Assembly (NCBI RefSeq): GCF_003721565.1
Contig: NZ_RJJE01000009.1
Location: forward strand, 248,001-312,000
Direction of reading: 5' to 3'
From: Rufibacter immobilis
GTDB lineage: Bacteria > Bacteroidota > Bacteroidia > Cytophagales > Hymenobacteraceae
DNA length: 64,000 bases
The position numbers and the translations under genes were made by a program. Of the stretch, positions 1 to 64,000 are shown piece by piece. Position 1 is the stretch's first letter, and each line of letters begins with the position of its first letter. Under the pieces are notes generated by a model, which did no database searches, was not told where the DNA came from, and was given only the letters and a program-made list of their open reading frames with translations.

Positions 1-1200
1 CTGATCCGTTTCGTGTCTTCGCACGAAGTGGGCCACACCCTGGGGCTGCGCCACAACTACGGTTCCAGCTCAACGGTGCCGGTAGAGAACCTGCGCAACA
101 AGAAATGGGTGGAAGCCAACGGCCACACCCCGTCTATCATGGACTACGCCCGCTTTAACTACGTGGCCCAGCCTGAGGACAACATCACCTCCAAGGGCAT
201 TTACCCCAGAATTGGCGACTATGACCTATGGGCCATTGAGTGGGGTTACCGTGTGTTGCCTAACGCCAAGAGCGCCCAGGCCGAAGTAGCCACCCTGAAC
301 AAGATGACCGTGGAGAAGCTGAAGAACCGCCGCCACTGGTTCGGGACGGAGACCAACCCAGACGACCCGCACTCGCAGAACGAGGACCTCAGCGACAACG
401 CCATGAAAGCCTCTGAGTACGGCATCAAAAACCTGCAGCGCATTCTGGCCAAACTGCCGGAGTGGACCCGTGAGGAAAACGAGGGTTATGACAATCTAGA
501 GAACATGTACGGCCAGCTCACCACGCAGTTCAACCGCTACATGGGCCACGTAGCCAAGAACATTGGCGGTATCTATGAGAACCCTAAAACGGTAGAGCAG
601 GAAGGCCCGGTGTATGAGCGCACGCCGGCGGCTACCCAGAAAGAAGCCATGGCGTTCCTGGACAAGCAATTGTTCACTACCCCTACCTGGATGCTCGCGC
701 CCGCAGTACTGAACAACATTGGCTCCAACCCCATGATTGTACTCTCCCGCAGCCAGCAAACCGTGCTCAACCGCCTCATCAGCAACAGCACGTTGACCAA
801 GCTCATCTCCGGCGAAGCCATGGACGGCGCCAAGGCCTACAAAGTGACTGATTTCTTCACAGACCTGAACAACTCCATCTTCAGGGAAGTGAAAAACAAA
901 CAGGCCATTGACGTGTACCGCCGCAACCTGCAGAAGATTTACGTGGAACAGCTGATTGACCTGGTGAAACCGGCTCCGGCCACCGCGGCCAGCAGCGCCA
1001 CGGCCAGCGCCTCCAGAAGACCTACTGCTCCTACCATGGACATTCAGCAGAGCGATGTGATTTCCGTGGCCAAGGCCGAGTTGCGCAACATCAACAACCT
1101 GATCAAATCGGCGGCCGCGTCGCAGTCAGATTCCCTGAGCAACTACCACTTGCAGGATCTCGCAGACCGCATCAATGAAGCCCTTAACCCCAGAGGTTAA
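1..1200 (+). CDS. Zinc-dependent metalloprotease (DUF5117/DUF4953-type), C-terminal part, 5' truncated
   Basis: The reading frame is open from base 1, so this is the C-terminal part of a larger protein that begins before the window. A metzincin-type zinc site HEVGHTLGLRH (nt 22-54) gives the three zinc-binding histidines and the catalytic Glu, and SIMDY (nt 133-147) is placed like a Met-turn. The rest is a helical C-terminal domain with a Ser/Ala-rich patch near nt 985-1020. These features fit the large Bacteroidota family of secreted zinc-dependent metalloproteases carrying DUF5117, DUF5118 and DUF4953; members are usually about 800 residues, so roughly half is missing. The substrate is unknown. 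An intrinsic terminator follows 20 bases after the stop. The family call is firm; the role is not. Confidence 0.85.
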   Translation: MIRFVSSHEVGHTLGLRHNYGSSSTVPVENLRNKKWVEANGHTPSIMDYARFNYVAQPEDNITSKGIYPRIGDYDLWAIEWGYRVLPNAKSAQAEVATLNKMTVEKLKNRRHWFGTETNPDDPHSQNEDLSDNAMKASEYGIKNLQRILAKLPEWTREENEGYDNLENMYGQLTTQFNRYMGHVAKNIGGIYENPKTVEQEGPVYERTPAATQKEAMAFLDKQLFTTPTWMLAPAVLNNIGSNPMIVLSRSQQTVLNRLISNSTLTKLISGEAMDGAKAYKVTDFFTDLNNSIFREVKNKQAIDVYRRNLQKIYVEQLIDLVKPAPATAASSATASASRRPTAPTMDIQQSDVISVAKAELRNINNLIKSAAASQSDSLSNYHLQDLADRINEALNPRG

Positions 1201-1220
1201 TCACCCTTTCTTACAACCGG

Positions 1221-1250
1221 AAAAGCTGCCCCAGATCTGGGGCAGCTTTT
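1221..1250 (+). terminator. Intrinsic terminator after the metalloprotease gene
   Basis: A perfect 30-base palindrome (AAAAGCTGCCCCAGATCTGG and its complement) followed by a run of seven T. It sits 20 bases after the stop codon of the protease gene. Confidence 0.9.
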
Positions 1251-1262
1251 TTTATGCTTCCT

Positions 1263-1297
1263 GTTTAGGGGCTGCTTTTCCTGAATCTGTTCAAAAC
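1263..1297. repeat. Degenerate copy of the GCGTTTAGGGGC palindrome
   Basis: The left arm GTTTAGGGGCTGCTTTTCC is clear; the right arm has decayed to TGTTCAAAAC. It follows the protease terminator. The rest of the 220-base gap up to the next gene shows no gene. Confidence 0.5.
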
Positions 1298-1438
1298 TGG
1301 CATTTGGCACGGGTGGTCCGCCAAGGAGGCACCGCAAAAATTGACCGTGGCACGTAGACGAATTCTGCCCGCGGCCGCGTTTTCAGAGTTGGCGTACTCT
1401 TTGTATTCGTCCTGCGCGGTATGAAACGATTTGAAGCG

Positions 1439-2608
1439 ATGAAGACACTGTTCAGACTTTTGCTCCTGCTGCCTCTGGGCCTTTGTTCCCAGGCGGCGCA
1501 GGCCCAGAAAGAAACCACCCACTGGTATTTCGGGCAGAATGCGGGTATGTCTTTTGCAGACCCGGCCAACCCGGTACCGCTCAAAGACGGCGGCATGTTC
1601 AGTGAGGAAGGCTGCGCCGTGCTGTCAGACGCCCTGGGCAACCTGCTGTTCTACTCCAACGGCATGCAAGTCTGGAACCGGAACCGAAAGATCATGGCCA
1701 ACGGAGATTCCCTCAAAGGCCATGAATCGTCTACCCAGTCGGCGCTCATTCTGCCCAAGCCTGGTTCGCCGCACCTCTACTACCTTTTCACCACCGATTT
1801 TCAGGGGCAGAGCCACGGCTTGCAGTACCATCTGGTGGACATGAGCCGCAACGGCGGCCTGGGCGAAGTGGTCTCTAAAAACAATCTCATCTTCGCGCCC
1901 GTCACCGAGAAACTCACCGCCATCCGCCACCGCAACGGCCGCGACTTCTGGGTCATCACGCACCGCTGGAACAGCTCGGCGTTTTACGCCTACCTCATCT
2001 CGCCGGACGGCATCACGTTCAAACCCGTGGAAAGCCACCTGGGCAGCATCCATTCCGGCGACAACGGCGCTACCATTGGGTACATGAAGGCCTCGCCTAC
2101 CGGCGATAAACTGGCCGTGGCCACCTGGGCCGCCGTGAACAAGATTGAGGTTTTTGATTTCAACAATGAGAACGGCAAGCTGGCACTGGCGGTAGATTTA
2201 GGCAAATTTGACGAAGCCTACGGCGTGGAATTCTCCCCGGACGGCACCAAGCTCTACGGAGGCAAAAACGGCATTGCCGGCGGCGAGGCCCGCATCTTCC
2301 AGTTTGATCTAGCGGCGGGCACCCCAGATGCCATCATCCACTCGGGCAAGCAGGTGGCCAAAAGCGTGAGCCGCAAGATCGGGTCCCTGCAACTGGGCCC
2401 CGACGGACGTATTTACGTGGCCCGCAACGGCAGCAACTGGCTGGGCGTGATCAGGAACCCCAACGCTCTGGGCATAGCCTGTGACTACAAAGACAGCGGC
2501 ATAAAACTAGACACGCAGAAAAGCACGCTGGGCTTGCCCAATTTCCCGGGCTTCTACTTCCAGAACCTGCCCCAGACCATCACCTCCGCAGACGTTTCCA
2601 AGCAATAA
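1439..2608 (+). CDS. Secreted beta-propeller (WD40-like) protein of unknown function
   Basis: An N-terminal signal peptide (MKTLFRLLLLLPLGLCSQAA, cleavage near AQA-QKE) is followed by HWYFGQNAGMSF, an opening typical of Bacteroidota surface propeller proteins, and by repeated blade-like segments such as ASPTGDKLAVATW, FSPDGTKLYGG and LGPDGRIYVAR. No catalytic residues were recognised and there is no C-terminal T9SS sorting domain. ATG 1439 is preferred over ATG 1421 because the signal peptide then starts directly with MKT. It stands alone between a terminator and a perfect 44-base palindrome. Likely exported to the periplasm or cell surface. In related proteins this fold is often followed by gliding-motility or PKD domains, which are absent here. 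Confidence 0.7.
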   Translation: MKTLFRLLLLLPLGLCSQAAQAQKETTHWYFGQNAGMSFADPANPVPLKDGGMFSEEGCAVLSDALGNLLFYSNGMQVWNRNRKIMANGDSLKGHESSTQSALILPKPGSPHLYYLFTTDFQGQSHGLQYHLVDMSRNGGLGEVVSKNNLIFAPVTEKLTAIRHRNGRDFWVITHRWNSSAFYAYLISPDGITFKPVESHLGSIHSGDNGATIGYMKASPTGDKLAVATWAAVNKIEVFDFNNENGKLALAVDLGKFDEAYGVEFSPDGTKLYGGKNGIAGGEARIFQFDLAAGTPDAIIHSGKQVAKSVSRKIGSLQLGPDGRIYVARNGSNWLGVIRNPNALGIACDYKDSGIKLDTQKSTLGLPNFPGFYFQNLPQTITSADVSKQ

Positions 2609-2643
2609 ACAAAGAGACGCATTTTCTCTGTAGGGAAGTTAAT

Positions 2644-2687
2644 GTGCGTTTAGGGGCTGTTTTTCGAAAAACAGCCCCTAAACGCAC
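2644..2687. repeat. GCGTTTAGGGGC palindrome, perfect 44-base copy
   Basis: A perfect palindrome centred on TTTTTCGAAAAA, starting 35 bases after the propeller gene stop. The arms extend two bases (GT/AC) beyond the core. It may end transcription upstream of meaB. Confidence 0.9.
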
Positions 2688-2770
2688 GGCTATTTCTGGC
2701 CCCAGTTGCCGGTACTTGCTACTTATTTCCTAATTTTCGCGTACTTCAACTGACACCAGCCCTTACCCGA

Positions 2771-3754
2771 GTGCCAAAACGATTTACCCCAGACGAGTAC
2801 GCCGCCGGAGTGTTATCCGGGAACCGGGTTCTCCTGAGCCGCGCCATCACCTTAGTAGAAAGCACCCTGCCCTCTGACCAGACGCTGGCCCACCAGGTCA
2901 TGGAACAGGTGTTGCCGCACGCGGGCAAGTCGGTGCGGGTGGGCATTACGGGGGTGCCGGGCGTGGGCAAAAGCACGTTTATTGAGGCCTTCGGGAATTA
3001 CCTGCTGGAGCAGCACGGCAAGAAGCTGGCCGTGTTGGCCATTGACCCCACCAGCCAGCGCACCGGTGGCAGCATTCTAGGCGACAAAACCCGCATGGAG
3101 ACGCTCTCTGCCAACCCCAACGCATACATTAGGCCTTCGCCGGCGGGCAATACCCTGGGCGGCGTGGCCCGCAGCACCCGCGAGAGCATTCTGCTCTGCG
3201 AAGCCGCCGGGTTTGACGTGATCTTTGTGGAGACCGTGGGCGTGGGCCAGTCTGAGACGGCAGTGCACGAGATGGTGGATTTTTTCCTGCTCCTCATGCT
3301 GGCCGGCGCCGGCGATGAACTGCAGGGCATCAAGAAAGGCATCATGGAAATGGCCGATGCCATCGCCATCACCAAAGCCGACGGACCCAACCTGAACGCC
3401 GCCACCAGCGCCCAAGCCGAATACCAGGGCGCGCTGCACCTTTTCCCGCTGGGCGCTTCGCAGTGGAGCCCGCGGGTCACGGTTTGTTCGGCCTACGAGA
3501 AGTCAGGATTGGGACCCATCTGGGATTCTGTGTCGGAGTACGTGGCGTTAACGCAGGGCAACGGCTACTTTCAGCAGCGCCGCCAGGAACAGAACCTGCA
3601 CTGGCTCAAGCACAGCATCCGGCAGCAACTGGAAGAGCGCTTTTACCAGCACCCACTCATTCAAGCCCAGTGGCAAACCATTGCCGGGCAAGTCACGCAG
3701 GGCCAAAAATCGCCCTTCGCCGCCTCAGCGGAACTTTTCCAGCTCATTTCCTGA
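2771..3754 (+). CDS. meaB: Methylmalonyl-CoA mutase-associated GTPase MeaB
   Basis: A G3E-family GTPase that guards and reloads the adenosylcobalamin cofactor of methylmalonyl-CoA mutase. The P-loop GVPGVGKS lies at residues 61-68, followed by LAIDPTSQRTGGSILGDKTR, the metal- and switch-region EnVGVGQSE-like motif (VETVGVGQSE) and the guanine-specificity element TKADGPN. At 327 residues the length is normal for MeaB/ArgK. Translation starts at GTG 2771; no ATG precedes the conserved region. The mutase genes are not in this window, so the pairing is inferred from the family. A palindrome copy begins three bases after the stop, and the next gene, xerD, converges on it. Confidence 0.93.
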   Translation: MPKRFTPDEYAAGVLSGNRVLLSRAITLVESTLPSDQTLAHQVMEQVLPHAGKSVRVGITGVPGVGKSTFIEAFGNYLLEQHGKKLAVLAIDPTSQRTGGSILGDKTRMETLSANPNAYIRPSPAGNTLGGVARSTRESILLCEAAGFDVIFVETVGVGQSETAVHEMVDFFLLLMLAGAGDELQGIKKGIMEMADAIAITKADGPNLNAATSAQAEYQGALHLFPLGASQWSPRVTVCSAYEKSGLGPIWDSVSEYVALTQGNGYFQQRRQEQNLHWLKHSIRQQLEERFYQHPLIQAQWQTIAGQVTQGQKSPFAASAELFQLIS

Positions 3755-3756
3755 TG

Positions 3757-3796
3757 GCGTTTAGGGGCTCTTTTTGGAAAAACGGCCGCTAAACGC
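3757..3796. repeat. GCGTTTAGGGGC palindrome copy after meaB
   Basis: The left arm is GCGTTTAGGGGCTCTTTTT; the right arm carries the CGGCCGCTAAACGC variant. It lies immediately behind the meaB stop in a convergent gap. Confidence 0.85.
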
Positions 3797-3800
3797 TTTT

Positions 3801-3929
3801 TCTCTCGCTCGCGTCCCGCGAGTGTGGGTTCCCTTCGGCCTCTGGCCGAGTGGTGGAATGTGAAACGAAAATTCCCCGAAGCGGCGCGACGCCGCCAGTA
3901 TCTCACACTCGCGGGATGCGAGCGAGAGA
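3801..3929. repeat. 129-nt cloverleaf-like inverted-repeat element
   Basis: Outer arms 3801-3826 and 3904-3929 pair over 26 bases with one mismatch. The 77-base interior holds three further small hairpins: 3835-3840/3844-3849 (TCGGCC/GGCCGA), 3855-3859/3871-3875 (GGAAT/ATTCC) and 3881-3886/3890-3895 (GCGGCG/CGCCGC). An alternative hairpin, 3895-3904 with 3926-3935 (CCAGTATCTC/GAGATACTGG), would compete with the outer stem. It sits between the convergent meaB and xerD genes. No open reading frame fits it. It could be a small non-autonomous mobile element or a structured RNA. Confidence 0.65.
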
Positions 3930-3980
3930 TACTGGTATTCCTATAATTACAGATGTAGGCTAGCTGAAATTTGCCCCCGC

Positions 3981-4880
3981 TTAACTCCTGGGGTGAAACT
4001 CTTGGATGATCTGTTTGAGGTAGTCTCGGTCCAGGTGGGTGTAAATCTCAGTGGTAGTGATGGATTCATGGCCCAGCATTTCCTGCACGGCCCGCAGATC
4101 GGCGCCGCCTTCAATCAAATGTGTGGCGAAGGAGTGCCGGAAGGTGTGCGGGCTGATGTTTTTCTGCATGCCCACTCTGGCCGCCAGGTCTTTGATGATG
4201 TTGAACACCATAACCCGGCTCAGGCTGGCACCGCGCCGGTTCAGGAACACAAAATCCTCAAAGCCCTTCTTAATGGTCTGGTGGCGGCGTACCCCGTCTA
4301 AGTACAGCCTGATGTACTTGAGCGCATCTCGGCCAATGGGCACTAAACGTTCCTTGCTGCCTTTGCCCATGATGCGCAGGAAACCCAGATCTTCATACAG
4401 GTTGCTGATCTTGAGCTCAATCAGCTCTGTGACGCGCAGCCCGGAGCTGTAGAGGGTTTCCAGCATGGCCTTGTTGCGGGTGCCTTCGGGAGTGCTCACG
4501 TCAATGGCGTCAAAAAGCGTGGTGATTTCGTCATAGCTGAGCACATCTGGGAGCTTGCGTTGCAGTTTAGGGCCTTCAATGGTCTCGGTGGGGTCGGTGT
4601 TTAGCAGGTCTTCCATGATCAGGAACTTATAGAACGCCCTGATGCCCGAGATGGTGCGCGCCTGCGAGTGGGCGGTCATGCCCAACGTATTGATCCACTC
4701 CAGAAAGCCCTGCAGGTGCGGCGGCTCCACGGCCAACGGCCCCACAGTCTGCCCCAGGCTTTCAAAATACTGCACCAGCTTGCGCACATCGCGCAGGTAT
4801 GCCTCTACGGAGTGGCCAGACAATGATTTTTCCAGCTGCAGATAACCTTGGAATTGCGTAAGACCCGTTGACCAGTTCAT
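3981..4880 (-). CDS. xerD: Tyrosine recombinase XerD
   Basis: A site-specific recombinase that, with XerC, resolves chromosome dimers at dif. The N-terminal SAM-like core-binding domain spans about residues 1-95 and the catalytic domain about 110-299. All catalytic residues are visible: Arg149 (SGLRVTEL), Lys173 (MGKGSKER), His245 and Arg248 (SPHTFRHS), His271 (LGHESI) and nucleophile Tyr280 (TEIYTHL). The 299-residue length is standard for XerD. It is divergent from aroQ, an arrangement common in Bacteroidota. The C-terminal HPRS tail is intact. Confidence 0.95.
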   Translation of the reverse strand: MNWSTGLTQFQGYLQLEKSLSGHSVEAYLRDVRKLVQYFESLGQTVGPLAVEPPHLQGFLEWINTLGMTAHSQARTISGIRAFYKFLIMEDLLNTDPTETIEGPKLQRKLPDVLSYDEITTLFDAIDVSTPEGTRNKAMLETLYSSGLRVTELIELKISNLYEDLGFLRIMGKGSKERLVPIGRDALKYIRLYLDGVRRHQTIKKGFEDFVFLNRRGASLSRVMVFNIIKDLAARVGMQKNISPHTFRHSFATHLIEGGADLRAVQEMLGHESITTTEIYTHLDRDYLKQIIQEFHPRS

Positions 4881-5024
4881 GAAGTAAAAAGAAAGTGAAA
4901 ACTATGGCCCACCGGCCGAAAACGCCCCGGAAAGCATAGCCATCCAAAGGTACTTATTCCGTACATTTGGACGTGCCCTTTCCTGCGCACAAATTTGAAG
5001 AATGCTGCTTTACGCCTGCTCCCT

Positions 5025-5483
5025 ATGAAAATACTGATTCTGAACGGCCCCAACCTGAACCTGCTGGGCCGCCGCGAGAAGTCTATCTACGGCTCCCGCT
5101 CCTTTGAGGATTACTATGAGAAAGACCTGGTACCCGCGTTCCCAGACCTGGAGCTGGCGTATTTCCAGTCTAACGTGGAGGGCGTGCTCATTGACAAACT
5201 GCACGAAGTGGGTTTCCACTACCAGGGAATTGTGTTCAACGCCGGGGCTTATACCCACTCCAGCCTGGCGCTGGCAGATGCCATTGCCGCCATTGAGACA
5301 CCCGTGATTGAGGTGCACATCTCCAACGTGTTCGCGCGCGAGGCCACCCGGCACGTCACCTACATTGGCGGGCGCTGCGTGGGCAGCATCAGCGGGTTCG
5401 GGCTGGAAAGTTATCGGCTTGCCTTGCAGTACTTTGAGCGCCAGAAGCCCAATAAGGTTGGATTTACTTACACCAAAGCGTAA
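5025..5483 (+). CDS. aroQ: Type II 3-dehydroquinate dehydratase
   Basis: Converts 3-dehydroquinate to 3-dehydroshikimate, the third step of the shikimate pathway for aromatic amino acids. It shows NGPNLNLLG (residues 7-15), Arg17 and catalytic Tyr22 (KSIYG), the FNAGAYTHSS substrate loop and EVHISNVFARE with the catalytic His. The 152-residue protein matches the type II dodecameric family. ATG 5025 is chosen; a TTG 30 bases upstream would only add ten unconserved residues. It is divergent from xerD. Confidence 0.95.
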   Translation: MKILILNGPNLNLLGRREKSIYGSRSFEDYYEKDLVPAFPDLELAYFQSNVEGVLIDKLHEVGFHYQGIVFNAGAYTHSSLALADAIAAIETPVIEVHISNVFAREATRHVTYIGGRCVGSISGFGLESYRLALQYFERQKPNKVGFTYTKA

Positions 5484-5534
5484 CCAGCGGGCGTTTTTCA
5501 CGTGTAGCACATGTCAGTGGTAATCCTACCGGCT

Positions 5535-5573
5535 GCGTTTTGGGCCTGATTTCAGAAAAAGACCCCCTAAACG
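5535..5573. repeat. Degenerate GCGTTTAGGGGC palindrome copy
   Basis: GCGTTTTGGGCCTGATTT pairs loosely with AAAAAGACCCCCTAAACG, about 50 bases after the aroQ stop. Confidence 0.6.
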
Positions 5574-5646
5574 GAAGCCTGCCCTGTGTTAACCGGTACT
5601 TCTGCCGCTGACCACCCTTACGTTTCACCCCCAATCCTTCCCGCCC

Positions 5647-6708
5647 ATGTTTAATTTCTATCCTGGTCCCTCCAAAGTCTATCCTGAGGTGAGGGATTAT
5701 CTGACCATGGCCTATGACGAGGGCATCCTCAGTATTCCGCACCGCGGCGAGCGCTTTGTGCAGATGATGCGGGAGCTGGTGGGGTTGCTGCGCACCAAGC
5801 TGAACATTCCGCAGGACTACTTTATTTTCTTCACCTCCTCGGCCACCGAGTGCTGGGAGATTATTGCCCAGAGCCTCACGCCGCACAAGAGCCTGCACCT
5901 CTACAACGGGGCCTTCGGGGAGAAGTGGTGCCAGTACGCCAAGCGCCTGCGCCCAGATTCCTACGGCCAGTCTTTTGAGGTGGAAGACGTGCTGGACGTG
6001 CCCAACATTCCGGTGGAAGATGACACCGATGTGATCTGCGTGACCCAGACCGAGACCTCCAACGGCACCCAGGTGAACATGCAGACGCTGCTGCGCTTGC
6101 AGAACCAGTTCAAAGACCCCTTGCTGGCCATTGACGCCACCTCCAGCATGGCCGGGCTCAACCTCAAGTTCATCCGGGCCGATATCTGGTTTGCCTCTGT
6201 GCAGAAGTGCTTCGGGTTGCCGGCGGGCATGGGCATTCTGGTGTGCTCGCCGCGCACCATTCAGCGGGCCAAAGCCCTCAATGACCGCAAGCACTACAAC
6301 AGCCTGGTATTTCTGCACGAGAAAATGCTCAATTACCAGACCGCGTTCACGCCCAATGTGCTCAGTTTGTACCTGCTCAAGAAAGTGCTGGAGCACCGGC
6401 CGCTCATCAAAGCCATAGACCAGCACCTGGTGCAGCGGGCGCAGGAGCTGTATGCCTATTTTGAAGAATTCGCTGACGTGCCACTGCTGGTGGAAAACCC
6501 CGAGGTGCGTTCCCATACCGTTCTTGCCGTGAAAGGCCAGGACCGCTGGATCCAGGAAATCAAGAGACAGGCCTTGCAGCAGGGCATCACGCTGGGCAAC
6601 GGCTACGGCGCCTGGGCCAAGAACACGTATCGCATTGCCAACTTCCCGGCCATTGCCGACCAGGAATACGCTTCGCTGCGGAGTTTTATTTCTACCCAAT
6701 ATCGTTAA
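5647..6708 (+). CDS. Class V PLP-dependent aminotransferase (phosphoserine or alanine-glyoxylate aminotransferase-like)
   Basis: A fold-type I aminotransferase. The opening FYPGPSKVYPEV, the TSSATECWEI phosphate-binding stretch, the aspartate of AIDATSSMAGL and the likely Schiff-base lysine in SVQKCFGLPAGMG are visible. At 353 residues it resembles SerC and the alanine-glyoxylate/purine catabolism aminotransferases, but the active-site motif (QKCFG) departs from classical SerC, so the substrate is left open. It lies alone between palindrome-bearing gaps, followed closely by a marC gene on the same strand. Confidence 0.8.
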   Translation: MFNFYPGPSKVYPEVRDYLTMAYDEGILSIPHRGERFVQMMRELVGLLRTKLNIPQDYFIFFTSSATECWEIIAQSLTPHKSLHLYNGAFGEKWCQYAKRLRPDSYGQSFEVEDVLDVPNIPVEDDTDVICVTQTETSNGTQVNMQTLLRLQNQFKDPLLAIDATSSMAGLNLKFIRADIWFASVQKCFGLPAGMGILVCSPRTIQRAKALNDRKHYNSLVFLHEKMLNYQTAFTPNVLSLYLLKKVLEHRPLIKAIDQHLVQRAQELYAYFEEFADVPLLVENPEVRSHTVLAVKGQDRWIQEIKRQALQQGITLGNGYGAWAKNTYRIANFPAIADQEYASLRSFISTQYR

Positions 6709-6752
6709 TTTCGTGCCGCAATAGTCGTTCACGCTTTTGACACTGCCGTTCT

Positions 6753-7325
6753 ATGTTCCAATTCAGCTTCAAAGAGATTGTTTCCGTTAGCCTGATTCTG
6801 TTCGCCATCATTGATATTCTGGGCTCCATTCCCATTATCATACAGCTGCGCCAGCGCGAAGGAGTGATCCAGTCTGAGAAAGCGACGTTGGTGGCCGGGG
6901 TGCTCATGATTGTGTTCCTGTTCCTGGGCGACGGGATTCTGCGCCTCTTCGGGATTGACTTCGCTTCCTTCGCCATTGCGGGGGCCATTATTATTTTCCT
7001 GATGGGAATGGAAATGGTGCTGGGCATTCACCTGTTCCACTCCAACCCCGAGGTGAAGACTGGTTCCATTGTGCCGCTGGCTTTCCCGCTCATTGTGGGC
7101 GCCGGCACCATGACCACGCTGCTTTCTCTACGCGCGGCCTACGCCCTGCCCAACGTGCTGGTGGGCATTCTGCTCAACCTGCTGTTTGTGTACATTGTGC
7201 TCAAGAGCTCTAACTGGCTGGAGCGCAAGCTGGGCCAGAACGGCACGGAGGTGCTCCGGAAGGTTTTTGGGGTTATCCTGCTGGCCATTGCCATTAAGCT
7301 GTTCAAGACGCACGTAAGCATCTGA
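6753..7325 (+). CDS. MarC family integral membrane protein
   Basis: A 190-residue protein with about six hydrophobic segments, opening with FSFKEIVSVSLILFAIIDIL and carrying the internal repeat of the MarC/UPF0056 family (IPIIIQLR early, then PLAFPLIVGAGTMTTLLSL around residues 109-127). MarC proteins were once linked to multiple antibiotic resistance but their transport role is not established. The gene starts 44 bases after the aminotransferase stop and may share its transcript. Confidence 0.88.
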   Translation: MFQFSFKEIVSVSLILFAIIDILGSIPIIIQLRQREGVIQSEKATLVAGVLMIVFLFLGDGILRLFGIDFASFAIAGAIIIFLMGMEMVLGIHLFHSNPEVKTGSIVPLAFPLIVGAGTMTTLLSLRAAYALPNVLVGILLNLLFVYIVLKSSNWLERKLGQNGTEVLRKVFGVILLAIAIKLFKTHVSI

Positions 7326-7329
7326 TCCT

Positions 7330-7366
7330 GTTTAGGGGCTCTTTTTGGAAAAACAGCCCCTAAACG
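7330..7366. repeat. GCGTTTAGGGGC palindrome copy after marC
   Basis: Starts five bases after the marC stop: GTTTAGGGGCTCTTTTTGG with the complementary AAAAACAGCCCCTAAACGC. Confidence 0.85.
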
Positions 7367-7444
7367 CACCTGAACTTTTTCCGGAGACCAGGCAACCCTT
7401 GCCCTGCCATCTGCATCTAAGCGGTTAGGTAACCGCTTCTCTCC

Positions 7445-8269
7445 ATGAAAAAGACACTCCTTCTCCTGTTTTTGCTGATCTCTGTTTATGCGCAGGCGCA
7501 GCGCTTTCAGGGTAAAATCGTAGACCAAAATGGCCAACCGCTGCCTTACGTGAATGTGGGCGTGGCGGGCAAAGACGTGGGCACGGTCTCCACGGCCAAT
7601 GGCACCTTTGCGCTTACCCTGCCAGATTCCCTCAATCAGCAGACCCTTCTTTTCTCGGCTATCGGGTACGGCTCGGTGCAGTACAAGGTAGGAGATTTCA
7701 AGCGGCAGTTTGCGGGGCAGCAGGCGGTGATCCAACTCAGGGAACAGGCGGTGGCGCTCAAAGAAGTGGTGGTACGGCCCCAGAAATTCAAGACCAAAGT
7801 GGTGGGCAATGAAACTACCTCCAAAGCCATGCTGGTGGGTTTTAAGAGCAACGGCCTGGGCAGTGAAATCGGGACGCTGCTCAAAATTGGGAAACCTTCT
7901 TTTGTGGAGCAGGTCACCTTCAACATTGGCCACAACAAGTATGACACGCTTTTCCTGCGCGTGAACATCTACCAGATGGGCAAAGACGGGCCAGAACAGA
8001 ACCTGCTGCGCACCCCCATCTACCTCAACGTGACCAAAGAAGCCATTACAGACGGCATTACCCTGGACGTACGCAAACACAATATCTATCTAGAGTCTGA
8101 CGCGCTGCTCTCCCTGGAACTGGTGCGGGACCTGGGCGAAGGCGGTCTGTGGTTCAGCAGCGGCATGTTCAACAGTGATTCCTACTACCGCAAAGCCAGC
8201 CAGGGCGAGTGGACCAAAATCCCAGTTTTGGGCATCGGGTTCAATGCCACCGTCAGCTATGCAAAGTAA
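7445..8269 (+). CDS. Carboxypeptidase-like regulatory domain surface protein
   Basis: The signal peptide (MKKTLLLLFLLISVYAQAQR) is followed at residues 20-105 by a CarboxypepD_reg-like beta-sandwich (FQGKIVDQNGQPLPYVNVGV, then TVSTANGTFALTLPDS), the domain found at the N-terminus of TonB-dependent receptors and in many Bacteroidota surface proteins. The remaining 160 residues look like a second beta-rich domain without known motifs. No barrel, TonB box or T9SS tail is present, so it is not a receptor by itself. It is flanked on both sides by palindrome copies and is probably a single-gene unit. Function unknown. Confidence 0.75.
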   Translation: MKKTLLLLFLLISVYAQAQRFQGKIVDQNGQPLPYVNVGVAGKDVGTVSTANGTFALTLPDSLNQQTLLFSAIGYGSVQYKVGDFKRQFAGQQAVIQLREQAVALKEVVVRPQKFKTKVVGNETTSKAMLVGFKSNGLGSEIGTLLKIGKPSFVEQVTFNIGHNKYDTLFLRVNIYQMGKDGPEQNLLRTPIYLNVTKEAITDGITLDVRKHNIYLESDALLSLELVRDLGEGGLWFSSGMFNSDSYYRKASQGEWTKIPVLGIGFNATVSYAK

Positions 8270-8292
8270 GGAACGTCTCACCTCCTTGCGCC

Positions 8293-8338
8293 GGTGCGTT
8301 TAGGGGGTCTTTTTGGAAAAAGAGCCCCTAAACGCACC
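8293..8338. repeat. GCGTTTAGGGGC palindrome copy with extended arms
   Basis: The arms run GGTGCGTTTAGGGG and CCCCTAAACGCACC, three bases past the core, 24 bases after the upstream stop. Confidence 0.9.
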
Positions 8339-8410
8339 TTTGTTTCCAGGCCTGGTCTCCATGAACTAAAAAATTAGCGGGGGTAACGCAATCGCTAGCG
8401 GGGTAATGGG

Positions 8411-8418
8411 TATTTTTG
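8411..8418 (+). promoter_or_regulatory. Probable -7 box of the rnhA promoter
   Basis: TATTTTTG matches the Bacteroidota -7 consensus TAnnTTTG, 23 bases before the rnhA start. No good -33 TTG is seen at the usual spacing. Confidence 0.5.
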
Positions 8419-8440
8419 CGGCTTACTAATCCCACGCGTT

Positions 8441-8893
8441 TTGATTGAGATTTTTACCGATGGCGCCTCCAGAGGCAATCCGGGCCCGGGCGGCTACGGC
8501 GTAATTTTGCGGTATGGCCCCCACGTGAAGGAGCTGAGCGAAGGCTTCCGGAAGACCACCAACAACCGCATGGAACTACTGGCCGTGATTGTGGCGCTGG
8601 AGTCGATCACCCGCCCCGGCATTCCCATCACGGTGTACTCAGACTCTAAGTACGTGATAGACGCCGTGGAGAAGAAATGGGTGTTTGGCTGGGAGAAAAA
8701 AGGCTTCAGCGGCAAGGCCAACCCAGACCTGTGGCAGCGTTTCCTCAAGATTTACCGCCAGCACCAGGTGCGCTTTGTCTGGGTGCGGGGCCATAACGGT
8801 CACCCAGAAAACGAGCGCTGCGACCAACTGGCCGTAGCCGCCGCCCTGCAACCCAACCTACCGCCCGACAAAGGTTTTGAAGCGAGTAATTAA
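8441..8893 (+). CDS. rnhA: Ribonuclease HI
   Basis: Cleaves the RNA strand of RNA-DNA hybrids. The catalytic carboxylates Asp7 (FTDGASRGNPGPGG), Glu45 (NNRMELLAV), Asp68 (VYSDSKYVI) and Asp128 (ERCDQLAV) are all present, with His118 in VRGHNGHPEN. The 150-residue length is normal. The start is TTG 8441; the first conserved residues begin two codons later, so no ATG start is possible. A TAnnTTTG box lies 23 bases upstream. RNase HII is also encoded in the window near 59 kb. Confidence 0.94.
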   Translation: MIEIFTDGASRGNPGPGGYGVILRYGPHVKELSEGFRKTTNNRMELLAVIVALESITRPGIPITVYSDSKYVIDAVEKKWVFGWEKKGFSGKANPDLWQRFLKIYRQHQVRFVWVRGHNGHPENERCDQLAVAAALQPNLPPDKGFEASN

Positions 8894-8996
8894 TGAGAAG
8901 ATTTGAAAATACGCAAATTTGAAGTTGGCATGCATTTTCAGTCCTCCTCATTTGCATCACTAAATTTCCAAATTCATTCATCTCCACATCTCTTCC

Positions 8997-9710
8997 GTGG
9001 CCAATTCTTACTTCCGGTTTAAGCAGTTCCTCATCAAGCAGGACCAGTGCGCCATGAAAGTGTGCACAGATTCCTGCGTGTTGGGTGCGTACGCCCATGT
9101 TGCCTCTGCCCGCCGCATTCTGGACATTGGTGCGGGCACCGGGCTGCTGAGTTTAATGGTGGCGCAACGCGCCGAAGAAGCGCAGATTGAAGCCGTGGAG
9201 ATTGATCCCGCCGCCGCGGCCCAAGCCCAGGAAAACATCGCCCAAAGCCCCTGGGCCGACCGGGTGAAGTTATTTCCGGTGAGTTTGCAGGAGTTTGCCG
9301 CTACCCAGCCCACGCCCTATGATGTGATCATCAGCAATCCGCCTTTCTTCCAGGCATCCCTGAAATCAACGGATACCATAAAGAACCAGGCCAAGCATAC
9401 GGAGACCCTCGCGTTTTCTGAGATCATCTCCTTTGCCCACCAGTTTTTGGCTCCAGAAGGCAAACTCCACATTCTGCTGCCGCCGCACGAAGCCAAGGTC
9501 TTTGAAGCCGAAGCACAGGCACATGGTTTTCATTCCCAGCACATTCTGTGGTTAGAGGCAACGCCCGGCGGTAAACTGCTGCGCGCCATTCACACGTATG
9601 CCCAGCAGGCAACGCCCCTCACACAGAAAACCTTACCGGTAAGAGAGAAAGACAACAGCTATACCCTATCCTTCCGGAACCTGCTCCAGGATTATTACCT
9701 TATTTTCTAA
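8997..9710 (+). CDS. tRNA1(Val) (adenine(37)-N6)-methyltransferase, TrmN6/YfiC-like
   Basis: A SAM-dependent N6-adenine methyltransferase. Motif I ILDIGAGTGLLSL and the catalytic NPPFF motif (ISNPPFFQASL) identify the YfiC/TrmN6 group that modifies A37 of tRNA1-Val. The opening FRFKQFLIKQDQCAMKVCTD is typical of the family. The start is GTG 8997 and the length is 237 residues. The 100 bases upstream are AT rich with loosely repeated TTTGAA words. A degenerate palindrome begins right after the stop. Confidence 0.87.
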   Translation: MANSYFRFKQFLIKQDQCAMKVCTDSCVLGAYAHVASARRILDIGAGTGLLSLMVAQRAEEAQIEAVEIDPAAAAQAQENIAQSPWADRVKLFPVSLQEFAATQPTPYDVIISNPPFFQASLKSTDTIKNQAKHTETLAFSEIISFAHQFLAPEGKLHILLPPHEAKVFEAEAQAHGFHSQHILWLEATPGGKLLRAIHTYAQQATPLTQKTLPVREKDNSYTLSFRNLLQDYYLIF

Positions 9711-9718
9711 GGCGGCTG

Positions 9719-9757
9719 GTTTGGCGCAAATTTTCAAAAAACGGCCGCTAAACGCAC
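9719..9757. repeat. Degenerate GCGTTTAGGGGC palindrome copy
   Basis: The right arm AAAAAACGGCCGCTAAACGC is intact; the left arm is reduced to GGTTTGGCGCAAATTTTC. It starts nine bases after the methyltransferase stop. The remaining 150 bases to the next gene are AT rich with no other feature seen. Confidence 0.65.
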
Positions 9758-9915
9758 AGGGGCCGCCGCTACACCATTAGCTTTGGCTGTACTTCCTCTT
9801 ATTATTTCATTAACCCAACCCAATTTTGCCATTTTCTTAAAAACTAATCCTCAAAGCGCCCTATTCTTATAAATTTATTTCTATTTTAGCTGTATTATCC
9901 CCTAAAATATTGCTT

Positions 9916-12909
9916 ATGAAAAAACATCTACTCAGCTTTCTCCTCAGCTGCTTGTGTATCACCCTCGGGTTTGCCCAGAACCTTCCCAAGCGGGAGTTCA
10001 GGGGCGCCTGGATTGCCACGTACGCCAACATTGACTGGCCCAACCGAAACCAAACCCCGCAACAGCAGCAGAACGCGCTTATCGCTATTCTGGATCATCA
10101 CAAAGCCACGGGCCTCAATGCAATTTTTCTGCAGATCAGAAGCCAGTCAGATGCGCTGTACGCGAGTACCATTGATCCGTGGTCGGCGGACCTGACGGCG
10201 ACGCAGGGCAAGGCACCTTCTCCGTTCTGGGACCCGTTGCAGTTTGCCATTGAGGAATGCCACAAGCGCGGCATGGAGCTCCACGCCTGGATGAACCCGT
10301 ACCGGGCCATCGCCAACGTAAACCAGCTGTCTACTTTTGCACCCAGCCACGTGGCCAGACAGCACCCGGAGTGGCTCATTGCCACGGCCAACCTCCGTAC
10401 CCTGGACCCAGGCATTCCGGGAGTGCGCGACTACATCAACAGCGTGATCTCTGATGTAGTGCAACGCTATGATGTGGACGGAATCCATTTCGATGACTAC
10501 TTCTACCCCAATGCCGCCTTCAATGACGATGCCACCTTCAACGCTGATCCGCGCGGGTTCACCAACCGGGCCGACTGGCGCCGCGACAACGTGAACCTGC
10601 TCATAGCCCAGACCAACGCCACCGTGAAGGGCCTGAAGCCCTGGGTGAAGTTTGGGGTGTCTCCGTCAGGGATTTACCGCAACAGCACCAATCCGGCCAT
10701 TGGTACGCCAACGTCGGGGCTGGAGCACTACACCTCCCTCTACGCCGACTCCAAGAAATGGCTGCAGGAAGGCTGGATTGATTACCTGGCGCCGCAGGTG
10801 TACTGGTTCATAGGCCAGAGCGCGGCCAACTACAGCGTCATCATTCCGTGGTGGAACAACAATGCCGCCGGCAGACACATCTACATCGGCATGGCCGGTT
10901 ACAAGGTAAATGATCCGGCCCAGGGAACCAGTTGGGCCAATCCTTCCCAAATCCCTAACCAGGTACGCTACAACCGCCTGGAGGCCCATGCCAATATCAA
11001 AGGACAAGCCATCTACAACACCAGCAGTCTGCGCAGCAGCACCAAACTGGGTTTCAGAGACTCGTTGCGGTTAGACCTCTACCGGAAACCGGCCCTGCAA
11101 CCCACCATGCCCTGGATAGACAACACGCCACCGGCCGCCCCTACCCAGCTGTTGGCCAACAGAGCCACCGCAGATTCTGTGTACCTCACGTGGTCTGCTC
11201 CGGCTGCAACTGCCAATGAATTTGACAAAGTGCGCCAATACGCCGTATACCGCTCTGAGTCACCGGCTATCTCCACCACAGACGTAAGCCACCTGCTGGC
11301 CATTACCACTACTAACGGCACTACCTTCAGAGACAAAGTTCCGGACCCCGGCAAGAGCTATTACTATCTGGTTACGGCCCTGGACCGCTTCCACAATGAG
11401 AGCACGCCGTCTAACGTAACCGATAATTTCGCCCCTACCCTGGCCTGCGTGCCTAACCAAGTGCTGAACCTGGAAGCCAACTGCACCGCCACTTTACCTG
11501 ATTACCGCAGCCTGGCCACCGTCTCTGATGATGTTTCTACCGCCGATGCACTTACCCTTACCCAAAGCCCGGCCGCTGGTACCACCGTGAACGGTGTTGG
11601 GGAATTGGTAGTGACGTTAACTGTGACAGACGCCTCGGGCAAATCCACTTCCTGCTCTTTCACGGTGGAAGGCAAAGACGTGACCGCCCCTGCCTTCGTG
11701 CTGGCCGCTACGCAGTCGGTGAATCTGGTGGCGGGCTGTGAGATCATCGTTCCTGATCTGATTTCAGGGTTAACGGGCACCGATGCCTGCGGTACCGTTA
11801 CGTTTACCCAGAGTCCGGCCGCCGGGGAAGTCATCAGCTCCGGCCACGGCCAGAAACACATTGTAACCGTGACCGCCCAGGACGGCAATGGCAACACCAT
11901 CCAAAAGAACCTTACCCTGAATGCCGTAGATGCCACCGCTCCGGTGCTATTGGTGAAAAACATTACCCGCACCCTACAAAACGGCACCGTTACCATTACC
12001 GCCGCCGAGGTGAACAATGGTTCTTATGACAACTGCACGCTAGAAGAAGAGTCGTTTATGCTGTCGCAGAGCACGTTCACCTGCGCCAATATTGGGGACA
12101 ATGTGATCACGTTCACGGCCAGAGACAACAGCGGCAACGAGGCTTCGGCTACTGCCGTGGTAACTATTGTGGGCGCAGTACCGGCCCCAGCCATCGGCCT
12201 GAGCCGCGCAGACCAAACCTACACCGGTTTACCAGCCAATACCATTGCATTAGGATACGGTGCCCAAACCTTAACCCTCACCGCTTCTAACAGCACCTCG
12301 GCCGCTGGCCAAACCACTTACCAGTGGAGCCCGGCCCTTGGCTTAAGCAGCACCACTTCTGCCGTGACAGAGTTCACCCCAACCGCAGCCGGCACCTATA
12401 CCTTCACCGTGGTGGCCACCAATGAATTCGGCTGTTCAGAGAGTATTACCGTTACCGTGGAAGTGATTGATGTGCGCTGCGGCAATAAAAACGACAAAGT
12501 GTTGGTATGCCAGAAAATAGGAAACGGCTATCATGCTCTTTGCATTGCCCCAAGTGCGGTGCCTGCTCACCTGAGAAGAGGCAGCACGCTGGGTAACTGC
12601 AACGGAAATGCCGCCGTAGCCCAGAACGAAGAGGCCACCGAGGAAACCTCTACCCTGAAAGCCTATCCTAACCCGTTTACCGGCGAGGTGACCGTGAGTT
12701 TCCGTTTAGAGGAGACCGAGAAGAAAGTGAGTCTGGAGGTGTATGACCTGTTCGGCAACAAAGTTACCCGCCTGTTTGAAGGCAAGGTGAGCGCCCAACA
12801 GACGTATGAATTCAAAGCCAACACCGCCAACTGGAACGGCAACCTCTTCCACATCCGCCTGATCACTTCTTCCAAAGTATACAACTACAAATTGGTACGG
12901 GGCGAGTAA
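9916..12909 (+). CDS. Secreted family 10-like glycoside hydrolase with Fn3, HYR-like domains and T9SS sorting domain
   Basis: A 997-residue multidomain enzyme. In order: signal peptide (MKKHLLSFLLSCLCITLGFA), a GHL10/YddW-like TIM barrel at about residues 25-375 (EFRGAWIATYANIDWPNRN, GLNAIFLQIRSQSDALY, DVDGIHFDDYFYP with candidate acidic residues), a fibronectin type III domain at about 390-500, three HYR-type repeats at about 500-745, an Ig/PKD-like segment with CGCSE-like cysteines, and a C-terminal type A sorting domain from about residue 910 (AYPNPFTGEVTVSF to YKLVRGE). It should cross the outer membrane through type IX secretion and be anchored or released. ATG 9916 is chosen over TTG 9910. 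The substrate is probably a peptidoglycan or glycan chain, not proven. Confidence 0.88.
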   Translation: MKKHLLSFLLSCLCITLGFAQNLPKREFRGAWIATYANIDWPNRNQTPQQQQNALIAILDHHKATGLNAIFLQIRSQSDALYASTIDPWSADLTATQGKAPSPFWDPLQFAIEECHKRGMELHAWMNPYRAIANVNQLSTFAPSHVARQHPEWLIATANLRTLDPGIPGVRDYINSVISDVVQRYDVDGIHFDDYFYPNAAFNDDATFNADPRGFTNRADWRRDNVNLLIAQTNATVKGLKPWVKFGVSPSGIYRNSTNPAIGTPTSGLEHYTSLYADSKKWLQEGWIDYLAPQVYWFIGQSAANYSVIIPWWNNNAAGRHIYIGMAGYKVNDPAQGTSWANPSQIPNQVRYNRLEAHANIKGQAIYNTSSLRSSTKLGFRDSLRLDLYRKPALQPTMPWIDNTPPAAPTQLLANRATADSVYLTWSAPAATANEFDKVRQYAVYRSESPAISTTDVSHLLAITTTNGTTFRDKVPDPGKSYYYLVTALDRFHNESTPSNVTDNFAPTLACVPNQVLNLEANCTATLPDYRSLATVSDDVSTADALTLTQSPAAGTTVNGVGELVVTLTVTDASGKSTSCSFTVEGKDVTAPAFVLAATQSVNLVAGCEIIVPDLISGLTGTDACGTVTFTQSPAAGEVISSGHGQKHIVTVTAQDGNGNTIQKNLTLNAVDATAPVLLVKNITRTLQNGTVTITAAEVNNGSYDNCTLEEESFMLSQSTFTCANIGDNVITFTARDNSGNEASATAVVTIVGAVPAPAIGLSRADQTYTGLPANTIALGYGAQTLTLTASNSTSAAGQTTYQWSPALGLSSTTSAVTEFTPTAAGTYTFTVVATNEFGCSESITVTVEVIDVRCGNKNDKVLVCQKIGNGYHALCIAPSAVPAHLRRGSTLGNCNGNAAVAQNEEATEETSTLKAYPNPFTGEVTVSFRLEETEKKVSLEVYDLFGNKVTRLFEGKVSAQQTYEFKANTANWNGNLFHIRLITSSKVYNYKLVRGE

Positions 12910-12920
12910 TTGCCTTAAAG

Positions 12921-12968
12921 CCATACACAGAAAAGCCCCGGCAGTAGCCGGGGCTTTTCTGTGTATGG
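12921..12968. terminator. Intrinsic terminator with 22-bp perfect stem
   Basis: CCATACACAGAAAAGCCCCG... pairs base for base with its copy downstream over 22 bp around the loop AGTA. It follows the glycosidase stop by 11 bases. The outer half of the stem (CCATACACAG) is not needed for a classical terminator. Confidence 0.9.
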
Positions 12969-12970
12969 GG

Positions 12971-13028
12971 GTGCCTTTTGCGTTTAGGGGCCGTTTTTAG
13001 AGAAAGAGCCCCTAAACGCAAAAGGCAC
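12971..13028. repeat. GCGTTTAGGGGC palindrome with 9-base locus-specific arm extension
   Basis: The core is flanked by GTGCCTTTT on the left and the exact complement AAAAGGCAC on the right. It directly follows the glycosidase terminator and ends five bases before the stop codon of the convergent dehydrogenase gene. Confidence 0.92.
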
Positions 13029-13032
13029 TTGG

Positions 13033-14370
13033 CTACATCTGCACTTCCCGTTCCTCGAACCGGATTCCGTATTGTTCCAGCTCTTCCAGAATGGGTAGGT
13101 AAAGGTCTTCCTGGAGCGGAACCAGCACACCGCTGCGCTGCAGCTTTCCTTCCAGTAAGAGTTTGGTGGCAATGCCCACGGGCAGGCCCACGGTTTTTGC
13201 CATGGCGGTCTGCACTTCGTCTTCGCCCAAGACCACTAGCGAGGAACTGAGTTTGTGGCGTGTGCCCTCCCGTTCAAACTCAAACTGGTGCAGCATCACA
13301 ATCATGTCTTTGTCTGAGGGGCTCAGTTTCCATTTCTGCACCAGCAATTTCTCCAGCGCCTGCGCCGGGGTGGCGTTAGGCAATCCAATGGGCAGCTCGT
13401 CAAACAGCCCTGTCCATTCCACCAGCTCCAGTTCTTTCGCCTGCGGCGGAAGTCCCACGTACTCCGCCACCCGTTGCCGCAAGGGCTTGCCCGGGTCTGC
13501 GGCAGGCAAATAGCTTTCCACCAGTTGACGGTAGGTCAGTTCAGTAGCGTCTTCCAGGGAATAGGAGTCATCGGTGAGGCCCAGTTGGACCAGTACTTGC
13601 CACGCCTGGCAGTAGCCTGGTCGGCGGAGGGTGCCGCGCAGCATGGTGGGAATGTTCTGCAGGCCGTAGGGCTCACGGTAACTGAGCGAATCACGGTTAG
13701 CATACCCATCAAATTCACCAAAGCCCTCCACTGTGAACGTTTCAGTACGTTTGAACAACTGCGGGTACGGAATATACTTAATAGTACCCTGCTCAATGAA
13801 TTTAGCGGTTCCTTGGCCTGCCAGAACCACGTTACGCGGGTTCCAGGTGAATTTGTAGTGCCAGGGGTTATTGTCAGACGCAGGGGCCATCAACCCGCCG
13901 GTAAACGATTTAAAGGAGGTCACGGCACAGCCTTGCCGCTGTAACTGGTGGATGATCTTGAGGGCAGACATGTGGTCTATACCGGGGTCAAGGCCGCACT
14001 CCATCAGGAACGTCAATCCTTTGGCTTTTGCCTCAGCATCTAGGGTTTTGATCTGGGGCGGCACATAGGAGGCGGTGACCAGATGTTTTCCTAGGGCCAG
14101 GCAGCTTTGGGCTACCAAGGGGTGAAACAGAGCCGGTAACATAGAAATGACCACATCGGCGGCGTCTATTTCTGAACTGCGCTGGGCCTCGTCCTCCACG
14201 TTGAACACCAGAGCCCGCGCCTGCGGGAACGGGCGCAGCTTCTCCTCCAGATGGTGTACGGCCACATCGGCAATGGAAAGCTGCCAGTTATGGGAAGTAG
14301 TGTGGGCAAGGAGATAGTCTATCAGCACCGTGGCAGAGCGGCCGGCCCCCAGCAACAGGATCTTTTTCAT
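13033..14370 (-). CDS. Saccharopine dehydrogenase family protein (LYS9-like)
   Basis: A 445-residue oxidoreductase. The N-terminal Rossmann domain starts with KKILLLGAGRSATVLIDYL (GAGRSA nucleotide loop); the middle holds MECGLDPGIDHMSALKII, characteristic of saccharopine reductase, followed by the C-terminal substrate domain. In the aminoadipate pathway such enzymes join glutamate and aminoadipate semialdehyde; in Bacteroidota the pathway context is often unclear and a lysine-degrading or carboxynorspermidine-like role is possible. It is divergent from cdd and convergent with the glycosidase gene. Confidence 0.8.
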   Translation of the reverse strand: MKKILLLGAGRSATVLIDYLLAHTTSHNWQLSIADVAVHHLEEKLRPFPQARALVFNVEDEAQRSSEIDAADVVISMLPALFHPLVAQSCLALGKHLVTASYVPPQIKTLDAEAKAKGLTFLMECGLDPGIDHMSALKIIHQLQRQGCAVTSFKSFTGGLMAPASDNNPWHYKFTWNPRNVVLAGQGTAKFIEQGTIKYIPYPQLFKRTETFTVEGFGEFDGYANRDSLSYREPYGLQNIPTMLRGTLRRPGYCQAWQVLVQLGLTDDSYSLEDATELTYRQLVESYLPAADPGKPLRQRVAEYVGLPPQAKELELVEWTGLFDELPIGLPNATPAQALEKLLVQKWKLSPSDKDMIVMLHQFEFEREGTRHKLSSSLVVLGEDEVQTAMAKTVGLPVGIATKLLLEGKLQRSGVLVPLQEDLYLPILEELEQYGIRFEEREVQM

Positions 14371-14493
14371 AGTGAGGTATAGATGGTCGCCTTAAAATGG
14401 GCATTTTATATGGCACAGGCAACCTCTTCTTGCATTTTAAGGGCAACTTGTTAACTTTGACTCCCGTACGTGCTCGTGCGGAAAACGCACCTT

Positions 14494-14979
14494 ATGACTG
14501 AACAAGTACAACTCCACATTACCTATGAGGTAGTGTCTTCTTCTGAAGAATTAACTGAGCAGGAAAGGCAGGTGCTCCACCTGGCCCAACTGGCCACCGG
14601 CAATGCCTACGCTCCTTACTCCAACTATTTAGTAGGCGCCGCGCTGATGCTTTCAGACGGCAGCACCCACCAGGGCACCAACCAGGAAAACGCGGCGTAC
14701 CCTTCCGGCCTCTGCGCCGAACGCACCCTACTGTTTGGCGTGGGCTCCAACTACCCAAATGAGAAAATTGAAGTGATGGCAGTAACTGTACGGCGCAGAC
14801 ATGAAGACCATTTCCTGAAAGCCTGTCCCTGCGGTGCCTGTAGACAAGTAATGGCCGAGTACCAGAACCGTCAAGGTTCCCCTATCAGGCTCCTGTTACA
14901 GGCCGAAGACGGTAAAGTAACCCGCCTGCAGTCTGTCAATGACCTGTTGCCGTTTATGTTTACCAAAGATCAGCTGTAA
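14494..14979 (+). CDS. cdd: Cytidine deaminase
   Basis: Deaminates cytidine and deoxycytidine to uridine forms in pyrimidine salvage. The zinc site is CAERT (Cys plus catalytic Glu) and PCGACRQ (two cysteines), with NQENAAYPSGL as the substrate loop. ATG 14494 gives 161 residues; a GTG at 14470 would add eight poorly conserved residues. The esterase gene that follows starts at or before the cdd stop, so the two are probably co-transcribed. Confidence 0.93.
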   Translation: MTEQVQLHITYEVVSSSEELTEQERQVLHLAQLATGNAYAPYSNYLVGAALMLSDGSTHQGTNQENAAYPSGLCAERTLLFGVGSNYPNEKIEVMAVTVRRRHEDHFLKACPCGACRQVMAEYQNRQGSPIRLLLQAEDGKVTRLQSVNDLLPFMFTKDQL

Positions 14980-14980
14980 G

Positions 14981-15634
14981 TTGGCCGCCATACACAGAAC
15001 CATTGCCGTACCGCGCACGGCCCACCTGCACCAATTGGGCACCCTTACCCCAGAAACCCGCCATGTTTGGATTGCCCTGCACGGCTATGGCCAGTTGGCG
15101 CAGTATTTCATCCGGCACTTTGAAACGCTAGCCGATACCCAGACAGCCGTACTAGCCCCGGAGGGACTCTCCCGCTTTTACCTGGAAGGTTTCTCAGGCC
15201 GGGTTGGCGCCACCTGGATGACCAAAGAGCAGCGCCTGTATGAGATACAGGATTACATCCACTATTTGAATCTGGTACGGGAAACAGCTCTACAGGAGGC
15301 TCCTAATGCCCAATTACACATTTTGGGTTTCTCTCAGGGAGCCGCCACCGCCTGCCGTTGGCTGGCCCAGGCGCAATGGCCGGTACACGAACTGGTGCTC
15401 TGGGCCGGGGTCTTCCCCGAAGACATGGAAATGGCCGCTGCCCGGCAAGCGCTGGCGCAAGCTCGTCTTACCTATGTGTACGGATTACAAGATCCATTTG
15501 TAGCCGATGACAAGGTACAGGAACAGTTGGCGCGGGTACGCCAGGCAGGACTGGAACCTACCATCCTGACCTTTGCTGGAAAACATGAACTTAACCGCGA
15601 TGTGTTGACCCACCTGAAGCAGCAGCAGAGATAA
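14981..15634 (+). CDS. Alpha/beta hydrolase (phospholipase/carboxylesterase-like)
   Basis: A serine hydrolase with nucleophile elbow GFSQGAA, a likely acid in YGLQDPFV and a late histidine in FAGKHELN, matching the phospholipase/carboxylesterase and YpfH-type serine esterases. IALHGYGQLAQYF is the oxyanion-hole strand. The start is uncertain: TTG 14981 lies just after the cdd stop, while ATG 14939 would overlap cdd by 41 bases and add 14 residues encoded by the cdd frame. Close coupling to cdd suggests one operon. The substrate is unknown. Confidence 0.75.
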   Translation: MAAIHRTIAVPRTAHLHQLGTLTPETRHVWIALHGYGQLAQYFIRHFETLADTQTAVLAPEGLSRFYLEGFSGRVGATWMTKEQRLYEIQDYIHYLNLVRETALQEAPNAQLHILGFSQGAATACRWLAQAQWPVHELVLWAGVFPEDMEMAAARQALAQARLTYVYGLQDPFVADDKVQEQLARVRQAGLEPTILTFAGKHELNRDVLTHLKQQQR

Positions 15635-15642
15635 AGCAACGC

Positions 15643-16059
15643 TTATTTGTCCCACATGCCCGGCATCACAATCTCCAGTAAATGCTGGTCGGGGTCCCGG
15701 AAGTAGCAGGACTTTCGGCCGTGGGGCCATGGCTGCTCGTGCTCTATGGCTATTGCCGCTTGCCTTAGTTTGTCCTTCCAAGGCTCGTATTCTTCAGGTT
15801 CGCACTCAAACGCCAGGTGCAGCTGCCCTTGCCCAAAATGCGGTGGCAAGTCTTTGCTCTCCTTGGTAGCCTGCGCGTTAAAGCACAGCAACACAGAATT
15901 CCCTACCCTGAAGAACACGTGCCGGTCGGCCACTTGCCCAATCACCTCAAGCTCTAATACCTGGGTATAGAATTGAGTGGTACGGTCTAAATCCTGCACA
16001 TAGAGGCAGGTCTCTTTTATTTGCCTGAACGTCATGGGCGCCATTTTTCTCTCCTGCAA
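15643..16059 (-). CDS. VOC (glyoxalase/bleomycin resistance-like) family protein
   Basis: A 138-residue single-domain protein with the paired beta-alpha-beta-beta-beta pattern of the vicinal oxygen chelate superfamily: IKETCLYVQDLDRTTQFYTQ at the start, LHLAFECEPEEYEPW in the middle and SCYFRDPDQHLLEIVMPG at the end. His and Glu positions fit a metal site. Members include glyoxalases, dioxygenases and fosfomycin or bleomycin resistance proteins, and sequence alone does not decide between them. The gene converges on the esterase gene with eight bases between stops. Internal ATGs at 16044 and 16035 are alternative starts. Confidence 0.8.
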   Translation of the reverse strand: MQERKMAPMTFRQIKETCLYVQDLDRTTQFYTQVLELEVIGQVADRHVFFRVGNSVLLCFNAQATKESKDLPPHFGQGQLHLAFECEPEEYEPWKDKLRQAAIAIEHEQPWPHGRKSCYFRDPDQHLLEIVMPGMWDK

Positions 16060-16085
16060 CGGAAAAGCGCCTAGGATAGATGTCT

Positions 16086-16122
16086 TGTTTCAGGCCTGAT
16101 TCTGAAAAAACGGCCCCTAAAC
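16086..16122. repeat. Degenerate GCGTTTAGGGGC palindrome copy
   Basis: GTTTCAGGCCTGATTCTG with right arm AAAAAACGGCCCCTAAACA. It sits between the VOC gene start and the SDR terminator. Confidence 0.6.
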
Positions 16123-16123
16123 A

Positions 16124-16159
16124 GAAAGCCTCACCCGTGGCAGAACAGGTGAGGCTTTC
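16124..16159 (-). terminator. Terminator hairpin after the SDR gene
   Basis: GAAAGCCTCACC pairs with GGTGAGGCTTTC around a 12-base loop, 20 bases beyond the SDR stop codon on the minus strand. Confidence 0.75.
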
Positions 16160-16178
16160 AATTGTCAATGGAAAATAA

Positions 16179-16931
16179 TTACTGTTTATGAATGACAGTA
16201 GCTGAAGCCTGCGCCGAGGGCAGTACCAGTACTTCGGCAATGTTCACATGCTTGGGGCGGGTAACCATAAAGAGAATGATATCGGCTATGTCTTCGGCGG
16301 TCAAAGGCTCAAAGCCCTGATAAACGCTGGCCGCCCGTTCTTTATCGCCTTTGAAGCGCACTTCAGAGAACTCAGTCTCCACGGCTCCGGGGTTTACCTC
16401 AGACACCTTCACTCCTTCATGCACCAAATCAATGCGCATGGCTTTGGAAAGGGCGTCTACCGCAAATTTGCTGGCGCAGTACACGTTCCCGTTGGCATAG
16501 GCTTCTTTGCCGGCAATAGAACCAATGTTGATGATATGACCGGCTTTTCGCTCCACCATGATGGGCAGCACCTCTTTGGTCACGTACAACAGACCTTTCA
16601 CGTTGATGTCCAGCATAGCGTCCCAATCGTCTACGTTGCCGCTTTGGATGGGGGCCAGCCCGTGGGCATTGCCGGCGTTGTTCACCAAGATATCTACTGC
16701 GCGCCACTCAGCCGGCAGTGCGGCAATGGCGTTGTGCACCGCTTCCTTGTCCCGCACGTCAAATTCCAGCGGATAAATCTGCTCGGTTCCAAATTGGGAA
16801 ATTAGTTCCTGCAAACGCTCGGTGCGCCTACCGGCAATAATTACCTTGAATCCTTGTTGGACGAACGCGATGGCGGTGGCTTTTCCGATCCCGGATGTGG
16901 CACCGGTGACCAAAGCTATTTTCTGCGTCAT
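16179..16931 (-). CDS. Short-chain dehydrogenase/reductase (YdfG-like)
   Basis: A classical 250-residue SDR with cofactor loop TGATSGIGKA near residue 10, NNAG around residue 90, and catalytic Ser and Tyr-x3-Lys in NIGSIAGKEAYANGNVYCASK. It most resembles the YdfG/serine 3-dehydrogenase group that acts on 3-hydroxy acids and malonic semialdehyde with NADP. It starts nine bases after the porT stop and ends the ubiE-porT-SDR transcript, but a link to secretion is not implied by its sequence. Confidence 0.88.
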   Translation of the reverse strand: MTQKIALVTGATSGIGKATAIAFVQQGFKVIIAGRRTERLQELISQFGTEQIYPLEFDVRDKEAVHNAIAALPAEWRAVDILVNNAGNAHGLAPIQSGNVDDWDAMLDINVKGLLYVTKEVLPIMVERKAGHIINIGSIAGKEAYANGNVYCASKFAVDALSKAMRIDLVHEGVKVSEVNPGAVETEFSEVRFKGDKERAASVYQGFEPLTAEDIADIILFMVTRPKHVNIAEVLVLPSAQASATVIHKQ

Positions 16932-16940
16932 AGAAAGCGG

Positions 16941-17720
16941 CTATTCAAAGTTGAGATAAAGGGTGACGGTGTTGGTGTTGAGCTGCTGGATGCTGTTGTT
17001 GAACACACTGTTGGCAGGCTCATGAATGTTGGTGATACCTCTGGAAAACCGAAGCTCAGGAGCAAACTTGAAGAATGGGTAGAACATGTCCAGCCCCACG
17101 CCATATTCAATGGCAAAATCAAAGTTTCTCACCTGCAGCACATCATTGCCTTTTTTCTGTCCGCCCACCACGTAGGAAGGCTTCACCCCGGCAATGAAAT
17201 ACATTTGGGTGTTCTTGCGGCGCTTAGACTCATATTTCACCAGCAAAGGCAATTCGCCGGAAAAAGTATTGATCTCCTGCAAGATGTCACCGCCCTCAAT
17301 TCCATTGGTAGGGTCTGCCGGTACACCTTTGTATTCAATGGCTCTGCTGTAATAGCCTACGCCTGGTTGCGCTCTCAGCACGAAATCGGGCGACAGGCGC
17401 AGGGAGGTGATGAAGTTGACGTTGAAACCTACGTTCGTCTTCTCATTCACTGAAAAGGTGGTGTTTCGGTTTCCTTCTGGGTCCTGCGCAGCAATTTGGT
17501 CTACATAGGACTGTGAATGCTCCAGTTGGTACCAGGAACCGTTCACGCCCAACGAGAAGCCCCAGCGGAGTCTCTTGAATTCATAGCCGGGCAGATTCTC
17601 CCCTTTCAGGTTGCCTTGTGCCTGGCTTTGCTGACTGATGGACAACAACGCCAGTACCAGAGACGCTATTATTTTGTACCGGTGTAAATGGAGCTGATGC
17701 CGAAGGTAAGTGAGTGCCAT
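16941..17720 (-). CDS. porT: PorT family outer membrane beta-barrel protein (type IX secretion)
   Basis: A 259-residue protein with an N-terminal signal (IIASLVLALLSISQQSQAQG) and alternating amphipathic beta strands ending in TLYLNFE, typical of an outer membrane beta-barrel. Size and its place right behind ubiE match porT of the type IX secretion and gliding machinery in Bacteroidota. Its ATG lies 52 bases inside the 3' end of ubiE, so the two genes overlap and are probably translationally coupled. The glycosidase at 9.9-12.9 kb carries a matching cargo signal. PorT is required for secretion but its exact function is not settled. Confidence 0.85.
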   Translation of the reverse strand: MALTYLRHQLHLHRYKIIASLVLALLSISQQSQAQGNLKGENLPGYEFKRLRWGFSLGVNGSWYQLEHSQSYVDQIAAQDPEGNRNTTFSVNEKTNVGFNVNFITSLRLSPDFVLRAQPGVGYYSRAIEYKGVPADPTNGIEGGDILQEINTFSGELPLLVKYESKRRKNTQMYFIAGVKPSYVVGGQKKGNDVLQVRNFDFAIEYGVGLDMFYPFFKFAPELRFSRGITNIHEPANSVFNNSIQQLNTNTVTLYLNFE

Positions 17721-18391
17721 TCTGTATTCTTATACCCTATTTTCTTAAAAATTGCCAGAAAATCATTTCCGTCTGGGAACGCCTGCACAGACTCTGGCAG
17801 GTACGTGTACGCAGCATTGTCTTTAGAGATCATTTTCCCAAAAACTGGCAAGATGTGTTTGAAGTAAAAGTTATAGCCCTGCTTAAATGGAAACTGCTGC
17901 GGCTTTGAAAACTCCAGAATCACGGCCCTGCCACCCGGTTTGAGCACCCTGAACATCTCTGACAAACCTTTCTCCAGATTCTCAAAATTCCGGACTCCGA
18001 ACGCCACCGTAATGGCATCAAAATAATTGTCGGGGAACTGGATGTTCTCAGAGTCACCCAGCTGCAACTGCACCAGATGGTCTAAGCCACGCTTGCTAAT
18101 CTTTTCCCGGCCTACCTGGAGCATTCCCTCAGAGATGTCTATCCCGATGATCTGTTTAGGCTTGAGCCGAAGCGTCTCCAGGGCAAAATCTCCGGTGCCG
18201 GTGGCAATATCCAGGATCATCTGCGGCTTAGACTGTTCCAGCAGTTTTACTGCTCTTTTGCGCCAGTAGATGTCTACTCCTGCACTAAGGAAGTGGTTCA
18301 GAAAATCATACCGTTTGGCAATGCTGTTAAACATGTTTGCCACCTGTGTTTTCTTACCTTCTTCCTGGTCTTTGTATGGAACTATGGACAT
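17669..18391 (-). CDS. ubiE: Demethylmenaquinone methyltransferase UbiE/MenG
   Basis: Performs the last C-methylation in menaquinone biosynthesis. Family signatures are YDFLNHFLSAGVDIYWRK, SAM motif I LDIATGTGDFAL, IGIDISEGML, and VAFGVRNFENLEKGL. The 240 residues are full length. It heads a minus-strand group ubiE-porT-SDR. A strong terminator lies just upstream, separating it from the PorE-like gene. Confidence 0.95.
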   Translation of the reverse strand: MSIVPYKDQEEGKKTQVANMFNSIAKRYDFLNHFLSAGVDIYWRKRAVKLLEQSKPQMILDIATGTGDFALETLRLKPKQIIGIDISEGMLQVGREKISKRGLDHLVQLQLGDSENIQFPDNYFDAITVAFGVRNFENLEKGLSEMFRVLKPGGRAVILEFSKPQQFPFKQGYNFYFKHILPVFGKMISKDNAAYTYLPESVQAFPDGNDFLAIFKKIGYKNTEWHSLTFGISSIYTGTK

Positions 18392-18467
18392 GTACTCAGT
18401 TTGATTAAAGAGAGCAAAGCTACTATGCTTTAACTACATTTCCTGCATTATGTTGTGTACATGTTAC

Positions 18468-18514
18468 CCATAAAGACAAAGCCCCGGCCAATGGCCGGGG
18501 CTTTGTCTTTATGG
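18468..18514. terminator. Intrinsic terminator with 22-bp perfect stem
   Basis: CCATAAAGACAAAGCCCCGG... and its exact inverted copy flank the three-base loop AAT. It lies between the PorE-like gene (stop 18543) and ubiE on the minus strand. As in the terminator at 12921, the stem is about twice as long as termination requires. Confidence 0.9.
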
Positions 18515-18542
18515 TGTTTTCTAGGAAACACCTCAGAAACGG

Positions 18543-20486
18543 TTATTTCTGGTCTTGCCCTTTGATCACGTTAAACTCTGTACGGCGGTTCAACTGCATG
18601 TTCTCAGCAGAGTTGTTCGGTGCAGCCGGACGACGCTCACCATAAGAAACGGTAATCATGCGGTTGCTAGGAATACCTTGCTGAATCAGGTAGTTGTAAG
18701 CAGCCATGGCGCGATTCTCACCTAAGGTAATGTTGTAGGCATCTGAGGCACGGGAGTCGGTGTGGCCGTCAATGGAGATACGCAGGGTTGGGTTGGCTTT
18801 CAGGACACGGGCAATGTTATCCAGTTCTGAGATAGACTCAGGACGCAGGTTATATTTGTCAGTGTCATAGTAGATGCGCTTGAAGGCGAATGCTCCTACC
18901 CCAATACCAGTAGTATCTTCAAAGGCAATGTAAAAGTCTTTCTCAAACACGGTAGTGTCGTTCAAAGACATAGGCACTTCATACTGCTCTGTGGCAATCG
19001 TTCTTCCGTCTTTAGACAAGGTTACCTGGTAAGGACGCGCAGAAAGCACAGATACCTGGTAGTTCCCTGAATCTGGCTTGGTAACATCACGGTACTCAAG
19101 CGGCGTGTTATTGGCAGTTTTACCGGAGAATACTAACTCTACACCTGGAATAATAGTGCTATCACGCAAGCTGTACACGTGGCCTCTTACAATGGCATTG
19201 CGGATGTAGTTGATGGTGTAAATGTCTTTTTCACCGTAACCACCCATGCGGTAAGAAGACAGGTACGCGTAAGAAGCATCTGGGCTTAAACGGTAGTATG
19301 TATCATCGTCTGGCGTGTTCACAGGATAGCCCATGTTCTCAGGTCTGCTCCAGCGGCGGGCAACAGTATCAAATCTAGTCACAAAGATATCATAACCCCC
19401 CATGGTATTGTGGCCACGTGAGCTGAAGTACATGGTCAAGCCATCTGCCGTAAAATAAGGGCTATCTTCATCAAAAGGAGTGTTTACACCGTTACCGAAG
19501 TTCTTAGGGGCACCCCACTCACCGTTGGGCTGGCGCTTTGAGTAATAGATATCTAAGTCACCGTTCTGAGAGAACTGGCTTGTAGAGAAGTAAAGCGTTG
19601 AACCATCTCTGGTGATGAACGCATCGCTTTCAAAACCTTTTGAGTTGATGTTTTTGCCTAACTTCTGCGGCTGCCCCCAATCACCCCCGTCTCGGCTGGT
19701 CATAAAGATATCTCCACCTTCATCCTGACGGTACATCAGCATTTTAGTGTCGTTGTCAAACAACTGAATGGAGGCATCGTGGCCAGTACCGTTCAAACGA
19801 CCGCTCAAAGAACGAGGAGTTTCCCATGAATCTGGTCCAAGGCGGCGGGTTTCAAAGATATCTTCAAAGTATTCACCGTCTTCGGCAGCTTTCCCGCCGG
19901 TAACCCCGGCACTACGCGAGGTGAATAAAAGATAGTTGTTATCGGAGGAAATCACTGGGCTGTGCTCAGAATAAGGCGTATTTACTGTTGGCCCCAAGTT
20001 TTTCACGAAGACGTCTTTAGGGTTGGCAACCTCTCTCTTCGCGTTACGGGCGTGCTGCAACAAAAGAGCCGCTTGTTCTTTGCCTTCATCATCTCGCTTG
20101 CCTAGTGTAGCCTGGTAGGCCTGCGCGTTTTTGATGGCGTTGTCAAACTCGTAGTTTACCAGATCAACCCGTCCTAACCAATACAGCACGTCATCCCCAA
20201 CCTTGGGTTTCATTCTGTAGGCTTTGTAAATGTATTCGCTCGCCTTTTCTTTGTCAAAGGCGATTAAGCTAATCCCGGCCCGGTACATTGCCTTTGCATT
20301 GTCAGGATCACGCTCCAACGCCCTCTCATAGTAAGGCAAGGCCGCCCGGAAATTTGCCTGGTTGAAAAGTTTGTCCCCACTCCGGATAAGCTTACGCGTA
20401 CTCTGGGCCATGGCCGTTGAAACCATGAGAAACAGTGTCAGAAATAATAATGATGTTCTAAACAACCGCTTGTCTAAGTGATTCAT
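18543..20486 (-). CDS. PorE-like TPR / beta-propeller / OmpA-family protein
   Basis: A 647-residue envelope protein: signal peptide (SLLFLTLFLMVSTAMAQ), TPR repeats at about residues 30-145 (ALPYYERALERDPDNAKAMY), a PD40/WD40-like propeller at about 170-420 (SPYFTADGLTMYFSSRG, FDTVARRWSRPENMGYPVNT), a carboxypeptidase-regulatory-like domain at about 430-520, and a C-terminal OmpA peptidoglycan-binding domain (SIDGHTDSRASDAYN, LGENRAMAAYNYL). This exact order is that of PorE (PG1058) of the type IX secretion system, and porT is nearby. The signal shows no lipobox cysteine, unlike the PorE lipoprotein, so it may be a paralogue among the many Bacteroidota proteins of this build. Confidence 0.75.
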   Translation of the reverse strand: MNHLDKRLFRTSLLFLTLFLMVSTAMAQSTRKLIRSGDKLFNQANFRAALPYYERALERDPDNAKAMYRAGISLIAFDKEKASEYIYKAYRMKPKVGDDVLYWLGRVDLVNYEFDNAIKNAQAYQATLGKRDDEGKEQAALLLQHARNAKREVANPKDVFVKNLGPTVNTPYSEHSPVISSDNNYLLFTSRSAGVTGGKAAEDGEYFEDIFETRRLGPDSWETPRSLSGRLNGTGHDASIQLFDNDTKMLMYRQDEGGDIFMTSRDGGDWGQPQKLGKNINSKGFESDAFITRDGSTLYFSTSQFSQNGDLDIYYSKRQPNGEWGAPKNFGNGVNTPFDEDSPYFTADGLTMYFSSRGHNTMGGYDIFVTRFDTVARRWSRPENMGYPVNTPDDDTYYRLSPDASYAYLSSYRMGGYGEKDIYTINYIRNAIVRGHVYSLRDSTIIPGVELVFSGKTANNTPLEYRDVTKPDSGNYQVSVLSARPYQVTLSKDGRTIATEQYEVPMSLNDTTVFEKDFYIAFEDTTGIGVGAFAFKRIYYDTDKYNLRPESISELDNIARVLKANPTLRISIDGHTDSRASDAYNITLGENRAMAAYNYLIQQGIPSNRMITVSYGERRPAAPNNSAENMQLNRRTEFNVIKGQDQK

Positions 20487-20864
20487 AGTGTAAAGGTTTA
20501 GATATAGTAGCTACTAGTGGGCGCTTAAGCGAAAAGTGTATTTGTATCAATTCTGTGGTTTACGTTCTCTTTGGCAGATGCGGTTTAGAGAAGTTACAAT
20601 AATATTCAAAAAATCTAAGATAGCTTCTCCTCTATACAAATTTATTACCATGTAAATATTAGTAAAGTGCCGCAATATAGAAAAACTATCTTATCTGAGA
20701 CGAATTCCAGCATCGCTTATTCGCCCTACGATACTCCAAAATGACCCAGATGGTTACTAAAAATATAAAAAGAATATATTAAGCCGTAGGCCCAGGAGAG
20801 ATTTTTTAAGCGTTAGCCGTTTATTTGGTACCTTTGTGTTTGTCAATAAACGCGTGTAGAGAAT
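20487..20864. other. AT-rich divergent intergenic region, no gene seen
   Basis: 378 bases between the divergent PorE-like and engB genes. It is clearly more AT rich than its surroundings and has no reading frame of note, no palindrome copy and no strong hairpin. It is presumably the double promoter region; the engB -7 box is at its right end. Confidence 0.6.
20829..20836 (+). promoter_or_regulatory. Probable -7 box of the engB promoter
   Basis: TACCTTTG fits TAnnTTTG, 29 bases before the engB start. The T-run at 20802-20807 is a possible but poor -33 element. Confidence 0.55.
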
Positions 20865-21479
20865 ATGGTCATCAAAGAAGCAAAGTTTATTACCAGCAAT
20901 ACCCGCGCCGATCTGTGCCCCCAGACAGAGCTCCCGGAATATGCGTTTATTGGGCGATCTAACGTAGGGAAGTCATCGCTCATCAACATGCTCACCAACC
21001 GGCTGAAACTGGCGAAGACTTCCTCTTTTCCGGGCAAAACCCAGCTCATCAACCATTTCCTTATCAATGACAACTGGTATCTGGTAGATTTACCAGGGTA
21101 CGGTTGGGCCAAGGTAAGCAAAGATTCTAGAGAGCAGTGGCGTAAGATGATTATGTATTACCTCAAAAACCGCCCCAACCTGGCCTGTGTTTTTGTATTG
21201 ATAGACTCCCGGCTACCCCCTCAGAAAGTAGATTTGGATTTTATGGAGCTTTTGGGAACCATGGGTGTTCCCTTTGTGCTTATTTTCACAAAGACAGACA
21301 AGCAGTCTGGCACGAAAACTGATGCTAACATTGCTTTCTATCTTAAAACGCTGCAAGATACCTGGGAAGAGTTGCCTATGTACATGAAGAGTTCGTCTGC
21401 CACCAAAGAAGGACGCGACGAGATCCTCCAGTTCATAAGTGACGTAAACCAACGGTATGAGGAAGAGCGAAAAGCCTAA
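20865..21479 (+). CDS. engB: Ribosome biogenesis GTP-binding protein YihA/YsxC (EngB)
   Basis: An essential GTPase of large ribosomal subunit assembly. G1 is GRSNVGKSSL, G3 is DLPGYGWAKVS (the DLPGYG motif of EngB), G4 is FTKTDKQ. At 204 residues it is full length. It begins a plus-strand run with the TonB-domain gene and the DUF5606 gene at short spacing. Confidence 0.95.
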   Translation: MVIKEAKFITSNTRADLCPQTELPEYAFIGRSNVGKSSLINMLTNRLKLAKTSSFPGKTQLINHFLINDNWYLVDLPGYGWAKVSKDSREQWRKMIMYYLKNRPNLACVFVLIDSRLPPQKVDLDFMELLGTMGVPFVLIFTKTDKQSGTKTDANIAFYLKTLQDTWEELPMYMKSSSATKEGRDEILQFISDVNQRYEEERKA

Positions 21480-21511
21480 AATCTATTCACTGCTTAATTA
21501 TTATTTCTGAG

Positions 21512-21895
21512 ATGAAAGTAAAACACGTTCTGGTAGCAGCCTCCCTGGCCTTCTTTACCGCAGGTACCTGTGCCGCGCAAACCGCCCCCAAGGCAACCGC
21601 CGCCCAAACCGGAAAATTGCCGGTGGCAGAACATTACCCTGGTGGCCAAGACTCTCTGGTGGCGCATCTGCAACGCAGCATCCAGTACCCAGCCATGGCT
21701 AAACGCAACCGCGTGATGGGCACCTGCATTATCCATTTCACTTTAAAAGAAGACGGTGCTATCACCAATGCAAAAATTCTGAAGGAAGTAGGCGGCGGCA
21801 CCGGACAGGAGGCCCTGCGGGTGGTTCAGTTGCTTAAATTCAATGCCCCAGGATACAGCCAGGAGTACAGCGTACCCGTGAACTTCAAATTATAA
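21512..21895 (+). CDS. Small secreted TonB C-terminal domain protein
   Basis: 127 residues: signal peptide (VLVAASLAFFTAGTCAAQT) and a single TonB C-terminal domain (SIQYPAMAKRNRVMGTCIIHFTLK split over residues 53-76, then DGAITNAKILKEVGG). It lacks the transmembrane anchor and proline-rich spacer of a true TonB, so it is unlikely to energise receptors through ExbBD. Such stand-alone domains are common in Bacteroidota and may bind periplasmic partners. Located 32 bases after engB. Confidence 0.8.
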   Translation: MKVKHVLVAASLAFFTAGTCAAQTAPKATAAQTGKLPVAEHYPGGQDSLVAHLQRSIQYPAMAKRNRVMGTCIIHFTLKEDGAITNAKILKEVGGGTGQEALRVVQLLKFNAPGYSQEYSVPVNFKL

Positions 21896-21922
21896 CCAAC
21901 CTATATAACCTTAATTATCTCT

Positions 21923-22381
21923 ATGCCATTTGACCTGAGAGAGATCGCTTCTATTTCCGGTATGCCCGGCCTTTACAAGATTATAGCGCCCACCCGCAAT
22001 GGAATCATTGTAGAAAGCCTCGCCGATAAACCAGTACGGAGTGTGGCACAGGCCCGCAACCGCGTTTCTATCCTGCATGAAATCTCTATGTACACCAATG
22101 ACGAAGAACATACAGTTCCGTTGGCGGAGATCTTTGACAGGATCAGAAACCAATACGGCGACAACCTGCCGGTAAGCGCAAAATCAAGCACGCAGGAACT
22201 GGGGGCGTTTGTGGAGTCGGTTCTTCCAGACTATGACCAGGACCGGGTATATGCTTCAGACATGAAGAAGTTAGTGCAGTGGTACCAACTGGTAAATCAG
22301 TTTGTGCCTTACGCAGAAGAAGCTGCTGCTTCTAGCGCTGACACTGCTGAAGAGAAAGAAGACACTGCCTCTGCCGAGTAA
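21923..22381 (+). CDS. DUF5606 domain protein
   Basis: A 152-residue cytoplasmic protein matching the Bacteroidota-specific DUF5606 family: LREIASISGMPGLYKIIAPT at the start, then VESLADKPVRSVAQARNRVS and YTNDEEHTVPLAEIF. The N-terminal half resembles a small SH3-like beta barrel; the C-terminus is acidic and alanine rich (about residues 133-152). Function unknown. It ends the engB run and is followed by a 28-bp perfect hairpin. Confidence 0.85.
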   Translation: MPFDLREIASISGMPGLYKIIAPTRNGIIVESLADKPVRSVAQARNRVSILHEISMYTNDEEHTVPLAEIFDRIRNQYGDNLPVSAKSSTQELGAFVESVLPDYDQDRVYASDMKKLVQWYQLVNQFVPYAEEAAASSADTAEEKEDTASAE

Positions 22382-22396
22382 TCTTATAAGCACCAG

Positions 22397-22458
22397 AACC
22401 GGCCTAAACGCACTGCGGCCCCTGTTTGAGCAGGGGCCGCAGTGCGTTTAGGCCGGTT
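22397..22458. repeat. Inside-out variant of the GCGTTTAGGGGC palindrome, 28-bp perfect stem
   Basis: The left arm reads AACCGGCCTAAACGCACTGC and continues CGGCCCCTG; the right arm is its exact complement; the loop is TTTGAG. The family words CCTAAACGC and GCGTTTAGG are on the opposite sides from all other copies. It lies between the convergent DUF5606 and fbp genes. Confidence 0.85.
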
Positions 22459-22469
22459 AAGCAAGAAGT

Positions 22470-23501
22470 TTAAGCCAGCAAAGAAGCTCTTGCCGGTCTC
22501 TCTCTGGCAACCAATAAAGATTCCACCTCTTCCACCATTTCAGTGGAGCCTATGTAAAAAGTACACCGCTGGTGCAGATCAGACGGCTGTATTTCCAGAA
22601 TGCGCTGCCGTCCGTCTGAGGCTTTCCCACCGGCCTGCTCCACTATAAAGGATAGTGCGTTACACTCATACAGGAGTCTTAGTTTTCCGCCTGGGGCTTT
22701 TAAGGTATTAGGGTACAGATAAATTCCTCCTTTCAACAGGTTGCGGTGGAAATCTGCCACCAGGGAGCCTATGTAGCGGGCGGCATAGTTGCGTACCCGG
22801 CAAAGTTCTACGTAATGCTTAATTCTTTCCGGGAAGTGGTTAAACCCGCCTTCGTTTACTGAGTAGATATTGCCGGTGCGCGGAATGGTGATGTTGGGGT
22901 GCGACAGGAAGAACTCACCTAGTGAAGTTTCATAGGTGAAGCCGTTCACGCCGTTACCGGTGGTGTATACCAACATGGTGCTAGACCCGTAGATAATGTA
23001 TCCGGCAGCCACTTGTTCCGTTCCTTTCTGGAAACAATCTTCCAAAGTTGCCTCTGTACCTAACTCCGTTACCCGGCGGTAAATAGAGAAGATAGTACCA
23101 ATAGACACGTTCACGTCAATGTTGGAAGAACCGTCTAAGGGGTCAATGGCTACAATGTATTTCCCTTTGTGGTTGCCCGTTAAAATCATTTCATCCTCTT
23201 CCTCAGAAATAATGGCACAGACCTCTCCCCCGTTACGCAGGGCGCGAATGAAACGGATATTAGCCACCACATCCAGTTTCTGCTGGTCTTCTCCCTGCAC
23301 GTTCTGCTTGCCATAGGCACCGCCAATGTCGGTGAGGCCCGCGTGGTTGATGGCTCTATTTACTATTTTTGCGGCCAACGCAATATCGCGCAGCAGCTGG
23401 GAGAGCTCTCCGGTAGCGTAGGGAAAATCTTCTTGTTTCCGCATAATGAACCGGTCTAGGGTAGTACCCACCGGCAGGGCCAAATCTTCTTTTAGTGTCA
23501 T
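22470..23501 (-). CDS. fbp: Class I fructose-1,6-bisphosphatase
   Basis: Gluconeogenic enzyme hydrolysing fructose 1,6-bisphosphate. The metal and substrate site [19 protein letters not shown], the earlier EEEDEM acidic stretch and the late [22 protein letters not shown] signature are all present in 343 residues. N-terminal sequence [11 protein letters not shown] is typical of the type I family. It is divergent from the aspartate kinase gene and convergent with the engB run. Confidence 0.95.
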
Positions 23502-23622
23502 AGGAGTAGGTAAAATAAGTGGACGGAACAGATGATTAGGTTTTTAAATAATTACAAAAATAACAATAAACAAGACAAAAACTAAAGCTTGTTTGCCAAC
23601 TTTACACAATAATAACTTTTGA

Positions 23623-24900
23623 ATGATAGTTTTTAAATTTGGAGGCGCCTCTGTGAAAGACGCGGCGGCTTTCAGGAATATACTCCGGATTCTGTCTGGG
23701 CTTGACCATACGCAAAAACCATTGGTGGTGGTTTCAGCCATGGGCAAAACCACCAATGCGCTGGAGAAGGTGTACCGGTTGGCTTTTCAGAAACTTGATT
23801 ATTCCGCCGCCTTGCAGGAAACCCGGCAGTATCACCTTCAAATTGCGCAGGAGCTGTTTGCCGGCTCCAATCACCCCATTCATGCCGCCCTTCAGCAGCA
23901 ATTCAACTACCTGGAGCTCCTTCTGGAACACCTGCAGCCCGTAGATTTTGATCGCCAGTATGACCAGATCATTAGTGTGGGCGAACTGTTGTCTAGCCTC
24001 ATGCTGCACCACTTCCTGGCCAGCCAAGGCTACCCAAACCAATGGATTGACTGCCGCGACTACCTGCGCACCGATGCCACCTGGCGCGAAGCCCGCCTAG
24101 ACTGGACCTGGACCGAAAAGCAGATCAGGCAGCACTTACCGGCAGTCCTGGAACAACAGCCTATCATCACGCAGGGCTTCATTGGCCGCTCCGCCAGCGG
24201 CGAAACCACCACGCTGGGCCGGGAAGGCTCAGACTTCAGTGCAGCCATTTTCGCCTATTGCCTGCGGGCAGAGTCGCTCACCATCTGGAAAGACGTACCC
24301 GGACTGCTGAACGCTGACCCTAAACTGTTCAAGGAGACCACCAGGTATGAGGAAATCGCCTATCAGGAGGCCATTGAGATGGCGTATTACGGGGCTTCGG
24401 TCATTCACCCTAAAACGGTGCAGCCTCTGGCCCAGCGTTGCATTCCGCTGTACGTAAAGTCGTTTCTGCACCCAAGTGAGCCCGGCACCGTGATCTGGAA
24501 CTGCCAGCACGAGCGCATCGCCCCGTCGTTTATCCTGAAGCAGAACCAGTGCCTGCTGTCTTTCCATACCAAAGATTTCGGGTTTATCTCTGAGCAGCAC
24601 CTGAGCACTATTTTCAAAGCCTTGAGCCAGCACCGCCTCAAGATCAACATGATGCAGAATTCGGCTATCTCTTTTTCTACGTGCGTAGACGCAGATGAAA
24701 CCCGCGTGGAGGCGCTTAAAGCAGAGCTGGCCCAGGAGTTTGTGATTCTATACAACCAGCCGCTGCACCTGTTCACCATCAAGAACTATGACCAGCCCAG
24801 TCTGGAGAAACTCACCCACGGCAAAGAGATCCTGCTGGAGCAACGCAGCCGCCAGACGTTCCAGTTCGTGTGCCGCCCTACCCAAGAATTTCCGCTGTAA
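23623..24900 (+). CDS. Aspartate kinase
   Basis: Phosphorylates aspartate, the first step towards lysine, threonine and methionine. The kinase domain begins with VFKFGGASVKD (Ala where many have Thr, common in Bacteroidota) and contains TTLGREGSDFSAAIFA and WKDVPGLLNADP. The C-terminal ~110 residues form the ACT regulatory region (INMMQNSAISFSTCVDAD). At 425 residues it is a monofunctional enzyme without a homoserine dehydrogenase part. A palindrome copy follows 11 bases after the stop. Confidence 0.92.
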   Translation: MIVFKFGGASVKDAAAFRNILRILSGLDHTQKPLVVVSAMGKTTNALEKVYRLAFQKLDYSAALQETRQYHLQIAQELFAGSNHPIHAALQQQFNYLELLLEHLQPVDFDRQYDQIISVGELLSSLMLHHFLASQGYPNQWIDCRDYLRTDATWREARLDWTWTEKQIRQHLPAVLEQQPIITQGFIGRSASGETTTLGREGSDFSAAIFAYCLRAESLTIWKDVPGLLNADPKLFKETTRYEEIAYQEAIEMAYYGASVIHPKTVQPLAQRCIPLYVKSFLHPSEPGTVIWNCQHERIAPSFILKQNQCLLSFHTKDFGFISEQHLSTIFKALSQHRLKINMMQNSAISFSTCVDADETRVEALKAELAQEFVILYNQPLHLFTIKNYDQPSLEKLTHGKEILLEQRSRQTFQFVCRPTQEFPL

Positions 24901-24911
24901 CGTGTTCACTG

Positions 24912-24959
24912 GTTTGCGTTTAGGGGCTATTTTTCCAAAAACAGCCCCTAAACGCAAAC
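24912..24959. repeat. GCGTTTAGGGGC palindrome copy with GTTT/AAAC extension
   Basis: GTTTGCGTTTAGGGGCTATT pairs with AAAACAGCCCCTAAACGC followed by AAAC. Confidence 0.9.
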
Positions 24960-25016
24960 ATTTACCTCTCAGGGAATAAAAGAGGCACAGGCCAAAAGCT
25001 CTCTTTTACGCCGGGG

Positions 25017-25047
25017 TTGCAGGGTAAACGCTTGTGCCGTACCTTTG
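25017..25047 (+). promoter_or_regulatory. Promoter of the peroxiredoxin gene
   Basis: TTG at 25017-25019, 20 bases, then TACCTTTG at 25040-25047: a clean match to the Bacteroidota vegetative promoter. It leaves an 80-base 5' leader before the ATG. Confidence 0.75.
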
Positions 25048-25126
25048 TGGCCGCAAAGCGCAAGGTAGGCCCATAGCTCTCCTCAAGGCGTTTTGTATCA
25101 TCAATTCTAAAATATTTAACCTTATC

Positions 25127-25756
25127 ATGGCAGTATTAGTAGGTAAAAAAGCACCTTCTTTCAAAGCCACCGCTGTTGTAGACGGTGAGTTTGAAGAGGA
25201 TTTCTCTCTTGACCAATATGTAGGCAAACAACATGTGGTATTCTTCTTTTACCCAATGGACTTCACGTTTGTATGCCCTACTGAAATCATCGCTTTCCAG
25301 GAGCGTATGGAAGAGTTCAAGCGTAAGAACGTTGCGGTGGTAGGTTGCTCTACAGACACGCACCAGTCGCACTGGGCTTGGTTGAACACCCCCCGCGAAA
25401 AAGGCGGTATCCAGGGCGTGGCCTATCCGCTGGTAGCTGACGCTACTAAGACAATCTCTGCGAACTATGACGTATTGGCGGGTCACTATGACTACAACGA
25501 CCAAGGCGAGATGATCTTCGTGGGCGAGCCGGTAGCTTACCGCGGTCTGTTCCTGATTGACAAAGAAGGTGTGGTGCGCCACCAAGTGGTGAACGACATG
25601 CCACTTGGCCGCAGCATTGACGAGGCGCTCAGAATGGTAGACGCCCTGCAGTACTTTGAAGAAAAAGGCGAAGTTTGCCCAGCTAACTGGGAAGAAGGCA
25701 AAGAAGGAATGCAAGCTACCCACGAGGGAGTTTCCAACTACCTGGCCAGCCACTAA
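25127..25756 (+). CDS. Typical 2-Cys peroxiredoxin (AhpC/Prx1 type)
   Basis: Reduces hydrogen peroxide and organic peroxides. The peroxidatic cysteine is Cys50 in DFTFVCPTE and the resolving cysteine is about Cys184 in GEVCPANWEEG, so the enzyme works as a head-to-tail dimer. The 209 residues match the Prx1/AhpC class. ATG 25127 is chosen; an upstream in-frame start at 25034 would place the leader RNA and promoter inside the gene and adds unconserved residues. The terminator at 25779 closes a single-gene unit. Confidence 0.94.
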   Translation: MAVLVGKKAPSFKATAVVDGEFEEDFSLDQYVGKQHVVFFFYPMDFTFVCPTEIIAFQERMEEFKRKNVAVVGCSTDTHQSHWAWLNTPREKGGIQGVAYPLVADATKTISANYDVLAGHYDYNDQGEMIFVGEPVAYRGLFLIDKEGVVRHQVVNDMPLGRSIDEALRMVDALQYFEEKGEVCPANWEEGKEGMQATHEGVSNYLASH

Positions 25757-25778
25757 GCCCCACTCTTTCCAATATCTG

Positions 25779-25809
25779 GAAACGCCCCCGCCACAGACGG
25801 GGGCGTTTC
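25779..25809 (+). terminator. Intrinsic terminator after the peroxiredoxin gene
   Basis: GAAACGCCCCC pairs with GGGGGCGTTTC around a nine-base loop, followed by TGTTTTC. Confidence 0.85.
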
Positions 25810-25853
25810 TGTTTTCAGGCCGCCTGCATATCTGGCCGGTCCCTAGTATCCTT

Positions 25854-25895
25854 TGCGTTTAGGGGCTAATTTCCAAAAAAGAGGCCCTAAACGCA
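25854..25895. repeat. GCGTTTAGGGGC palindrome copy
   Basis: TGCGTTTAGGGGCTAATTT with right arm AAAAAAGAGGCCCTAAACGCA, behind the peroxiredoxin terminator. The rest of the gap before waaA shows no other feature beyond a possible TATCTTTA box near 25972. Confidence 0.85.
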
Positions 25896-26059
25896 GCCCC
25901 ATGAAAAGGACTGGCACATGCCCTAGCGGAGTATTTTAGCGCTACAACTGTACCTTCCTAAGGAGAACCCAGTATCTTTACCGAAATGGCACGGCATCTC
26001 TTGAGAACCTTGCCGGCAACAGTCCCCCAACCTATTGTTGATAAAAAACCCTGTCAGAA

Positions 26060-27316
26060 ATGTCAAAGATCCTGTATGAAGTGGGTGTACGGGCCTATGG
26101 CCTGGGCGTGCGCCTGGCGGCTCCCTTCCACCAGAAAGCAGCCCAATGGGTAAACGGACGTAAAGAGGTTTTTGCCGAGATCCACCAGAAGCTCCAGCAG
26201 AACACGGCTCCCGTGGCCTGGTTCCACTGCGCCAGCCTGGGCGAGTTTGAGCAGGGCCGCCCGCTCATTGAGGCCTTCCGGCAGAAGTTCCCAGACTACA
26301 AGATTGTGCTCACGTTTTTCTCCCCCTCGGGCTATGAGGTCCGGAAGAACTACGCCCACGCCGATTTCATCTTCTACCTGCCCCTGGATACTGCCGTAAA
26401 CGCCCGGCGCTTCCTTGCCCTGGTCAAGCCTAAACTGGCCGTTTTTGTGAAGTATGAGTTCTGGCACCATTACACCAAGGCGCTGCGCAAGCGCCATGTG
26501 CCGCTCATCTCCATTTCGGCTATTTTCAGGCCCAACCAGATCTACTTTAAAAAGAACGGAGGCTTTTACCGGCGCATTCTGGAGCGTTTCACGTACATTT
26601 TCACCCAGAACCAGGAATCGGCGCAGTTGTTGGCCAGCCTCAACCTGAGCAACGTGAGCATGGCCGGCGATACGCGGGTAGACCGGGTGTTGCAGACGGC
26701 CCAGAACGCGGCGCCCATTCCGGTAGCCCAGGCCTTCAAAGCAGATTCTCCCGTCATGGTCATTGGCAGCAGCTGGCCCCAGGACTTAGAAGTGCTACTC
26801 CCCTTTATGCAGGAGCAACTGCCTTCCCTTAAATTCATCCTGGCGCCGCACGAAATCAAAGACAAAGAACTAGCCCAAATAGAAGAGCAGTTCCCGGGCC
26901 AGGCCATCCGGTTTTCCCGCGCCGATGCGGCTTCCGTGGCCTCGGCGCGGATTCTGCTCATTGACAACATTGGCATGCTCTCCAGCCTCTACCAGTACGC
27001 CGATTACGCCTACGTGGGCGGAGCCTTCGGGAAGGGCTTGCACAACACGCTGGAGCCCGCCGCTTTTGGTCCGCCTATTTTCTTCGGGCCCAAATACAGC
27101 AAGTTTCAGGAAGCCATAGACCTCATTGAGGCGGGCGTGGCGTTCTCGGTGCGGTCTACCCAGGAGCTGAGCAAGGCGTTTACTGCGCTTCAGGAAAACC
27201 CTGCCCGGCGCAAGAACATAAAGGTGGCTACCCAGGCCTACTTAGAGAAACAGGCCGGCGCCACAGAGCGTATCTTAACTTCTTTGGAATATTGGTTACC
27301 TTCGCGGCAGGAATGA
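26060..27316 (+). CDS. waaA: 3-deoxy-D-manno-octulosonic acid transferase
   Basis: Adds Kdo to lipid A precursor at the inner membrane, the first core step of lipopolysaccharide. A GT30 glycosyltransferase of 418 residues: N-terminal membrane-associated segment, acceptor-side ASLGEFEQGRPLIE with the catalytic-base Glu, KYEFWHHY, GDTRVDRV, and the C-terminal nucleotide-sugar site YVGGAFGKGLHNTLEPAAFG. It overlaps rsgA by four bases (ATGA), so the two are coupled. Confidence 0.93.
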   Translation: MSKILYEVGVRAYGLGVRLAAPFHQKAAQWVNGRKEVFAEIHQKLQQNTAPVAWFHCASLGEFEQGRPLIEAFRQKFPDYKIVLTFFSPSGYEVRKNYAHADFIFYLPLDTAVNARRFLALVKPKLAVFVKYEFWHHYTKALRKRHVPLISISAIFRPNQIYFKKNGGFYRRILERFTYIFTQNQESAQLLASLNLSNVSMAGDTRVDRVLQTAQNAAPIPVAQAFKADSPVMVIGSSWPQDLEVLLPFMQEQLPSLKFILAPHEIKDKELAQIEEQFPGQAIRFSRADAASVASARILLIDNIGMLSSLYQYADYAYVGGAFGKGLHNTLEPAAFGPPIFFGPKYSKFQEAIDLIEAGVAFSVRSTQELSKAFTALQENPARRKNIKVATQAYLEKQAGATERILTSLEYWLPSRQE

Positions 27317-28236
27317 CAGGCACTGTAGTAAAATCGACCGGCTCTTGGTATTTGGTACGCACCCACGCGCAAGGGGAGCTGTACAAATGCCGCCTACGCG
27401 GAAAATTCAAAAACAAAGGACTCAAAGTAAGCAACCCCATTGCCGTGGGCGATGAGGTGAAGCTGGAGCCCGAAGGGGAGGAAAAACAGGGCGTCATCAC
27501 AGATATTACCCCGCGCCGCAACTACATCATCCGGAAGTCTACGCACAAGGCGCACCACGCGCACATTGTGGCCTCCAACCTGGACCAGGCTTTTCTGGTG
27601 GTCACGCTGGTGTCGCCGCGCACGTCTTTTGGGTTCATTGACCGTTTCCTGGTCACCGCTGAGGCCTATGACATTCCGGCCACGCTGCTGTTCAACAAAC
27701 TGGATCTGTATGACCAAGAGGCCCAGCAGTACCTGGAGCAGGTGATGCAGCTGTACCGCAACATTGGCTACCCGTGTTACCCCTGCTCGGCCCACACCGG
27801 CCAGGGAATTCAGGAAATCCAGGAGCTCCTTGCCGGTAAAGTAACCCTGTTTACCGGCCACTCGGGGGTGGGCAAAAGTACGCTGGTGAACACGCTGGTA
27901 CCTGATCTGGACATCAAAACCTCAGAAATCTCCGCGTTCTCAGACAAAGGCGTGCACACCACCACCTTCGCGGAGATGTTTGAGGTTGGTCCCAACACCT
28001 TCCTGATTGATACGCCCGGCATCAAGGAACTGGGCGTGGTGGAGATGCAGCGCGAAGAGATCAGTCATTATTTCCCGGAGATGCGCGCCCGCCTGAACAA
28101 ATGCCGTTTTGACAACTGCATCCACGTGAATGAACCGGGTTGCGCCATTCAGGAGGCCGTGAAGAAAGGCAAAATCGCCCTGCCGCGCTACGAGAGCTAC
28201 CTCAGCCTGCTTCAGAACGATGATTCGCACCGGTAA
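27313..28236 (+). CDS. rsgA: Ribosome small subunit-dependent GTPase A
   Basis: A late 30S assembly GTPase. The OB-fold domain comes first, then a circularly permuted G domain with G4 (NKLDLY) before G1 (TGHSGVGKSTLVN), followed by the C-terminal zinc-binding element with CRFDNCIHVNEPGCA. The start ATG 27313 overlaps the waaA stop as ATGA; the 307-residue length is standard. Confidence 0.95.
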   Translation: MTGTVVKSTGSWYLVRTHAQGELYKCRLRGKFKNKGLKVSNPIAVGDEVKLEPEGEEKQGVITDITPRRNYIIRKSTHKAHHAHIVASNLDQAFLVVTLVSPRTSFGFIDRFLVTAEAYDIPATLLFNKLDLYDQEAQQYLEQVMQLYRNIGYPCYPCSAHTGQGIQEIQELLAGKVTLFTGHSGVGKSTLVNTLVPDLDIKTSEISAFSDKGVHTTTFAEMFEVGPNTFLIDTPGIKELGVVEMQREEISHYFPEMRARLNKCRFDNCIHVNEPGCAIQEAVKKGKIALPRYESYLSLLQNDDSHR

Positions 28237-28247
28237 AAGTATAGTCC

Positions 28248-28282
28248 TGAGTTCTGAGTCTTGAGTACTGAGTTTTAAGTTG
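28248..28282. repeat. Degenerate heptanucleotide tandem repeat, TGAGTNN type
   Basis: Five successive 7-base words: TGAGTTC, TGAGTCT, TGAGTAC, TGAGTTT, TAAGTTG. It runs from just after the rsgA stop straight into a palindrome copy. The same words occur at 55273-55305. Confidence 0.75.
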
Positions 28283-28320
28283 CGTTTAGGGGCTGTTTTT
28301 CAGAAAAGAGGGGCAAAACA
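28281..28320. repeat. GCGTTTAGGGGC palindrome copy, right arm decayed
   Basis: TGCGTTTAGGGGCTGTTTTT is intact; the right side is AAAAGAGGGGCAAAACA. Confidence 0.75.
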
Positions 28321-28373
28321 ATGTGTGCAGAGGGTTCCTTCGCCCCGCTTTCCGGCAGGCCGTAAAAAATACG

Positions 28374-28381
28374 TACCTTTG
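28374..28381 (+). promoter_or_regulatory. Probable -7 box of the cyclophilin promoter
   Basis: TACCTTTG, 66 bases before the gene start. The -33 region is not convincing. Confidence 0.5.
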
Positions 28382-28447
28382 CGTTCAGGTTGCTGCGCTT
28401 ATGCGGCGGCAACAAATTAGAATAGTTAAAACAGAAATAGACTTCTT

Positions 28448-28906
28448 ATGAAAACCGCAGAAATCCATACCCCTAAGGGCGTGATGAAAGTAGAGTTCTA
28501 CGAGCAGGATGCCCCTAAAACCGTTGCCAACTTCACTAAACTGGCCAAAGAAGGTTTCTATGACGGCCTTACGTTTCACCGCGTGCTGCCAGACTTCGTG
28601 ATCCAGGGCGGTTGCCCAAACACCCGCGAAGGCGCCAAAGGCATGCCCGGCACCGGCGGACCCGGCTATAAAATTGACTGTGAGTTAACCGGCGGCAACC
28701 AGTACCACGACCGTGGCGTGTTGTCTATGGCGCACGCAGGCCGCAACACCGGCGGTTCGCAGTTCTTCATCTGCCACAGCCGCAACAACACCGCGCACTT
28801 AGACCGCAACCACACCTGCTTCGGGAAAGTGGTAGAAGGTTTGGACGTGATTGACCAAATCAAAGCGGGCGACAGAATTGAGAAAATTGTAGTAAACGAG
28901 GCGTAA
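28448..28906 (+). CDS. Cyclophilin-type peptidyl-prolyl cis-trans isomerase
   Basis: A cytoplasmic 152-residue cyclophilin. The active site is recognisable in [13 protein letters not shown] (catalytic Arg, Phe and Gln region) and [26 protein letters not shown] (split over residues 100-126). No signal peptide. It accelerates proline isomerisation during folding. A clear terminator follows. Confidence 0.93.
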
Positions 28907-28930
28907 ATCGCAACTTACTTCAATACTATC

Positions 28931-28965
28931 AGAAAGCCGGAAGATTTACCTCTTCCGGCTTTTCT
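28931..28965 (+). terminator. Intrinsic terminator after the cyclophilin gene
   Basis: AGAAAGCCGGAAGA pairs with TCTTCCGGCTTTTCT, one bulged base, six-base loop, then GTTTTAAG. Confidence 0.8.
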
Positions 28966-28972
28966 GTTTTAA

Positions 28973-29005
28973 GTCTGTTTTTGGAAAAAGAGCCGCTAAA
29001 CGCAA
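28973..29005. repeat. GCGTTTAGGGGC palindrome copy, left arm decayed
   Basis: CTGTTTTTGGAAAAAGAGCCGCTAAACGC, just downstream of the convergent ZIP gene stop. Confidence 0.7.
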
Positions 29006-29007
29006 AT

Positions 29008-29763
29008 TCAACCGCCGGCGTGGCTCAGCAGGAAGGCCGTGAGAAAACCCAGTACCGTGATGAGTCCGGTGAAATCATGGGTTACTTCAAACGCCTCTGG
29101 GATCATGGTGTCTGAGATCATGGCCAGAATGGCACCCGCCGCCAACGCCGTGGTAGCCGCGATCACATCGGGCGAGAGCCCACTGAAGACGGTGTACCCC
29201 AACAGCGCCGCCACCCCAGAAATCACGGCAATAGCGCCCCACACGCCAAAAATATATATTTTGCTGCGGTTGGCTTTCTTCATGCCCACGGCGCTGGACA
29301 AACCTTCGGGTACGTTAGACAGAAACACCGCCGCCACTACCGCCAGGCTCACGTTGCTACCCGAGATCATGCTGATGCCAATGGCGATGGACTCCGGCAC
29401 GCCGTCTATGAGTGCGCCAATGGCCAGCGCCAAGCCGCTGCCCTCGGTCTCGGCCTCAGAGGTTTGCTGGTCGCCGGAGCGTTTGCGGTTATGGCCGCCT
29501 CTTTTTTTCAGGAGCCAATTGGCCCCTGTGTACACCACCGCGCCGCCCAGAAACCCAATAGCCGTGGCATCAAAACCGCCCTGTTCGTAGGCTTCGTCCA
29601 TGAGTTCAAACGCCAGCGCCGAGATCAATACCCCCGCCCCAAACGCCATCACGCTGGAAGACACCTTGGCCGAAACTTTTGCGTAGTACCCCACGGCTGC
29701 ACCAATGAGCAAGGCGGCTCCGCCCAATAATCCCCAGAGGGTAGCTTGTAACCAAATTGGCAT
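29008..29763 (-). CDS. ZIP family metal transporter
   Basis: A 251-residue inner membrane protein with about eight hydrophobic helices. Transmembrane segments IV and V contain the metal-site residues in ALIDGVPESIAIGI and SNVPEGLSSAVGM (the H/D-x3-E patterns of ZIP proteins), and a basic cytoplasmic loop (KKRGGHNRKRSGD) separates helices 3 and 4. It probably imports zinc or iron, although the metal-site His of many ZIPs is replaced by Asp in the first motif. Convergent with the cyclophilin gene. Confidence 0.85.
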   Translation of the reverse strand: MPIWLQATLWGLLGGAALLIGAAVGYYAKVSAKVSSSVMAFGAGVLISALAFELMDEAYEQGGFDATAIGFLGGAVVYTGANWLLKKRGGHNRKRSGDQQTSEAETEGSGLALAIGALIDGVPESIAIGISMISGSNVSLAVVAAVFLSNVPEGLSSAVGMKKANRSKIYIFGVWGAIAVISGVAALLGYTVFSGLSPDVIAATTALAAGAILAMISDTMIPEAFEVTHDFTGLITVLGFLTAFLLSHAGG

Positions 29764-29907
29764 AATGGCTGTCTTCAGGTGAACAAAAGCCCACTTACCA
29801 GGGGCAAGCGGCTCAGCTTTCTACGCCTCTTACCCCGCCAGGTTATCGGGCCAGCGCCCTGCACGCTGGGGGATTATTCTTCTGCTGCAGGCAGTTCCGG
29901 CACTACA

Positions 29908-30282
29908 TCAGCTGATGTCCTGGATGGAAATGATTTTCCCGTCCTGGAAGCGGAAGACAGAGGTTCCGGTCAATTCCAGTTTGTCCCCCGCCCGAAGCCC
30001 GCTGGGAAGATCTACTGCCAGAACTCCGGTATAGTCAATGGCAACGGTTACTTCATCGGCGGCGGTTTCCTTCAGGCTAGTAATACGCTGCTCCCGCTGA
30101 ATAAACAGCGCCTTCGCTTTCTCCGCCTGCTCTCTGAACGCCTGCACGCCGTGCAATTCAAGGTTTACCGCACCGGCGGCAATGTTCTGGAAATGTACCT
30201 CCGCGTGCAGATCAGACACCATTCCGTCTACATCAAAGGCGTTATAGGCTTCAATATACTTTTCTACCAGCTCTTGCTTCAT
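29908..30282 (-). CDS. NTF2-like (SnoaL-type) family protein
   Basis: A 124-residue alpha+beta cone-fold protein: VEKYIEAYNAFDVDGMVSDL, a central helix and strands ending in GTSVFRFQDGKIISIQDIS. NTF2-like proteins are steroid isomerase-like enzymes or ligand-binding proteins; no catalytic set can be assigned. A 144-base gap without features separates it from the ZIP gene. Confidence 0.78.
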   Translation of the reverse strand: MKQELVEKYIEAYNAFDVDGMVSDLHAEVHFQNIAAGAVNLELHGVQAFREQAEKAKALFIQREQRITSLKETAADEVTVAIDYTGVLAVDLPSGLRAGDKLELTGTSVFRFQDGKIISIQDIS

Positions 30283-30447
30283 GATTTTTGATTTGGCCTA
30301 ATATTAAAAGGATTTCTGCTATTTCCCTCTATTCATGACCAGTTCTCAAAGCTGAATCTACTTTTAGCTTTGCCGGTAACCGCCTTTTCTGAAACATATA
30401 ATCTTCGTCCCCAATGCTGAACGAACGGAAGATCTCCGCGGGCAGAT

Positions 30448-30492
30448 GTGTTTCCGTTTAAGAGCCGTTTTTCTAAAATCGGGGCTAAAACA
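30448..30492. repeat. Degenerate GCGTTTAGGGGC palindrome copy
   Basis: GTTTCCGTTTAAGAGCCGTT pairs loosely with AAAATCGGGGCTAAAACAGG. Confidence 0.6.
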
Positions 30493-30520
30493 GGAGTGGC
30501 AGACGAGCCTTAAAAAAACA

Positions 30521-30548
30521 AAAGCCGAAGCTGTGCGGCTTCGGCTTT
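30521..30548 (-). terminator. Terminator of the MoxR-type ATPase gene
   Basis: AAAGCCGAAGC pairs perfectly with GCTTCGGCTTT around TGTGCG; read on the minus strand it is followed by TGTTTTTTTAAG, a U-rich tail. Confidence 0.85.
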
Positions 30549-30552
30549 GGAA

Positions 30553-30593
30553 TACGTTTTGGGCCTGTTTTCAGAAAAACGGCTTAGAAACGG
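30553..30593. repeat. Palindrome copy overlapping the 3' end of the ATPase gene
   Basis: ACGTTTTGGGCCTGTTTTC with right arm GAAAAACGGCTTAGAAACGG. The gene's stop codon (TAA, complement of 30584-30586) lies within the right arm. Confidence 0.65.
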
Positions 30594-32128
30594 TCGTTAT
30601 CATCCTCGTCTTCGTCCTCGTCATCACTCAGGCTGAAGCCGCCGCCGGAGAACATGCTGCTCAATAAATCTTTGAACTGAAGCCCGGCGGTGAGGCGGTT
30701 GCGGGAAATGAGGCTGTACTCGGCCAGGCCGTGCAGGCAGAACTCCATGAAGAAGAGGTGCTCGGCTTCGTCTTTGGCCTTGGGCTGATATTTATCCACC
30801 ACGTCTGAAAGGCCCGGCACCTGGTTGAGCACCCGCTTGTACTCGGCGTCTGAGGCATCGGTTAACAGATCAAGGGTATGGCCGTCTGAGAACCAGGCGG
30901 TCACTTTCTTGTATGGGTCTTTGTCTTTCTGCTTCTTGAATTTGTCTGGGTCTGGGAAATAGTTCAGGAACTGCGTTCTGATGGCTTTGCCCATTAAGCG
31001 GTAGGCCACGCCGCCGGCTCCCTCCTGCTCGCCCTCGTACACCAGCTCCACCTTGCCGGTCACGGCCGGAACCGCCGCCAGAAAGTCTGACACACGCACG
31101 TGGGTCTGGGCCTCAGCGTTGGTGAGCACCCGCAGTTCGGCGGCACTGATCACGCTTTCATACGCCGAGATGGTGAGACGCGCCGACACCCCGCTTTTGG
31201 CATCTACGTACTCGCTCTCGCGGGCTTCAAAGGCGATCTGTTCCACCAGGTCATGGATAAGCTCATGGCCTTTCACGCGCTCCTGCTGGGCCTCTGTGAT
31301 GCGGGCTTCCTGCTTGGTGATGCGCTTGCCTACTTCAATGCTCTTAGGATAGTGCGTGATGATCTGTGAGTCTATGCGGTCTTTGAGCGGTGTCACAATA
31401 GAACCGCGGTTGGTGTAGTCCTCTGGGTTGGCGGTAAACACAAACTGGATGTCCAGCGGAAGCCTGATCTTGAAACCCCTGATCTGGATATCGCCTTCCT
31501 GCAAGATATTGAACAGAGACACCTGGATACGCGCCTGCAAATCTGGTAACTCATTGATCACAAAAATACCGCGGTGCGCCCTTGGGATCAGCCCGAAATG
31601 AATGACCCGTTCGTCTGAGTACGGCAGTTTGAGCGTGGCGGCTTTGATGGGGTCGGCGTCTCCGATGAGGTCCGCCACCGACACGTCTGGGGTGGCGAGT
31701 TTCTCGGTGTAGCGCTCGTCGCGGTGCAGCCAAGTAATAGGGGTATCATCGCCGTGGTGGGCGATCTGGTCTACGGCGTAGCGCGAAAGCGGCTGAAAGG
31801 GGTCATCGTTCAGCTCAGAACCAACCACCACGGGCACGTACTCGTCCAGGAGCTGCACCATGAGGCGCGCAATGCGGGTTTTGGCCTGCCCACGCAAGCC
31901 CAGCAGGTTAATGTGGTGGCGGCTCAGGATAGCGCGTTGCAGGTCTGGGATCACGGTCTCTTCGTAACCATAAATGCCGGGAAACACTTCTTCGCCGCTG
32001 CTCAGTTTTTTAATGAGGTTGGCGCGCAGTTCTTCTTTCACGCTCCGGGGCTCATAGCCGGCGGCCTTCAGTTGGCCCAGGGTCTTGATCTTTTGCAGTT
32101 GCTCTGCGGGTATATCAGAATAAAGCAT
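30584..32128 (-). CDS. MoxR-type AAA+ ATPase (magnesium chelatase subunit I-like)
   Basis: A 514-residue AAA+ protein. Walker A is LGLRGQAKTRIARL near residue 80, Walker B is GIFVINELPDL, sensor-like sequence FTANPEDYTNRGSIVTPLKD follows, and an acidic tail (SLSDDEDEDEDDNDRF) ends the protein. It belongs to the MoxR/ChlI group whose members remodel partner proteins together with a VWA protein; the VWA gene lies 570 bases upstream on the same strand. No chlorophyll or cobalamin chelatase large subunit is nearby, so a chaperone-type role is more likely. The last codons and stop lie inside a palindrome copy. Confidence 0.85.
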   Translation of the reverse strand: MLYSDIPAEQLQKIKTLGQLKAAGYEPRSVKEELRANLIKKLSSGEEVFPGIYGYEETVIPDLQRAILSRHHINLLGLRGQAKTRIARLMVQLLDEYVPVVVGSELNDDPFQPLSRYAVDQIAHHGDDTPITWLHRDERYTEKLATPDVSVADLIGDADPIKAATLKLPYSDERVIHFGLIPRAHRGIFVINELPDLQARIQVSLFNILQEGDIQIRGFKIRLPLDIQFVFTANPEDYTNRGSIVTPLKDRIDSQIITHYPKSIEVGKRITKQEARITEAQQERVKGHELIHDLVEQIAFEARESEYVDAKSGVSARLTISAYESVISAAELRVLTNAEAQTHVRVSDFLAAVPAVTGKVELVYEGEQEGAGGVAYRLMGKAIRTQFLNYFPDPDKFKKQKDKDPYKKVTAWFSDGHTLDLLTDASDAEYKRVLNQVPGLSDVVDKYQPKAKDEAEHLFFMEFCLHGLAEYSLISRNRLTAGLQFKDLLSSMFSGGGFSLSDDEDEDEDDNDRF

Positions 32129-32132
32129 TTTT

Positions 32133-32163
32133 CTATTGCTGGTTGATTGATTGCTGATTGATT
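32133..32163. repeat. Degenerate heptanucleotide tandem repeat, ATTGCTG type
   Basis: ATTGCTG, GTTGATT, GATTGCT, GATTGAT follow each other in a 7-base register directly upstream of the ATPase start. Confidence 0.55.
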
Positions 32164-32208
32164 TTTAAAGTACGTATCTTGAAGAAAAAACTCTAGCACA
32201 ACAAGGTT

Positions 32209-32385
32209 ATGATGCGCTTCAAGTCACGTTCGTTTTTACTTTCGGTGTTGGCCCGTCTGCTCACGTTTGCCGGTCTTTTCATGATCCTGACCAAGGATGA
32301 CAACGTCTACCTTGCCTTAAGCCTTATTTTCACCGGCGGATTGTTGAACTTGGCTCCCTGGATAAGAAAACGTCTCCTCTCCTGA
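32209..32385 (+). CDS. Small two-helix membrane protein, 58 residues
   Basis: A short frame, MMRFKSRSFLLSVLARLLTF onward, ending in APWIRKRLLS. It has two hydrophobic stretches (about residues 9-27 and 33-51) with basic residues at both ends, so both termini probably face the cytoplasm. Base composition is like neighbouring genes. A palindrome copy starts two bases after the stop. It lies on the plus strand between the ATPase and VWA genes of the minus strand. No family recognised. Confidence 0.6.
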   Translation: MMRFKSRSFLLSVLARLLTFAGLFMILTKDDNVYLALSLIFTGGLLNLAPWIRKRLLS

Positions 32386-32387
32386 TG

Positions 32388-32435
32388 TTTTGCGTTTAGC
32401 GCCTCTTTTTGGAAAAACAGCCCCTAAACGCAAAA
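32388..32435. repeat. GCGTTTAGGGGC palindrome copy with TTTT/AAAA extension
   Basis: TTTTGCGTTTAGCGCCTC and AGCCCCTAAACGCAAAA. It starts two bases after the stop of the 58-residue gene. Confidence 0.88.
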
Positions 32436-32466
32436 GTTTGTATTGTAGCCCTTATCTTGTACTACT

Positions 32467-32646
32467 ATGAAGAATTATTCGCTCCTGTATCTATTGGCCA
32501 CGGTTCTTGTGGTAGCCGCCGCCGCTTTACGCATGACGCATGTGATTGAGCGGCCAGTATTCTATCTCATTTTCGGGATTAGCATTATCTTGTCTTTTGT
32601 GGCCGGCTCTTTCAAGAAGAAGGCCCTAAAGAAAGAGCATGAGTAA
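32467..32646 (+). CDS. Small two-helix membrane protein, 59 residues
   Basis: MKNYSLLYLLATVLVVAAAA begins the protein; a second hydrophobic helix (VFYLIFGISIILSFVAG) is followed by a strongly basic tail KKKALKKEHE. It follows the first small gene after 81 bases, with a palindrome between and another right after its stop. The two proteins share a size and two-helix plan but no obvious sequence similarity. Function unknown. Confidence 0.65.
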   Translation: MKNYSLLYLLATVLVVAAAALRMTHVIERPVFYLIFGISIILSFVAGSFKKKALKKEHE

Positions 32647-32648
32647 TG

Positions 32649-32688
32649 GCGTTTAGGGGCTGTTTTCTGAAAAAGAGCCTCTAAACGC
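32649..32688. repeat. GCGTTTAGGGGC palindrome copy
   Basis: GCGTTTAGGGGCTGTTTTCT with AAAAAGAGCCTCTAAACGC, between the 59-residue gene and the convergent VWA gene. Confidence 0.85.
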
Positions 32689-32695
32689 AATGGCC

Positions 32696-33796
32696 TCACA
32701 TTCTCTTCTTCCGGTTACGGCCGTAGTCTCTAAACACCAGATCACCCAGACCTTTGAGGCTGCTGTAATACGCCTGCCCGTTGTTTACCTGGGTGAATTC
32801 TTCCACAAACTGCTGCAGGTACGGATCTGAGGCAATCATGAACGTGGTGATGGGAATGCCCAGCCTACGGCACTGCGCTGCCAGGTTCAGGGTTTTGTTC
32901 ACCACTCTCCTATCCAGCCCGAAACTGTTTTTATAGTACTTGAGGCCCTCTTTTAAGCAGGTGGGCTTGCCGTCTGTGATCATGAAAATCTGCTTGTTGC
33001 TGGTTTTGCGGCGGCGCAGCAGGTCCATGGCCAGTTCCAGCCCGGCAACGGTGTTGGTGTGGTACGGCCCCACCATGAGGTAGGGCAGGTCTTTCACGCT
33101 GATCTGCCAGGCATCGTTGCCAAACACAATAATGTCCAGGTTGTCTTTGGGGTACTTGATCTTGACCAGTTCGGCCAGGGCCATGGCTACTTTTTTAGCG
33201 GGCGTGATGCGGTCTTCGCCGTACAGAATCATGGAGTGCGAGATGTCAATCATGAGCACGGTGCTGGTCTGCGTCTTGTGCTCGCGTTCGGTTACCTCCA
33301 GGTCCTGCTCCGTGAGAAAGAAATCATCTGCGATGCCGTGCTGGATCTGCGCGTTGCGGATGGACTCCGTGAGCTCAATCTGCTCGGGCGCATCACCAAA
33401 ACGGAACTCCCGCCTATCGGCCGAAGGCTCATCACCAATACCGGCTTTGGGCGTGGTGTGGTTGCCGCGGCCGCCTTTCTTCAGTTTCCCGAAGATTTCT
33501 TCCAGCGCGCTTTTCCTGATCTTCTGCTCGCCTTTGGCCTGCAGGTTAAACTTACCGTCTGGGCCTTTGTCATCTATGTAGCCGTTCTTCTTGAGGTCTT
33601 CAAAGAAATCGCCCAAGCCATAGGAGTCATTGGTGAGGTTGTAACGCTTGTCTAACTCACTCATCCAGGACATGGCTTCGGCCACGTCTCCGGCGGTGAG
33701 GGTAATCAATTGGAGGAAAATCTGGAGCAAAGATTCAAATCCCTGGTCTTTGGGTTCCTCCGGCACATAATCTGTGAATCTATATCCGGCTGCCAT
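32696..33796 (-). CDS. VWA domain protein, partner of the MoxR-type ATPase
   Basis: A 366-residue protein with an N-terminal helical region and a C-terminal von Willebrand A domain whose metal-ion site is intact (MIDISHSM, the DxSxS motif, and later VFGNDAW and MITDGKPTCL). ATG 33796 (MAAGYRFTDYVPEEPKD) is chosen; the in-frame extension upstream runs into the heptamer-repeat region and is not protein-like. Together with the ATPase downstream it forms the common MoxR-VWA pair, often involved in metal insertion or complex activation. Confidence 0.85.
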   Translation of the reverse strand: MAAGYRFTDYVPEEPKDQGFESLLQIFLQLITLTAGDVAEAMSWMSELDKRYNLTNDSYGLGDFFEDLKKNGYIDDKGPDGKFNLQAKGEQKIRKSALEEIFGKLKKGGRGNHTTPKAGIGDEPSADRREFRFGDAPEQIELTESIRNAQIQHGIADDFFLTEQDLEVTEREHKTQTSTVLMIDISHSMILYGEDRITPAKKVAMALAELVKIKYPKDNLDIIVFGNDAWQISVKDLPYLMVGPYHTNTVAGLELAMDLLRRRKTSNKQIFMITDGKPTCLKEGLKYYKNSFGLDRRVVNKTLNLAAQCRRLGIPITTFMIASDPYLQQFVEEFTQVNNGQAYYSSLKGLGDLVFRDYGRNRKKRM

Positions 33797-33811
33797 GTTT
33801 CTGGTTTTTAA

Positions 33812-33956
33812 AAAGACACAAGATACAAGACGTAAGACACAAGACAGTTCACAGAGTAGTATGCTTTTGCACACCGCCTCTCCTCCTTCTAATGGAACTT
33901 TCTTAATGAGGGATATTCAAGAATCTGAGGTCTTACGTCCTGTATCTTGTGTCTTT
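33812..33956. repeat. Inverted pair of heptanucleotide repeats, AGACACA type
   Basis: Left arm 33812-33838 (AGACACA, AGATACA, AGACGTA words) and right arm 33930-33956 are inverted copies over 27 bases with one mismatch, 91 bases apart. The left array continues to about 33847. It lies upstream of the VWA start. Confidence 0.8.
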
Positions 33957-34073
33957 AGCTAACAACGTGTTAACGCAAATGTTCTCAGAAAGGTAACCTT
34001 CTGGTAAAAAATGAGTAAACACTAGCAAATAATGCAATGAAATTATTACTTTAATACCATTCCAATCTTACTT

Positions 34074-34364
34074 ATGCGTGCTATCTGGAAAAATACGATT
34101 CTAGCGGAGAGTGATACTACCATTGAGGTAGACGGAAACCATTATTTCCCGCCTTCCTCTCTGCGCTGGGAGTTCTTTAAGCCCAGTACCAGACACTCCG
34201 TATGCTCCCGCAAGGGAGAGGCTTCTTATTACTCAGTACAGGTAGGCCATTTCGAAAACCAGGACGCCGCCTGGACTTACCCCAAGCCCCAGGAGGAAAA
34301 AGTAAAGGAGATTGAGGGTTTTATCGCTTTCTGGAAAGGGGTGCAGGTAGTAGGCAAGAATTAG
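34074..34364 (+). CDS. DUF427 domain protein
   Basis: A 96-residue protein matching the DUF427 fold: MRAIWKNTILAESDTTIEVD, NHYFPPSSLRWEFFKPS and the typical AAWTYPKPQEEKVKEIEGFI ending in FWKGVQV. It is one domain and full length. The family is widespread, has a barrel-like fold and no assigned biochemical function. A terminator follows. Confidence 0.9.
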   Translation: MRAIWKNTILAESDTTIEVDGNHYFPPSSLRWEFFKPSTRHSVCSRKGEASYYSVQVGHFENQDAAWTYPKPQEEKVKEIEGFIAFWKGVQVVGKN

Positions 34365-34421
34365 GGATTGACCATCACGGCCACTTACCCATAGTTCATA
34401 TAAAAGGTTAGCGTTGAATGT

Positions 34422-34455
34422 AAAACGCCCGGCAAAAGTATCTGCCGGGCGTTTT
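34422..34455 (+). terminator. Intrinsic terminator after the DUF427 gene
   Basis: AAAACGCCCGGCA pairs with TGCCGGGCGTTTT around an eight-base loop. Confidence 0.85.
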
Positions 34456-34456
34456 C

Positions 34457-34490
34457 GCGTTAATCCTGGAAAAAGAGCCGCTAAACGGCT
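34457..34490. repeat. GCGTTTAGGGGC palindrome copy, left arm decayed
   Basis: CGCGTTAATCCTGG then AAAAAGAGCCGCTAAACGGC, seven bases before the desaturase stop on the other strand. Confidence 0.65.
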
Positions 34491-34497
34491 TTAGGTG

Positions 34498-35481
34498 CTA
34501 GGAGTCAATCCACTTGAATTTGTACTGCAGTTCTGGTACGCGCAGACGGTCTGCCACGCGGCGCAGGCGGTTGGGCAGGGCCATTAAATAGTCGCGGGCG
34601 CGCTCGCCGGCTTCATTAAGACCGGTCATGCTGGAGATTTTCCACTCCCTGATGAGGGTTTCCATGATCTCCACGTAATCTGAGGAGGTATAGACACCAA
34701 TACGCTGGGCGGCATCTGTGAAGTGGCCGAAGGTCTGCCCCTGGTCAATGCCCAGTTCGCGCAGGTAGTGCGCCGGCATCACAATCTTCTTGCGCATCAT
34801 GTCTTCAAAGGCGATCATCATCTCAGAGGGGTCTACCTCAAAGATTTTTTTCACGAAGGTTTTGTACGCCTTGGCGTGACGTCCTTCATCGGCGGCAATA
34901 AAGTTACAGATACGGGACAAGGTGGTCTCTCCGGCTTTCTTGGCCAAAGCGCCCACACGGCGGTGCGACACGTTGGTAGCCGTTTCCTGGAAAGAAGTAT
35001 ACACGAAGCTACGGTACGGGTCGTCATCAGTCTGGATGTCCATGCCGTCGGCGATGAGGTACTGGGTGGAAGCTTCCATCTGGCGCATGTCAATGCGGCC
35101 GGTCAGGTACAGATAGCGGTTGAGCAGGTCGCCGTGGCGGTTTTCCTCAGAGGTCCAGCCGCGGTTCCATTTCATCCAGGAAGAATCAGGGTTACGGTTC
35201 ACATCTTTGATGCTCATGATCCAGCTCTCATAGGTAGGCAGGGCCTCCTCGGTGATGGTGTCACCAATAAGAACCGCCAACAGGTCATAAGACAATTCAC
35301 GGGCACGCTCTTTCAGCTCCCGGATCTCATCAAAGAACGAATCCAAACGGGCATCTGGCAGAAAGTCGGCAGGTTGCCAGCTATCCTCCACAGATTTAAG
35401 GAACTCCGGCAGGGCTGTGTCCAGGAAGTTCTCTAAGTATTTCATCACCTCCGTACGGGTGGCTATGGCCTTTTCTAACAT
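34498..35481 (-). CDS. Acyl-ACP desaturase (soluble di-iron type)
   Basis: A 327-residue soluble desaturase related to plant stearoyl-ACP and mycobacterial DesA enzymes. The di-iron ligands lie in TSEENRHG (E-x-x-H) near residue 110 and ADEGRHAKAYKTF near residue 195. It would introduce a cis double bond into acyl-ACP, adjusting membrane fluidity, with electrons from a ferredoxin. The enzyme is complete. It is transcribed divergently from the glycan locus. Confidence 0.9.
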   Translation of the reverse strand: MLEKAIATRTEVMKYLENFLDTALPEFLKSVEDSWQPADFLPDARLDSFFDEIRELKERARELSYDLLAVLIGDTITEEALPTYESWIMSIKDVNRNPDSSWMKWNRGWTSEENRHGDLLNRYLYLTGRIDMRQMEASTQYLIADGMDIQTDDDPYRSFVYTSFQETATNVSHRRVGALAKKAGETTLSRICNFIAADEGRHAKAYKTFVKKIFEVDPSEMMIAFEDMMRKKIVMPAHYLRELGIDQGQTFGHFTDAAQRIGVYTSSDYVEIMETLIREWKISSMTGLNEAGERARDYLMALPNRLRRVADRLRVPELQYKFKWIDS

Positions 35482-35666
35482 AAGTTCTTTTAGATATGGA
35501 AGAGCAAATATATCACATTTAAAACAGAAAGCCCGGCACCCGCTCGTTTCCTCTAAAACTAGCCGCCGCAGACCTTCCCCCGGATACTTCTCAACTAGGT
35601 ACTACGTAAAAAAGCAAGCGAGGGTGTCAGTATTTATCTGGGCGGGGAGAATTACCCTGCAATCTT

Positions 35667-35674
35667 TATCTTTG
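35667..35674 (+). promoter_or_regulatory. Possible -7 box upstream of the DMFase-like gene
   Basis: TATCTTTG, 85 bases before the ATG; the -33 element is unclear. Confidence 0.4.
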
Positions 35675-35758
35675 GGCAGAAGCTTTGCCCTACATGCCCC
35701 AGCCCAAGAAAATGCTCGCCTTCCTCTCCCTGCGTTCTAACCTCCGGCAACTGCACCC

Positions 35759-37222
35759 ATGACGTACCGGAGAGGAACCCGACTGCTCCAGCAGCTCAGG
35801 CCGCTGTTGCTGAAAGCCATTGGCCCCACCAAGCATTTTCTCCGCCTGCTTCTCCCTAAAAAGCCAGTTCCAATTGCCCTGGTCACCCCAGACATGCTCC
35901 CCCAGCCCCTGGAAGGATACACCGACAAACTTTTCTACACCCCAGGTGAGACGATTTCTTTCCACCTCAAAGCAGAATTGCCCCAGAACCACCTCCGGTT
36001 ACAGCGCAGCGTGGCCGATCAGGAATGGGAAGAGATCACGGAATACGTTTTCGGGGCGATTTCGCAAAAAGAGGCGCTAAACGAAACACAGGAAGGTTGC
36101 CACTGGACCATCGGGTGGCAGTACCCTTTGCCGACGACAGCGCTTCCCGGCTATTACCGGGCCTTGTTGACCAATCCCGCCCTGGAGAAAGCCGCCGAGA
36201 TCCATTTCCTGGTGGGCGCTTCCTCCCCCACCTCACAGGTAGCCGTACTGGCCCCCGTCACCACCTGGCTGGCCTACAATGCCTACGCCGGACAGTCTTT
36301 CTACCGCAACGCACTGGGCGAAGGCGAGGCTTCCTTTCTCTCTGCCCTTCGGCCGAACACCGCCCTCACGTACTCCTGCACGCATCCGCTCCAGCACAAC
36401 CTCCGCATTGAGGCCAACATTTTCCATTGGTTTTCGCGGCACTACCAGGCAGCCCTCTACCCCGATTATTATCTGGAAGCTCATCCGGAAATATTCCAGA
36501 AGCATCAGGTTATCGTATTAGCCTACCACGCTGAGTATTTCTCTGAGTGCATGTACACGGCCCTCCGAGACCTGGTCCGGAACCAGCAGAAATCACTGGT
36601 GGCTTTGGGCGGGAATCAGGTGTATTGGCAGGTGCGCTGGCATCAGAACTTCACCCAGCTGGAATGCCGCAAAAGCGGCTCTTTTTTCCAAAACGAAGCA
36701 AAACGGGGCAGCCTCTGGCGGCACACGCCACACCCCGAGGCACAGTTGCTGGGCGCTCAGTTCTCAGAAGCTGGCATGAACACCTACGCTCCTTATCAAG
36801 TGCTAATACCCCAACACTGGCTCCTGGCGGGAACGGGCTTGAAAGCCGATGATATGTTTGGGGAGCACGGCCTGGATAATTTGCCCATCTGCGGCGACGA
36901 AACCGATAAAACCACCTGGAGTTCTCCTCCCCACACCGTGGTGCTGGCCAAAGGCCTCAACAAAGCCAAATCAGAGCATCTTATCGACAGGTACACGGAA
37001 CATGACCCAGCCTGGAATGGCGCAGGCGGCGGCGAAATCACCTTCACAGAGCTGTCTGCGCAGCACGCAGTGCTCAACACCGGGTCTATCCAGAGCGGTT
37101 CGGGGCTGGGGACCGATAACGTGTTCACTAAAATCCTGGAGAACTTTATGCAGCGATATGCCCGTACTTCCAGCGGTGGTACCACCGGCGCAGAAACTGC
37201 AGCGGCACCTTCTGGCGGGTAA
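35759..37222 (+). CDS. N,N-dimethylformamidase beta-subunit-like domain protein
   Basis: A 487-residue protein. The central and C-terminal parts carry motifs of the DMFase large-subunit-like family: VLAPVTTWLAYNAYAGQSFY, VIVLAYHAEYFSECMYTALR and LVALGGNQVYWQVRW. The N-terminal ~110 residues (FYTPGETISFHLKAELP) look like a beta-sandwich. Such proteins occur beside polysaccharide genes in several phyla, but their substrate there is unknown. Two eroded palindrome copies lie in frame (about residues 96-110 and 304-316). The 3' end overlaps the glycosyltransferase gene on the opposite strand by 77 bases. Confidence 0.65.
   Translation: MTYRRGTRLLQQLRPLLLKAIGPTKHFLRLLLPKKPVPIALVTPDMLPQPLEGYTDKLFYTPGETISFHLKAELPQNHLRLQRSVADQEWEEITEYVFGAISQKEALNETQEGCHWTIGWQYPLPTTALPGYYRALLTNPALEKAAEIHFLVGASSPTSQVAVLAPVTTWLAYNAYAGQSFYRNALGEGEASFLSALRPNTALTYSCTHPLQHNLRIEANIFHWFSRHYQAALYPDYYLEAHPEIFQKHQVIVLAYHAEYFSECMYTALRDLVRNQQKSLVALGGNQVYWQVRWHQNFTQLECRKSGSFFQNEAKRGSLWRHTPHPEAQLLGAQFSEAGMNTYAPYQVLIPQHWLLAGTGLKADDMFGEHGLDNLPICGDETDKTTWSSPPHTVVLAKGLNKAKSEHLIDRYTEHDPAWNGAGGGEITFTELSAQHAVLNTGSIQSGSGLGTDNVFTKILENFMQRYARTSSGGTTGAETAAAPSGG
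36045..36086. repeat. Palindrome copy inside a coding sequence
   Basis: ACGTTTTCGGGGCGATTTC with AAAAAGAGGCGCTAAACGAA, translated in frame as YVFGAISQKEALNE in the DMFase-like protein. Confidence 0.6.
36669..36704. repeat. Second palindrome copy inside the same coding sequence
   Basis: AAAAGCGGCTCTTTTTTCC and AAAACGAAGCAAAACG closely match the eroded intergenic copy at 42855-42893. In frame it gives KSGSFFQNEAKRG. Confidence 0.45.
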
Positions 37223-38114
37223 GCACTTGCAGGATTCGGTAAACCGATGTCATACCCTGCTCCTGCTCCAGCACCTTCAAAAGCTCCGTAGCCTCTGAAT
37301 AATTAGCGGTGAAATAGGCGTGCCGCGCCTCGTACCTGATTCTGGCTTTCAGGGCCTCTTTCTCCAGCGGCGTCCTCACCAGCTTTTGGGCTTTCTGAAT
37401 CACCTTCACGGTAGAGGCCAGCTGCTTGTCGCCTTGCTGGTAAACCTTTCTGGAAAGCGAATGTGGGTGCATCCGGCGTTGGCAAAGCACTTCGTCCAGA
37501 AAATGATACTGCCAATGGCGGGCAGATCTTACCCAGAAATCGAAGTCCTCATAAGCCAAGTCTGGATCGTAGCCCTGCAACTCCTCCAGCACCCGGCGGC
37601 GCATCATCATGGTAGGCGGACAAATGAAATAACGGCCCAGCACCTCCGCGAAGACATCGCCGGTAGCGGGTTTTGGGCTTAGTTTTCCAGAACTAGCCCG
37701 TTTATAGAAAAAGCCCAGCGAAACGCCTTGTTCGTCTATCAGCTCAGCATCGGTGTAGACCACACCGTAGGAAGCAGGCAGTTGCAGAAAGGCTTCCACT
37801 TGCCGGGTCACGCGCTCCGGGTGCAGCACGTCATCGGTGGCGAAATCAATGATGAATTCCCCCTGGCTCAGTTGCAGGACTTCATTGAATGACGCGCAAT
37901 TGCCCTGGTTTTGGGCGTGCCGGATAAACTTGATCTGCGGATGCCGCTGCACGTACGTTTCTATGATGGACACACTCTGGTCTGTGCTGCAATCATCCAC
38001 CACCAGCACCTCCACATTAGGATAGGTTTGCGCCAGCACAGAATCCAGCGCCTCATGCAGAAATGGCGCGTGGTTATAACAGAGGCAGATAATGGAAACC
38101 AGCGGTGGGGTCAT
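37146..38114 (-). CDS. Family 2 glycosyltransferase
   Basis: A GT-A enzyme of 322 residues: PLVSIICLCYNHAPFLHEAL at the start, VLVVDDCSTDQS with the first Asp pair, IDFATDDVLHPERV as the DxD-like metal site and DFDFWVR in the acceptor region. ATG 38114 overlaps the flippase stop as ATGA, so the two are coupled. The long in-frame extension upstream overlaps the flippase and is not real. Its 3' end overlaps the DMFase-like gene on the other strand by 77 bases. It likely adds a sugar to the repeat unit exported by the flippase. Confidence 0.88.
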   Translation of the reverse strand: MTPPLVSIICLCYNHAPFLHEALDSVLAQTYPNVEVLVVDDCSTDQSVSIIETYVQRHPQIKFIRHAQNQGNCASFNEVLQLSQGEFIIDFATDDVLHPERVTRQVEAFLQLPASYGVVYTDAELIDEQGVSLGFFYKRASSGKLSPKPATGDVFAEVLGRYFICPPTMMMRRRVLEELQGYDPDLAYEDFDFWVRSARHWQYHFLDEVLCQRRMHPHSLSRKVYQQGDKQLASTVKVIQKAQKLVRTPLEKEALKARIRYEARHAYFTANYSEATELLKVLEQEQGMTSVYRILQVLTRQKVPLQFLRRWYHRWKYGHIAA

Positions 38115-39388
38115 GAGGCAGTGAAGTAAGACCGGAACAAGATCAGGTGAAACACCAGGTACAGCCCGTACCGCAGCGCATGGGCCATGGGCAATCCATC
38201 CAGCCCCAGCAGCGGCATAAGCCAGGCCACCAGAGCCACATACACAACACCAGAGACAAGCTGCGTGAGGATGTAGAGTTTCACCCGCGCCTGCACCGTC
38301 ACAATATAGGAAAGCACCCAAGCGGTCATCTTCAGGAAATCGCCTAGCAACTGGTAGTCCATGAGGTCACGGGCGGCCAGAAAATCGCGGTGAAACAGGA
38401 GCTGGATAAAGAAATCGCGCTGCCACCAGAACACCAGCAACGCCAAAGCCACCGCCGGTGACAGCAGGAAGAAAATGCTGCGCACGTATTCCCTTAACGC
38501 CTGCGGCTGGGGCAACAGAGACGCAATCTTAGGGTAATACACCATGCCCAAAACGGAGATGTACACCATGGTATAACTATCAGAAATCTTCACTGCTGAC
38601 TGCCACAGCCCCGTCTCCAGCACAGAAAACTCCCGGATGGCCATCTCACGCACCACAAAATCCACCAGCTTGGCTCCTACCAGCGTGGCCATGGCCATGA
38701 CTAGGTACTTGCCCAGGTCGTGCACCACCGTGGCGGGTAGTTTAAAGCGCCAGGTCGGGATCAGTCCTTTGTACAGCACCACGGCCAGTCCGGCCAGACC
38801 GCCAATGGCCTGCCCGGTCAGGTACAGCACCAACGCCAGTGGCAGGTCTAATCGGCCTACCGCCCACCAGGTGGCACTCACGCTCACCAAACTGCTGAGC
38901 AGGCTCAGCCACACGTACCAGTTTAAGGCCTGCCGCGCCAGCAGCAAAGAGAGCCAGAACAAATGCAGCAGCAACAGCACAAACAAACCCAGCAGAAGCC
39001 ACACCCGCACAGGGCCACCCTGAAACAGCAGCATCTCTCCAAAACGCTCTAAGAAAAAGCCCGGGAACAGCATCACGGCCACCGCGCCGCCTATAAACGT
39101 AAGCACATTGAGGAAAAAGCCCGCCCAGAAGTAGGCACGGTATTGCTGGCTCACGGGGGAAGGTTGCGCCAGGTGCCTGATAAGCCCTATATTGACGCCC
39201 CCGTTGGGAAGCTGGGTAAGCAAGGCGATGAGGTTCTGGAAATGCGCCAACAGCGTGATGCCCTGCGGCCCGTAGTACACCGCAAACAGCTTGTTCACCG
39301 CCAATCCGCTCACCGCCCGGGCCACCGTGGAGAGACCAGACCAGAGAGAGTTACCCAAAAATTGCCGCAAGTGCTGCTTTCGCGCCAT
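38111..39388 (-). CDS. O-antigen/polysaccharide flippase (Wzx family)
   Basis: A 425-residue polytopic membrane protein with about 12 predicted helices, opening with FLGNSLWSGLSTVARAVSGL and AVYYGPQGITLLAHFQNLIA, typical of O-antigen translocases (WzxE-like) in the MATE/MOP superfamily. It should flip lipid-linked oligosaccharide across the inner membrane. Linked to the following glycosyltransferase by an ATGA overlap and preceded by the FdtB-like aminotransferase gene. Confidence 0.88.
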   Translation of the reverse strand: MARKQHLRQFLGNSLWSGLSTVARAVSGLAVNKLFAVYYGPQGITLLAHFQNLIALLTQLPNGGVNIGLIRHLAQPSPVSQQYRAYFWAGFFLNVLTFIGGAVAVMLFPGFFLERFGEMLLFQGGPVRVWLLLGLFVLLLLHLFWLSLLLARQALNWYVWLSLLSSLVSVSATWWAVGRLDLPLALVLYLTGQAIGGLAGLAVVLYKGLIPTWRFKLPATVVHDLGKYLVMAMATLVGAKLVDFVVREMAIREFSVLETGLWQSAVKISDSYTMVYISVLGMVYYPKIASLLPQPQALREYVRSIFFLLSPAVALALLVFWWQRDFFIQLLFHRDFLAARDLMDYQLLGDFLKMTAWVLSYIVTVQARVKLYILTQLVSGVVYVALVAWLMPLLGLDGLPMAHALRYGLYLVFHLILFRSYFTAS

Positions 39389-39458
39389 GGTGCAAACTAC
39401 GAAGAAAATCCTGCAATAGAGCCCTAGGCAGGGGTATCCCCGCTTCTTTTCGCAAGCT

Positions 39459-39497
39459 GTTTTGAGCCTAATTCGGGAAAAAGAGCCGCTAAACGCA
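39459..39497. repeat. GCGTTTAGGGGC palindrome copy, left arm decayed
   Basis: GTTTTGAGCCTAATTCGGG with AAAAAGAGCCGCTAAACGC, between the flippase and aminotransferase genes. Confidence 0.65.
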
Positions 39498-39514
39498 TGC
39501 AGGGCAAGCAGAGT

Positions 39515-40621
39515 TCAGGAGAAGAACCTTTTGATTTGTTCCACTACATACGCCTGCTCGGGTTGAGTAAGATCGGGGAACAAAGGCAGGCTGAGGCTGG
39601 TGGCCGCCAACGCCTCGGCCACCGGCAAATCGCCTTTCTGGTAGCCCAGGTGCTGGTAGGCCGGTTGGAAATGGGGCGGCACCGGATAATGCACCAGCGT
39701 CTGCACGTTCTGCCGGGCCAGGTACTGTTGCAGGGCATCGCGGTGCCGCGTGCGCACCACGTACAGGTGGTACACGTGGCCCGTGGCCGATGAGGCAACT
39801 TTAGGCAACACCAAATCCCCTACTCCGTCCAGAAGCGCATGATACTGTCGGCCCAGCCGCTGCCGCTCAGCGTTCAGGGTCTCCAGGTGAAGGAGCTTCA
39901 CGTGCAGCACCGCGGCCTGAATAGAATCTAAGCGGGAGTTCACCCCTACCTGCGCGTATTGGTATCGTTTGGACTGCCCGTAGTTGTGGTACTGCCGCAG
40001 CCAAGTTGCCACTGCGGTATCTTGGGTAACCACCGCTCCGCCATCGCCAAGGGCTCCTAAGTTCTTGGTGGGATAAAAACTGAAGGCGTTGGCCGCCCCA
40101 AAAGTGCCTACCAATTGATCTTTGTAGCGCACGCCGTGGGCCTGGGCGCAGTCTTCCACCAGATGCAGGCCGTGTTCCTGGCAGAGTTGCAGCAAAGGGT
40201 CCAGCTCACAGCTTTGGCCGTAGAGGTGAATGGGCAACACGGCTCTGGTCTGGGGCGTGAGCTTTGGCGCCACCGTGGCGGCAGTGAGGTTATAGGACTG
40301 CGGGTCTGGTTCCGCGAACACCGGTTTCGCGCCTACCTGCTGCACCGCGTTGATGGTGGCAATGTACCCGTTGGACGGCACAATGACTTCATGACCAGGC
40401 CCTATGCCCAAGGCCTTCAGGCTGAGCACCAGCGCATCATAGCCATTGCCTACGCCAATCACTTCGGGGCCACCCAGGTACTGCCCGAACGCCTGTTCAA
40501 ATCGGCTAACGGTTGGCCCCAGAATGAACTGTTTATTGCGCCATTCCTGCACCAACGCTGCCTCTACCTGTGCCTCCAGCCCAAGGGGAAAATCTCTGAA
40601 TGTGAAGAAAGGAACGTGCAT
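39515..40621 (-). CDS. DegT/DnrJ/EryC1/StrS sugar aminotransferase (FdtB-like)
   Basis: A PLP enzyme of 368 residues that aminates a keto-sugar nucleotide. PLP lysine in FSFYPTKNLGALGDGGAVVT, and EDCAQAHGVRYKD, VGVNSRLDSIQAAVL are family hallmarks. Combined with the FdtA-like cupin upstream, it fits the 3-amino-3,6-dideoxyhexose (Fuc3N or Qui3N) branch of dTDP-sugar synthesis. ATG 40621 (MHVPFFTF) is preferred over ATG 40636. rmlA and rmlB are not in the window. Confidence 0.88.
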   Translation of the reverse strand: MHVPFFTFRDFPLGLEAQVEAALVQEWRNKQFILGPTVSRFEQAFGQYLGGPEVIGVGNGYDALVLSLKALGIGPGHEVIVPSNGYIATINAVQQVGAKPVFAEPDPQSYNLTAATVAPKLTPQTRAVLPIHLYGQSCELDPLLQLCQEHGLHLVEDCAQAHGVRYKDQLVGTFGAANAFSFYPTKNLGALGDGGAVVTQDTAVATWLRQYHNYGQSKRYQYAQVGVNSRLDSIQAAVLHVKLLHLETLNAERQRLGRQYHALLDGVGDLVLPKVASSATGHVYHLYVVRTRHRDALQQYLARQNVQTLVHYPVPPHFQPAYQHLGYQKGDLPVAEALAATSLSLPLFPDLTQPEQAYVVEQIKRFFS

Positions 40622-40675
40622 AAGCCTTGAACGCATAAACCAACAGATAACGGAGCAGCAAGTTAAACCCTAATT

Positions 40676-40715
40676 TGCGTTTAGGGGCGCTTTTTTCAAA
40701 ATCAGCGCTAAACTG
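40676..40715. repeat. Palindrome copy supplying a stop codon
   Basis: TTGCGTTTAGGGGCGCTTTT with AAAATCAGCGCTAAACTGA. The TAG stop of the acyltransferase-like gene (complement of 40708-40710) is the TAG of the GTTTAG word in the right arm. Confidence 0.75.
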
Positions 40716-41718
40716 AGGTGGTCTTCGGTGGTGCATCTTCTTCGGCACTACGCACAAAGGTAGGTTTAAGGGATTCTACCCCGCCCAGGCGCTCCTTGAA
40801 CGTGAACAGCCCGGCATACTCAGCCTCGTCCTCCTGCACCGGCGCCGACACCCCCAAATCCAACATTGGAATCTGGCGCTGCTGGCAAAACTGGTACAGC
40901 CCGGCGTTCAGCAACACACTGGGGCTATAGGCATTGAACCGCCTCGGGCTGGCCGGGTAAAGATGGTTCAGGATGTGGTTGCTCACCAGCACCGCCACGC
41001 CCACGGCCGCCAGTTCCCCTTCCCTCCGGACGGTGAACAGGAAATAGCGCTCCGGGAACAGCTCAAAATAGCGGGTCAGTTGGGGCAAGGACAAAGAAAG
41101 CGGCTTCTGCTTCTCTTCACGGCACTGTTTCAGGAATGCATAGGCTTCGGGGAGTTCCGCCAGGGTTTCCTGCTGGAAGGTAAAGCCAGCTTGTTGGCAT
41201 TTCATCAGCCGTCTTTTGATAGAAGGATGCGCCTGGGCGGCAAAGGGCACCGCTGAGACCGGGACATGGTGGTTACGCTGGTCGTACCGCGTGGTATACC
41301 CGAAGGCAGGCAGCGTAGCGCGGAGTAATTGGTTCGTCTGGGGGGCATACGCATCTGGGCACTGGAGCCATTTCACTTCCCTTAGCCCTTTGTGCCGCAG
41401 CTGTTGGTGAAGATTCTGGAGAAAGTGATGGACTGCCTCTTCGGGAACGGTGAGGTTCAGCTGTACGCCCCCAAAAGGCGCGCGCCAGGGCGAAAAGACA
41501 TTACGTTCCTCCTGGAAAAAATGCGCCACGCCGTCTACCAAACCAGTGCGCCGGTTCACCAGCACGAACATCTGCCAATCAGGGCCGGCCTGCAAGGCTA
41601 CGTGCGCGGGCTGGAGAAACAGGAACACATCAAAGGAGAAAGGCGGCAGGGCCTGCCGCTCCGCCGGGGTGGTGAGGCAGCGTAGCTCATAGCCTGATTC
41701 TGTTTCCCAACCCGCCAT
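40708..41718 (-). CDS. GNAT/FemAB-type acyltransferase-like protein
   Basis: 336 residues with two tandem GNAT-like halves: an N-terminal half (DWQMFVLVNRRTGLVDGV) and a C-terminal half with YFLFTVRREGELAAVGVAV and YSPSVLLNAGLYQFCQQRQI, as in FemAB-like and BioF2 acetyltransferases. It lies between the FdtA-like and FdtB-like genes, where an N-acyltransferase acting on the new amino sugar would be expected. That role is inferred from position. The final stop codon is provided by a palindrome copy. Confidence 0.68.
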   Translation of the reverse strand: MAGWETESGYELRCLTTPAERQALPPFSFDVFLFLQPAHVALQAGPDWQMFVLVNRRTGLVDGVAHFFQEERNVFSPWRAPFGGVQLNLTVPEEAVHHFLQNLHQQLRHKGLREVKWLQCPDAYAPQTNQLLRATLPAFGYTTRYDQRNHHVPVSAVPFAAQAHPSIKRRLMKCQQAGFTFQQETLAELPEAYAFLKQCREEKQKPLSLSLPQLTRYFELFPERYFLFTVRREGELAAVGVAVLVSNHILNHLYPASPRRFNAYSPSVLLNAGLYQFCQQRQIPMLDLGVSAPVQEDEAEYAGLFTFKERLGGVESLKPTFVRSAEEDAPPKTTSV

Positions 41719-41722
41719 GTTG

Positions 41723-42124
41723 TTAGTTTATCTCGTTTTGGAAGACGGCATGCTCCCGGATGTAATCGGCTTCATTGAACACCGTGGAGGTCATGCAGCA
41801 GAGCACGGCGTTCGCCGAGGGATGGACCGTAATCCAGCAAAGCGGCGGAATGTACAGGCTCTGCGTGGGGCCGGTCAGTTCAAAGGTCTTTCGCCCTTGG
41901 GCGGTTTGCGTCTCTACCCGAACCGTGCCCTGTACCACCACCAACAACTCCTGTGTGGTGCGGTGCGCGTGCCCACCCCGCTGGGTCCCCTGGGCAGAGG
42001 CAAAAACCCAGAAAACCCGCTGCACGGCAAACGGCAGCCCCGTAGTATCTTGGGTAGAGACAAGGGTACCGGCGGCATCGGGCAAGTGCCGCAACGGGAG
42101 CAACTGAGGTTCTGGGGTCGTCAT
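41723..42124 (-). CDS. FdtA/QdtA-type sugar 3,4-ketoisomerase (cupin)
   Basis: A 133-residue single cupin. QRVFWVFASAQGTQRGGHAH contains the RGGHAH motif conserved in dTDP-6-deoxy-hex-4-ulose 3,4-ketoisomerases, and SLYIPPLCWITVH closes the barrel. It would convert dTDP-4-keto-6-deoxyglucose to the 3-keto form used by the aminotransferase. First gene of the minus-strand glycan run; four bases separate it from the acyltransferase-like gene. Confidence 0.88.
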   Translation of the reverse strand: MTTPEPQLLPLRHLPDAAGTLVSTQDTTGLPFAVQRVFWVFASAQGTQRGGHAHRTTQELLVVVQGTVRVETQTAQGRKTFELTGPTQSLYIPPLCWITVHPSANAVLCCMTSTVFNEADYIREHAVFQNEIN

Positions 42125-42175
42125 TACCGGCGAAGGTACGCAAACGCAGTGAATTCCGTTTTCTCCGCAGATGGT

Positions 42176-42213
42176 ACGTTTAGCGGCTCTTTTTCCGGAA
42201 TTTGGCTTAAACC
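42176..42213. repeat. Degenerate palindrome copy in a divergent promoter gap
   Basis: ACGTTTAGCGGCTCTTTTTCC with GGAATTTGGCTTAAACC. One of the few copies lying between two gene starts rather than after a stop. Confidence 0.65.
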
Positions 42214-42242
42214 AGCACCAGTGGCTATTCTAAACAGTTTCG

Positions 42243-42250
42243 TACTTTTG
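42243..42250 (+). promoter_or_regulatory. Possible -7 box of yigZ
   Basis: TACTTTTG ends six bases before the yigZ ATG, so the transcript would have almost no leader. The -33 element is not seen. Confidence 0.4.
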
Positions 42251-42256
42251 CCTTCC

Positions 42257-42853
42257 ATGAGGGAGGACACCTACCGCACCATAGCCGCACCCGTGGAGGG
42301 GTTGTACAAAGAGAAGGGCAGCAAGTTCATTTCCAAGGCATACCCCGTACGCTCTGAGGAGGAGATCAAGGAGATTCTGCAGGCCCTCCGGAAAGAGTAT
42401 TTTGACGCCCGCCACCACTGCTACGCCTACCTGCTGGGTGCCGACCGGGCCACTTATAGAGCCAATGATGACGGCGAACCCAACCACTCGGCCGGAGATC
42501 CTATTCTGGGGCAGATCAGGTCCCTGGGCCTCAGCAACGTGCTGGTGGTGGTGATTCGGTACTTCGGGGGCGTGAAGCTGGGCGTGGGCGGGCTCATCCA
42601 TGCCTACAAAACCGCCACCACTGAGGCCCTGGAACAAGCCCAGGTGGAAGAACGCCACGAGACTACCTTGCTTACGGTGCACTTCGGCTACGAGCAGATG
42701 AACGAGGTCATGAAAGTTGTGAAAGACCTGGACCTGCCCGTGCGCCAGCAGGATTTCAACCTGGCGTGCCGCCTCACGGTGGAGGTGCGCACCAGCCTGG
42801 CCCCACAGGCCGAGGTTATGTTCCAGAAAGCGGGTGCCGCGCTGGAGGCGTAG
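42257..42853 (+). CDS. yigZ: IMPACT family protein YigZ
   Basis: A 198-residue YigZ/IMPACT protein: GLYKEKGSKFISKAYPV, ARHHCYAYLLG, NDDGEPNHSAGDPILGQI and VVVIRYFGGVKLGVGGLIHA are the family signature. The C-terminal part is a DUF1949 ferredoxin-like domain. Members relate to the yeast translation regulator YIH1; the bacterial role is uncertain. ATG 42257 is chosen; the frame is open 540 bases upstream but over the antisense of the cupin gene. A palindrome begins directly at the stop codon. Confidence 0.92.
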   Translation: MREDTYRTIAAPVEGLYKEKGSKFISKAYPVRSEEEIKEILQALRKEYFDARHHCYAYLLGADRATYRANDDGEPNHSAGDPILGQIRSLGLSNVLVVVIRYFGGVKLGVGGLIHAYKTATTEALEQAQVEERHETTLLTVHFGYEQMNEVMKVVKDLDLPVRQQDFNLACRLTVEVRTSLAPQAEVMFQKAGAALEA

Positions 42854-42893
42854 TGCGTTTAGCGGCTCTTTTTCCGGAAACAGGGCCAAAACA
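42854..42893. repeat. Degenerate palindrome copy directly after yigZ
   Basis: TGCGTTTAGCGGCTCTTTTT with GGAAACAGGGCCAAAACA, adjoining the yigZ TAG. Confidence 0.7.
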
Positions 42894-42969
42894 AGTTCAT
42901 CGTTCAGCGGCCGGTTTACGTAATAGGCCCATTCCGCAAGTTTAATCCATCCAATCTCCGTACCGTTAC

Positions 42970-44094
42970 ATGCGCCTCACTCCTTCGCCCAAACTACCTT
43001 CCAAAAGCATCTTAGACCGAAGCGTGGGCCAGAAGCCCGGTTCGCTCTCCGTGTCAGCGGATGCGCTCACACCTAGACTGTTCCTTGTTTCCTTTGACCA
43101 GGACTATTATGAGGCGCTGGAGTTCACGGACTATGATTTGTTGATGGAGGCTTTCCGGAGCGCTCCGCAGGCCCGCCACTGGATAGACGTGCGCGGTTAC
43201 GGCAACGTGCCCCTGCTGGAACGCATCATGGCCGATTTCCAGATCCACCCGCTGCAGATGGAAGACGTGATCAATGATTACCAGCGGCCCAAGGTGGAGG
43301 AAGGTCCCAACGGACTGTTCATTGTCTCCCGCATGATCGCGTTCCTGCCTGACCATACCCTGGACGATGACCAGCTCTCCATCTTCACCGGAGACAACTA
43401 CGTGCTCACTTTCCAAAGCGATTACGAAGACTGCCTGGACAGCCTGCGCGAGCGGATACGAGTGGGCAAAGGCTCCATCAGGAAGAAACCCGTCATGTAC
43501 CTGGCCTACGCCATGCTGGACGTTACCCTGGACTACTATTTTCCGGCCATGGCCCAACTGGGCGAATACGCCGAGGAACTGGAAGACTGTCTGTTTGAGC
43601 AACCTAGCAAGCAGCTCCTGAGCCAGATTCTGGACCTGAAGCGCGTGGTAGTCAAGATCAGGCGCATTGTCTGGCCCGAGCGCGACAAGATCAACGAAAT
43701 TCTGCGCCTGGACGAGAGCGTGGTGCCCCAGGACCTCAAGATCTACTTCAAAGATCTTTATGACCACGCCATCCAGCTCATAGACCTCATAGACAACTAC
43801 CGCGAGACCACCAGCAGCCTCACCGATCTGTACCTTTCCAACGTGAGCAACCGCATGAACGAGGTCATGAAGGTATTGACCATCATCTCTACGGTGTTCA
43901 TCCCCTTAAGCTTTATTGTGGGTCTGTACGGCATGAACTTTTCCCGTGAGAACCCAGACGGCAGCCTCAATCCCTTGAACATGCCAGAACTGTACCAGCC
44001 CTACGGTTACGTGACGCTGCTGGGCTTTATGGCGCTGGTGGTGGCGGGCATGGTTTATTACTTCTACCGCAAGGGCTGGCTTTCCAAAGATTAA
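42970..44094 (+). CDS. corA: Magnesium/cobalt transporter CorA
   Basis: A 374-residue CorA channel: large cytoplasmic alpha/beta and helical domain, then two C-terminal transmembrane helices with the selectivity motif GMN at residues 321-323 (LYGMNFSREN). The pore helix sequence ISTVFIPLSFIVGLYGMNF is split over residues 306-324. It forms a pentameric Mg2+ uptake channel. No Mg riboswitch-like leader was noticed in the 116-base gap upstream. Confidence 0.94.
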   Translation: MRLTPSPKLPSKSILDRSVGQKPGSLSVSADALTPRLFLVSFDQDYYEALEFTDYDLLMEAFRSAPQARHWIDVRGYGNVPLLERIMADFQIHPLQMEDVINDYQRPKVEEGPNGLFIVSRMIAFLPDHTLDDDQLSIFTGDNYVLTFQSDYEDCLDSLRERIRVGKGSIRKKPVMYLAYAMLDVTLDYYFPAMAQLGEYAEELEDCLFEQPSKQLLSQILDLKRVVVKIRRIVWPERDKINEILRLDESVVPQDLKIYFKDLYDHAIQLIDLIDNYRETTSSLTDLYLSNVSNRMNEVMKVLTIISTVFIPLSFIVGLYGMNFSRENPDGSLNPLNMPELYQPYGYVTLLGFMALVVAGMVYYFYRKGWLSKD

Positions 44095-44177
44095 CCCCGC
44101 CTACTTTCCTTTCCCCCTTTCATGCGGCCAATGAGGCTCACTGTGCTTTGTGCACTTATTAAGCCGAAGGCAAAAGT

Positions 44178-45623
44178 TTACAAAGCCCCCTCTGTAGTGC
44201 TGGCGGCCAGATTTCCGGCGGCCCACAGCAGGTTGTATTTAGCTTTGCCGTACTTGCTTCTGAGCTCCAGGAGTTTGATCTGTTGGGTCAGCAGGTTCAT
44301 CTCCCGGGTATTGATCAGGAAGAGGGAACTCTCCCCGTTCTCAAACCGCTGCTGCTCCCCATTACGCATGAGGGTGTTATTAACAATAATCTGCTCCTGC
44401 AGCACAATCTGTTCTTCCAGCTGTTGCCGCTCATTATAGGCCGCCTGCACCTGGTTCTGGTTCTCCCGCGACGTCTGCTGCAACTGCATCTGCGCCGCGT
44501 TGATCTTGAGGCGAGTCACCTGCAGTTTCCCCCGTTCCTGCCGCAGGAAAAGAGGCAAACTGAAACTGGCACCCAGTTTATAGTTATTGGTGGCATAACT
44601 CCCTTCCAGCCATTGGGTACCTGCCGTGCCGCCCTTGCCAATCAAGTTATACTCCACATTCAGCTTGGGCAGCAACTTGTTCTGTGAAAACCGCCGGTCC
44701 ACCTCCAACTGCCTCAACTTCACCTGTAGCTTGATTACCTCTGGATGCCGTTCCTGAGCGTTTGCCAGCAGGTCGGTCAGTTCACCGGGCGAGATGGGCT
44801 CAAGGTCGGTGCCCGCCAGGGAGGGGGCCACTCCAGCTGGTATTTCCAAAGGCGTGTTGTTTTCCCCCCACAGGAAATTAGAGACCATGAGCGCGGAGTT
44901 TTGGCTCTCCACGCGGGCCTGCCCCAGCATAGCCAACCGGTTCTGCGCTTCTATGGCGGCTTCCACGGAGTCAATGGCTGCCAGATCGCCTTGGCGCACC
45001 CGCTCTTTCACCGCCTGCAGCCGCACCTGGGCCAATTGGTAACCTTGCTCCAGCAACTGCCATCGCTGGTGGGCATACGCCCAGTCCCAGTACGCTTTGG
45101 CGGCCTCCAGCAGCAGTTTGTTGATACTCTTCACGCGGTCAGCCTCCGCTAGTTCCTGGGCCTGTCTCGCCTGCTGCAGCGTTGCCCGTCGTTCGTCTAT
45201 CAGGAGGCCCTGCCCCAGTGGAACCGAAATCCCGACATAACTTAGGCCGTCCCGCGAGGTTACGTTCTCCGGATTGACGTTTGCCCCCACATTGCGCTCA
45301 TGCCCGGCTTTGAGTTCTCCCACCCAGAGCGGCACCTTCAGGACGTTATCCCAGAGGGTGAAGTAATTTTTTCCGCCCAGCTCCTTGTTGTAGAATTTGG
45401 AAGCCAGCACCGGGTCAAAGGCCCCGCGGGCCATGCGTATCTCCTGCAAGGCCTGCTCAGAGAGTTGCTGCGCCTGTCGGGCCACGGGGTGGTGCACCGC
45501 CATCTGGCCCATCAGGTCCTGGATGGTGAAGACCGCGGTGGAGTCTGCCGCCTGGGTTGCCCTACCGGCCAGCAACAGCAGCAAACCTGTCACCAGCCCG
45601 TAGCAAAAGTGCCTCCGTCTCAT
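44178..45623 (-). CDS. TolC family outer membrane efflux protein
   Basis: A 481-residue protein with a signal peptide (LVTGLLLLLAGRATQA) and two long heptad-rich helical repeats characteristic of TolC, such as VRQGDLAAIDSVEAAIEAQN and the late RFENGESSLFLINTREMNLL. It forms the outer membrane channel of a tripartite exporter. ATG 45623 overlaps the HlyD gene stop as ATGA; it is the last gene of the operon. Confidence 0.9.
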   Translation of the reverse strand: MRRRHFCYGLVTGLLLLLAGRATQAADSTAVFTIQDLMGQMAVHHPVARQAQQLSEQALQEIRMARGAFDPVLASKFYNKELGGKNYFTLWDNVLKVPLWVGELKAGHERNVGANVNPENVTSRDGLSYVGISVPLGQGLLIDERRATLQQARQAQELAEADRVKSINKLLLEAAKAYWDWAYAHQRWQLLEQGYQLAQVRLQAVKERVRQGDLAAIDSVEAAIEAQNRLAMLGQARVESQNSALMVSNFLWGENNTPLEIPAGVAPSLAGTDLEPISPGELTDLLANAQERHPEVIKLQVKLRQLEVDRRFSQNKLLPKLNVEYNLIGKGGTAGTQWLEGSYATNNYKLGASFSLPLFLRQERGKLQVTRLKINAAQMQLQQTSRENQNQVQAAYNERQQLEEQIVLQEQIIVNNTLMRNGEQQRFENGESSLFLINTREMNLLTQQIKLLELRSKYGKAKYNLLWAAGNLAASTTEGAL

Positions 45624-46990
45624 TTCTCGCCTCCTGTTCCTTTGTCTTTGCTTCCTTCTTTCGGCTCACTGTTCATGGGCATCACGTAATCTGGCGGGAA
45701 GGCGTTCAGCTGCCGCCATAGTTCATACCAGATGGGCACGTCATTGAGCATGGCCCAGCCATAGGCCCCCGAACCTACCCGAATGGCTTCGGGCCACGGG
45801 TTGCTGCTAGGGTCCGGCACTACCAGAATGCGGTATTTGCCCTGGCTGTCTATGTTGTCAATCACGGCCACCTTAGCCCCAAACGTCCCGAAGCCCACAT
45901 TAGGCCATCCGGAGAACACCAGCGCGGGCCACCCTTCAAACTGAAGACGCACCTTGCGCCCCACCTCCAGCAGCGGGATGTCAATAGGATCTACGTACAG
46001 CTGCACCGCCAACTCCGGATTGGCCGGCATAATGCTACAGATGGCCTCCCCTTCTTTGATGGTTTCGCCAATCCCTGCCTTGAGCGCCCGCACCACATAC
46101 CCGTCCTGCGGTGCAGTTACTTGGTAAAAGGAATTCCGGATCTGGGTATTGGCGTATTCATTCTCCATCTTGGAGATTTCCCCTTTGGTATCATTGATGT
46201 AGGCCTGCGTGGAGTTGAGATCTGAGCGTGCCTTGGAGATTTTGTCCTGGTATTCCGCTTCCAGCGAAGACAGCTCAATACGGGCGTTTTGCTGCTCATT
46301 TCGGCTGATGTTGAGTTTGTTCTGCGTGCTCAGACGCTTTGCCTGCACTTCCTGGAACTTAAGCCGGCGGCTTTCCAGCTCGGTTAAGGACTTCAGCCCC
46401 TGCTCATAGAGTTTCTCCTGGCGGGCGTACTGCGCCTGGGCCACCTCGTACTCGGCGTTGATGGCCACCAGGTCAGCGCTGTCGCTCTGCACTTTCAGGT
46501 AAGCCTGGCGGGTTTTGTTGCGGGCCTTCTGCAAACTGAACTGCAACCCTTCCTGCAGCGCCTTAATCTGATTGGTCAGTGCTTCCGCCTTGGCTTGGGT
46601 GGCCGACATGCTTCCTCCCTTTGCCTGCAACTGTTCCTGCATCCGGTTGAGCAACTGTGGGTCAAAGTACTTCTCCTTCACCTCAGACAACACCACCAGC
46701 GTATCGCCTTTCTTCACTTTCTGGCCTTCCTGCACCTGCCATTGCTCAATGCGGCCGGCAATGGTGCTATGCACCGTCTGCGGACGGTCCTGCGGCTGCA
46801 GAGTGGTGACCGACCCTGCGGAACGGATGTTCTGCGTCCAGGGGAACAGGGAGAAGATGAACAGTAACCCAAACAACGCCACGCTCCAGTAGGCCATCAC
46901 CTTGGCCAGACGGGGTTTGCTCACCAATTGGAAGGAGTTGAACTGCTCCCAGGTGTGCGGGAGCGGATGGTTAGAAGTTTGCTTTGCCAT
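45620..46990 (-). CDS. HlyD family periplasmic adaptor
   Basis: A 456-residue membrane fusion protein: one N-terminal transmembrane helix (VALFGLLFIFSLFPW), a lipoyl-like half (GRIEQWQVQEGQKVKKGDTL), long coiled coils at about residues 130-290, and the returning lipoyl half (APQDGYVVRALKAGIGETIK). It bridges the inner membrane ABC protein and TolC. Its start overlaps the ABC gene stop by one base (TAATG), so translation is coupled. Confidence 0.9.
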   Translation of the reverse strand: MAKQTSNHPLPHTWEQFNSFQLVSKPRLAKVMAYWSVALFGLLFIFSLFPWTQNIRSAGSVTTLQPQDRPQTVHSTIAGRIEQWQVQEGQKVKKGDTLVVLSEVKEKYFDPQLLNRMQEQLQAKGGSMSATQAKAEALTNQIKALQEGLQFSLQKARNKTRQAYLKVQSDSADLVAINAEYEVAQAQYARQEKLYEQGLKSLTELESRRLKFQEVQAKRLSTQNKLNISRNEQQNARIELSSLEAEYQDKISKARSDLNSTQAYINDTKGEISKMENEYANTQIRNSFYQVTAPQDGYVVRALKAGIGETIKEGEAICSIMPANPELAVQLYVDPIDIPLLEVGRKVRLQFEGWPALVFSGWPNVGFGTFGAKVAVIDNIDSQGKYRILVVPDPSSNPWPEAIRVGSGAYGWAMLNDVPIWYELWRQLNAFPPDYVMPMNSEPKEGSKDKGTGGEK

Positions 46991-48714
46991 TACACAATAT
47001 TGTTTAGCTCCTCTGGAGTTGCTCTTTCACTTACTAATTCCTTTACCACCCTCCCATCTTGCAACAGGGCCACCCAGTTGCAGAGACGCATGATACTTGG
47101 GTCATTGGAGATGAGAATCACGGTCCAGGCTATTTCAGAATTGACCAGACGTTTGGCAATCCGTTCCCGGAGGGTATTCTTCACCGAGGACAGGAAATTG
47201 TCCAGCAGCAGCAGCTTGGGTTTGCGGGCGATGCTGCGGGCCAAGGCCAGTCGCTGCAGAACGCCTTCGGGCACTCCGGGGGAGTAGCTATGGATCACCG
47301 TATGAAGTCCTTCCGGCTGCGCTTGGATATAATTGGAGAGTTCCACCATCTCCAGCGCCCACAGCACATCATCCAGTTTCACGTCAGGCTGCCCCATAGT
47401 GATGTTCTCCAGGATAGTTCCTTCAAACAGGCGGCCCGGCAAGAGGTAAAAGCCAATCTGCTCATGCACAACCTCAGGGTCATAATCGCGCAGCGAAAGA
47501 CCATTGAATACTACCGTTCCTTCGAACTCAGTATGGATACCGGCCATAATCTGGAGCAAGGTAGACCTACCGGCTTCCTCAGAACCCGCTAGGCAAATCT
47601 TGTCGCCGGCCAAGATGGAAAGATTCACGCCCTGCAAGGCCGGTTTCTTAGCGCCGGCGTACCGGAAGGCCACGTCTTTCAGCTGCACGGAAATTGCCTG
47701 GTGCTGGGCCGGAAGCTCTCTTGACAGCCCCTTGTTCTCTTCCATGGGCAGGTCTGTGACGCCACCCAGTTTTTCCAGGCTGGTTAAGACATCATATACC
47801 ACATCCAGTTTCACCAGCAGTTTCTCCACCGCATTTATGATCAGGATGATGATGATCTCTGAGGCCACAAACTGCCCCAGGTTAATTTCCTGGTTTACCA
47901 GGAGCAAACTACCCATGAGCAACAGACCAGCCGTGATCACGGTTTTAAAGCCTACAAACCCAATGTACTGGGTAATCAACACTTTAAAATGCGCCTCCCT
48001 GGCCTTTATGTAACCAGAGGTATAATAGTCGGTCTTTTCCAGCGACAGTTTTTCATTGGAGGCCGATTTGAACACCATTATGTTACGGGCCATCTCTTCC
48101 AGCCAGTGCACCAGCCGGTACTTGTATTTAGATTCCTCCAGACTGGTGCGCATGCCTTTGGGGCTGGTGAGCCGCAGGATCAGGAAGAGCAGCAGAATGA
48201 GCACCAGACCAAAGAAGATAAAGTAGGAATGGTAGAAGGAAAGCAGGATTAGCCCGAACAAAATCTGGATGGCGGCCGCCGAGAAATCGGTGAGCATCTT
48301 GGCCAACCCTTTCTGGAGCGAGATCACGTCAAAGAACCGGTTCATCATCTCGGGCAGGTTGTGGGCCCCCAGTTGATTGCTCTTGATCTTGGTGAGGTGC
48401 GTGGCAAACTGAAAGGCTTTGGTGGCGAAGATGCGCTGTTGGATATGCTCCACCAGCGAAAGCTGCATCACCTGCAACCCTCCCACTACCAGCACGCCTA
48501 CCACTATGAAAAAAATAAGTACCGAAACGGAGGTAACCAACTGCCCCCCGGAGACAAACCCGATGAGGCTCTGAATACCCAGCGGCAACGACAGGTTCAC
48601 GATGCCTGAAAAAATAGCGTACAGATAGATGTAGCCAATCACTTTCCGCTCAGAGGACAGTAATTCCACAAACCTCCTGAAGGGACTGGGCTTACCAGAT
48701 GCTTGTTGTGCCAT
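46990..48714 (-). CDS. ABC exporter-like protein with degenerate ATPase motifs
   Basis: A 574-residue half-transporter: six-helix exporter membrane domain (about residues 1-310), then a nucleotide-binding domain. All hallmark motifs are altered. Walker A reads GSEEAGRST at residues 377-385 (Arg383 instead of Lys); the Q-loop Gln is Leu (IGFYLLPGRLF); LSGGQ is replaced by VPEGV before LQRLALAR; Walker B ends LLLLDN (Asn506 instead of the catalytic Glu); the H-switch is ISND (Asn537). No C39 peptidase domain precedes it. It is genetically coupled to HlyD and TolC, so it may be a structural or regulated component rather than a normal ATP-driven pump. The reading frame is intact. Confidence 0.85.
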   Translation of the reverse strand: MAQQASGKPSPFRRFVELLSSERKVIGYIYLYAIFSGIVNLSLPLGIQSLIGFVSGGQLVTSVSVLIFFIVVGVLVVGGLQVMQLSLVEHIQQRIFATKAFQFATHLTKIKSNQLGAHNLPEMMNRFFDVISLQKGLAKMLTDFSAAAIQILFGLILLSFYHSYFIFFGLVLILLLFLILRLTSPKGMRTSLEESKYKYRLVHWLEEMARNIMVFKSASNEKLSLEKTDYYTSGYIKAREAHFKVLITQYIGFVGFKTVITAGLLLMGSLLLVNQEINLGQFVASEIIIILIINAVEKLLVKLDVVYDVLTSLEKLGGVTDLPMEENKGLSRELPAQHQAISVQLKDVAFRYAGAKKPALQGVNLSILAGDKICLAGSEEAGRSTLLQIMAGIHTEFEGTVVFNGLSLRDYDPEVVHEQIGFYLLPGRLFEGTILENITMGQPDVKLDDVLWALEMVELSNYIQAQPEGLHTVIHSYSPGVPEGVLQRLALARSIARKPKLLLLDNFLSSVKNTLRERIAKRLVNSEIAWTVILISNDPSIMRLCNWVALLQDGRVVKELVSERATPEELNNIV

Positions 48715-48719
48715 GTGTG

Positions 48720-49433
48720 TTAAAGACTAGCGCCTACCGTAGAGGCTTCTTTTGAAAGGGAACTAAACGCCAGATGATTGAGGAAACCCACTAAGGTGTT
48801 CTCACCGGTGCTCTCCAGTCTCACTTCTGTGAGGGAAGGCAGGTGCTGCGCGAAGAACAGGTGCTTGCGCGCGGCTTCAAACAGCGTGCTCACCAACGCA
48901 TGCGGAAAAGGATAGACCGGATTTATCTCCAGCACCACCAGAGAAATCTTATGGCAAAGGTTCTTGTAGTCCTGGAACAAACCGGCTTTGTTGTCGGTGT
49001 CTACCTCTTTGGTGAGATAGGCTTTAGAGGCCTCAAGCACCACTATTCTGCCCAGCGCCTGTACATCTACATTCGCTTCCAGCGGCTCACTGCCATGGCT
49101 CCCGGCCAGAATCCGGATGAACGTCCTGAGCTTTTCAGCAGCATCGGCCACATGATGGGTGTGGTAACTAATCCGGTAATCGAGCCAGTTCCAGTACCAC
49201 GACACTAGGTAGAGCAGCAGTTTGTGCTTGTTCTCAAAATACCGGTACACCGATGCCTCTGTGGACGTGATGTGCTGCGCCAGCTTTTTGAAGGTGAAAT
49301 GCTCAAAGCCCAGTTCATCAATCAACCTAATGCTCTCTCTCACAATGGTTCTGCCTAGTTCCGTCTGTTCCGGATCCCGCAAGAAGAGCTTCCCGTTTAA
49401 CTCAATCCTTATAGTAGCGCTCATGAAGTTCAA
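48720..49433 (-). CDS. TetR/AcrR family regulator of the export operon
   Basis: A 237-residue regulator with a helix-turn-helix at about residues 25-75 (FTFKKLAQHITSTEASVYRY, FENKHKLLLYLVSWYW) and a helical ligand domain. It is the first gene of the minus-strand operon, five bases before the ABC gene, so it probably controls its own transcript together with abc-hlyD-tolC. ATG 49424 is an alternative start. A ligand cannot be inferred. Confidence 0.86.
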   Translation of the reverse strand: MNFMSATIRIELNGKLFLRDPEQTELGRTIVRESIRLIDELGFEHFTFKKLAQHITSTEASVYRYFENKHKLLLYLVSWYWNWLDYRISYHTHHVADAAEKLRTFIRILAGSHGSEPLEANVDVQALGRIVVLEASKAYLTKEVDTDNKAGLFQDYKNLCHKISLVVLEINPVYPFPHALVSTLFEAARKHLFFAQHLPSLTEVRLESTGENTLVGFLNHLAFSSLSKEASTVGASL

Positions 49434-49594
49434 TTACCGTAATACTTGCAGCAAATATACTAATGTAATTACATATAATAGCAATACTATCATAAACATT
49501 ACTTTCACTTCTATAGTTCATCCGGTTGTATGCAAGAGACTACGTGCGCATTGGTTTATGCCAATTGAAGTGTTCCACAAGAGAACCAGCCTTA

Positions 49595-49644
49595 TTTCTG
49601 CGTTTAGGGGCTGTTTTTCTGAAAACAGCCCCTAAACGCAGAAA
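49595..49644. repeat. GCGTTTAGGGGC palindrome with TTTCT/AGAAA extension
   Basis: TTTCTGCGTTTAGGGGCTGT pairs with ACAGCCCCTAAACGCAGAAA; five bases outside the core match on both sides. Confidence 0.92.
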
Positions 49645-49707
49645 CTGGACAATCCATGAATACACCAACTATGGGCTGTTTAATCAGGCACAGATACTCT
49701 TAGCTTC

Positions 49708-49764
49708 TACATGAAAAAACCCCTGCAGAAAGCTTTCGCCTTCACTGCAGGGGTTTTTCATGTA
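49708..49764 (-). terminator. Terminator of the YceI gene
   Basis: ACATGAAAAAACCCCTGCAG pairs with CTGCAGGGGTTTTTCATGT around a 16-base loop, 14 bases past the stop of the minus-strand yceI gene. Confidence 0.85.
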
Positions 49765-49777
49765 AAAAAAGGTACGC

Positions 49778-50371
49778 TTATTTCTGAGCGACTAAATCAA
49801 CGTTCAGGTCAAACTCGTTGCTGATGGCTTTGTCGCCTAAGTTGTCAAAGAAAGAACCTGAACCGTATTTGATGTCATATTTGGTTCTGTCTACTTTGAT
49901 GTTGGCTTTGGCTTTGATTTGGTTACCGGCAAAAGTAACGGTAGCCGGGAATTGTACTGGTTTCTTAATGCCTTTGATGGTCAAATCACCGTTCACCAGG
50001 TATTGGCCTTTGGTTTTAGTAGGCGTTACTTTCGTGATTTGCAGGGTAGACTTAGGGAATTTGTCCGTGCCGAAGAAATCATCGTTTTTCAGGTGGCCCA
50101 CCAACTGCTGGTTGTATTTAGCATCGGTGATGTCTGTGCAGGTAATGGAGTTCATGTCAATCTCAAAGTAGCCGCCCAGGATGTTCTTGCCATCGCTGTT
50201 CAGTTTACCGTTAGCAATGCTGATAAGCCCGGTGTGCTCACCCGCTACCTTAGTACCTTTCCAGGTCACCTTAGACTGATTGTTCACTACTTTGTAGTCT
50301 ACTCCTTTGCCCGCGAAGGCAAATGTCACCAACGCTACCAGCGCTGCCAGGACAGTGTTTCTTAGTTTCAT
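49778..50371 (-). CDS. YceI family lipid-binding protein
   Basis: A 197-residue periplasmic lipocalin-like protein: signal peptide (MKLRNTVLAALVALVTFAFA), then SKVTWKGTKVAGEHTGLI, GGYFEIDMNSITCTD, GHLKNDDFFGTDKFPKSTLQ and GDLTIKGIKKPVQFPATVTF, all characteristic of YceI. These bind isoprenoid chains or amides; the physiological ligand is unknown. Single-gene unit with its own terminator and an upstream palindrome. Confidence 0.92.
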   Translation of the reverse strand: MKLRNTVLAALVALVTFAFAGKGVDYKVVNNQSKVTWKGTKVAGEHTGLISIANGKLNSDGKNILGGYFEIDMNSITCTDITDAKYNQQLVGHLKNDDFFGTDKFPKSTLQITKVTPTKTKGQYLVNGDLTIKGIKKPVQFPATVTFAGNQIKAKANIKVDRTKYDIKYGSGSFFDNLGDKAISNEFDLNVDLVAQK

Positions 50372-50501
50372 TTTTGCTTTTACTTATGGTTAAGTGATGC
50401 AAATGTATAAACAAATAATGTATATACATATGTTAGCGATAAAATTTTTCTCCTCCTCAAAATGAGCTTCTCTCCCGCTCTTTGAAGCAACCCAGCAAAA
50501 A

Positions 50502-50561
50502 AGCGTTTCCTGCGTTTAGGGGCTGTTTTTGGAAAAACAGCCCCTAAACGCAGGAAACGCT
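50502..50561. repeat. Longest palindrome copy: 29-bp perfect stem, 10-base extension
   Basis: AGCGTTTCCT precedes the core and AGGAAACGCT follows it, so all 29 positions pair around GG. It lies eight bases after the stop of the convergent-side 908-residue gene and upstream of yceI. Confidence 0.95.
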
Positions 50562-50568
50562 CCCGGCC

Positions 50569-53274
50569 TTAATTACGTCCTTGTACCACTGTCTTTTGCA
50601 GCAGTTTGTTGAACGAGGAGTAGACCGTGTACTGGTTCTCCACCTCATTGTACTGCACACTTACCGGATAGCTGGTGTTGATAGGCTGCTGCCCCAGCGG
50701 CTGCGCCTGCACGTCAAACAGATAGGCCTTTCGCGGACCGGTTTCCCAGATCACATACAGCTTGCGGTCTCCCCCAAAATGGAAGTACTGCACCTCTTTG
50801 GCCGACGATGTAACAAACCTGCGGTCCAGCAGCAGTTTGCTGTCCTGTGCAAACAAAGCCACGCGTCCCGGGTCTGAACGGGCAATGATGAAGGATTTAC
50901 CCGTGGCTTCGGGCACTAGTTTGAAGGTGCTGCGGCGGTCGGGGCGCAGGAGTTGTTTGCGTTGGGTAATCTCGCCGGTAAGGTCAAAGGATACTACCTC
51001 GCCGCTCTGGGTCACAGTAGTGAAAAGCGAACGCCGGAACGAAATGCCCACCTGCGGAAACAGACCGGACTTTAAATTGGCCCCCAGGTTCAAAGGGAAA
51101 CCAGGGTAGGGCTCCCCCTGCTCGCTGAAAGCATAGATAAACCCGTTTTCCAGCACCGCTATAATCACGTTGCGGCCATTCACCTTCACGTGCTGCGGCG
51201 GGGCCGCCAGCCTTCCGTCTAAGCGCATTGGCCCCCACCCCGGCTGCACATTGCCCTGCATGTCCAGCATGAAGATATTGCCTAAATTATCATCGGCTAC
51301 CAGCCGATACGCGCCGGTCTTGTCATAGTCAAACACCGTGAGGCGTTGCAGGCGCAGGGAATCTCCCAAGGTGAATGGGAAATTCTCTTCCTCTTTGCCG
51401 TTCTTGTCTATGCAGTGGATGTTGTTGGCCGTGGCGAAGAAGTATTTCTGGCGCTTGTCTCTCCCGTAGGGCAATTGCAGCACCGGCCCCATCACCCGTG
51501 AGGAAAGCGTATCGGTCCAGTTGCGGCGGCCCTGTTCGGTCCCAATCCCGTGCAGCACCAACGCCGAGTCCTGCACCACCACCTCCTGGCTGTTGTCTAC
51601 CGGAAACTGGGTGAGGAAGGGCGTAGAAATGAGCCGGCTGTTGAAGTCAAAGGTTCTCTCCTGCCTGATGCCCTCATTGGCGATCACGGCCCGTACCGAG
51701 GATTCTTCCTGGTGCCGAAACAGGTAACTGGTATAATACTGGTCTTTGGCCGCGCTGAACTGCACGCTCAGGTAATTGAACTTCTTAATGACGGAGGCGT
51801 TGCGGATGAGGCTGGCCTGTTGCTGTGGGCTCATGGCGCGCAATAGCAGGTTCCAGGCGTGGGTGGTGTTAATGAACAGACCTATGTTATCTTCCTGCTG
51901 CGACTGCGTGAGCAAGGGCTCCAGCGCCTCAGACTTGCTCCAGACCTTACCGGCTTCCACATCAGAGAGCAGGGTCCGGATGGTGGCCACGTCATCGGTG
52001 AACAGGATGTAATTGCCCAGCGTGGTATAATAAGTTTGCTCAAAACCCTTGAACACCTCCCCAAACAGCTGCTGCGGCAATTCTCTGGTGGTTAACAACC
52101 GGATGATGTTCTTGCCGTGCTTTTCCTCCGTGCCCGCAGTACGGCCGGGTTGCAGGCGGTTGAGCAGCATTTGGGTTAAGCCCGGGTTGGAGGTCTGCGC
52201 GAACAGGATTTTCTCGGGACTGGTTTTGGTGTCATAAGCCTCCAGGTAACACAAGCCCAGTTCGCCGGCAAAGGAGCCGGAGAGCGAATCCAGATAAGTG
52301 GCCTCGGGTTGGCCGGGCTGTTTCCGGAGGCTGCCCATCTGGTTCAGGCCCATGTGCAACACCACCGCGGCCCGTACCGGCAGCACCTCGCGCAAGTTGA
52401 AAGACTTGGCCGGATGTCCTTTTATTCTGCTGTACAGAGAGCCTTCCAGGGTTTCTGGGTACGAAAATCCGTTCAGGAACAGGCGGTTTTTTTCCAGCTT
52501 CAGCTCCAGCATGCTGTTTCGGCAGAGACTGCTGAGCAGGTTCACGTCATCATGCAGGTCTTTCTTCAGGAAAATGCCCAGCAGGTCTGGCAGGTGCTGG
52601 TAATTGATGAAGACGTTGGCATACACCTCTGGCTGGCTCAGGTAATTGGTGTTCTTGTAATCTTTGGCCGGCGACTCCAGCTGCCCCCGGTTGATCTTCC
52701 TTATGATCTCCTCCACCAGCACCGGGCTGGGGCTGATGACCAGGTTGTTATGGAAACTGAAAAAGGAGAAATTATCGTTGTTGTCCCGGTGGGTGATGTC
52801 GGTGATCTGGAAGCCCTGGTAATCGCGCACCTCCTGGTGGTAAAGACCGGTCTTGCCCAGGTTCTCCACCAGCGTCCGGATGTAGCGGTGCTGGGCCACC
52901 GTGCTCACGGGCACATAATAAATCATCTCGTACTCCGTGCGGCCCATCACGTGCATAGACATCAGCACGTTTTTGTTGGTGAGGAAGCTACGCAAGGGAG
53001 TGCGCCCGTTAGAGAGGCTGTCAATGAGGGTGATCTGGTCGTCCAGGCGCAGCACGTACGGCATCTGTGACACCGTGGCCCACATATCGGTCTCCCGCAG
53101 GTGGTCCAGGAAACGAGGGGCGTTGTTGGTTTCCGCCACAAAAACGGCATTGTCGGGTACCAGCGTCCAGAGGCTCACTTTTTCGCGCGCCTCTGTCCAT
53201 TTTGAGAACCCATAGAAGCCCAGCGCCAACAGCACTACCACACCGCACAGCCAGTAAATCGTCTTTTTCGGCAT
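50569..53274 (-). CDS. Large membrane-anchored protein with DUF3352-like region and propeller-like C-terminus
   Basis: About 901 residues from ATG 53274 (MPKKTIYWLCGVVVLLALGF), one N-terminal transmembrane helix and a periplasmic body. The first ~550 residues (VPDNAVFVAETNNAPRFLDH and similar) resemble DUF3352-type proteins; residues ~600-900 contain repeated beta-strand blocks (YFFATANNIHCIDKNGKEEE, FIYAFSEQGEPYPGFPLNLG) reminiscent of a PQQ/quinoprotein-like propeller. No catalytic motif was recognised. ATG 53295 is an alternative start. It is a lone gene; its function is unknown. Confidence 0.65.
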   Translation of the reverse strand: MPKKTIYWLCGVVVLLALGFYGFSKWTEAREKVSLWTLVPDNAVFVAETNNAPRFLDHLRETDMWATVSQMPYVLRLDDQITLIDSLSNGRTPLRSFLTNKNVLMSMHVMGRTEYEMIYYVPVSTVAQHRYIRTLVENLGKTGLYHQEVRDYQGFQITDITHRDNNDNFSFFSFHNNLVISPSPVLVEEIIRKINRGQLESPAKDYKNTNYLSQPEVYANVFINYQHLPDLLGIFLKKDLHDDVNLLSSLCRNSMLELKLEKNRLFLNGFSYPETLEGSLYSRIKGHPAKSFNLREVLPVRAAVVLHMGLNQMGSLRKQPGQPEATYLDSLSGSFAGELGLCYLEAYDTKTSPEKILFAQTSNPGLTQMLLNRLQPGRTAGTEEKHGKNIIRLLTTRELPQQLFGEVFKGFEQTYYTTLGNYILFTDDVATIRTLLSDVEAGKVWSKSEALEPLLTQSQQEDNIGLFINTTHAWNLLLRAMSPQQQASLIRNASVIKKFNYLSVQFSAAKDQYYTSYLFRHQEESSVRAVIANEGIRQERTFDFNSRLISTPFLTQFPVDNSQEVVVQDSALVLHGIGTEQGRRNWTDTLSSRVMGPVLQLPYGRDKRQKYFFATANNIHCIDKNGKEEENFPFTLGDSLRLQRLTVFDYDKTGAYRLVADDNLGNIFMLDMQGNVQPGWGPMRLDGRLAAPPQHVKVNGRNVIIAVLENGFIYAFSEQGEPYPGFPLNLGANLKSGLFPQVGISFRRSLFTTVTQSGEVVSFDLTGEITQRKQLLRPDRRSTFKLVPEATGKSFIIARSDPGRVALFAQDSKLLLDRRFVTSSAKEVQYFHFGGDRKLYVIWETGPRKAYLFDVQAQPLGQQPINTSYPVSVQYNEVENQYTVYSSFNKLLQKTVVQGRN

Positions 53275-53490
53275 CCTTGAAGGGTTAGGAATCACAAAAA
53301 TAACGGAAAAACCACCGCTTCAGCGTTTGGCCCGCAGAAATTGAAGAATGTCTGCTCAGGCGCTTTCCCTGCCGCATTTCTTCCTAACTTGCCTTTTCTA
53401 GGACAAGCCTTGGCTAAGCCGTGTAAAGAAGGAAATATTTATTTGAATTATTCCCCCCTGCTCGGCCAAAGGCTTTTAAACTCAACTTAT

Positions 53491-53943
53491 ATGCGCGTTG
53501 TGATACAGCGGGTGTCTGCGGCTTCGGTGACCATTGACGGAGCCGTGCATGGTCAGATTGAACAGGGGCTGCTGGTGCTGGCGGGCTTCACCTCCTCAGA
53601 CACGCCCGAAGACTTAACCTGGACCGCCAAAAAGCTGGTGCAGCTCCGGATTTTCTCTGATGCCGAAGACAAGATGAACCTGAGCGTGCAGGACGTGCGC
53701 GGCGGCATTCTGCTCATTAGCCAATTCACGCTGTATGCCCTCACCAAGAAAGGCAACCGCCCCTCATACATGAACGCGGCGCCGCCCGCCGTGGCCATTC
53801 CGCTGTATGAGCAGTTCCACCAGGTGCTGGAGAAAGAGCTGGGCCAACCGGTGCCTACTGGTATCTTCGGGGCAGACATGAAAGTGGCGCTGGTCAACGA
53901 CGGTCCCGTCACTATCACCATAGACTCGCAGAACCGGGAGTAA
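53491..53943 (+). CDS. dtd: D-aminoacyl-tRNA deacylase
   Basis: Removes D-amino acids mischarged on tRNA. The 150-residue protein begins MRVVIQRVSAASVTIDG and shows SQFTLYALTKKGNRPSY, NAAPP and the Gly-cisPro motif in NDGPVTITIDS. ATG 53491 is chosen since the upstream in-frame extension has no family similarity. Followed by a composite repeat and a MazG-like gene on the same strand. Confidence 0.94.
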   Translation: MRVVIQRVSAASVTIDGAVHGQIEQGLLVLAGFTSSDTPEDLTWTAKKLVQLRIFSDAEDKMNLSVQDVRGGILLISQFTLYALTKKGNRPSYMNAAPPAVAIPLYEQFHQVLEKELGQPVPTGIFGADMKVALVNDGPVTITIDSQNRE

Positions 53944-54088
53944 ATTGGTTGCTGGTTGCTGATGGTTGATTATTTTTTTTGCTCTGATTTTCGCTTATTT
54001 TCAGAAAAAGAGCCTCTAAACAGCCACAGCCGCATTACCTGTTTTAGTCCTGACCGCTACCCAACAACAATTGACAATCAACAAGAAA
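53942..54088. repeat. Composite repeat: GCTGRTT heptamers around a palindrome copy
   Basis: ATTGGTT, GCTGGTT, GCTGATG, GTTGATT (53944-53971) lie left of a degenerate palindrome at 53985-54024 (right arm AAAAAGAGCCTCTAAACAG), and related inverted words (AACAACAATTGACAATCAAC, 54063-54082) lie right of it. The element fills the gap between dtd and the MazG-like gene. Confidence 0.55.
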
Positions 54089-54091
54089 GCA

Positions 54092-54418
54092 ATGACCTTA
54101 GAAGAAGCGCAACAAGCCGTAGACACCTGGATCAAAGACGTGGGGGTGCGGTATTTCTCTGAACTCACCAACCTGGCCATTCTCACCGAGGAAGTGGGCG
54201 AAGTAGCCCGCATCATCTCCCGCCGCTACGGCGATCAGTCGTTTAAGAAAAGCGATGAGGAGGTGGACCTGGGCGCCGAGATGGCCGATGTGCTGTTCGT
54301 GCTCATCGCGCTGGCGAACCAGACCGGTGTGAACCTGACGGAGGCCTTCGCCAAAGGCATGGAAAAACGCACCTCCCGCGACAAAGACCGCCACCAGAAC
54401 AACCCCAAGCTGCGGTAA
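54092..54418 (+). CDS. MazG-like nucleotide pyrophosphohydrolase
   Basis: A 108-residue all-alpha NTP pyrophosphatase: ILTEEVGEVARIISRRYGD carries the EExxE metal-binding motif and VDLGAEMADVLFVLIALAN the ExxD motif. It fits the single-domain MazG/dCTPase-like group that cleans up aberrant nucleotides. ATG 54092 (MTLEEAQQAV) is preferred to the in-frame start at 54071. A palindrome copy follows 64 bases after the stop. Confidence 0.9.
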   Translation: MTLEEAQQAVDTWIKDVGVRYFSELTNLAILTEEVGEVARIISRRYGDQSFKKSDEEVDLGAEMADVLFVLIALANQTGVNLTEAFAKGMEKRTSRDKDRHQNNPKLR

Positions 54419-54482
54419 AGGAATGTTTGTCTGGGTACCAGTAACGTTTCCTCGTCCAGAGGGCTACAAGCGTGTTACAATT

Positions 54483-54534
54483 CAAAAGCCGTTTAGGCGC
54501 TGTTTTTGGAAAAACGGCCCCTAAACGGCTTTTG
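54483..54534. repeat. Palindrome copy with CAAAAGC extension
   Basis: CAAAAGCCGTTTAGGCGCTG pairs with GGCCCCTAAACGGCTTTTG; the base inside the core that usually reads GCG is CCG on the left and CGG on the right, so both arms changed together. Confidence 0.92.
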
Positions 54535-54558
54535 CTTAAGAAGATCATCGGGGTTACC

Positions 54559-55266
54559 CTATTGGGCGGCCACCAGAAAATCGCCCTGCAAGACAGGAAC
54601 TACGGTGTAGGTGTCTTCCTGCAGGCAGAACTCTATATCTTTAAGGATGTGCAGGCGCTCCAGCCGCTGCACGTGCGAAGACTTGGAGAGGAAGGCCAGT
54701 TTATCTGCTTTGGCGGTTTGGTACAGATGGTACGCGGCCAGGGTGGCGTCATGGTTGAGGGTGAAATCTCCTTCCAACCGCTCGGCCAGGGCGCCGGCAA
54801 AGAGCGTGTCTTCCAGATTGAACAGGCCTTTCCAGCCGGCGCACACCACCACCACGTCTTTCCCGGCGCGGCGCAGATAGTCGGCCACGGCGCCCACGTT
54901 GAGGAAAGCACCTACCAAGACCTCATCGGCGGCGCGGGACAGCCGGATGGCCTGGGTACCGTTGGTGGTGGTAATGGCCAGCATGCGGCCCGTGCGGTCT
55001 TCCTCCAGGTAATGGAACGGCGAGTTACCCAAATCAAACCCCTCGGCCTTGACACCGTCCCGCTCGGCGGCCACCAGGTAATTCTGCTCACGGTACGCTA
55101 AGCAGGTTTCCAACTCGCTTACCGGGGCAATGTGGGTGATGCCGTTGGCCAGGGCCGTGACCATGCTGGAGGTTGCCCGCAGCACATCTACCGCCACGGC
55201 AATCTTGCCAGTTAAATTATACAAAGGCAACAGCTCTGGGCTGAAGCAAACGTCTATGGAAGGCAT
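54559..55266 (-). CDS. comB: 2-phosphosulfolactate phosphatase
   Basis: A ComB-family phosphatase of 235 residues: VAVDVLRATSSMVTALANGI (Mg site and phosphate-binding region), AERDGVKAEGFDLGNSP and TTTNGTQAIRLSR. In methanogens ComB makes sulfolactate in coenzyme M synthesis; in bacteria without coenzyme M it may supply sulfolactate or act on another phospho-acid. No ComA, ComC or other sulfonate gene is in the window. The family assignment is firm, the pathway is not. Confidence 0.88.
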   Translation of the reverse strand: MPSIDVCFSPELLPLYNLTGKIAVAVDVLRATSSMVTALANGITHIAPVSELETCLAYREQNYLVAAERDGVKAEGFDLGNSPFHYLEEDRTGRMLAITTTNGTQAIRLSRAADEVLVGAFLNVGAVADYLRRAGKDVVVVCAGWKGLFNLEDTLFAGALAERLEGDFTLNHDATLAAYHLYQTAKADKLAFLSKSSHVQRLERLHILKDIEFCLQEDTYTVVPVLQGDFLVAAQ

Positions 55267-55272
55267 TCTTTT

Positions 55273-55427
55273 AGTTCTGAGTCTTGAGTACTGAGTCCTG
55301 AGTTGGATTAAAAAAGTTGGCGTTTAGGGGCTGTTTTTGGAAAAACAGCCCCTAAACGCCAATGATGGTTCTGGATCTTGAATCTTAAAGTTTTCAACTC
55401 AGGACTTTGGACTCAAGAATCAGAACT
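55273..55427. repeat. Composite repeat: inverted TGAGTNN heptamer arms around a palindrome
   Basis: Left arm 55273-55305 and right arm 55395-55427 are inverted copies (29 of 33 bases) made of TGAGTNN words. Between them lies a perfect palindrome copy at 55317-55362 extended by TTGG/CCAA. The whole gap between gcvT and comB is built from this element, and the right arm's last base falls on the gcvT stop codon. Confidence 0.85.
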
Positions 55428-56521
55428 TATACAGTTGGTTTGTAGAACGGCAGTTTCACCACCTGGGCTTTGAGTTGCTTGTTGCGCACTTTGATGAAAA
55501 CCTCGGTGCCGGGAGCGGTGTACTCCGTCTGGAGGTAGCCCAAGCCCACGCCTTTGCCCAACGAAGGCGACATGGTGCCGGAGGTTACTTCGCCAATAGT
55601 GGCTCCCTCCGCGTTCACAATCTCATAGTGGCTGCGCGGAATGCCCTGCTCCATCATCTCAAACCCAATAAGCTTGCGGCTTACCCCCTGCTCTTTCTGG
55701 GCTTTGAGGTTATCAGCGTTGGTGAAGTCTTTGTTGAACTTGGTGATCCAGCCCAGCCCGGCTTCTAATGGAGAAGTGGAATCGGTGATGTCGTTGCCGT
55801 AGAGGCAGTAGCCCATCTCCAGACGCAGGGTATCACGGGCACCCAGGCCAATAGGCTTAATCCCGAACTCGGCGCCAGCCTGCATGATTTGCTCAAACAC
55901 CTCTTTGGCGCTCTCGTTGGGCACGTAAATCTCAAAGCCGCCCGCACCGGTATAGCCCGTAGCGGAGATGATCACGTCTGGCTGACCGGCAAAAGTGCCT
56001 TTGTCAAAGGTGTAGTACACCATGTTCTTGAGGTCAACGGGGGTCAAAGACTGTAAGGCCTCGGCGGCTTTAGGGCCCTGCACGGCAAACAATGACATCT
56101 CATCAGAGATATTTCTCAGTTCAGCGCCCTCAGTGTTAAACTGACTGATCCAGTTCCAGTCTTTCTCAATGTTGGAGGCGTTTACCACCAGCATGTATTC
56201 TTCGGGGGCCAGACAGTACACCAGCAGGTCGTCCACAATCCCGCCTTCCTGGTTGGGCAGGCAGGAATACTGGATTTTGCCCGGGGTAAGCTTGGAGGCG
56301 TCATTGGTGGTCACGCGCTGGATCAGGTCCAGGGCTTTGGGACCAGACACCAGGAACTCGCCCATGTGCGACACATCAAAGATGCCCACCGCCTTGCGTA
56401 CGGTGTGGTGCTCGTCCAGGTCTGAGCTGTAGCGTACCGGCATGTTGTAACCGGCAAAAGGCACCATTTTAGCGCCCAGCGCCTCGTGCACATCATTGAG
56501 GGCTATTTTCTTTAATTCCAT
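55427..56521 (-). CDS. gcvT: Aminomethyltransferase (glycine cleavage T protein)
   Basis: Transfers the methylene group from the lipoyl-H protein to tetrahydrofolate. 364 residues starting [49 protein letters not shown] and [12 protein letters not shown] are folate- and family-specific. ATG 56521 is chosen over an upstream start at 56560. gcvH and gcvP are elsewhere. Confidence 0.95.
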
Positions 56522-56676
56522 GTATGTTCTATTTAGGAAGTAGCGTGTAAGGATAGGCAAAAGTATAAAATTTGGATGGGTTTCTAAACCCAGGGCAGCG
56601 TCTGCGCAATCTAGCCACCGCCCTGCCTTCTTTGCCTGAACCAGGCAGCCAAATTATGGAACTACCGTAAAAAGGC

Positions 56677-56684
56677 TATTTTTG
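56677..56684 (+). promoter_or_regulatory. Probable -7 box of the histidine kinase promoter
   Basis: TATTTTTG, 74 bases before the start; TTA at 56654-56656, 20 bases upstream, is a near match to the -33 element. Confidence 0.5.
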
Positions 56685-56757
56685 TGAAGCTGGCCCTGCG
56701 CCGGCACTCTGTTTTGTACCTTGAACGGCGGTTTTCGCGGTTCCTAGCGCTCCCTAC

Positions 56758-58251
56758 ATGAATCTTTCAACCAAGCTCTTCGCTGGCTTCGTTCTCATCT
56801 CGTTTCTGTTCACCGCGGTGGCCATTGTGAATTACCGCCTGTCTGAGGACGTGATCGCGAACTCCAACTTCGTGACCGATTCCCAGAACATCACCCGTAC
56901 CTCCGCCACCCTGCACAGGAGCCTCATTGACATGGAAACCGGTATGCGGGGCTATCTGCTCACGGGTAACAAGACGTTTCTGGAGCCCTATTACACGGCG
57001 GCCGAGCTTCTGCCCAGCCAGTTCAACCTGCTCAAGGAATACATGAAGGAAAAGCCTGACCAGCTCAGGAGAATCAAGGAAATCCAGGACATGCACCGGA
57101 AGTGGCAGTATGAGTTTGCGGAGCTCCTGATTGCCGAGAAAGAAAAGTCTATTGAGAAAGACAGCACCACCCGCAACCTGCTCTCCCTGGACCACGGCAT
57201 CATGATCCTGAACGAGGAGGGCAAGCGCATGACTGACCAGATGCGCATCTACTTCAAAGACTTCAACAGCATTGAGTACCGGGTGCGTGAGGTAAGAAAA
57301 GCCCGCCTGGAGAAAAGTATTGAAAACACCCGCCGCATTTCCACCACCTTAACTATTATCTCAGTGCTGCTGGGGTTGGGCTGGGCCTATTACATTACCC
57401 GCCTCATCTCGCGCCGCATCATGAAAATGGTGAACCTGGCAGACCGCATTTCCCACGGCGAATACAAAACCCAGATTGAGGACGATGCCAATGACGAACT
57501 CACTCGCCTCACCGACTCCCTCAACCGCATGTCTTCCACCATTGACAAGACCTTTACGGAGCTGGAGAGCAAGAACAAGGAACTGGACCAATTCGCCTAC
57601 GTGGTGTCACATGACCTCAAAGCCCCCCTGCGCGGCATAGAGAACGCCTCGCGCTGGGTGGAGGAAGACATGGGCAAGGAGCTGCCGGAGCACATCCAGG
57701 AATACCTCATGATGATGCGCATACGCGTGCACCGCATGGAAAACCTCATTAACGGTATTCTGGCCCTGGCCCGCATTGGGCGTTCTGCCTTGCAGGAAGA
57801 AATGGTAGACGTGCAGACCCTGCTGTATGAGATCGTAGACATGCTCAACCCGCCGGCCGGCTTCCGATTCCATATACCAGACAAGTTGCCGGTGCTACAG
57901 GCGGCCCGGGTAGAGTTGCAGCAGGTGTTCTCCAACCTCATCAGCAACGCCCTTAAGTACCACCATGATACCAAGGGCAACGTGACCATCTTCTACCAGG
58001 AACTGCCCGAGATGCATGAATTCTCCGTGATAGATGACGGCCCGGGCATTGAAAAAGAGTACCACGATCGCATTTTCGTGCTTTTCCAGACCCTACAGGA
58101 GCGCGATGCGGTAGAAAGTACTGGAGTGGGGCTGGCTATCGTGAAAAAGATCATTGAGCACCGCGGCGGCACTATCAGGGTCTCTTCTACTGTGGGCAAA
58201 GGCTCTACGTTTACCTTTACCTGGCCTAAAGTAAAATTGCCCAAAGCCTGA
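56758..58251 (+). CDS. CHASE3-like sensor histidine kinase
   Basis: A 497-residue membrane sensor. Order: transmembrane helix 1 (LFAGFVLISFLFTAVAIVNY), a periplasmic four-helix CHASE3-like domain with LIDMETGMRGYLLTGNKTFL, transmembrane helix 2 near residue 195-215 (LTIISVLLGLGWAYYI), a HAMP-like linker, HisKA with phosphoacceptor His285 (VVSHDLKAPLRG), and an HATPase with N box (NLISNALKYHH), G1 DDGPGI and G2 GVGLAI. The ligand is unknown. It is followed after 44 bases by its likely receiver, which also has its own promoter. Confidence 0.92.
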   Translation: MNLSTKLFAGFVLISFLFTAVAIVNYRLSEDVIANSNFVTDSQNITRTSATLHRSLIDMETGMRGYLLTGNKTFLEPYYTAAELLPSQFNLLKEYMKEKPDQLRRIKEIQDMHRKWQYEFAELLIAEKEKSIEKDSTTRNLLSLDHGIMILNEEGKRMTDQMRIYFKDFNSIEYRVREVRKARLEKSIENTRRISTTLTIISVLLGLGWAYYITRLISRRIMKMVNLADRISHGEYKTQIEDDANDELTRLTDSLNRMSSTIDKTFTELESKNKELDQFAYVVSHDLKAPLRGIENASRWVEEDMGKELPEHIQEYLMMMRIRVHRMENLINGILALARIGRSALQEEMVDVQTLLYEIVDMLNPPAGFRFHIPDKLPVLQAARVELQQVFSNLISNALKYHHDTKGNVTIFYQELPEMHEFSVIDDGPGIEKEYHDRIFVLFQTLQERDAVESTGVGLAIVKKIIEHRGGTIRVSSTVGKGSTFTFTWPKVKLPKA

Positions 58252-58267
58252 TTTCCTGTTATCTTTG
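58237..58267 (+). promoter_or_regulatory. Promoter of the response regulator, starting inside the kinase gene
   Basis: TTG at 58237-58239 (within the last kinase codons), 20 bases, then TATCTTTG at 58260-58267. Same spacing as the peroxiredoxin promoter. Confidence 0.7.
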
Positions 58268-58295
58268 AACTTTACCAGTACCAAAACAAGTAACT

Positions 58296-58739
58296 ATGAG
58301 TGATTCGCAGCCAAGCATTTTGTTAGTGGAAGACGATTACCTTGACGCCATGAGCGTGGAACGTGAGTTAAGAAAAATCAAGGTGATGGTGCCCCTACAC
58401 AAAGCCAAGAATGGACGCGAGGCCCTGGCGATGCTACGCGGGGAGCCTGGTACTCCTAAGTTAAACCCACTGCCTACTATTATCCTGCTGGACATTAACA
58501 TGCCTAAGATGAACGGGATTGAGTTTCTGGAAGAAATCCGCCGAGACCCGTTCCTTTCGCACCTTAATGTCTTCATCATGACTACCTCCAACGAAGACTC
58601 TGACCGCCACGCCGCCCAGAACCTGCGCGTGAATGGCTATATTGTGAAGCCTCTCACCTTTGACACCTTCAATGACGGAGCCTCCAGCCTGGACAGTTTC
58701 AGCCTTTTCCTGGACCTACTCAAACTGAAGCCACAGTAG
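58296..58739 (+). CDS. Single-domain response regulator (Rcp1-like)
   Basis: A 147-residue CheY-like receiver without an output domain. The acidic pair is in LLVEDDYLDA, phosphoacceptor Asp66 in LLDINMPKMNG, and the conserved Lys in YIVKPL. The longer-than-CheY alpha4 region and GEPGTPKLNPLPTIIL loop are typical of Rcp-type partners of phytochrome or CHASE3 kinases. It should receive phosphate from the kinase upstream. Confidence 0.92.
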   Translation: MSDSQPSILLVEDDYLDAMSVERELRKIKVMVPLHKAKNGREALAMLRGEPGTPKLNPLPTIILLDINMPKMNGIEFLEEIRRDPFLSHLNVFIMTTSNEDSDRHAAQNLRVNGYIVKPLTFDTFNDGASSLDSFSLFLDLLKLKPQ

Positions 58740-58770
58740 TCTGCGGCAACCTTTTCCGCATTTAAAAAGC

Positions 58771-58823
58771 CTTGGGGCGTTTAGGGGCCGTTTTTCCAAA
58801 AAACGGCCCCTAAACGCCCCAAG
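58771..58823. repeat. GCGTTTAGGGGC palindrome with CTTGGG extension
   Basis: CTTGGGGCGTTTAGGGGCCG with CGGCCCCTAAACGCCCCAAG, 30 bases after the regulator stop and 26 before the rnhB stop on the other strand. Confidence 0.92.
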
Positions 58824-58849
58824 CTTTTCTGGTATAGACTAGTACTGTT

Positions 58850-59455
58850 CTACCCTTCCAGCACCAGGGAATCTGCGGCGGGCAGAAGCCGGAAGGTTAA
58901 CCGGTGGTGCGGTGATACCCCGTGCAGGGCAATGGCGGTGCGGTGGGCTTTGGTGGGGTAGCCGGCGTTTTGCTGCCAATTATAGTGTGGGAGGGTCTGG
59001 CCCAGAGCAGTCATGAGGTCGTCGCGGTGGGTTTTGGCTAGAATAGAGGCGGCTGCGATGCTGTAGAAACGGCTATCGCCTTTAACCATGCAGGCGTGCG
59101 GAACGTCTCTGTACGCTTTGAACCGGTTACCGTCCACCAAAAGGAACTCAGGAGTTACCGTAAACTGGTCCAGTGCCCGGTGCATGGCCAGAAAAGAAGC
59201 GTTGAGGATGTTGATCTGGTCTATTTCCTCCGGACTCACCTCGGCCACGGCCCAATGGACGGCCTCGCGGCAAACTTCCTCGCGCAGTTGCTCCCGCTGC
59301 TTCGCGCTCAATTGCTTGGAGTCTGTGAGTAAAGGGTGAAAATAATCGGGCGGTAAGATGACGGCACCGGCCACCACCGGCCCGGCCAGGCAGCCGCGCC
59401 CGGCTTCGTCCAGACCGGCCTCCAGTACGTTGCCGCTGTGGTTTGCAATGAGCAT
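58850..59455 (-). CDS. rnhB: Ribonuclease HII
   Basis: Cleaves 5' of single ribonucleotides in DNA. 201 residues: [20 protein letters not shown] with the Asp-Glu pair, [17 protein letters not shown] and [14 protein letters not shown] are the catalytic signatures. Complete. Confidence 0.95.
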
Positions 59456-59565
59456 GTTGGTACTTATTTAGCTAATCCTGTCCTGAAACAGGCAAAGAAC
59501 TGAAATAATTCTTTCTTACCCTTTCTCGGCGTGCTATAACTGGGTTAAAAATTCCTAGCCCCAAA

Positions 59566-60486
59566 TCAGGCGAGGGTGTAATTCACAAATAACGCCAGGA
59601 ACAAGAAGAGTATCAGCACCACCAGATAAGAGGCATGGATGAGCAGATCTTTGAGGAAAGCGGTGAACACCTTTTCCTGGAAAACCCGCCGCAGGGCCAT
59701 AAACAGGTAGATGAAGACCACCGCAAATGTTCCCTTAACGAGCCATTCTGCCTGCACTACATTAGACAGTAGCGCCACCACAGAAAGGAGCACAAAGACA
59801 AAACAATGGAAATGGATGGAGAAGATAAGGTGCTCTATGTAAAACCGCCTCTGCCGGAGGTGAAACACTTTGAGGATGAGGGCAAAGAGGGGCATCAGGA
59901 AGAACATGAGCATAGAGACTGTTTTCAATATCTTCTGGTCTATCTCGTGATCACTTTTCTGTAACCACTTGGTTTCCTGCCGCTCCATGAACAGAGTATA
60001 TCTACTTTTTGACTCTTGCTTGTCAGGGCCAGCGGTACTGTCTTTTTGGGTCTCCAGGTCATAGGTGATCAGTCCGAAAAACATGGAGCGCGTTTTTTTC
60101 CCGTTGGTATCCAGAGTTTGGCCAGAGGAAACGGACGGATTGGCGGGAGTATTGTTTTCTGAGTGCCCTACGGCGAAGGATAAGATCAGGAAGAAAAAGA
60201 AACTGATGAACACATACAGCCGGAAAGGCGGAACGTAGGAAGCGCGCCGGTTCAGGATGAATTCCTGGGTGAGTTTGCCGGGCTTTAGCAGCAGATAGTT
60301 GACCGTGCTGAAAAACTTGGTATCAAAGTGCAGCGTGTTTTCCAACAGTTCCAGGAACAGATGACCGGCAGGCAGCCGATAGTCATGGTTTTCCTGACCG
60401 CAGGAGGCGCAGTAATTATCTGCCTCCTGTAGTTCATGGCGGCAGTTAGGACAAACCAGGAACTTCTTATGAACGGGATGGGACAT
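59566..60486 (-). CDS. DUF3667 family zinc-ribbon membrane protein
   Basis: A 306-residue protein with an N-terminal zinc ribbon (Cys12, Cys15, Cys26, Cys29 in CPNC and CASC), the family sequence FSTVNYLLLKPGKLTQEFIL and RRASYVPPFRLYVFIS, and about four to five C-terminal transmembrane helices. DUF3667 is common in Bacteroidota and its function is unknown. Divergent from the DUF485-symporter pair. Confidence 0.88.
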   Translation of the reverse strand: MSHPVHKKFLVCPNCRHELQEADNYCASCGQENHDYRLPAGHLFLELLENTLHFDTKFFSTVNYLLLKPGKLTQEFILNRRASYVPPFRLYVFISFFFFLILSFAVGHSENNTPANPSVSSGQTLDTNGKKTRSMFFGLITYDLETQKDSTAGPDKQESKSRYTLFMERQETKWLQKSDHEIDQKILKTVSMLMFFLMPLFALILKVFHLRQRRFYIEHLIFSIHFHCFVFVLLSVVALLSNVVQAEWLVKGTFAVVFIYLFMALRRVFQEKVFTAFLKDLLIHASYLVVLILFLFLALFVNYTLA

Positions 60487-60808
60487 ACAGCATAAAACTG
60501 ACCGAGGAATTCATAAGCAAGGTACTCCTTTTCCTGAAATTAACTACTCCCCCCTTCCAACGGTCTTGCTTTACTTCTTGCTTTAACAGCTTAAACAAAG
60601 TACCTGATCTACACTCCCGTTCCTGCTGTTTTCCTGCCGTAGCAGAAAACCAGCAGGAACAGGAGAAGAGGCCGCTCATAAATTTATTTCCCGGGCAGCG
60701 TCATCCAGGATTATCTTCTTATATTCAGGAGCCAAAATATTACAAAACAGGTGGTAGCAGCTGTTTTGGGGCATTTGTTCTTTCTACCTTCACTAACAGC
60801 AAATCTAG
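60487..60808. other. Divergent intergenic region with one long hairpin
   Basis: 322 bases between the DUF3667 and DUF485 gene starts. A hairpin at 60619-60660 (GTTCCTGCTGTTTTC with GAAAACCAGCAGGAAC, one bulge) is its only structure; it is far from any stop codon, so it would lie in a leader or promoter. No gene seen. Confidence 0.6.
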
Positions 60809-61117
60809 ATGAAACCGCTTTCCTCTTCCCCCCATGAGCTACTAGCTAGCCCTGCCTTCAAAAAACTGGTGAAACAGCGCTGGTCTGTCTCCCTGGTGCT
60901 CACGTTTACCATGTTGCTGGTGTATTTCGGGTTTCTGCTCACGGTGGCCTTCAACAAACAAGCGTTGGCCACCAAGATTGGCGACTACACTACCCTGGCC
61001 ATTCCCGTAGGATTGGGCATCATTCTCTTTGCCTGGGTCCTGACGGGCATCTATGTTTTCTGGGCCAACTCCCGGTATGACAAATCAGTGGAAGAACTGA
61101 AAAACAAGCTTTCCTAA
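60809..61117 (+). CDS. DUF485 membrane protein
   Basis: A 102-residue protein with two transmembrane helices (about residues 27-50 and 60-85), opening with [17 protein letters not shown] and ending [15 protein letters not shown], characteristic of DUF485 (YjcH). It always accompanies ActP-type symporters and lies 32 bases before one here, so it is probably an accessory of acetate transport. Confidence 0.92.
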
Positions 61118-61149
61118 CCTTCTCCCCTCCTAACAAACAGTACAGGTTT

Positions 61150-62718
61150 ATGCATTTGCTCCTTCTTCAGGCCAGCCCTACCGCTTCTACGCTGGGCACG
61201 GCCAACCCAGTGTCTATTGGCATGTTCTTCCTTTTTGTGGCGGTCACGCTGTACATCACGTACTGGGCCGCCAAGAAAACCAAGACCGGCTCAGAATTCT
61301 ATGCCGCAGGCCGAAGTATCTCCGGTTTCCAGAACGGCCTGGCCCTGGCCGGCGACTATATGAGTGCCGCGTCTTTTCTGGGCATTGCGGGCATGGTGGC
61401 CACCAAAGGCTATGACGGCCTTATCTACTCCATCGGGTTTCTGGTGGGCTGGCCCCTCATTATGTTCCTCATTGCCGAGCCGCTCCGTAATCTGGGCAAA
61501 TACACCTTCGCCGATGTAGTGGCGTTCCGGCTACGGCAGCGCCCCATCCGGATTGTTTCTTCGGTGGGTTCGCTCATGACCATCGCCTTTTACCTTATTG
61601 CCCAGATGGTGGGGGCGGGCGGCCTTATTAAAACGCTCTTCGGGCTGGAATATGAGATTGCCGTAGTGGTGGTGGGCGTTGTCATGACGCTGTACGTGCT
61701 CTTCGGGGGCATGATTGCCACTACCTGGGTGCAGATTATAAAAGCCGTGCTGCTGCTGAGCGGGGCCACGGTGCTGGTGCTGCTGTCATTGGCGAAATTC
61801 GGCTTTAGCCCGGGCAATTTACTGGAATCTGTGAGCACCAACTACGGGCAGGAAATGCTGGCCCCGGGCGGTTACATCAGCAACCCGTTTGATGCGCTTT
61901 CATTGGGTCTGGCCCTCATGCTGGGCACAGCCGGTCTGCCGCACATTCTCATGCGCTTCTACACCGTGCCAGACGCCAAAGCCGCCCGTAAATCTGTGTT
62001 TGTGGCTACCGGTTTTATCGGGTATTTCTACCTGCTCACCTTCCTGATCGGGTTTTCGGCAATGGCGCTGGTGGGCAAACCCGCCATTGAAGGCATAGAC
62101 AAAGGCGGTAACATGGCGGCACTGCTGTTAGCGGAACAAACCGGCGGTACGGCTTTCCTGGGCTTCATTGCCGCGGTAGCCTTTGCCACCATTCTGGCCG
62201 TGGTGGCAGGTTTAACCTTATCTGGGGCTTCCAGCATCTCGCACGACCTTTACGTGCACGTGTTCAAGAATGGGGTTTCCAATGAGAAAGGCGAGATGAA
62301 AGTGGCCAAACGCGCCACGGTGGGCCTGGGCATTCTGTCTGTGTTACTGGGGCTGGTGTTCAAGGGCCAGAACGTGGCATTCATGGTAGGCCTGGCGTTT
62401 TCTATTGCCGCCAGCGCCAACTTCCCGGCGCTGCTCATGTCCATTATCTGGAAACGGTTCACCACCAAAGGAGCGGTCTGGAGCATCGCCACCGGCGCGC
62501 TGCTGTCATTGGTGTTGATTGTGCTCAGCCCTACCATCATGGTAGACATCATGGGTTACCCCGAAGCCATCTTCCCGCTTAAAAACCCGGCTCTGGTGTC
62601 TATGTCCGGCGCTTTCCTGATGGGCATCATTGTTTCTCTATTGCAACCGGAACAAGGGGCCGCCGCCAAATTCGAGAGCGAAAAGCTACGGACCTATCTG
62701 GGTGTGGGCGCTGAATAG
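61150..62718 (+). CDS. actP: Cation/acetate symporter (sodium:solute symporter family)
   Basis: A 522-residue transporter with about 13 transmembrane helices: [20 protein letters not shown] and [15 protein letters not shown] near the start, [15 protein letters not shown], and the sodium-site region [17 protein letters not shown], as in ActP. Together with DUF485 and the acs gene downstream it forms an acetate uptake and activation set. The symbol is inferred from family and context. Confidence 0.88.
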
Positions 62719-62744
62719 ATACAGCTATCGTCTTACTCATAAAA

Positions 62745-62784
62745 GCGTTTAGGGGCCGTTTTTCCAAAAACAGCCCCTAAACGC
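62745..62784. repeat. GCGTTTAGGGGC palindrome copy after actP
   Basis: GCGTTTAGGGGCCGTTTTTCC with AAAAACAGCCCCTAAACGC, 26 bases after the actP stop. Confidence 0.9.
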
Positions 62785-62836
62785 AAATCCATTCTCAATG
62801 CCCGGCTCTCTCCATGGGATAGCCGGGCATTCTGGT

Positions 62837-62873
62837 TTTAGCTTAATTCTGGAAAAAGCCCCCTTAACGGAAT
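62837..62873. repeat. Eroded palindrome copy
   Basis: TTTTAGCTTAATTCTGG with AAAAAGCCCCCTTAACGG; both arms are decayed. Confidence 0.5.
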
Positions 62874-62949
62874 TGACTCAGACACTCGCAGGTCCTCCAG
62901 ACGCTGCGAGGCCTTTTGGAGCAAACGGTAAAGCGGCGGCAGGCGGAAG

Positions 62950-63097
62950 AACCCACCCCTACCCCTCCGAGGAGGGGAGTATCTGCTAGAGTGGGAAGTA
63001 ATTTATCTAGCTGTTAAGACAAAAGCTAAACTTAGTGCTAACCTTTAGCTTTAGCTATGCGACAAAACTCCCCTCCTGGGAGGGGCAGGGGTGGGTT
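62950..63097. repeat. Inverted repeat element with ACCCACCCCT arms (MITE-like)
   Basis: Left arm 62950-62978 (starts AACCCACCCCTACCCCTCC) and right arm 63069-63097 are inverted copies over 29 bases with three mismatches, around a 90-base AT-rich spacer. Each arm contains its own small GGAGGGG/CCCCTCC hairpin. Similar arms are familiar from other Bacteroidota genomes. Confidence 0.75.
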
Positions 63098-63390
63098 TAC
63101 ACCTTTAGAACTTCAGCCTCATCCTGCAACAGCCTTTACTACCCGCACCCTTTCCAGTCTTTCCCTAGAGCGCCTCGCTTGTGGCCACAGATAGGCAGAA
63201 GCTAAGAATAAGCTGCTTTGACATGGCCGCAAGGGCAGTGCGAGAGGGGAAGACGGGGCCCCGCGGCCGTGAGCGCTTACCGCCAAAGATGAAACAACAC
63301 GGCCCGTAAACTCTTAGACAAACCGCCAAGTCCAAGGCCAAAACCACTTCAACCTTCTGATTCAAAAAAGTGCACAAAACCACTCTATTT

Positions 63391-63425
63391 TGTGTCATTT
63401 TTCCAAAAAAGAGCCCCTAAACGCC
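63391..63425. repeat. Palindrome copy, left arm decayed, upstream of acs
   Basis: TGTCATTTTTCCAAAAAAGAGCCCCTAAACGCC split at 63391-63425. It lies 76 bases before acs, in what should be its promoter region. Confidence 0.65.
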
Positions 63426-63500
63426 ACTCTTTCCCCCAGTTTCTTGCCTCCTCCGGCAGAACTTCTATATTTAGCCCCTCAAACCCACCAAACAAACAAA

Positions 63501-64000
63501 ATGGAGTACCGCATAAAATCTTTTGAGGAGTACCAGGACGCCTACCAGCGAAGTGTGGAGCAGCCCGAGGAATTCTGGGGCAGTATTGCCGAGAACTTCA
63601 CCTGGCGGAAGAAGTGGGACAAGGTAGTGGACTGGAACTTTGAGGAACCCAACGTGAAATGGTTTGTGAACGGCAAACTCAACATCACGGAGAACTGCCT
63701 GGACCGCCACCTGGAGAAACGGGGTAACAAACTGGCGCTGATCTGGGAACCCAACGACCCCAAAGAACGCTTCATCCGGTTCACGTACCGTGAACTGCAC
63801 GAGAAAGTGTGCCAGATGGCCAATATCCTTAAGCGCAATGGCGTAAAGAAAGGCGACCGCGTCTGTATTTATATGCCCATGATCCCGGAGCTGGCCTTCA
63901 GTGTGCTGGCCTGCGCCCGCATTGGGGCGGTGCATTCGGTGATCTTCGCCGGGTTTTCCCACACGGCCATGGCCGATAGAATCAATGACGCCCAGGCCAA
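63501..64000 (+). CDS. acs: Acetyl-CoA synthetase, N-terminal part, 3' truncated by the window
   Basis: The frame from ATG 63501 is open to the end of the window (166 codons). The N-terminal domain of an AMP-forming acetate-CoA ligase is evident: EEFWGSIAENFTWRKKWDKV, WFVNGKLNITENCLDRHLEK, FTYRELHEKVCQMANILKRN, GDRVCIYMPMIPELAFSVLA, CARIGAVHSVIFAGFS. It activates acetate taken up by the symporter encoded upstream. About three quarters of the protein, including the adenylation core motif, lies beyond the window. Confidence 0.95.
   Translation, partial: MEYRIKSFEEYQDAYQRSVEQPEEFWGSIAENFTWRKKWDKVVDWNFEEPNVKWFVNGKLNITENCLDRHLEKRGNKLALIWEPNDPKERFIRFTYRELHEKVCQMANILKRNGVKKGDRVCIYMPMIPELAFSVLACARIGAVHSVIFAGFSHTAMADRINDAQA

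What the first reader, a model, noticed from the sequence alone, without database searches (positions are those of the whole stretch)
1263..63425. A ~40-nt palindrome family, more than 30 copies in 64 kb, just behind genes
Copies of GCGTTTAGGGGC-TGTTTTT-NN-AAAAACA-GCCCCTAAACGC were located by eye at 2644, 3757, 5535, 7330, 8293, 9719, 12971, 16086, 24912, 25854, 28281, 28973, 30448, 30553, 32388, 32649, 34457, 39459, 40676, 42176, 42854, 49595, 50502, 53985, 54483, 55317, 58771, 62745, 62837, 63391 and others. That is about one per two genes. Most begin 2-60 bases after a stop codon and in convergent gaps, which suggests a role in ending transcription or protecting 3' ends. The A/T tracts are at the tip of the stem rather than behind it, so it is not a textbook terminator. 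The density exceeds that of typical enterobacterial REP elements. No RAYT transposase is present in the window.
Basis: seen in the sequence. Interest (0 to 1): 0.8.

Follow-up and report, generated by a model that had tools for sequence, protein, structure and literature searches.

The report
Species-dialect palindromes behind Rufibacter genes
A bacterium carries very many copies of a 40-letter mirror-image DNA sequence, usually just behind genes; related species keep it in the same places but several spell it in their own way, which suggests that an unknown cell factor reads it.

Summary
29 of the 30 listed positions match a pair-scoring model. The genome has 495 copies within 3 mismatches; sampling extrapolates to about 2,000.

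The family is essentially restricted to Rufibacter in the GTDB sense. It favours gene 3' ends: 56 of 72 convergent gaps hold a copy, against 20 under random placement.

New findings:
(1) Orthologous 3' ends keep a copy in 167 of 230 comparisons, yet the inner stem follows species "dialects".
(2) Copies with identical arms often continue as a perfect inverted repeat into unique flank (20 of 33, against 0 of 116 asymmetric copies), as hairpin-templated copying predicts.
(3) In 116 of 282 copies only one arm carries the dialect, and these fold no better than random sequence, so the conserved thing is not simply an RNA hairpin.
(4) It is not a RAYT-linked REP: 26 of 28 Y1 loci carry other hairpins or repeats.

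Best reading: DNA dyad sites at 3' ends read by an unidentified, species-specific factor, perhaps a two-way transcription boundary. At least two loci are intrinsic terminators. Factor and function are inferred.

The parts
2646..2685 (.). symmetric copy, 18 of 18 pairs
3757..3796 (.). symmetric copy, 15 of 18 pairs, 2 nt after a stop
5535..5574 (.). asymmetric copy, dialect arm on the right
7328..7367 (.). symmetric copy, 15 of 18 pairs
8296..8335 (.). symmetric copy, 17 of 18 pairs
9716..9755 (.). asymmetric copy, dialect arm on the right
12980..13019 (.). symmetric copy in a convergent gap; arms run on 9 bp into unique flank; a separate hairpin plus T-run terminator lies beside it
16085..16124 (.). 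asymmetric copy; copies in 12 of 14 congeners compared, 53-85 nt after the ortholog's stop
18503..18542 (.). weak, degenerate copy at a 3' end where six relatives have a copy
24916..24955 (.). symmetric copy, arms run on 4 bp
25855..25894 (.). symmetric copy, 15 of 18 pairs
28282..28321 (.). asymmetric copy, dialect arm on the left
28964..29003 (.). asymmetric copy in a convergent gap, abutting a canonical terminator
30454..30493 (.). asymmetric copy, dialect arm on the left
30554..30593 (.). copy with neither arm in the dialect, overlapping a stop codon; same position in 9 congeners
32392..32431 (.). symmetric copy, arms run on 4 bp
32649..32688 (.). symmetric copy, 16 of 18 pairs
34449..34488 (.). 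degenerate asymmetric copy
39457..39496 (.). asymmetric copy, dialect arm on the right
40677..40715 (.). copy with the dialect base in both arms, 12 of 18 pairs
42176..42215 (.). degenerate asymmetric copy
42855..42894 (.). asymmetric copy 2 nt after a stop
49600..49639 (.). symmetric copy, 18 of 18 pairs, arms run on 5 bp
50512..50551 (.). symmetric copy, 18 of 18 pairs, arms run on 10 bp and are followed by T6 on the gene's strand
53984..54023 (.). asymmetric copy, dialect arm on the right
54489..54528 (.). symmetric copy in a convergent gap, arms run on 6 bp (AAAAG/CTTTT)
55320..55359 (.). symmetric copy behind gcvT, part of an intrinsic terminator; a copy in 15 of 15 congeners
58777..58817 (.). 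symmetric copy inside an intrinsic terminator stem behind a response-regulator gene
62745..62784 (.). symmetric copy, 17 of 18 pairs
63385..63424 (.). asymmetric copy, dialect arm on the right

Best explanation
A genus-wide family of 40-bp DNA dyad sites, found roughly once per gene 3' end or convergent gap and kept at orthologous positions. Shown here: the placement, the conserved positions, the species-specific inner-stem dialects, the mix of symmetric and asymmetric copies, and perfect arms that run on into unique flank. Inferred: (i) an unidentified factor of the genus reads the arm sequence, arm by arm and in either orientation; its preference has drifted between species and pulled the copies along. 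The site acts as an orientation-independent boundary at 3' ends, for example a protein roadblock or 3'-end former, with some copies recruited as intrinsic terminators. (ii) Single-stranded copies fold back and one arm is recopied from the other (quasipalindrome template switching). This makes perfect arms and at times runs past the base into the local flank, leaving locus-specific symmetric extensions.
For: Occupancy of 56 of 72 convergent and 128 of 228 tandem gaps against 20.1 and 79.7 at random; divergent gaps show no excess, 26 of 68 against 22.8. Copy kept at orthologous 3' ends in 167 of 230 comparisons, against 47 of 225 where this genome has none. Within-species inner-stem identity 0.646 against 0.598 for orthologs and 0.562 otherwise; permutation maximum 0.578. 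In 116 of 282 copies only one arm carries the dialect base, and they fold like random 40-mers, yet sit as close to stops (median 45 against 36 nt). The AA/AX/XX counts (142, 116, 24) equal those expected for independent arms (my arithmetic). No clear orientation relative to the gene (36 against 26 for the dialect arm; loops). Extensions of at least 5 bp: 20/33, 7/28, 5/27, 3/25, 0/29 with 0, 1, 2, 3, 4 or more arm mismatches, 0/116 in asymmetric copies. Two long extensions occur in the genome only at their own arms, and all 9 of at least 12 bp only there in 663 kb.
Against: No factor was found or searched for. No expression data. Independence of the arms at position 7 speaks against templated copying as the main way the dialect spreads. 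One-arm test: a changed arm base is matched by its partner in 150 of 525 cases (shuffled 107, maximum 129), while the partner keeps the consensus in 275. Gaps with a strong copy have somewhat fewer separate terminators (17 of 100 against 25 of 85 with a weak copy, p = 0.053), and near-perfect stems more often precede a T-tract; both suit an RNA hairpin. Several species (such as G006, G027, G051, G057) have no sharp dialect. The polarity of extensions could not be shown.
Confidence: 0.38

Rival explanations
1. RNA hairpins: the copies are terminators or mRNA 3'-end stabilisers; selection on the stem explains paired changes and lineage drift explains dialects. Asymmetric copies are decayed or immature ones.
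For: Symmetric copies fold at -23.6 kcal/mol (median) close behind stops. Intrinsic terminators with T-tract at gcvT and 58296-58739 in most congeners. T-tract lean of near-perfect stems; fewer separate terminators beside strong copies, p = 0.053.
Against: 116 of 282 copies here and 127 of 240 in relatives (median -8.6) are weak hairpins. No overall T-tract excess here. No orientation bias. The partner arm of asymmetric copies has its own consensus, not that of a decayed dialect arm.
Confidence: 0.3
2. Mobile or selfish repeat: a non-autonomous element spreads by copy and paste and tolerates 3' gaps best.
For: High copy number and lineage-specific cores; many near-identical copies.
Against: Positions conserved across the genus. 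Y1 genes carry other hairpins, and the palindrome flanks both sides of 5 of 33 of them against 96 of 449 other genes. Whole-element pasting predicts two-arm or no-arm copies, not 116 of 282 one-arm copies. Flank extensions have no donor. No match in phage or plasmid records. For it: four of four genes of one Y1 lineage have a palindrome 38-39 bp upstream.
Confidence: 0.17
3. Mutational by-product: template switching keeps remaking palindromes at sequences prone to it, without function.
For: Extensions and identical arms; arm homogenisation by template switching is described in PMC8604942 (abstract and passages seen).
Against: Does not explain sequence sharing between loci, genus restriction, or 3'-end occupancy.
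Confidence: 0.1
4. DNA uptake signal in inverted pairs.
For: Thousands of copies, species dialects and inverted pairs at terminators are known for DUS (passages of PMC3630211).
Against: Strict arms lie outside an element in 5 of 358 cases, and those 5 show a degenerate partner by eye; 7 of 194 copies lie in CDS, whereas the paper's passages call intragenic DUS common.
Confidence: 0.05

Closest known systems
REP / REPIN elements with RAYT (TnpA-REP)
   Same: Short extragenic palindrome, high copy number, gene 3' gaps.
   Different: No GTAG-like foot seen: flanks are symmetric, T-rich before and A-rich after. No link to the Y1 genes. Orthologous positions kept across a genus.
Atypical REP hairpins of TnpA-Y1 subclass 2.6 (Bacteroidetes; PMC6006769, section 25 and passages)
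   Same: Same phylum; hairpin copies elsewhere in the genome.
   Different: Rufibacter Y1 lineages have such hairpins, of other sequences; one of them, GCGAGTCTNNAGACTCG, has 0-83 forward matches per genome in 16 genomes.
DNA uptake sequence dialects of Neisseriaceae (PMC3630211, passages)
   Same: Thousands of copies, species dialects, inverted pairs at terminators.
   Different: Here arms do not occur singly and rarely in genes.
Intrinsic terminators
   Same: Two loci fit.
   Different: No overall T-tract excess in this genome; many copies do not fold.
Quasipalindrome template switching (PMC8604942 passages; others recalled)
   Same: Identical arms and extension of inverted repeats.
   Different: A mutational process, not an element family; here it acts on one family at very many loci.

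Membership tests
REP (RAYT-associated) | Flanks its RAYT gene | tested here: not met
   Both sides in 5 of 33 Y1 genes, one side in 15, none in 13; background both 96, one 203, none 150 of 449 genes. Other hairpins or flank-shared repeats beside 26 of 28 Y1 loci. Against: 4 of 4 genes of one lineage have a copy 38-39 bp upstream, possibly one orthologous locus.
REP (RAYT-associated) | Conserved tetranucleotide such as GTAG at one foot | tested here: not met
   Flank composition is symmetric (T before, A after), no one-sided tag.
REP (RAYT-associated) | High-copy extragenic palindrome | tested here: met
Intrinsic terminator | GC-rich hairpin followed by a T-tract on the transcribed strand | tested here: inconclusive
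   Met at two loci; in tandem gaps 16 of 108 downstream against 17 of 108 upstream; relatives 34 of 144 against 22 of 144.
DNA uptake sequence | Occurs as single non-palindromic sites, also in genes | tested here: not met
   353 of 358 strict arms lie in a paired element; 7 of 194 copies in CDS.
DNA uptake sequence | Raises uptake of DNA that carries it | not testable with these tools
   Needs transformation assays.
Known Rfam RNA family | Match at the gathering score | tested here: not met
   0 matches in the window.
Mobile element (MITE-like) | Filled and empty sites, target duplications | tested here: inconclusive
   Intergenic flanks of the compared species do not align well enough; no strain pairs were available.

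The most novel reading that the evidence does not exclude
Rufibacter marks most convergent and many other gene 3' ends with a bidirectional DNA boundary signal read by a genus-specific protein; reader and roughly two thousand sites co-evolve as species dialects, and hairpin-templated arm copying supplies ready-made symmetric sites.
Probability: 0.25. Interest if true: 0.85.

Novelty: new variant of a known kind. Interest (0 to 1): 0.6.

Why it matters
If a trans-acting factor reads the sites, this would be a bacterial 3'-boundary system based on a DNA site rather than on an RNA hairpin with a U-tract, and a site code that drifts in step over most of a genome. Whatever the function, the graded link between arm identity and flank extension is a natural record of hairpin-templated copying in a bacterium. 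Genomes of several strains of one species would make both processes measurable.

Tried and rejected
RAYT as mobiliser: followed through 33 Y1 genes and their flanks and rejected as the general explanation. Against that rejection stand one lineage with a palindrome 38-39 bp upstream in 4 of 4 genes and the G057 gene with a strong palindrome 113 bp upstream, the only copy within 3 mismatches in that genome.

Insertion into ready-made terminator loops as the source of the extensions: fits the locus at 58777 and its orthologs, but only 4 of 37 extended copies have a T-rich stretch right after the stem.

Polarising extensions against the relative G063: 11 rows (9 distinct palindromes) of 71 comparisons had extensions; flanks mostly do not align.

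DNA uptake: rejected because arms do not occur singly.

Same kind of repeat in other genera of the family: 0 model-like copies in five samples of 80 kb; the commonest 8-mer was shared by at most 3 hairpins there, against 12 in 104 kb of this genome and 9 in 53 kb of G048.

A check for the hairpin nuclease SbcD (TIGR00619) was sent three times and never answered.

Weak points: the pair counts rest on sequences picked as hairpins and are biased; the one-arm test was used instead. The constancy of GTTT...AAAC and TTT...AAA is partly required by the scan. Gene calls come from a simple codon-usage caller of my own, so some gaps, divergent ones above all, will be mis-typed. Copies within 40-70 bases of a stretch end were dropped before flank counts, and gaps under 40, 45 or 60 bases before occupancy and terminator counts. 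In one search a palindrome between convergent genes can count twice. In one search at most 110 candidates per genome were scored.
Full report
WHAT IS THERE. The window lies at C1:248001-312000 of a 4.77-Mb draft genome in 17 contigs. So the organism is a Rufibacter in the GTDB sense (Hymenobacteraceae for Rufibacter); the species is unknown. The arm is over-represented in the window (48 matches against 7.5), and 29 of 30 listed positions are recognised. The 40-mer occurs 495 times with up to 3 mismatches (control 0). Looser scans give 194-200 copies in 464 kb, controls 1-4: about 2,000 by extrapolation.

WHERE IT SITS. 7 of 194 copies fall in predicted CDS. In 368 gaps of at least 45 bp (663 kb), copies occupy 56 of 72 convergent gaps (random mean 20.1, maximum 31 of 2,000 trials), 128 of 228 tandem gaps (79.7, maximum 95) and 26 of 68 divergent gaps (22.8, maximum 29). 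In tandem gaps 75 of 102 lie nearer the stop.

A GENUS FAMILY WITH DIALECTS. A covariance model from 75 copies gives 94-110 hits among 110 scored candidates in each of the 14 genus genomes of a 60-genome family sample; of 46 other-genus genomes, 4 have 1-4 weak hits. Among 80 gcvT loci from named genomes, hits occur only in the 3 Rufibacter/Sabulibacter records. Five 80-kb samples of other genera have none. The exact 40-mer within 3 mismatches occurs in 12 of 120 family genomes, all in this genus. Cores differ between species: GCGTTTAGGGGCTG here, CCGTTTTCGGGCTCA in G048, CGTTTTTGG(C/G)CTG in G017 and G022, CTGTTTTGGGGCTG in G060. Others, such as G006, G027, G051 and G057, are less uniform, on small samples.

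SAME PLACES, DIFFERENT SPELLING. In 15 congeners, orthologous 3' ends hold a copy in 167 of 230 comparisons when this genome has one and in 47 of 225 when it has none. Behind gcvT a copy is present in 15 of 15, 44-96 nt after the stop. Inner-stem identity is 0.646 within a species between loci (1,030 pairs), 0.598 between orthologs (741) and 0.562 otherwise (14,882); 200 permutations reach at most 0.578. The outermost pairs follow the locus (0.558 against a permuted 0.452). So sites are inherited in place while cores change together.

TWO CLASSES. Of 282 copies in 663 kb, 142 have the dialect base A at position 7 in both arms, 116 in one, 24 in neither, which is what independent arms would give (my arithmetic). 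In the one-arm class the dialect arm is well conserved and the partner follows a looser consensus like that of the relatives. These copies fold like random 40-mers (median -7.2 against -6.7; symmetric class -23.6) yet sit at a similar distance from stops (45 against 36 nt). Of 358 strict arms 5 lie outside an element. Neither dialect arm (36 against 26) nor loop (GG 25, CC 23) is clearly oriented to the gene. In relatives 127 of 240 copies are weak hairpins (median -8.6, background -6.9).

ARMS THAT RUN ON. 28 of 200 copies continue at least 5 bp as a perfect inverted repeat into locus-specific flank; shuffled partners reach at most 5. In the both-arm class the share falls with arm mismatches: 20/33, 7/28, 5/27, 3/25, then 0/29; 0/116 in the one-arm class and 2/24 in the rest, one of these the unrelated hairpin at 22408. 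Identical arms are commoner than shuffled (33 against 9.5). Two long extensions occur in the genome only at their own arms. In relatives the trend is weaker: 16 of 74 with 0-2 mismatches, 7 of 249 with 3-9. Hairpin-templated recopying predicts this; arm homogenisation by template switching is described in PMC8604942 (abstract and passages). Only 4 of 37 extended copies are followed by a T-rich stretch. Which flank was the template could not be shown.

TERMINATORS. Two loci are intrinsic terminators in most congeners: gcvT, and the response-regulator gene at 58296-58739 (A-tract, GC stem, palindrome, GC stem, T-tract). Overall there is no T-tract excess here (16 against 17 of 108), but near-perfect stems lean that way (7 against 3 of 27; relatives 12 against 2 of 22, overlapping the same orthologous loci). 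Separate canonical terminators stand in 17 of 100 gaps with a strong copy, 25 of 85 with a weak one and 24 of 101 with none (strong against weak p = 0.053).

NOT A RAYT REPEAT. The genome has one Y1 gene above the Pfam cut-off and a fragment. Rufibacter Y1 proteins of about 181 aa fit the motifs given for subclass 2.6 in PMC6006769, whose genes are flanked by atypical hairpins (passages and section 25 read). Beside 26 of 28 Y1 loci there is another hairpin or a repeat shared by both flanks; L123 and L141 have none. The palindrome itself also stands beside L123, L136 and L139. It lies on both sides of 5 of 33 Y1 genes against 96 of 449 others.

READING. I favour DNA dyad sites at 3' ends, read arm-wise by an unknown factor that differs between species, with templated copying making the perfect copies. 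Reader and boundary role are inference; RNA hairpins remain a close rival. Ten searches of open-licence PMC papers returned nothing that, from titles and abstract starts, describes this family; that is no proof that it is unpublished.

Noticed in passing
L123-L153 and L009: Rufibacter Y1 (RAYT-like) genes fall into several lineages, many with their own flanking hairpin, such as GGAAGTTTATAAACTTCC, CGCCAATCTGGAGATTGGCG or TTCCGGATTTACCAATCCGGAA: candidate RAYT/REP systems.
   Followed up: partly
genome-wide, e.g. G000:C1:126337-126425: GCGAGTCTNNAGACTCG occurs 37 times forward in this genome and 0-83 times in 16 genus genomes, often as pairs about 72 bp apart, like REPINs.
   Followed up: partly
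window 55260-55427 (3' region of gcvT): Beside the palindrome, a run of CTGAGTCTTGAGTC-like repeats stands before it and its complement after it, kept in most congeners.
   Followed up: no
window 22408-22447: A strong inverted repeat of other sequence with an 11-bp perfect continuation, in a convergent gap.
   Followed up: no
L112 14534-14573 and 15381-15420: Two identical, unusually symmetric copies 850 bp apart, either side of one gene, in G012.
   Followed up: no
L119, gcvT 3' end in G048: One arm has the G048 dialect (ATGAGCCCGAAAAC) and the other an older spelling, like a half-converted copy.
   Followed up: no
G000:C10:128063-128338: A second, partial Y1-like coding stretch in this genome.
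   Followed up: no
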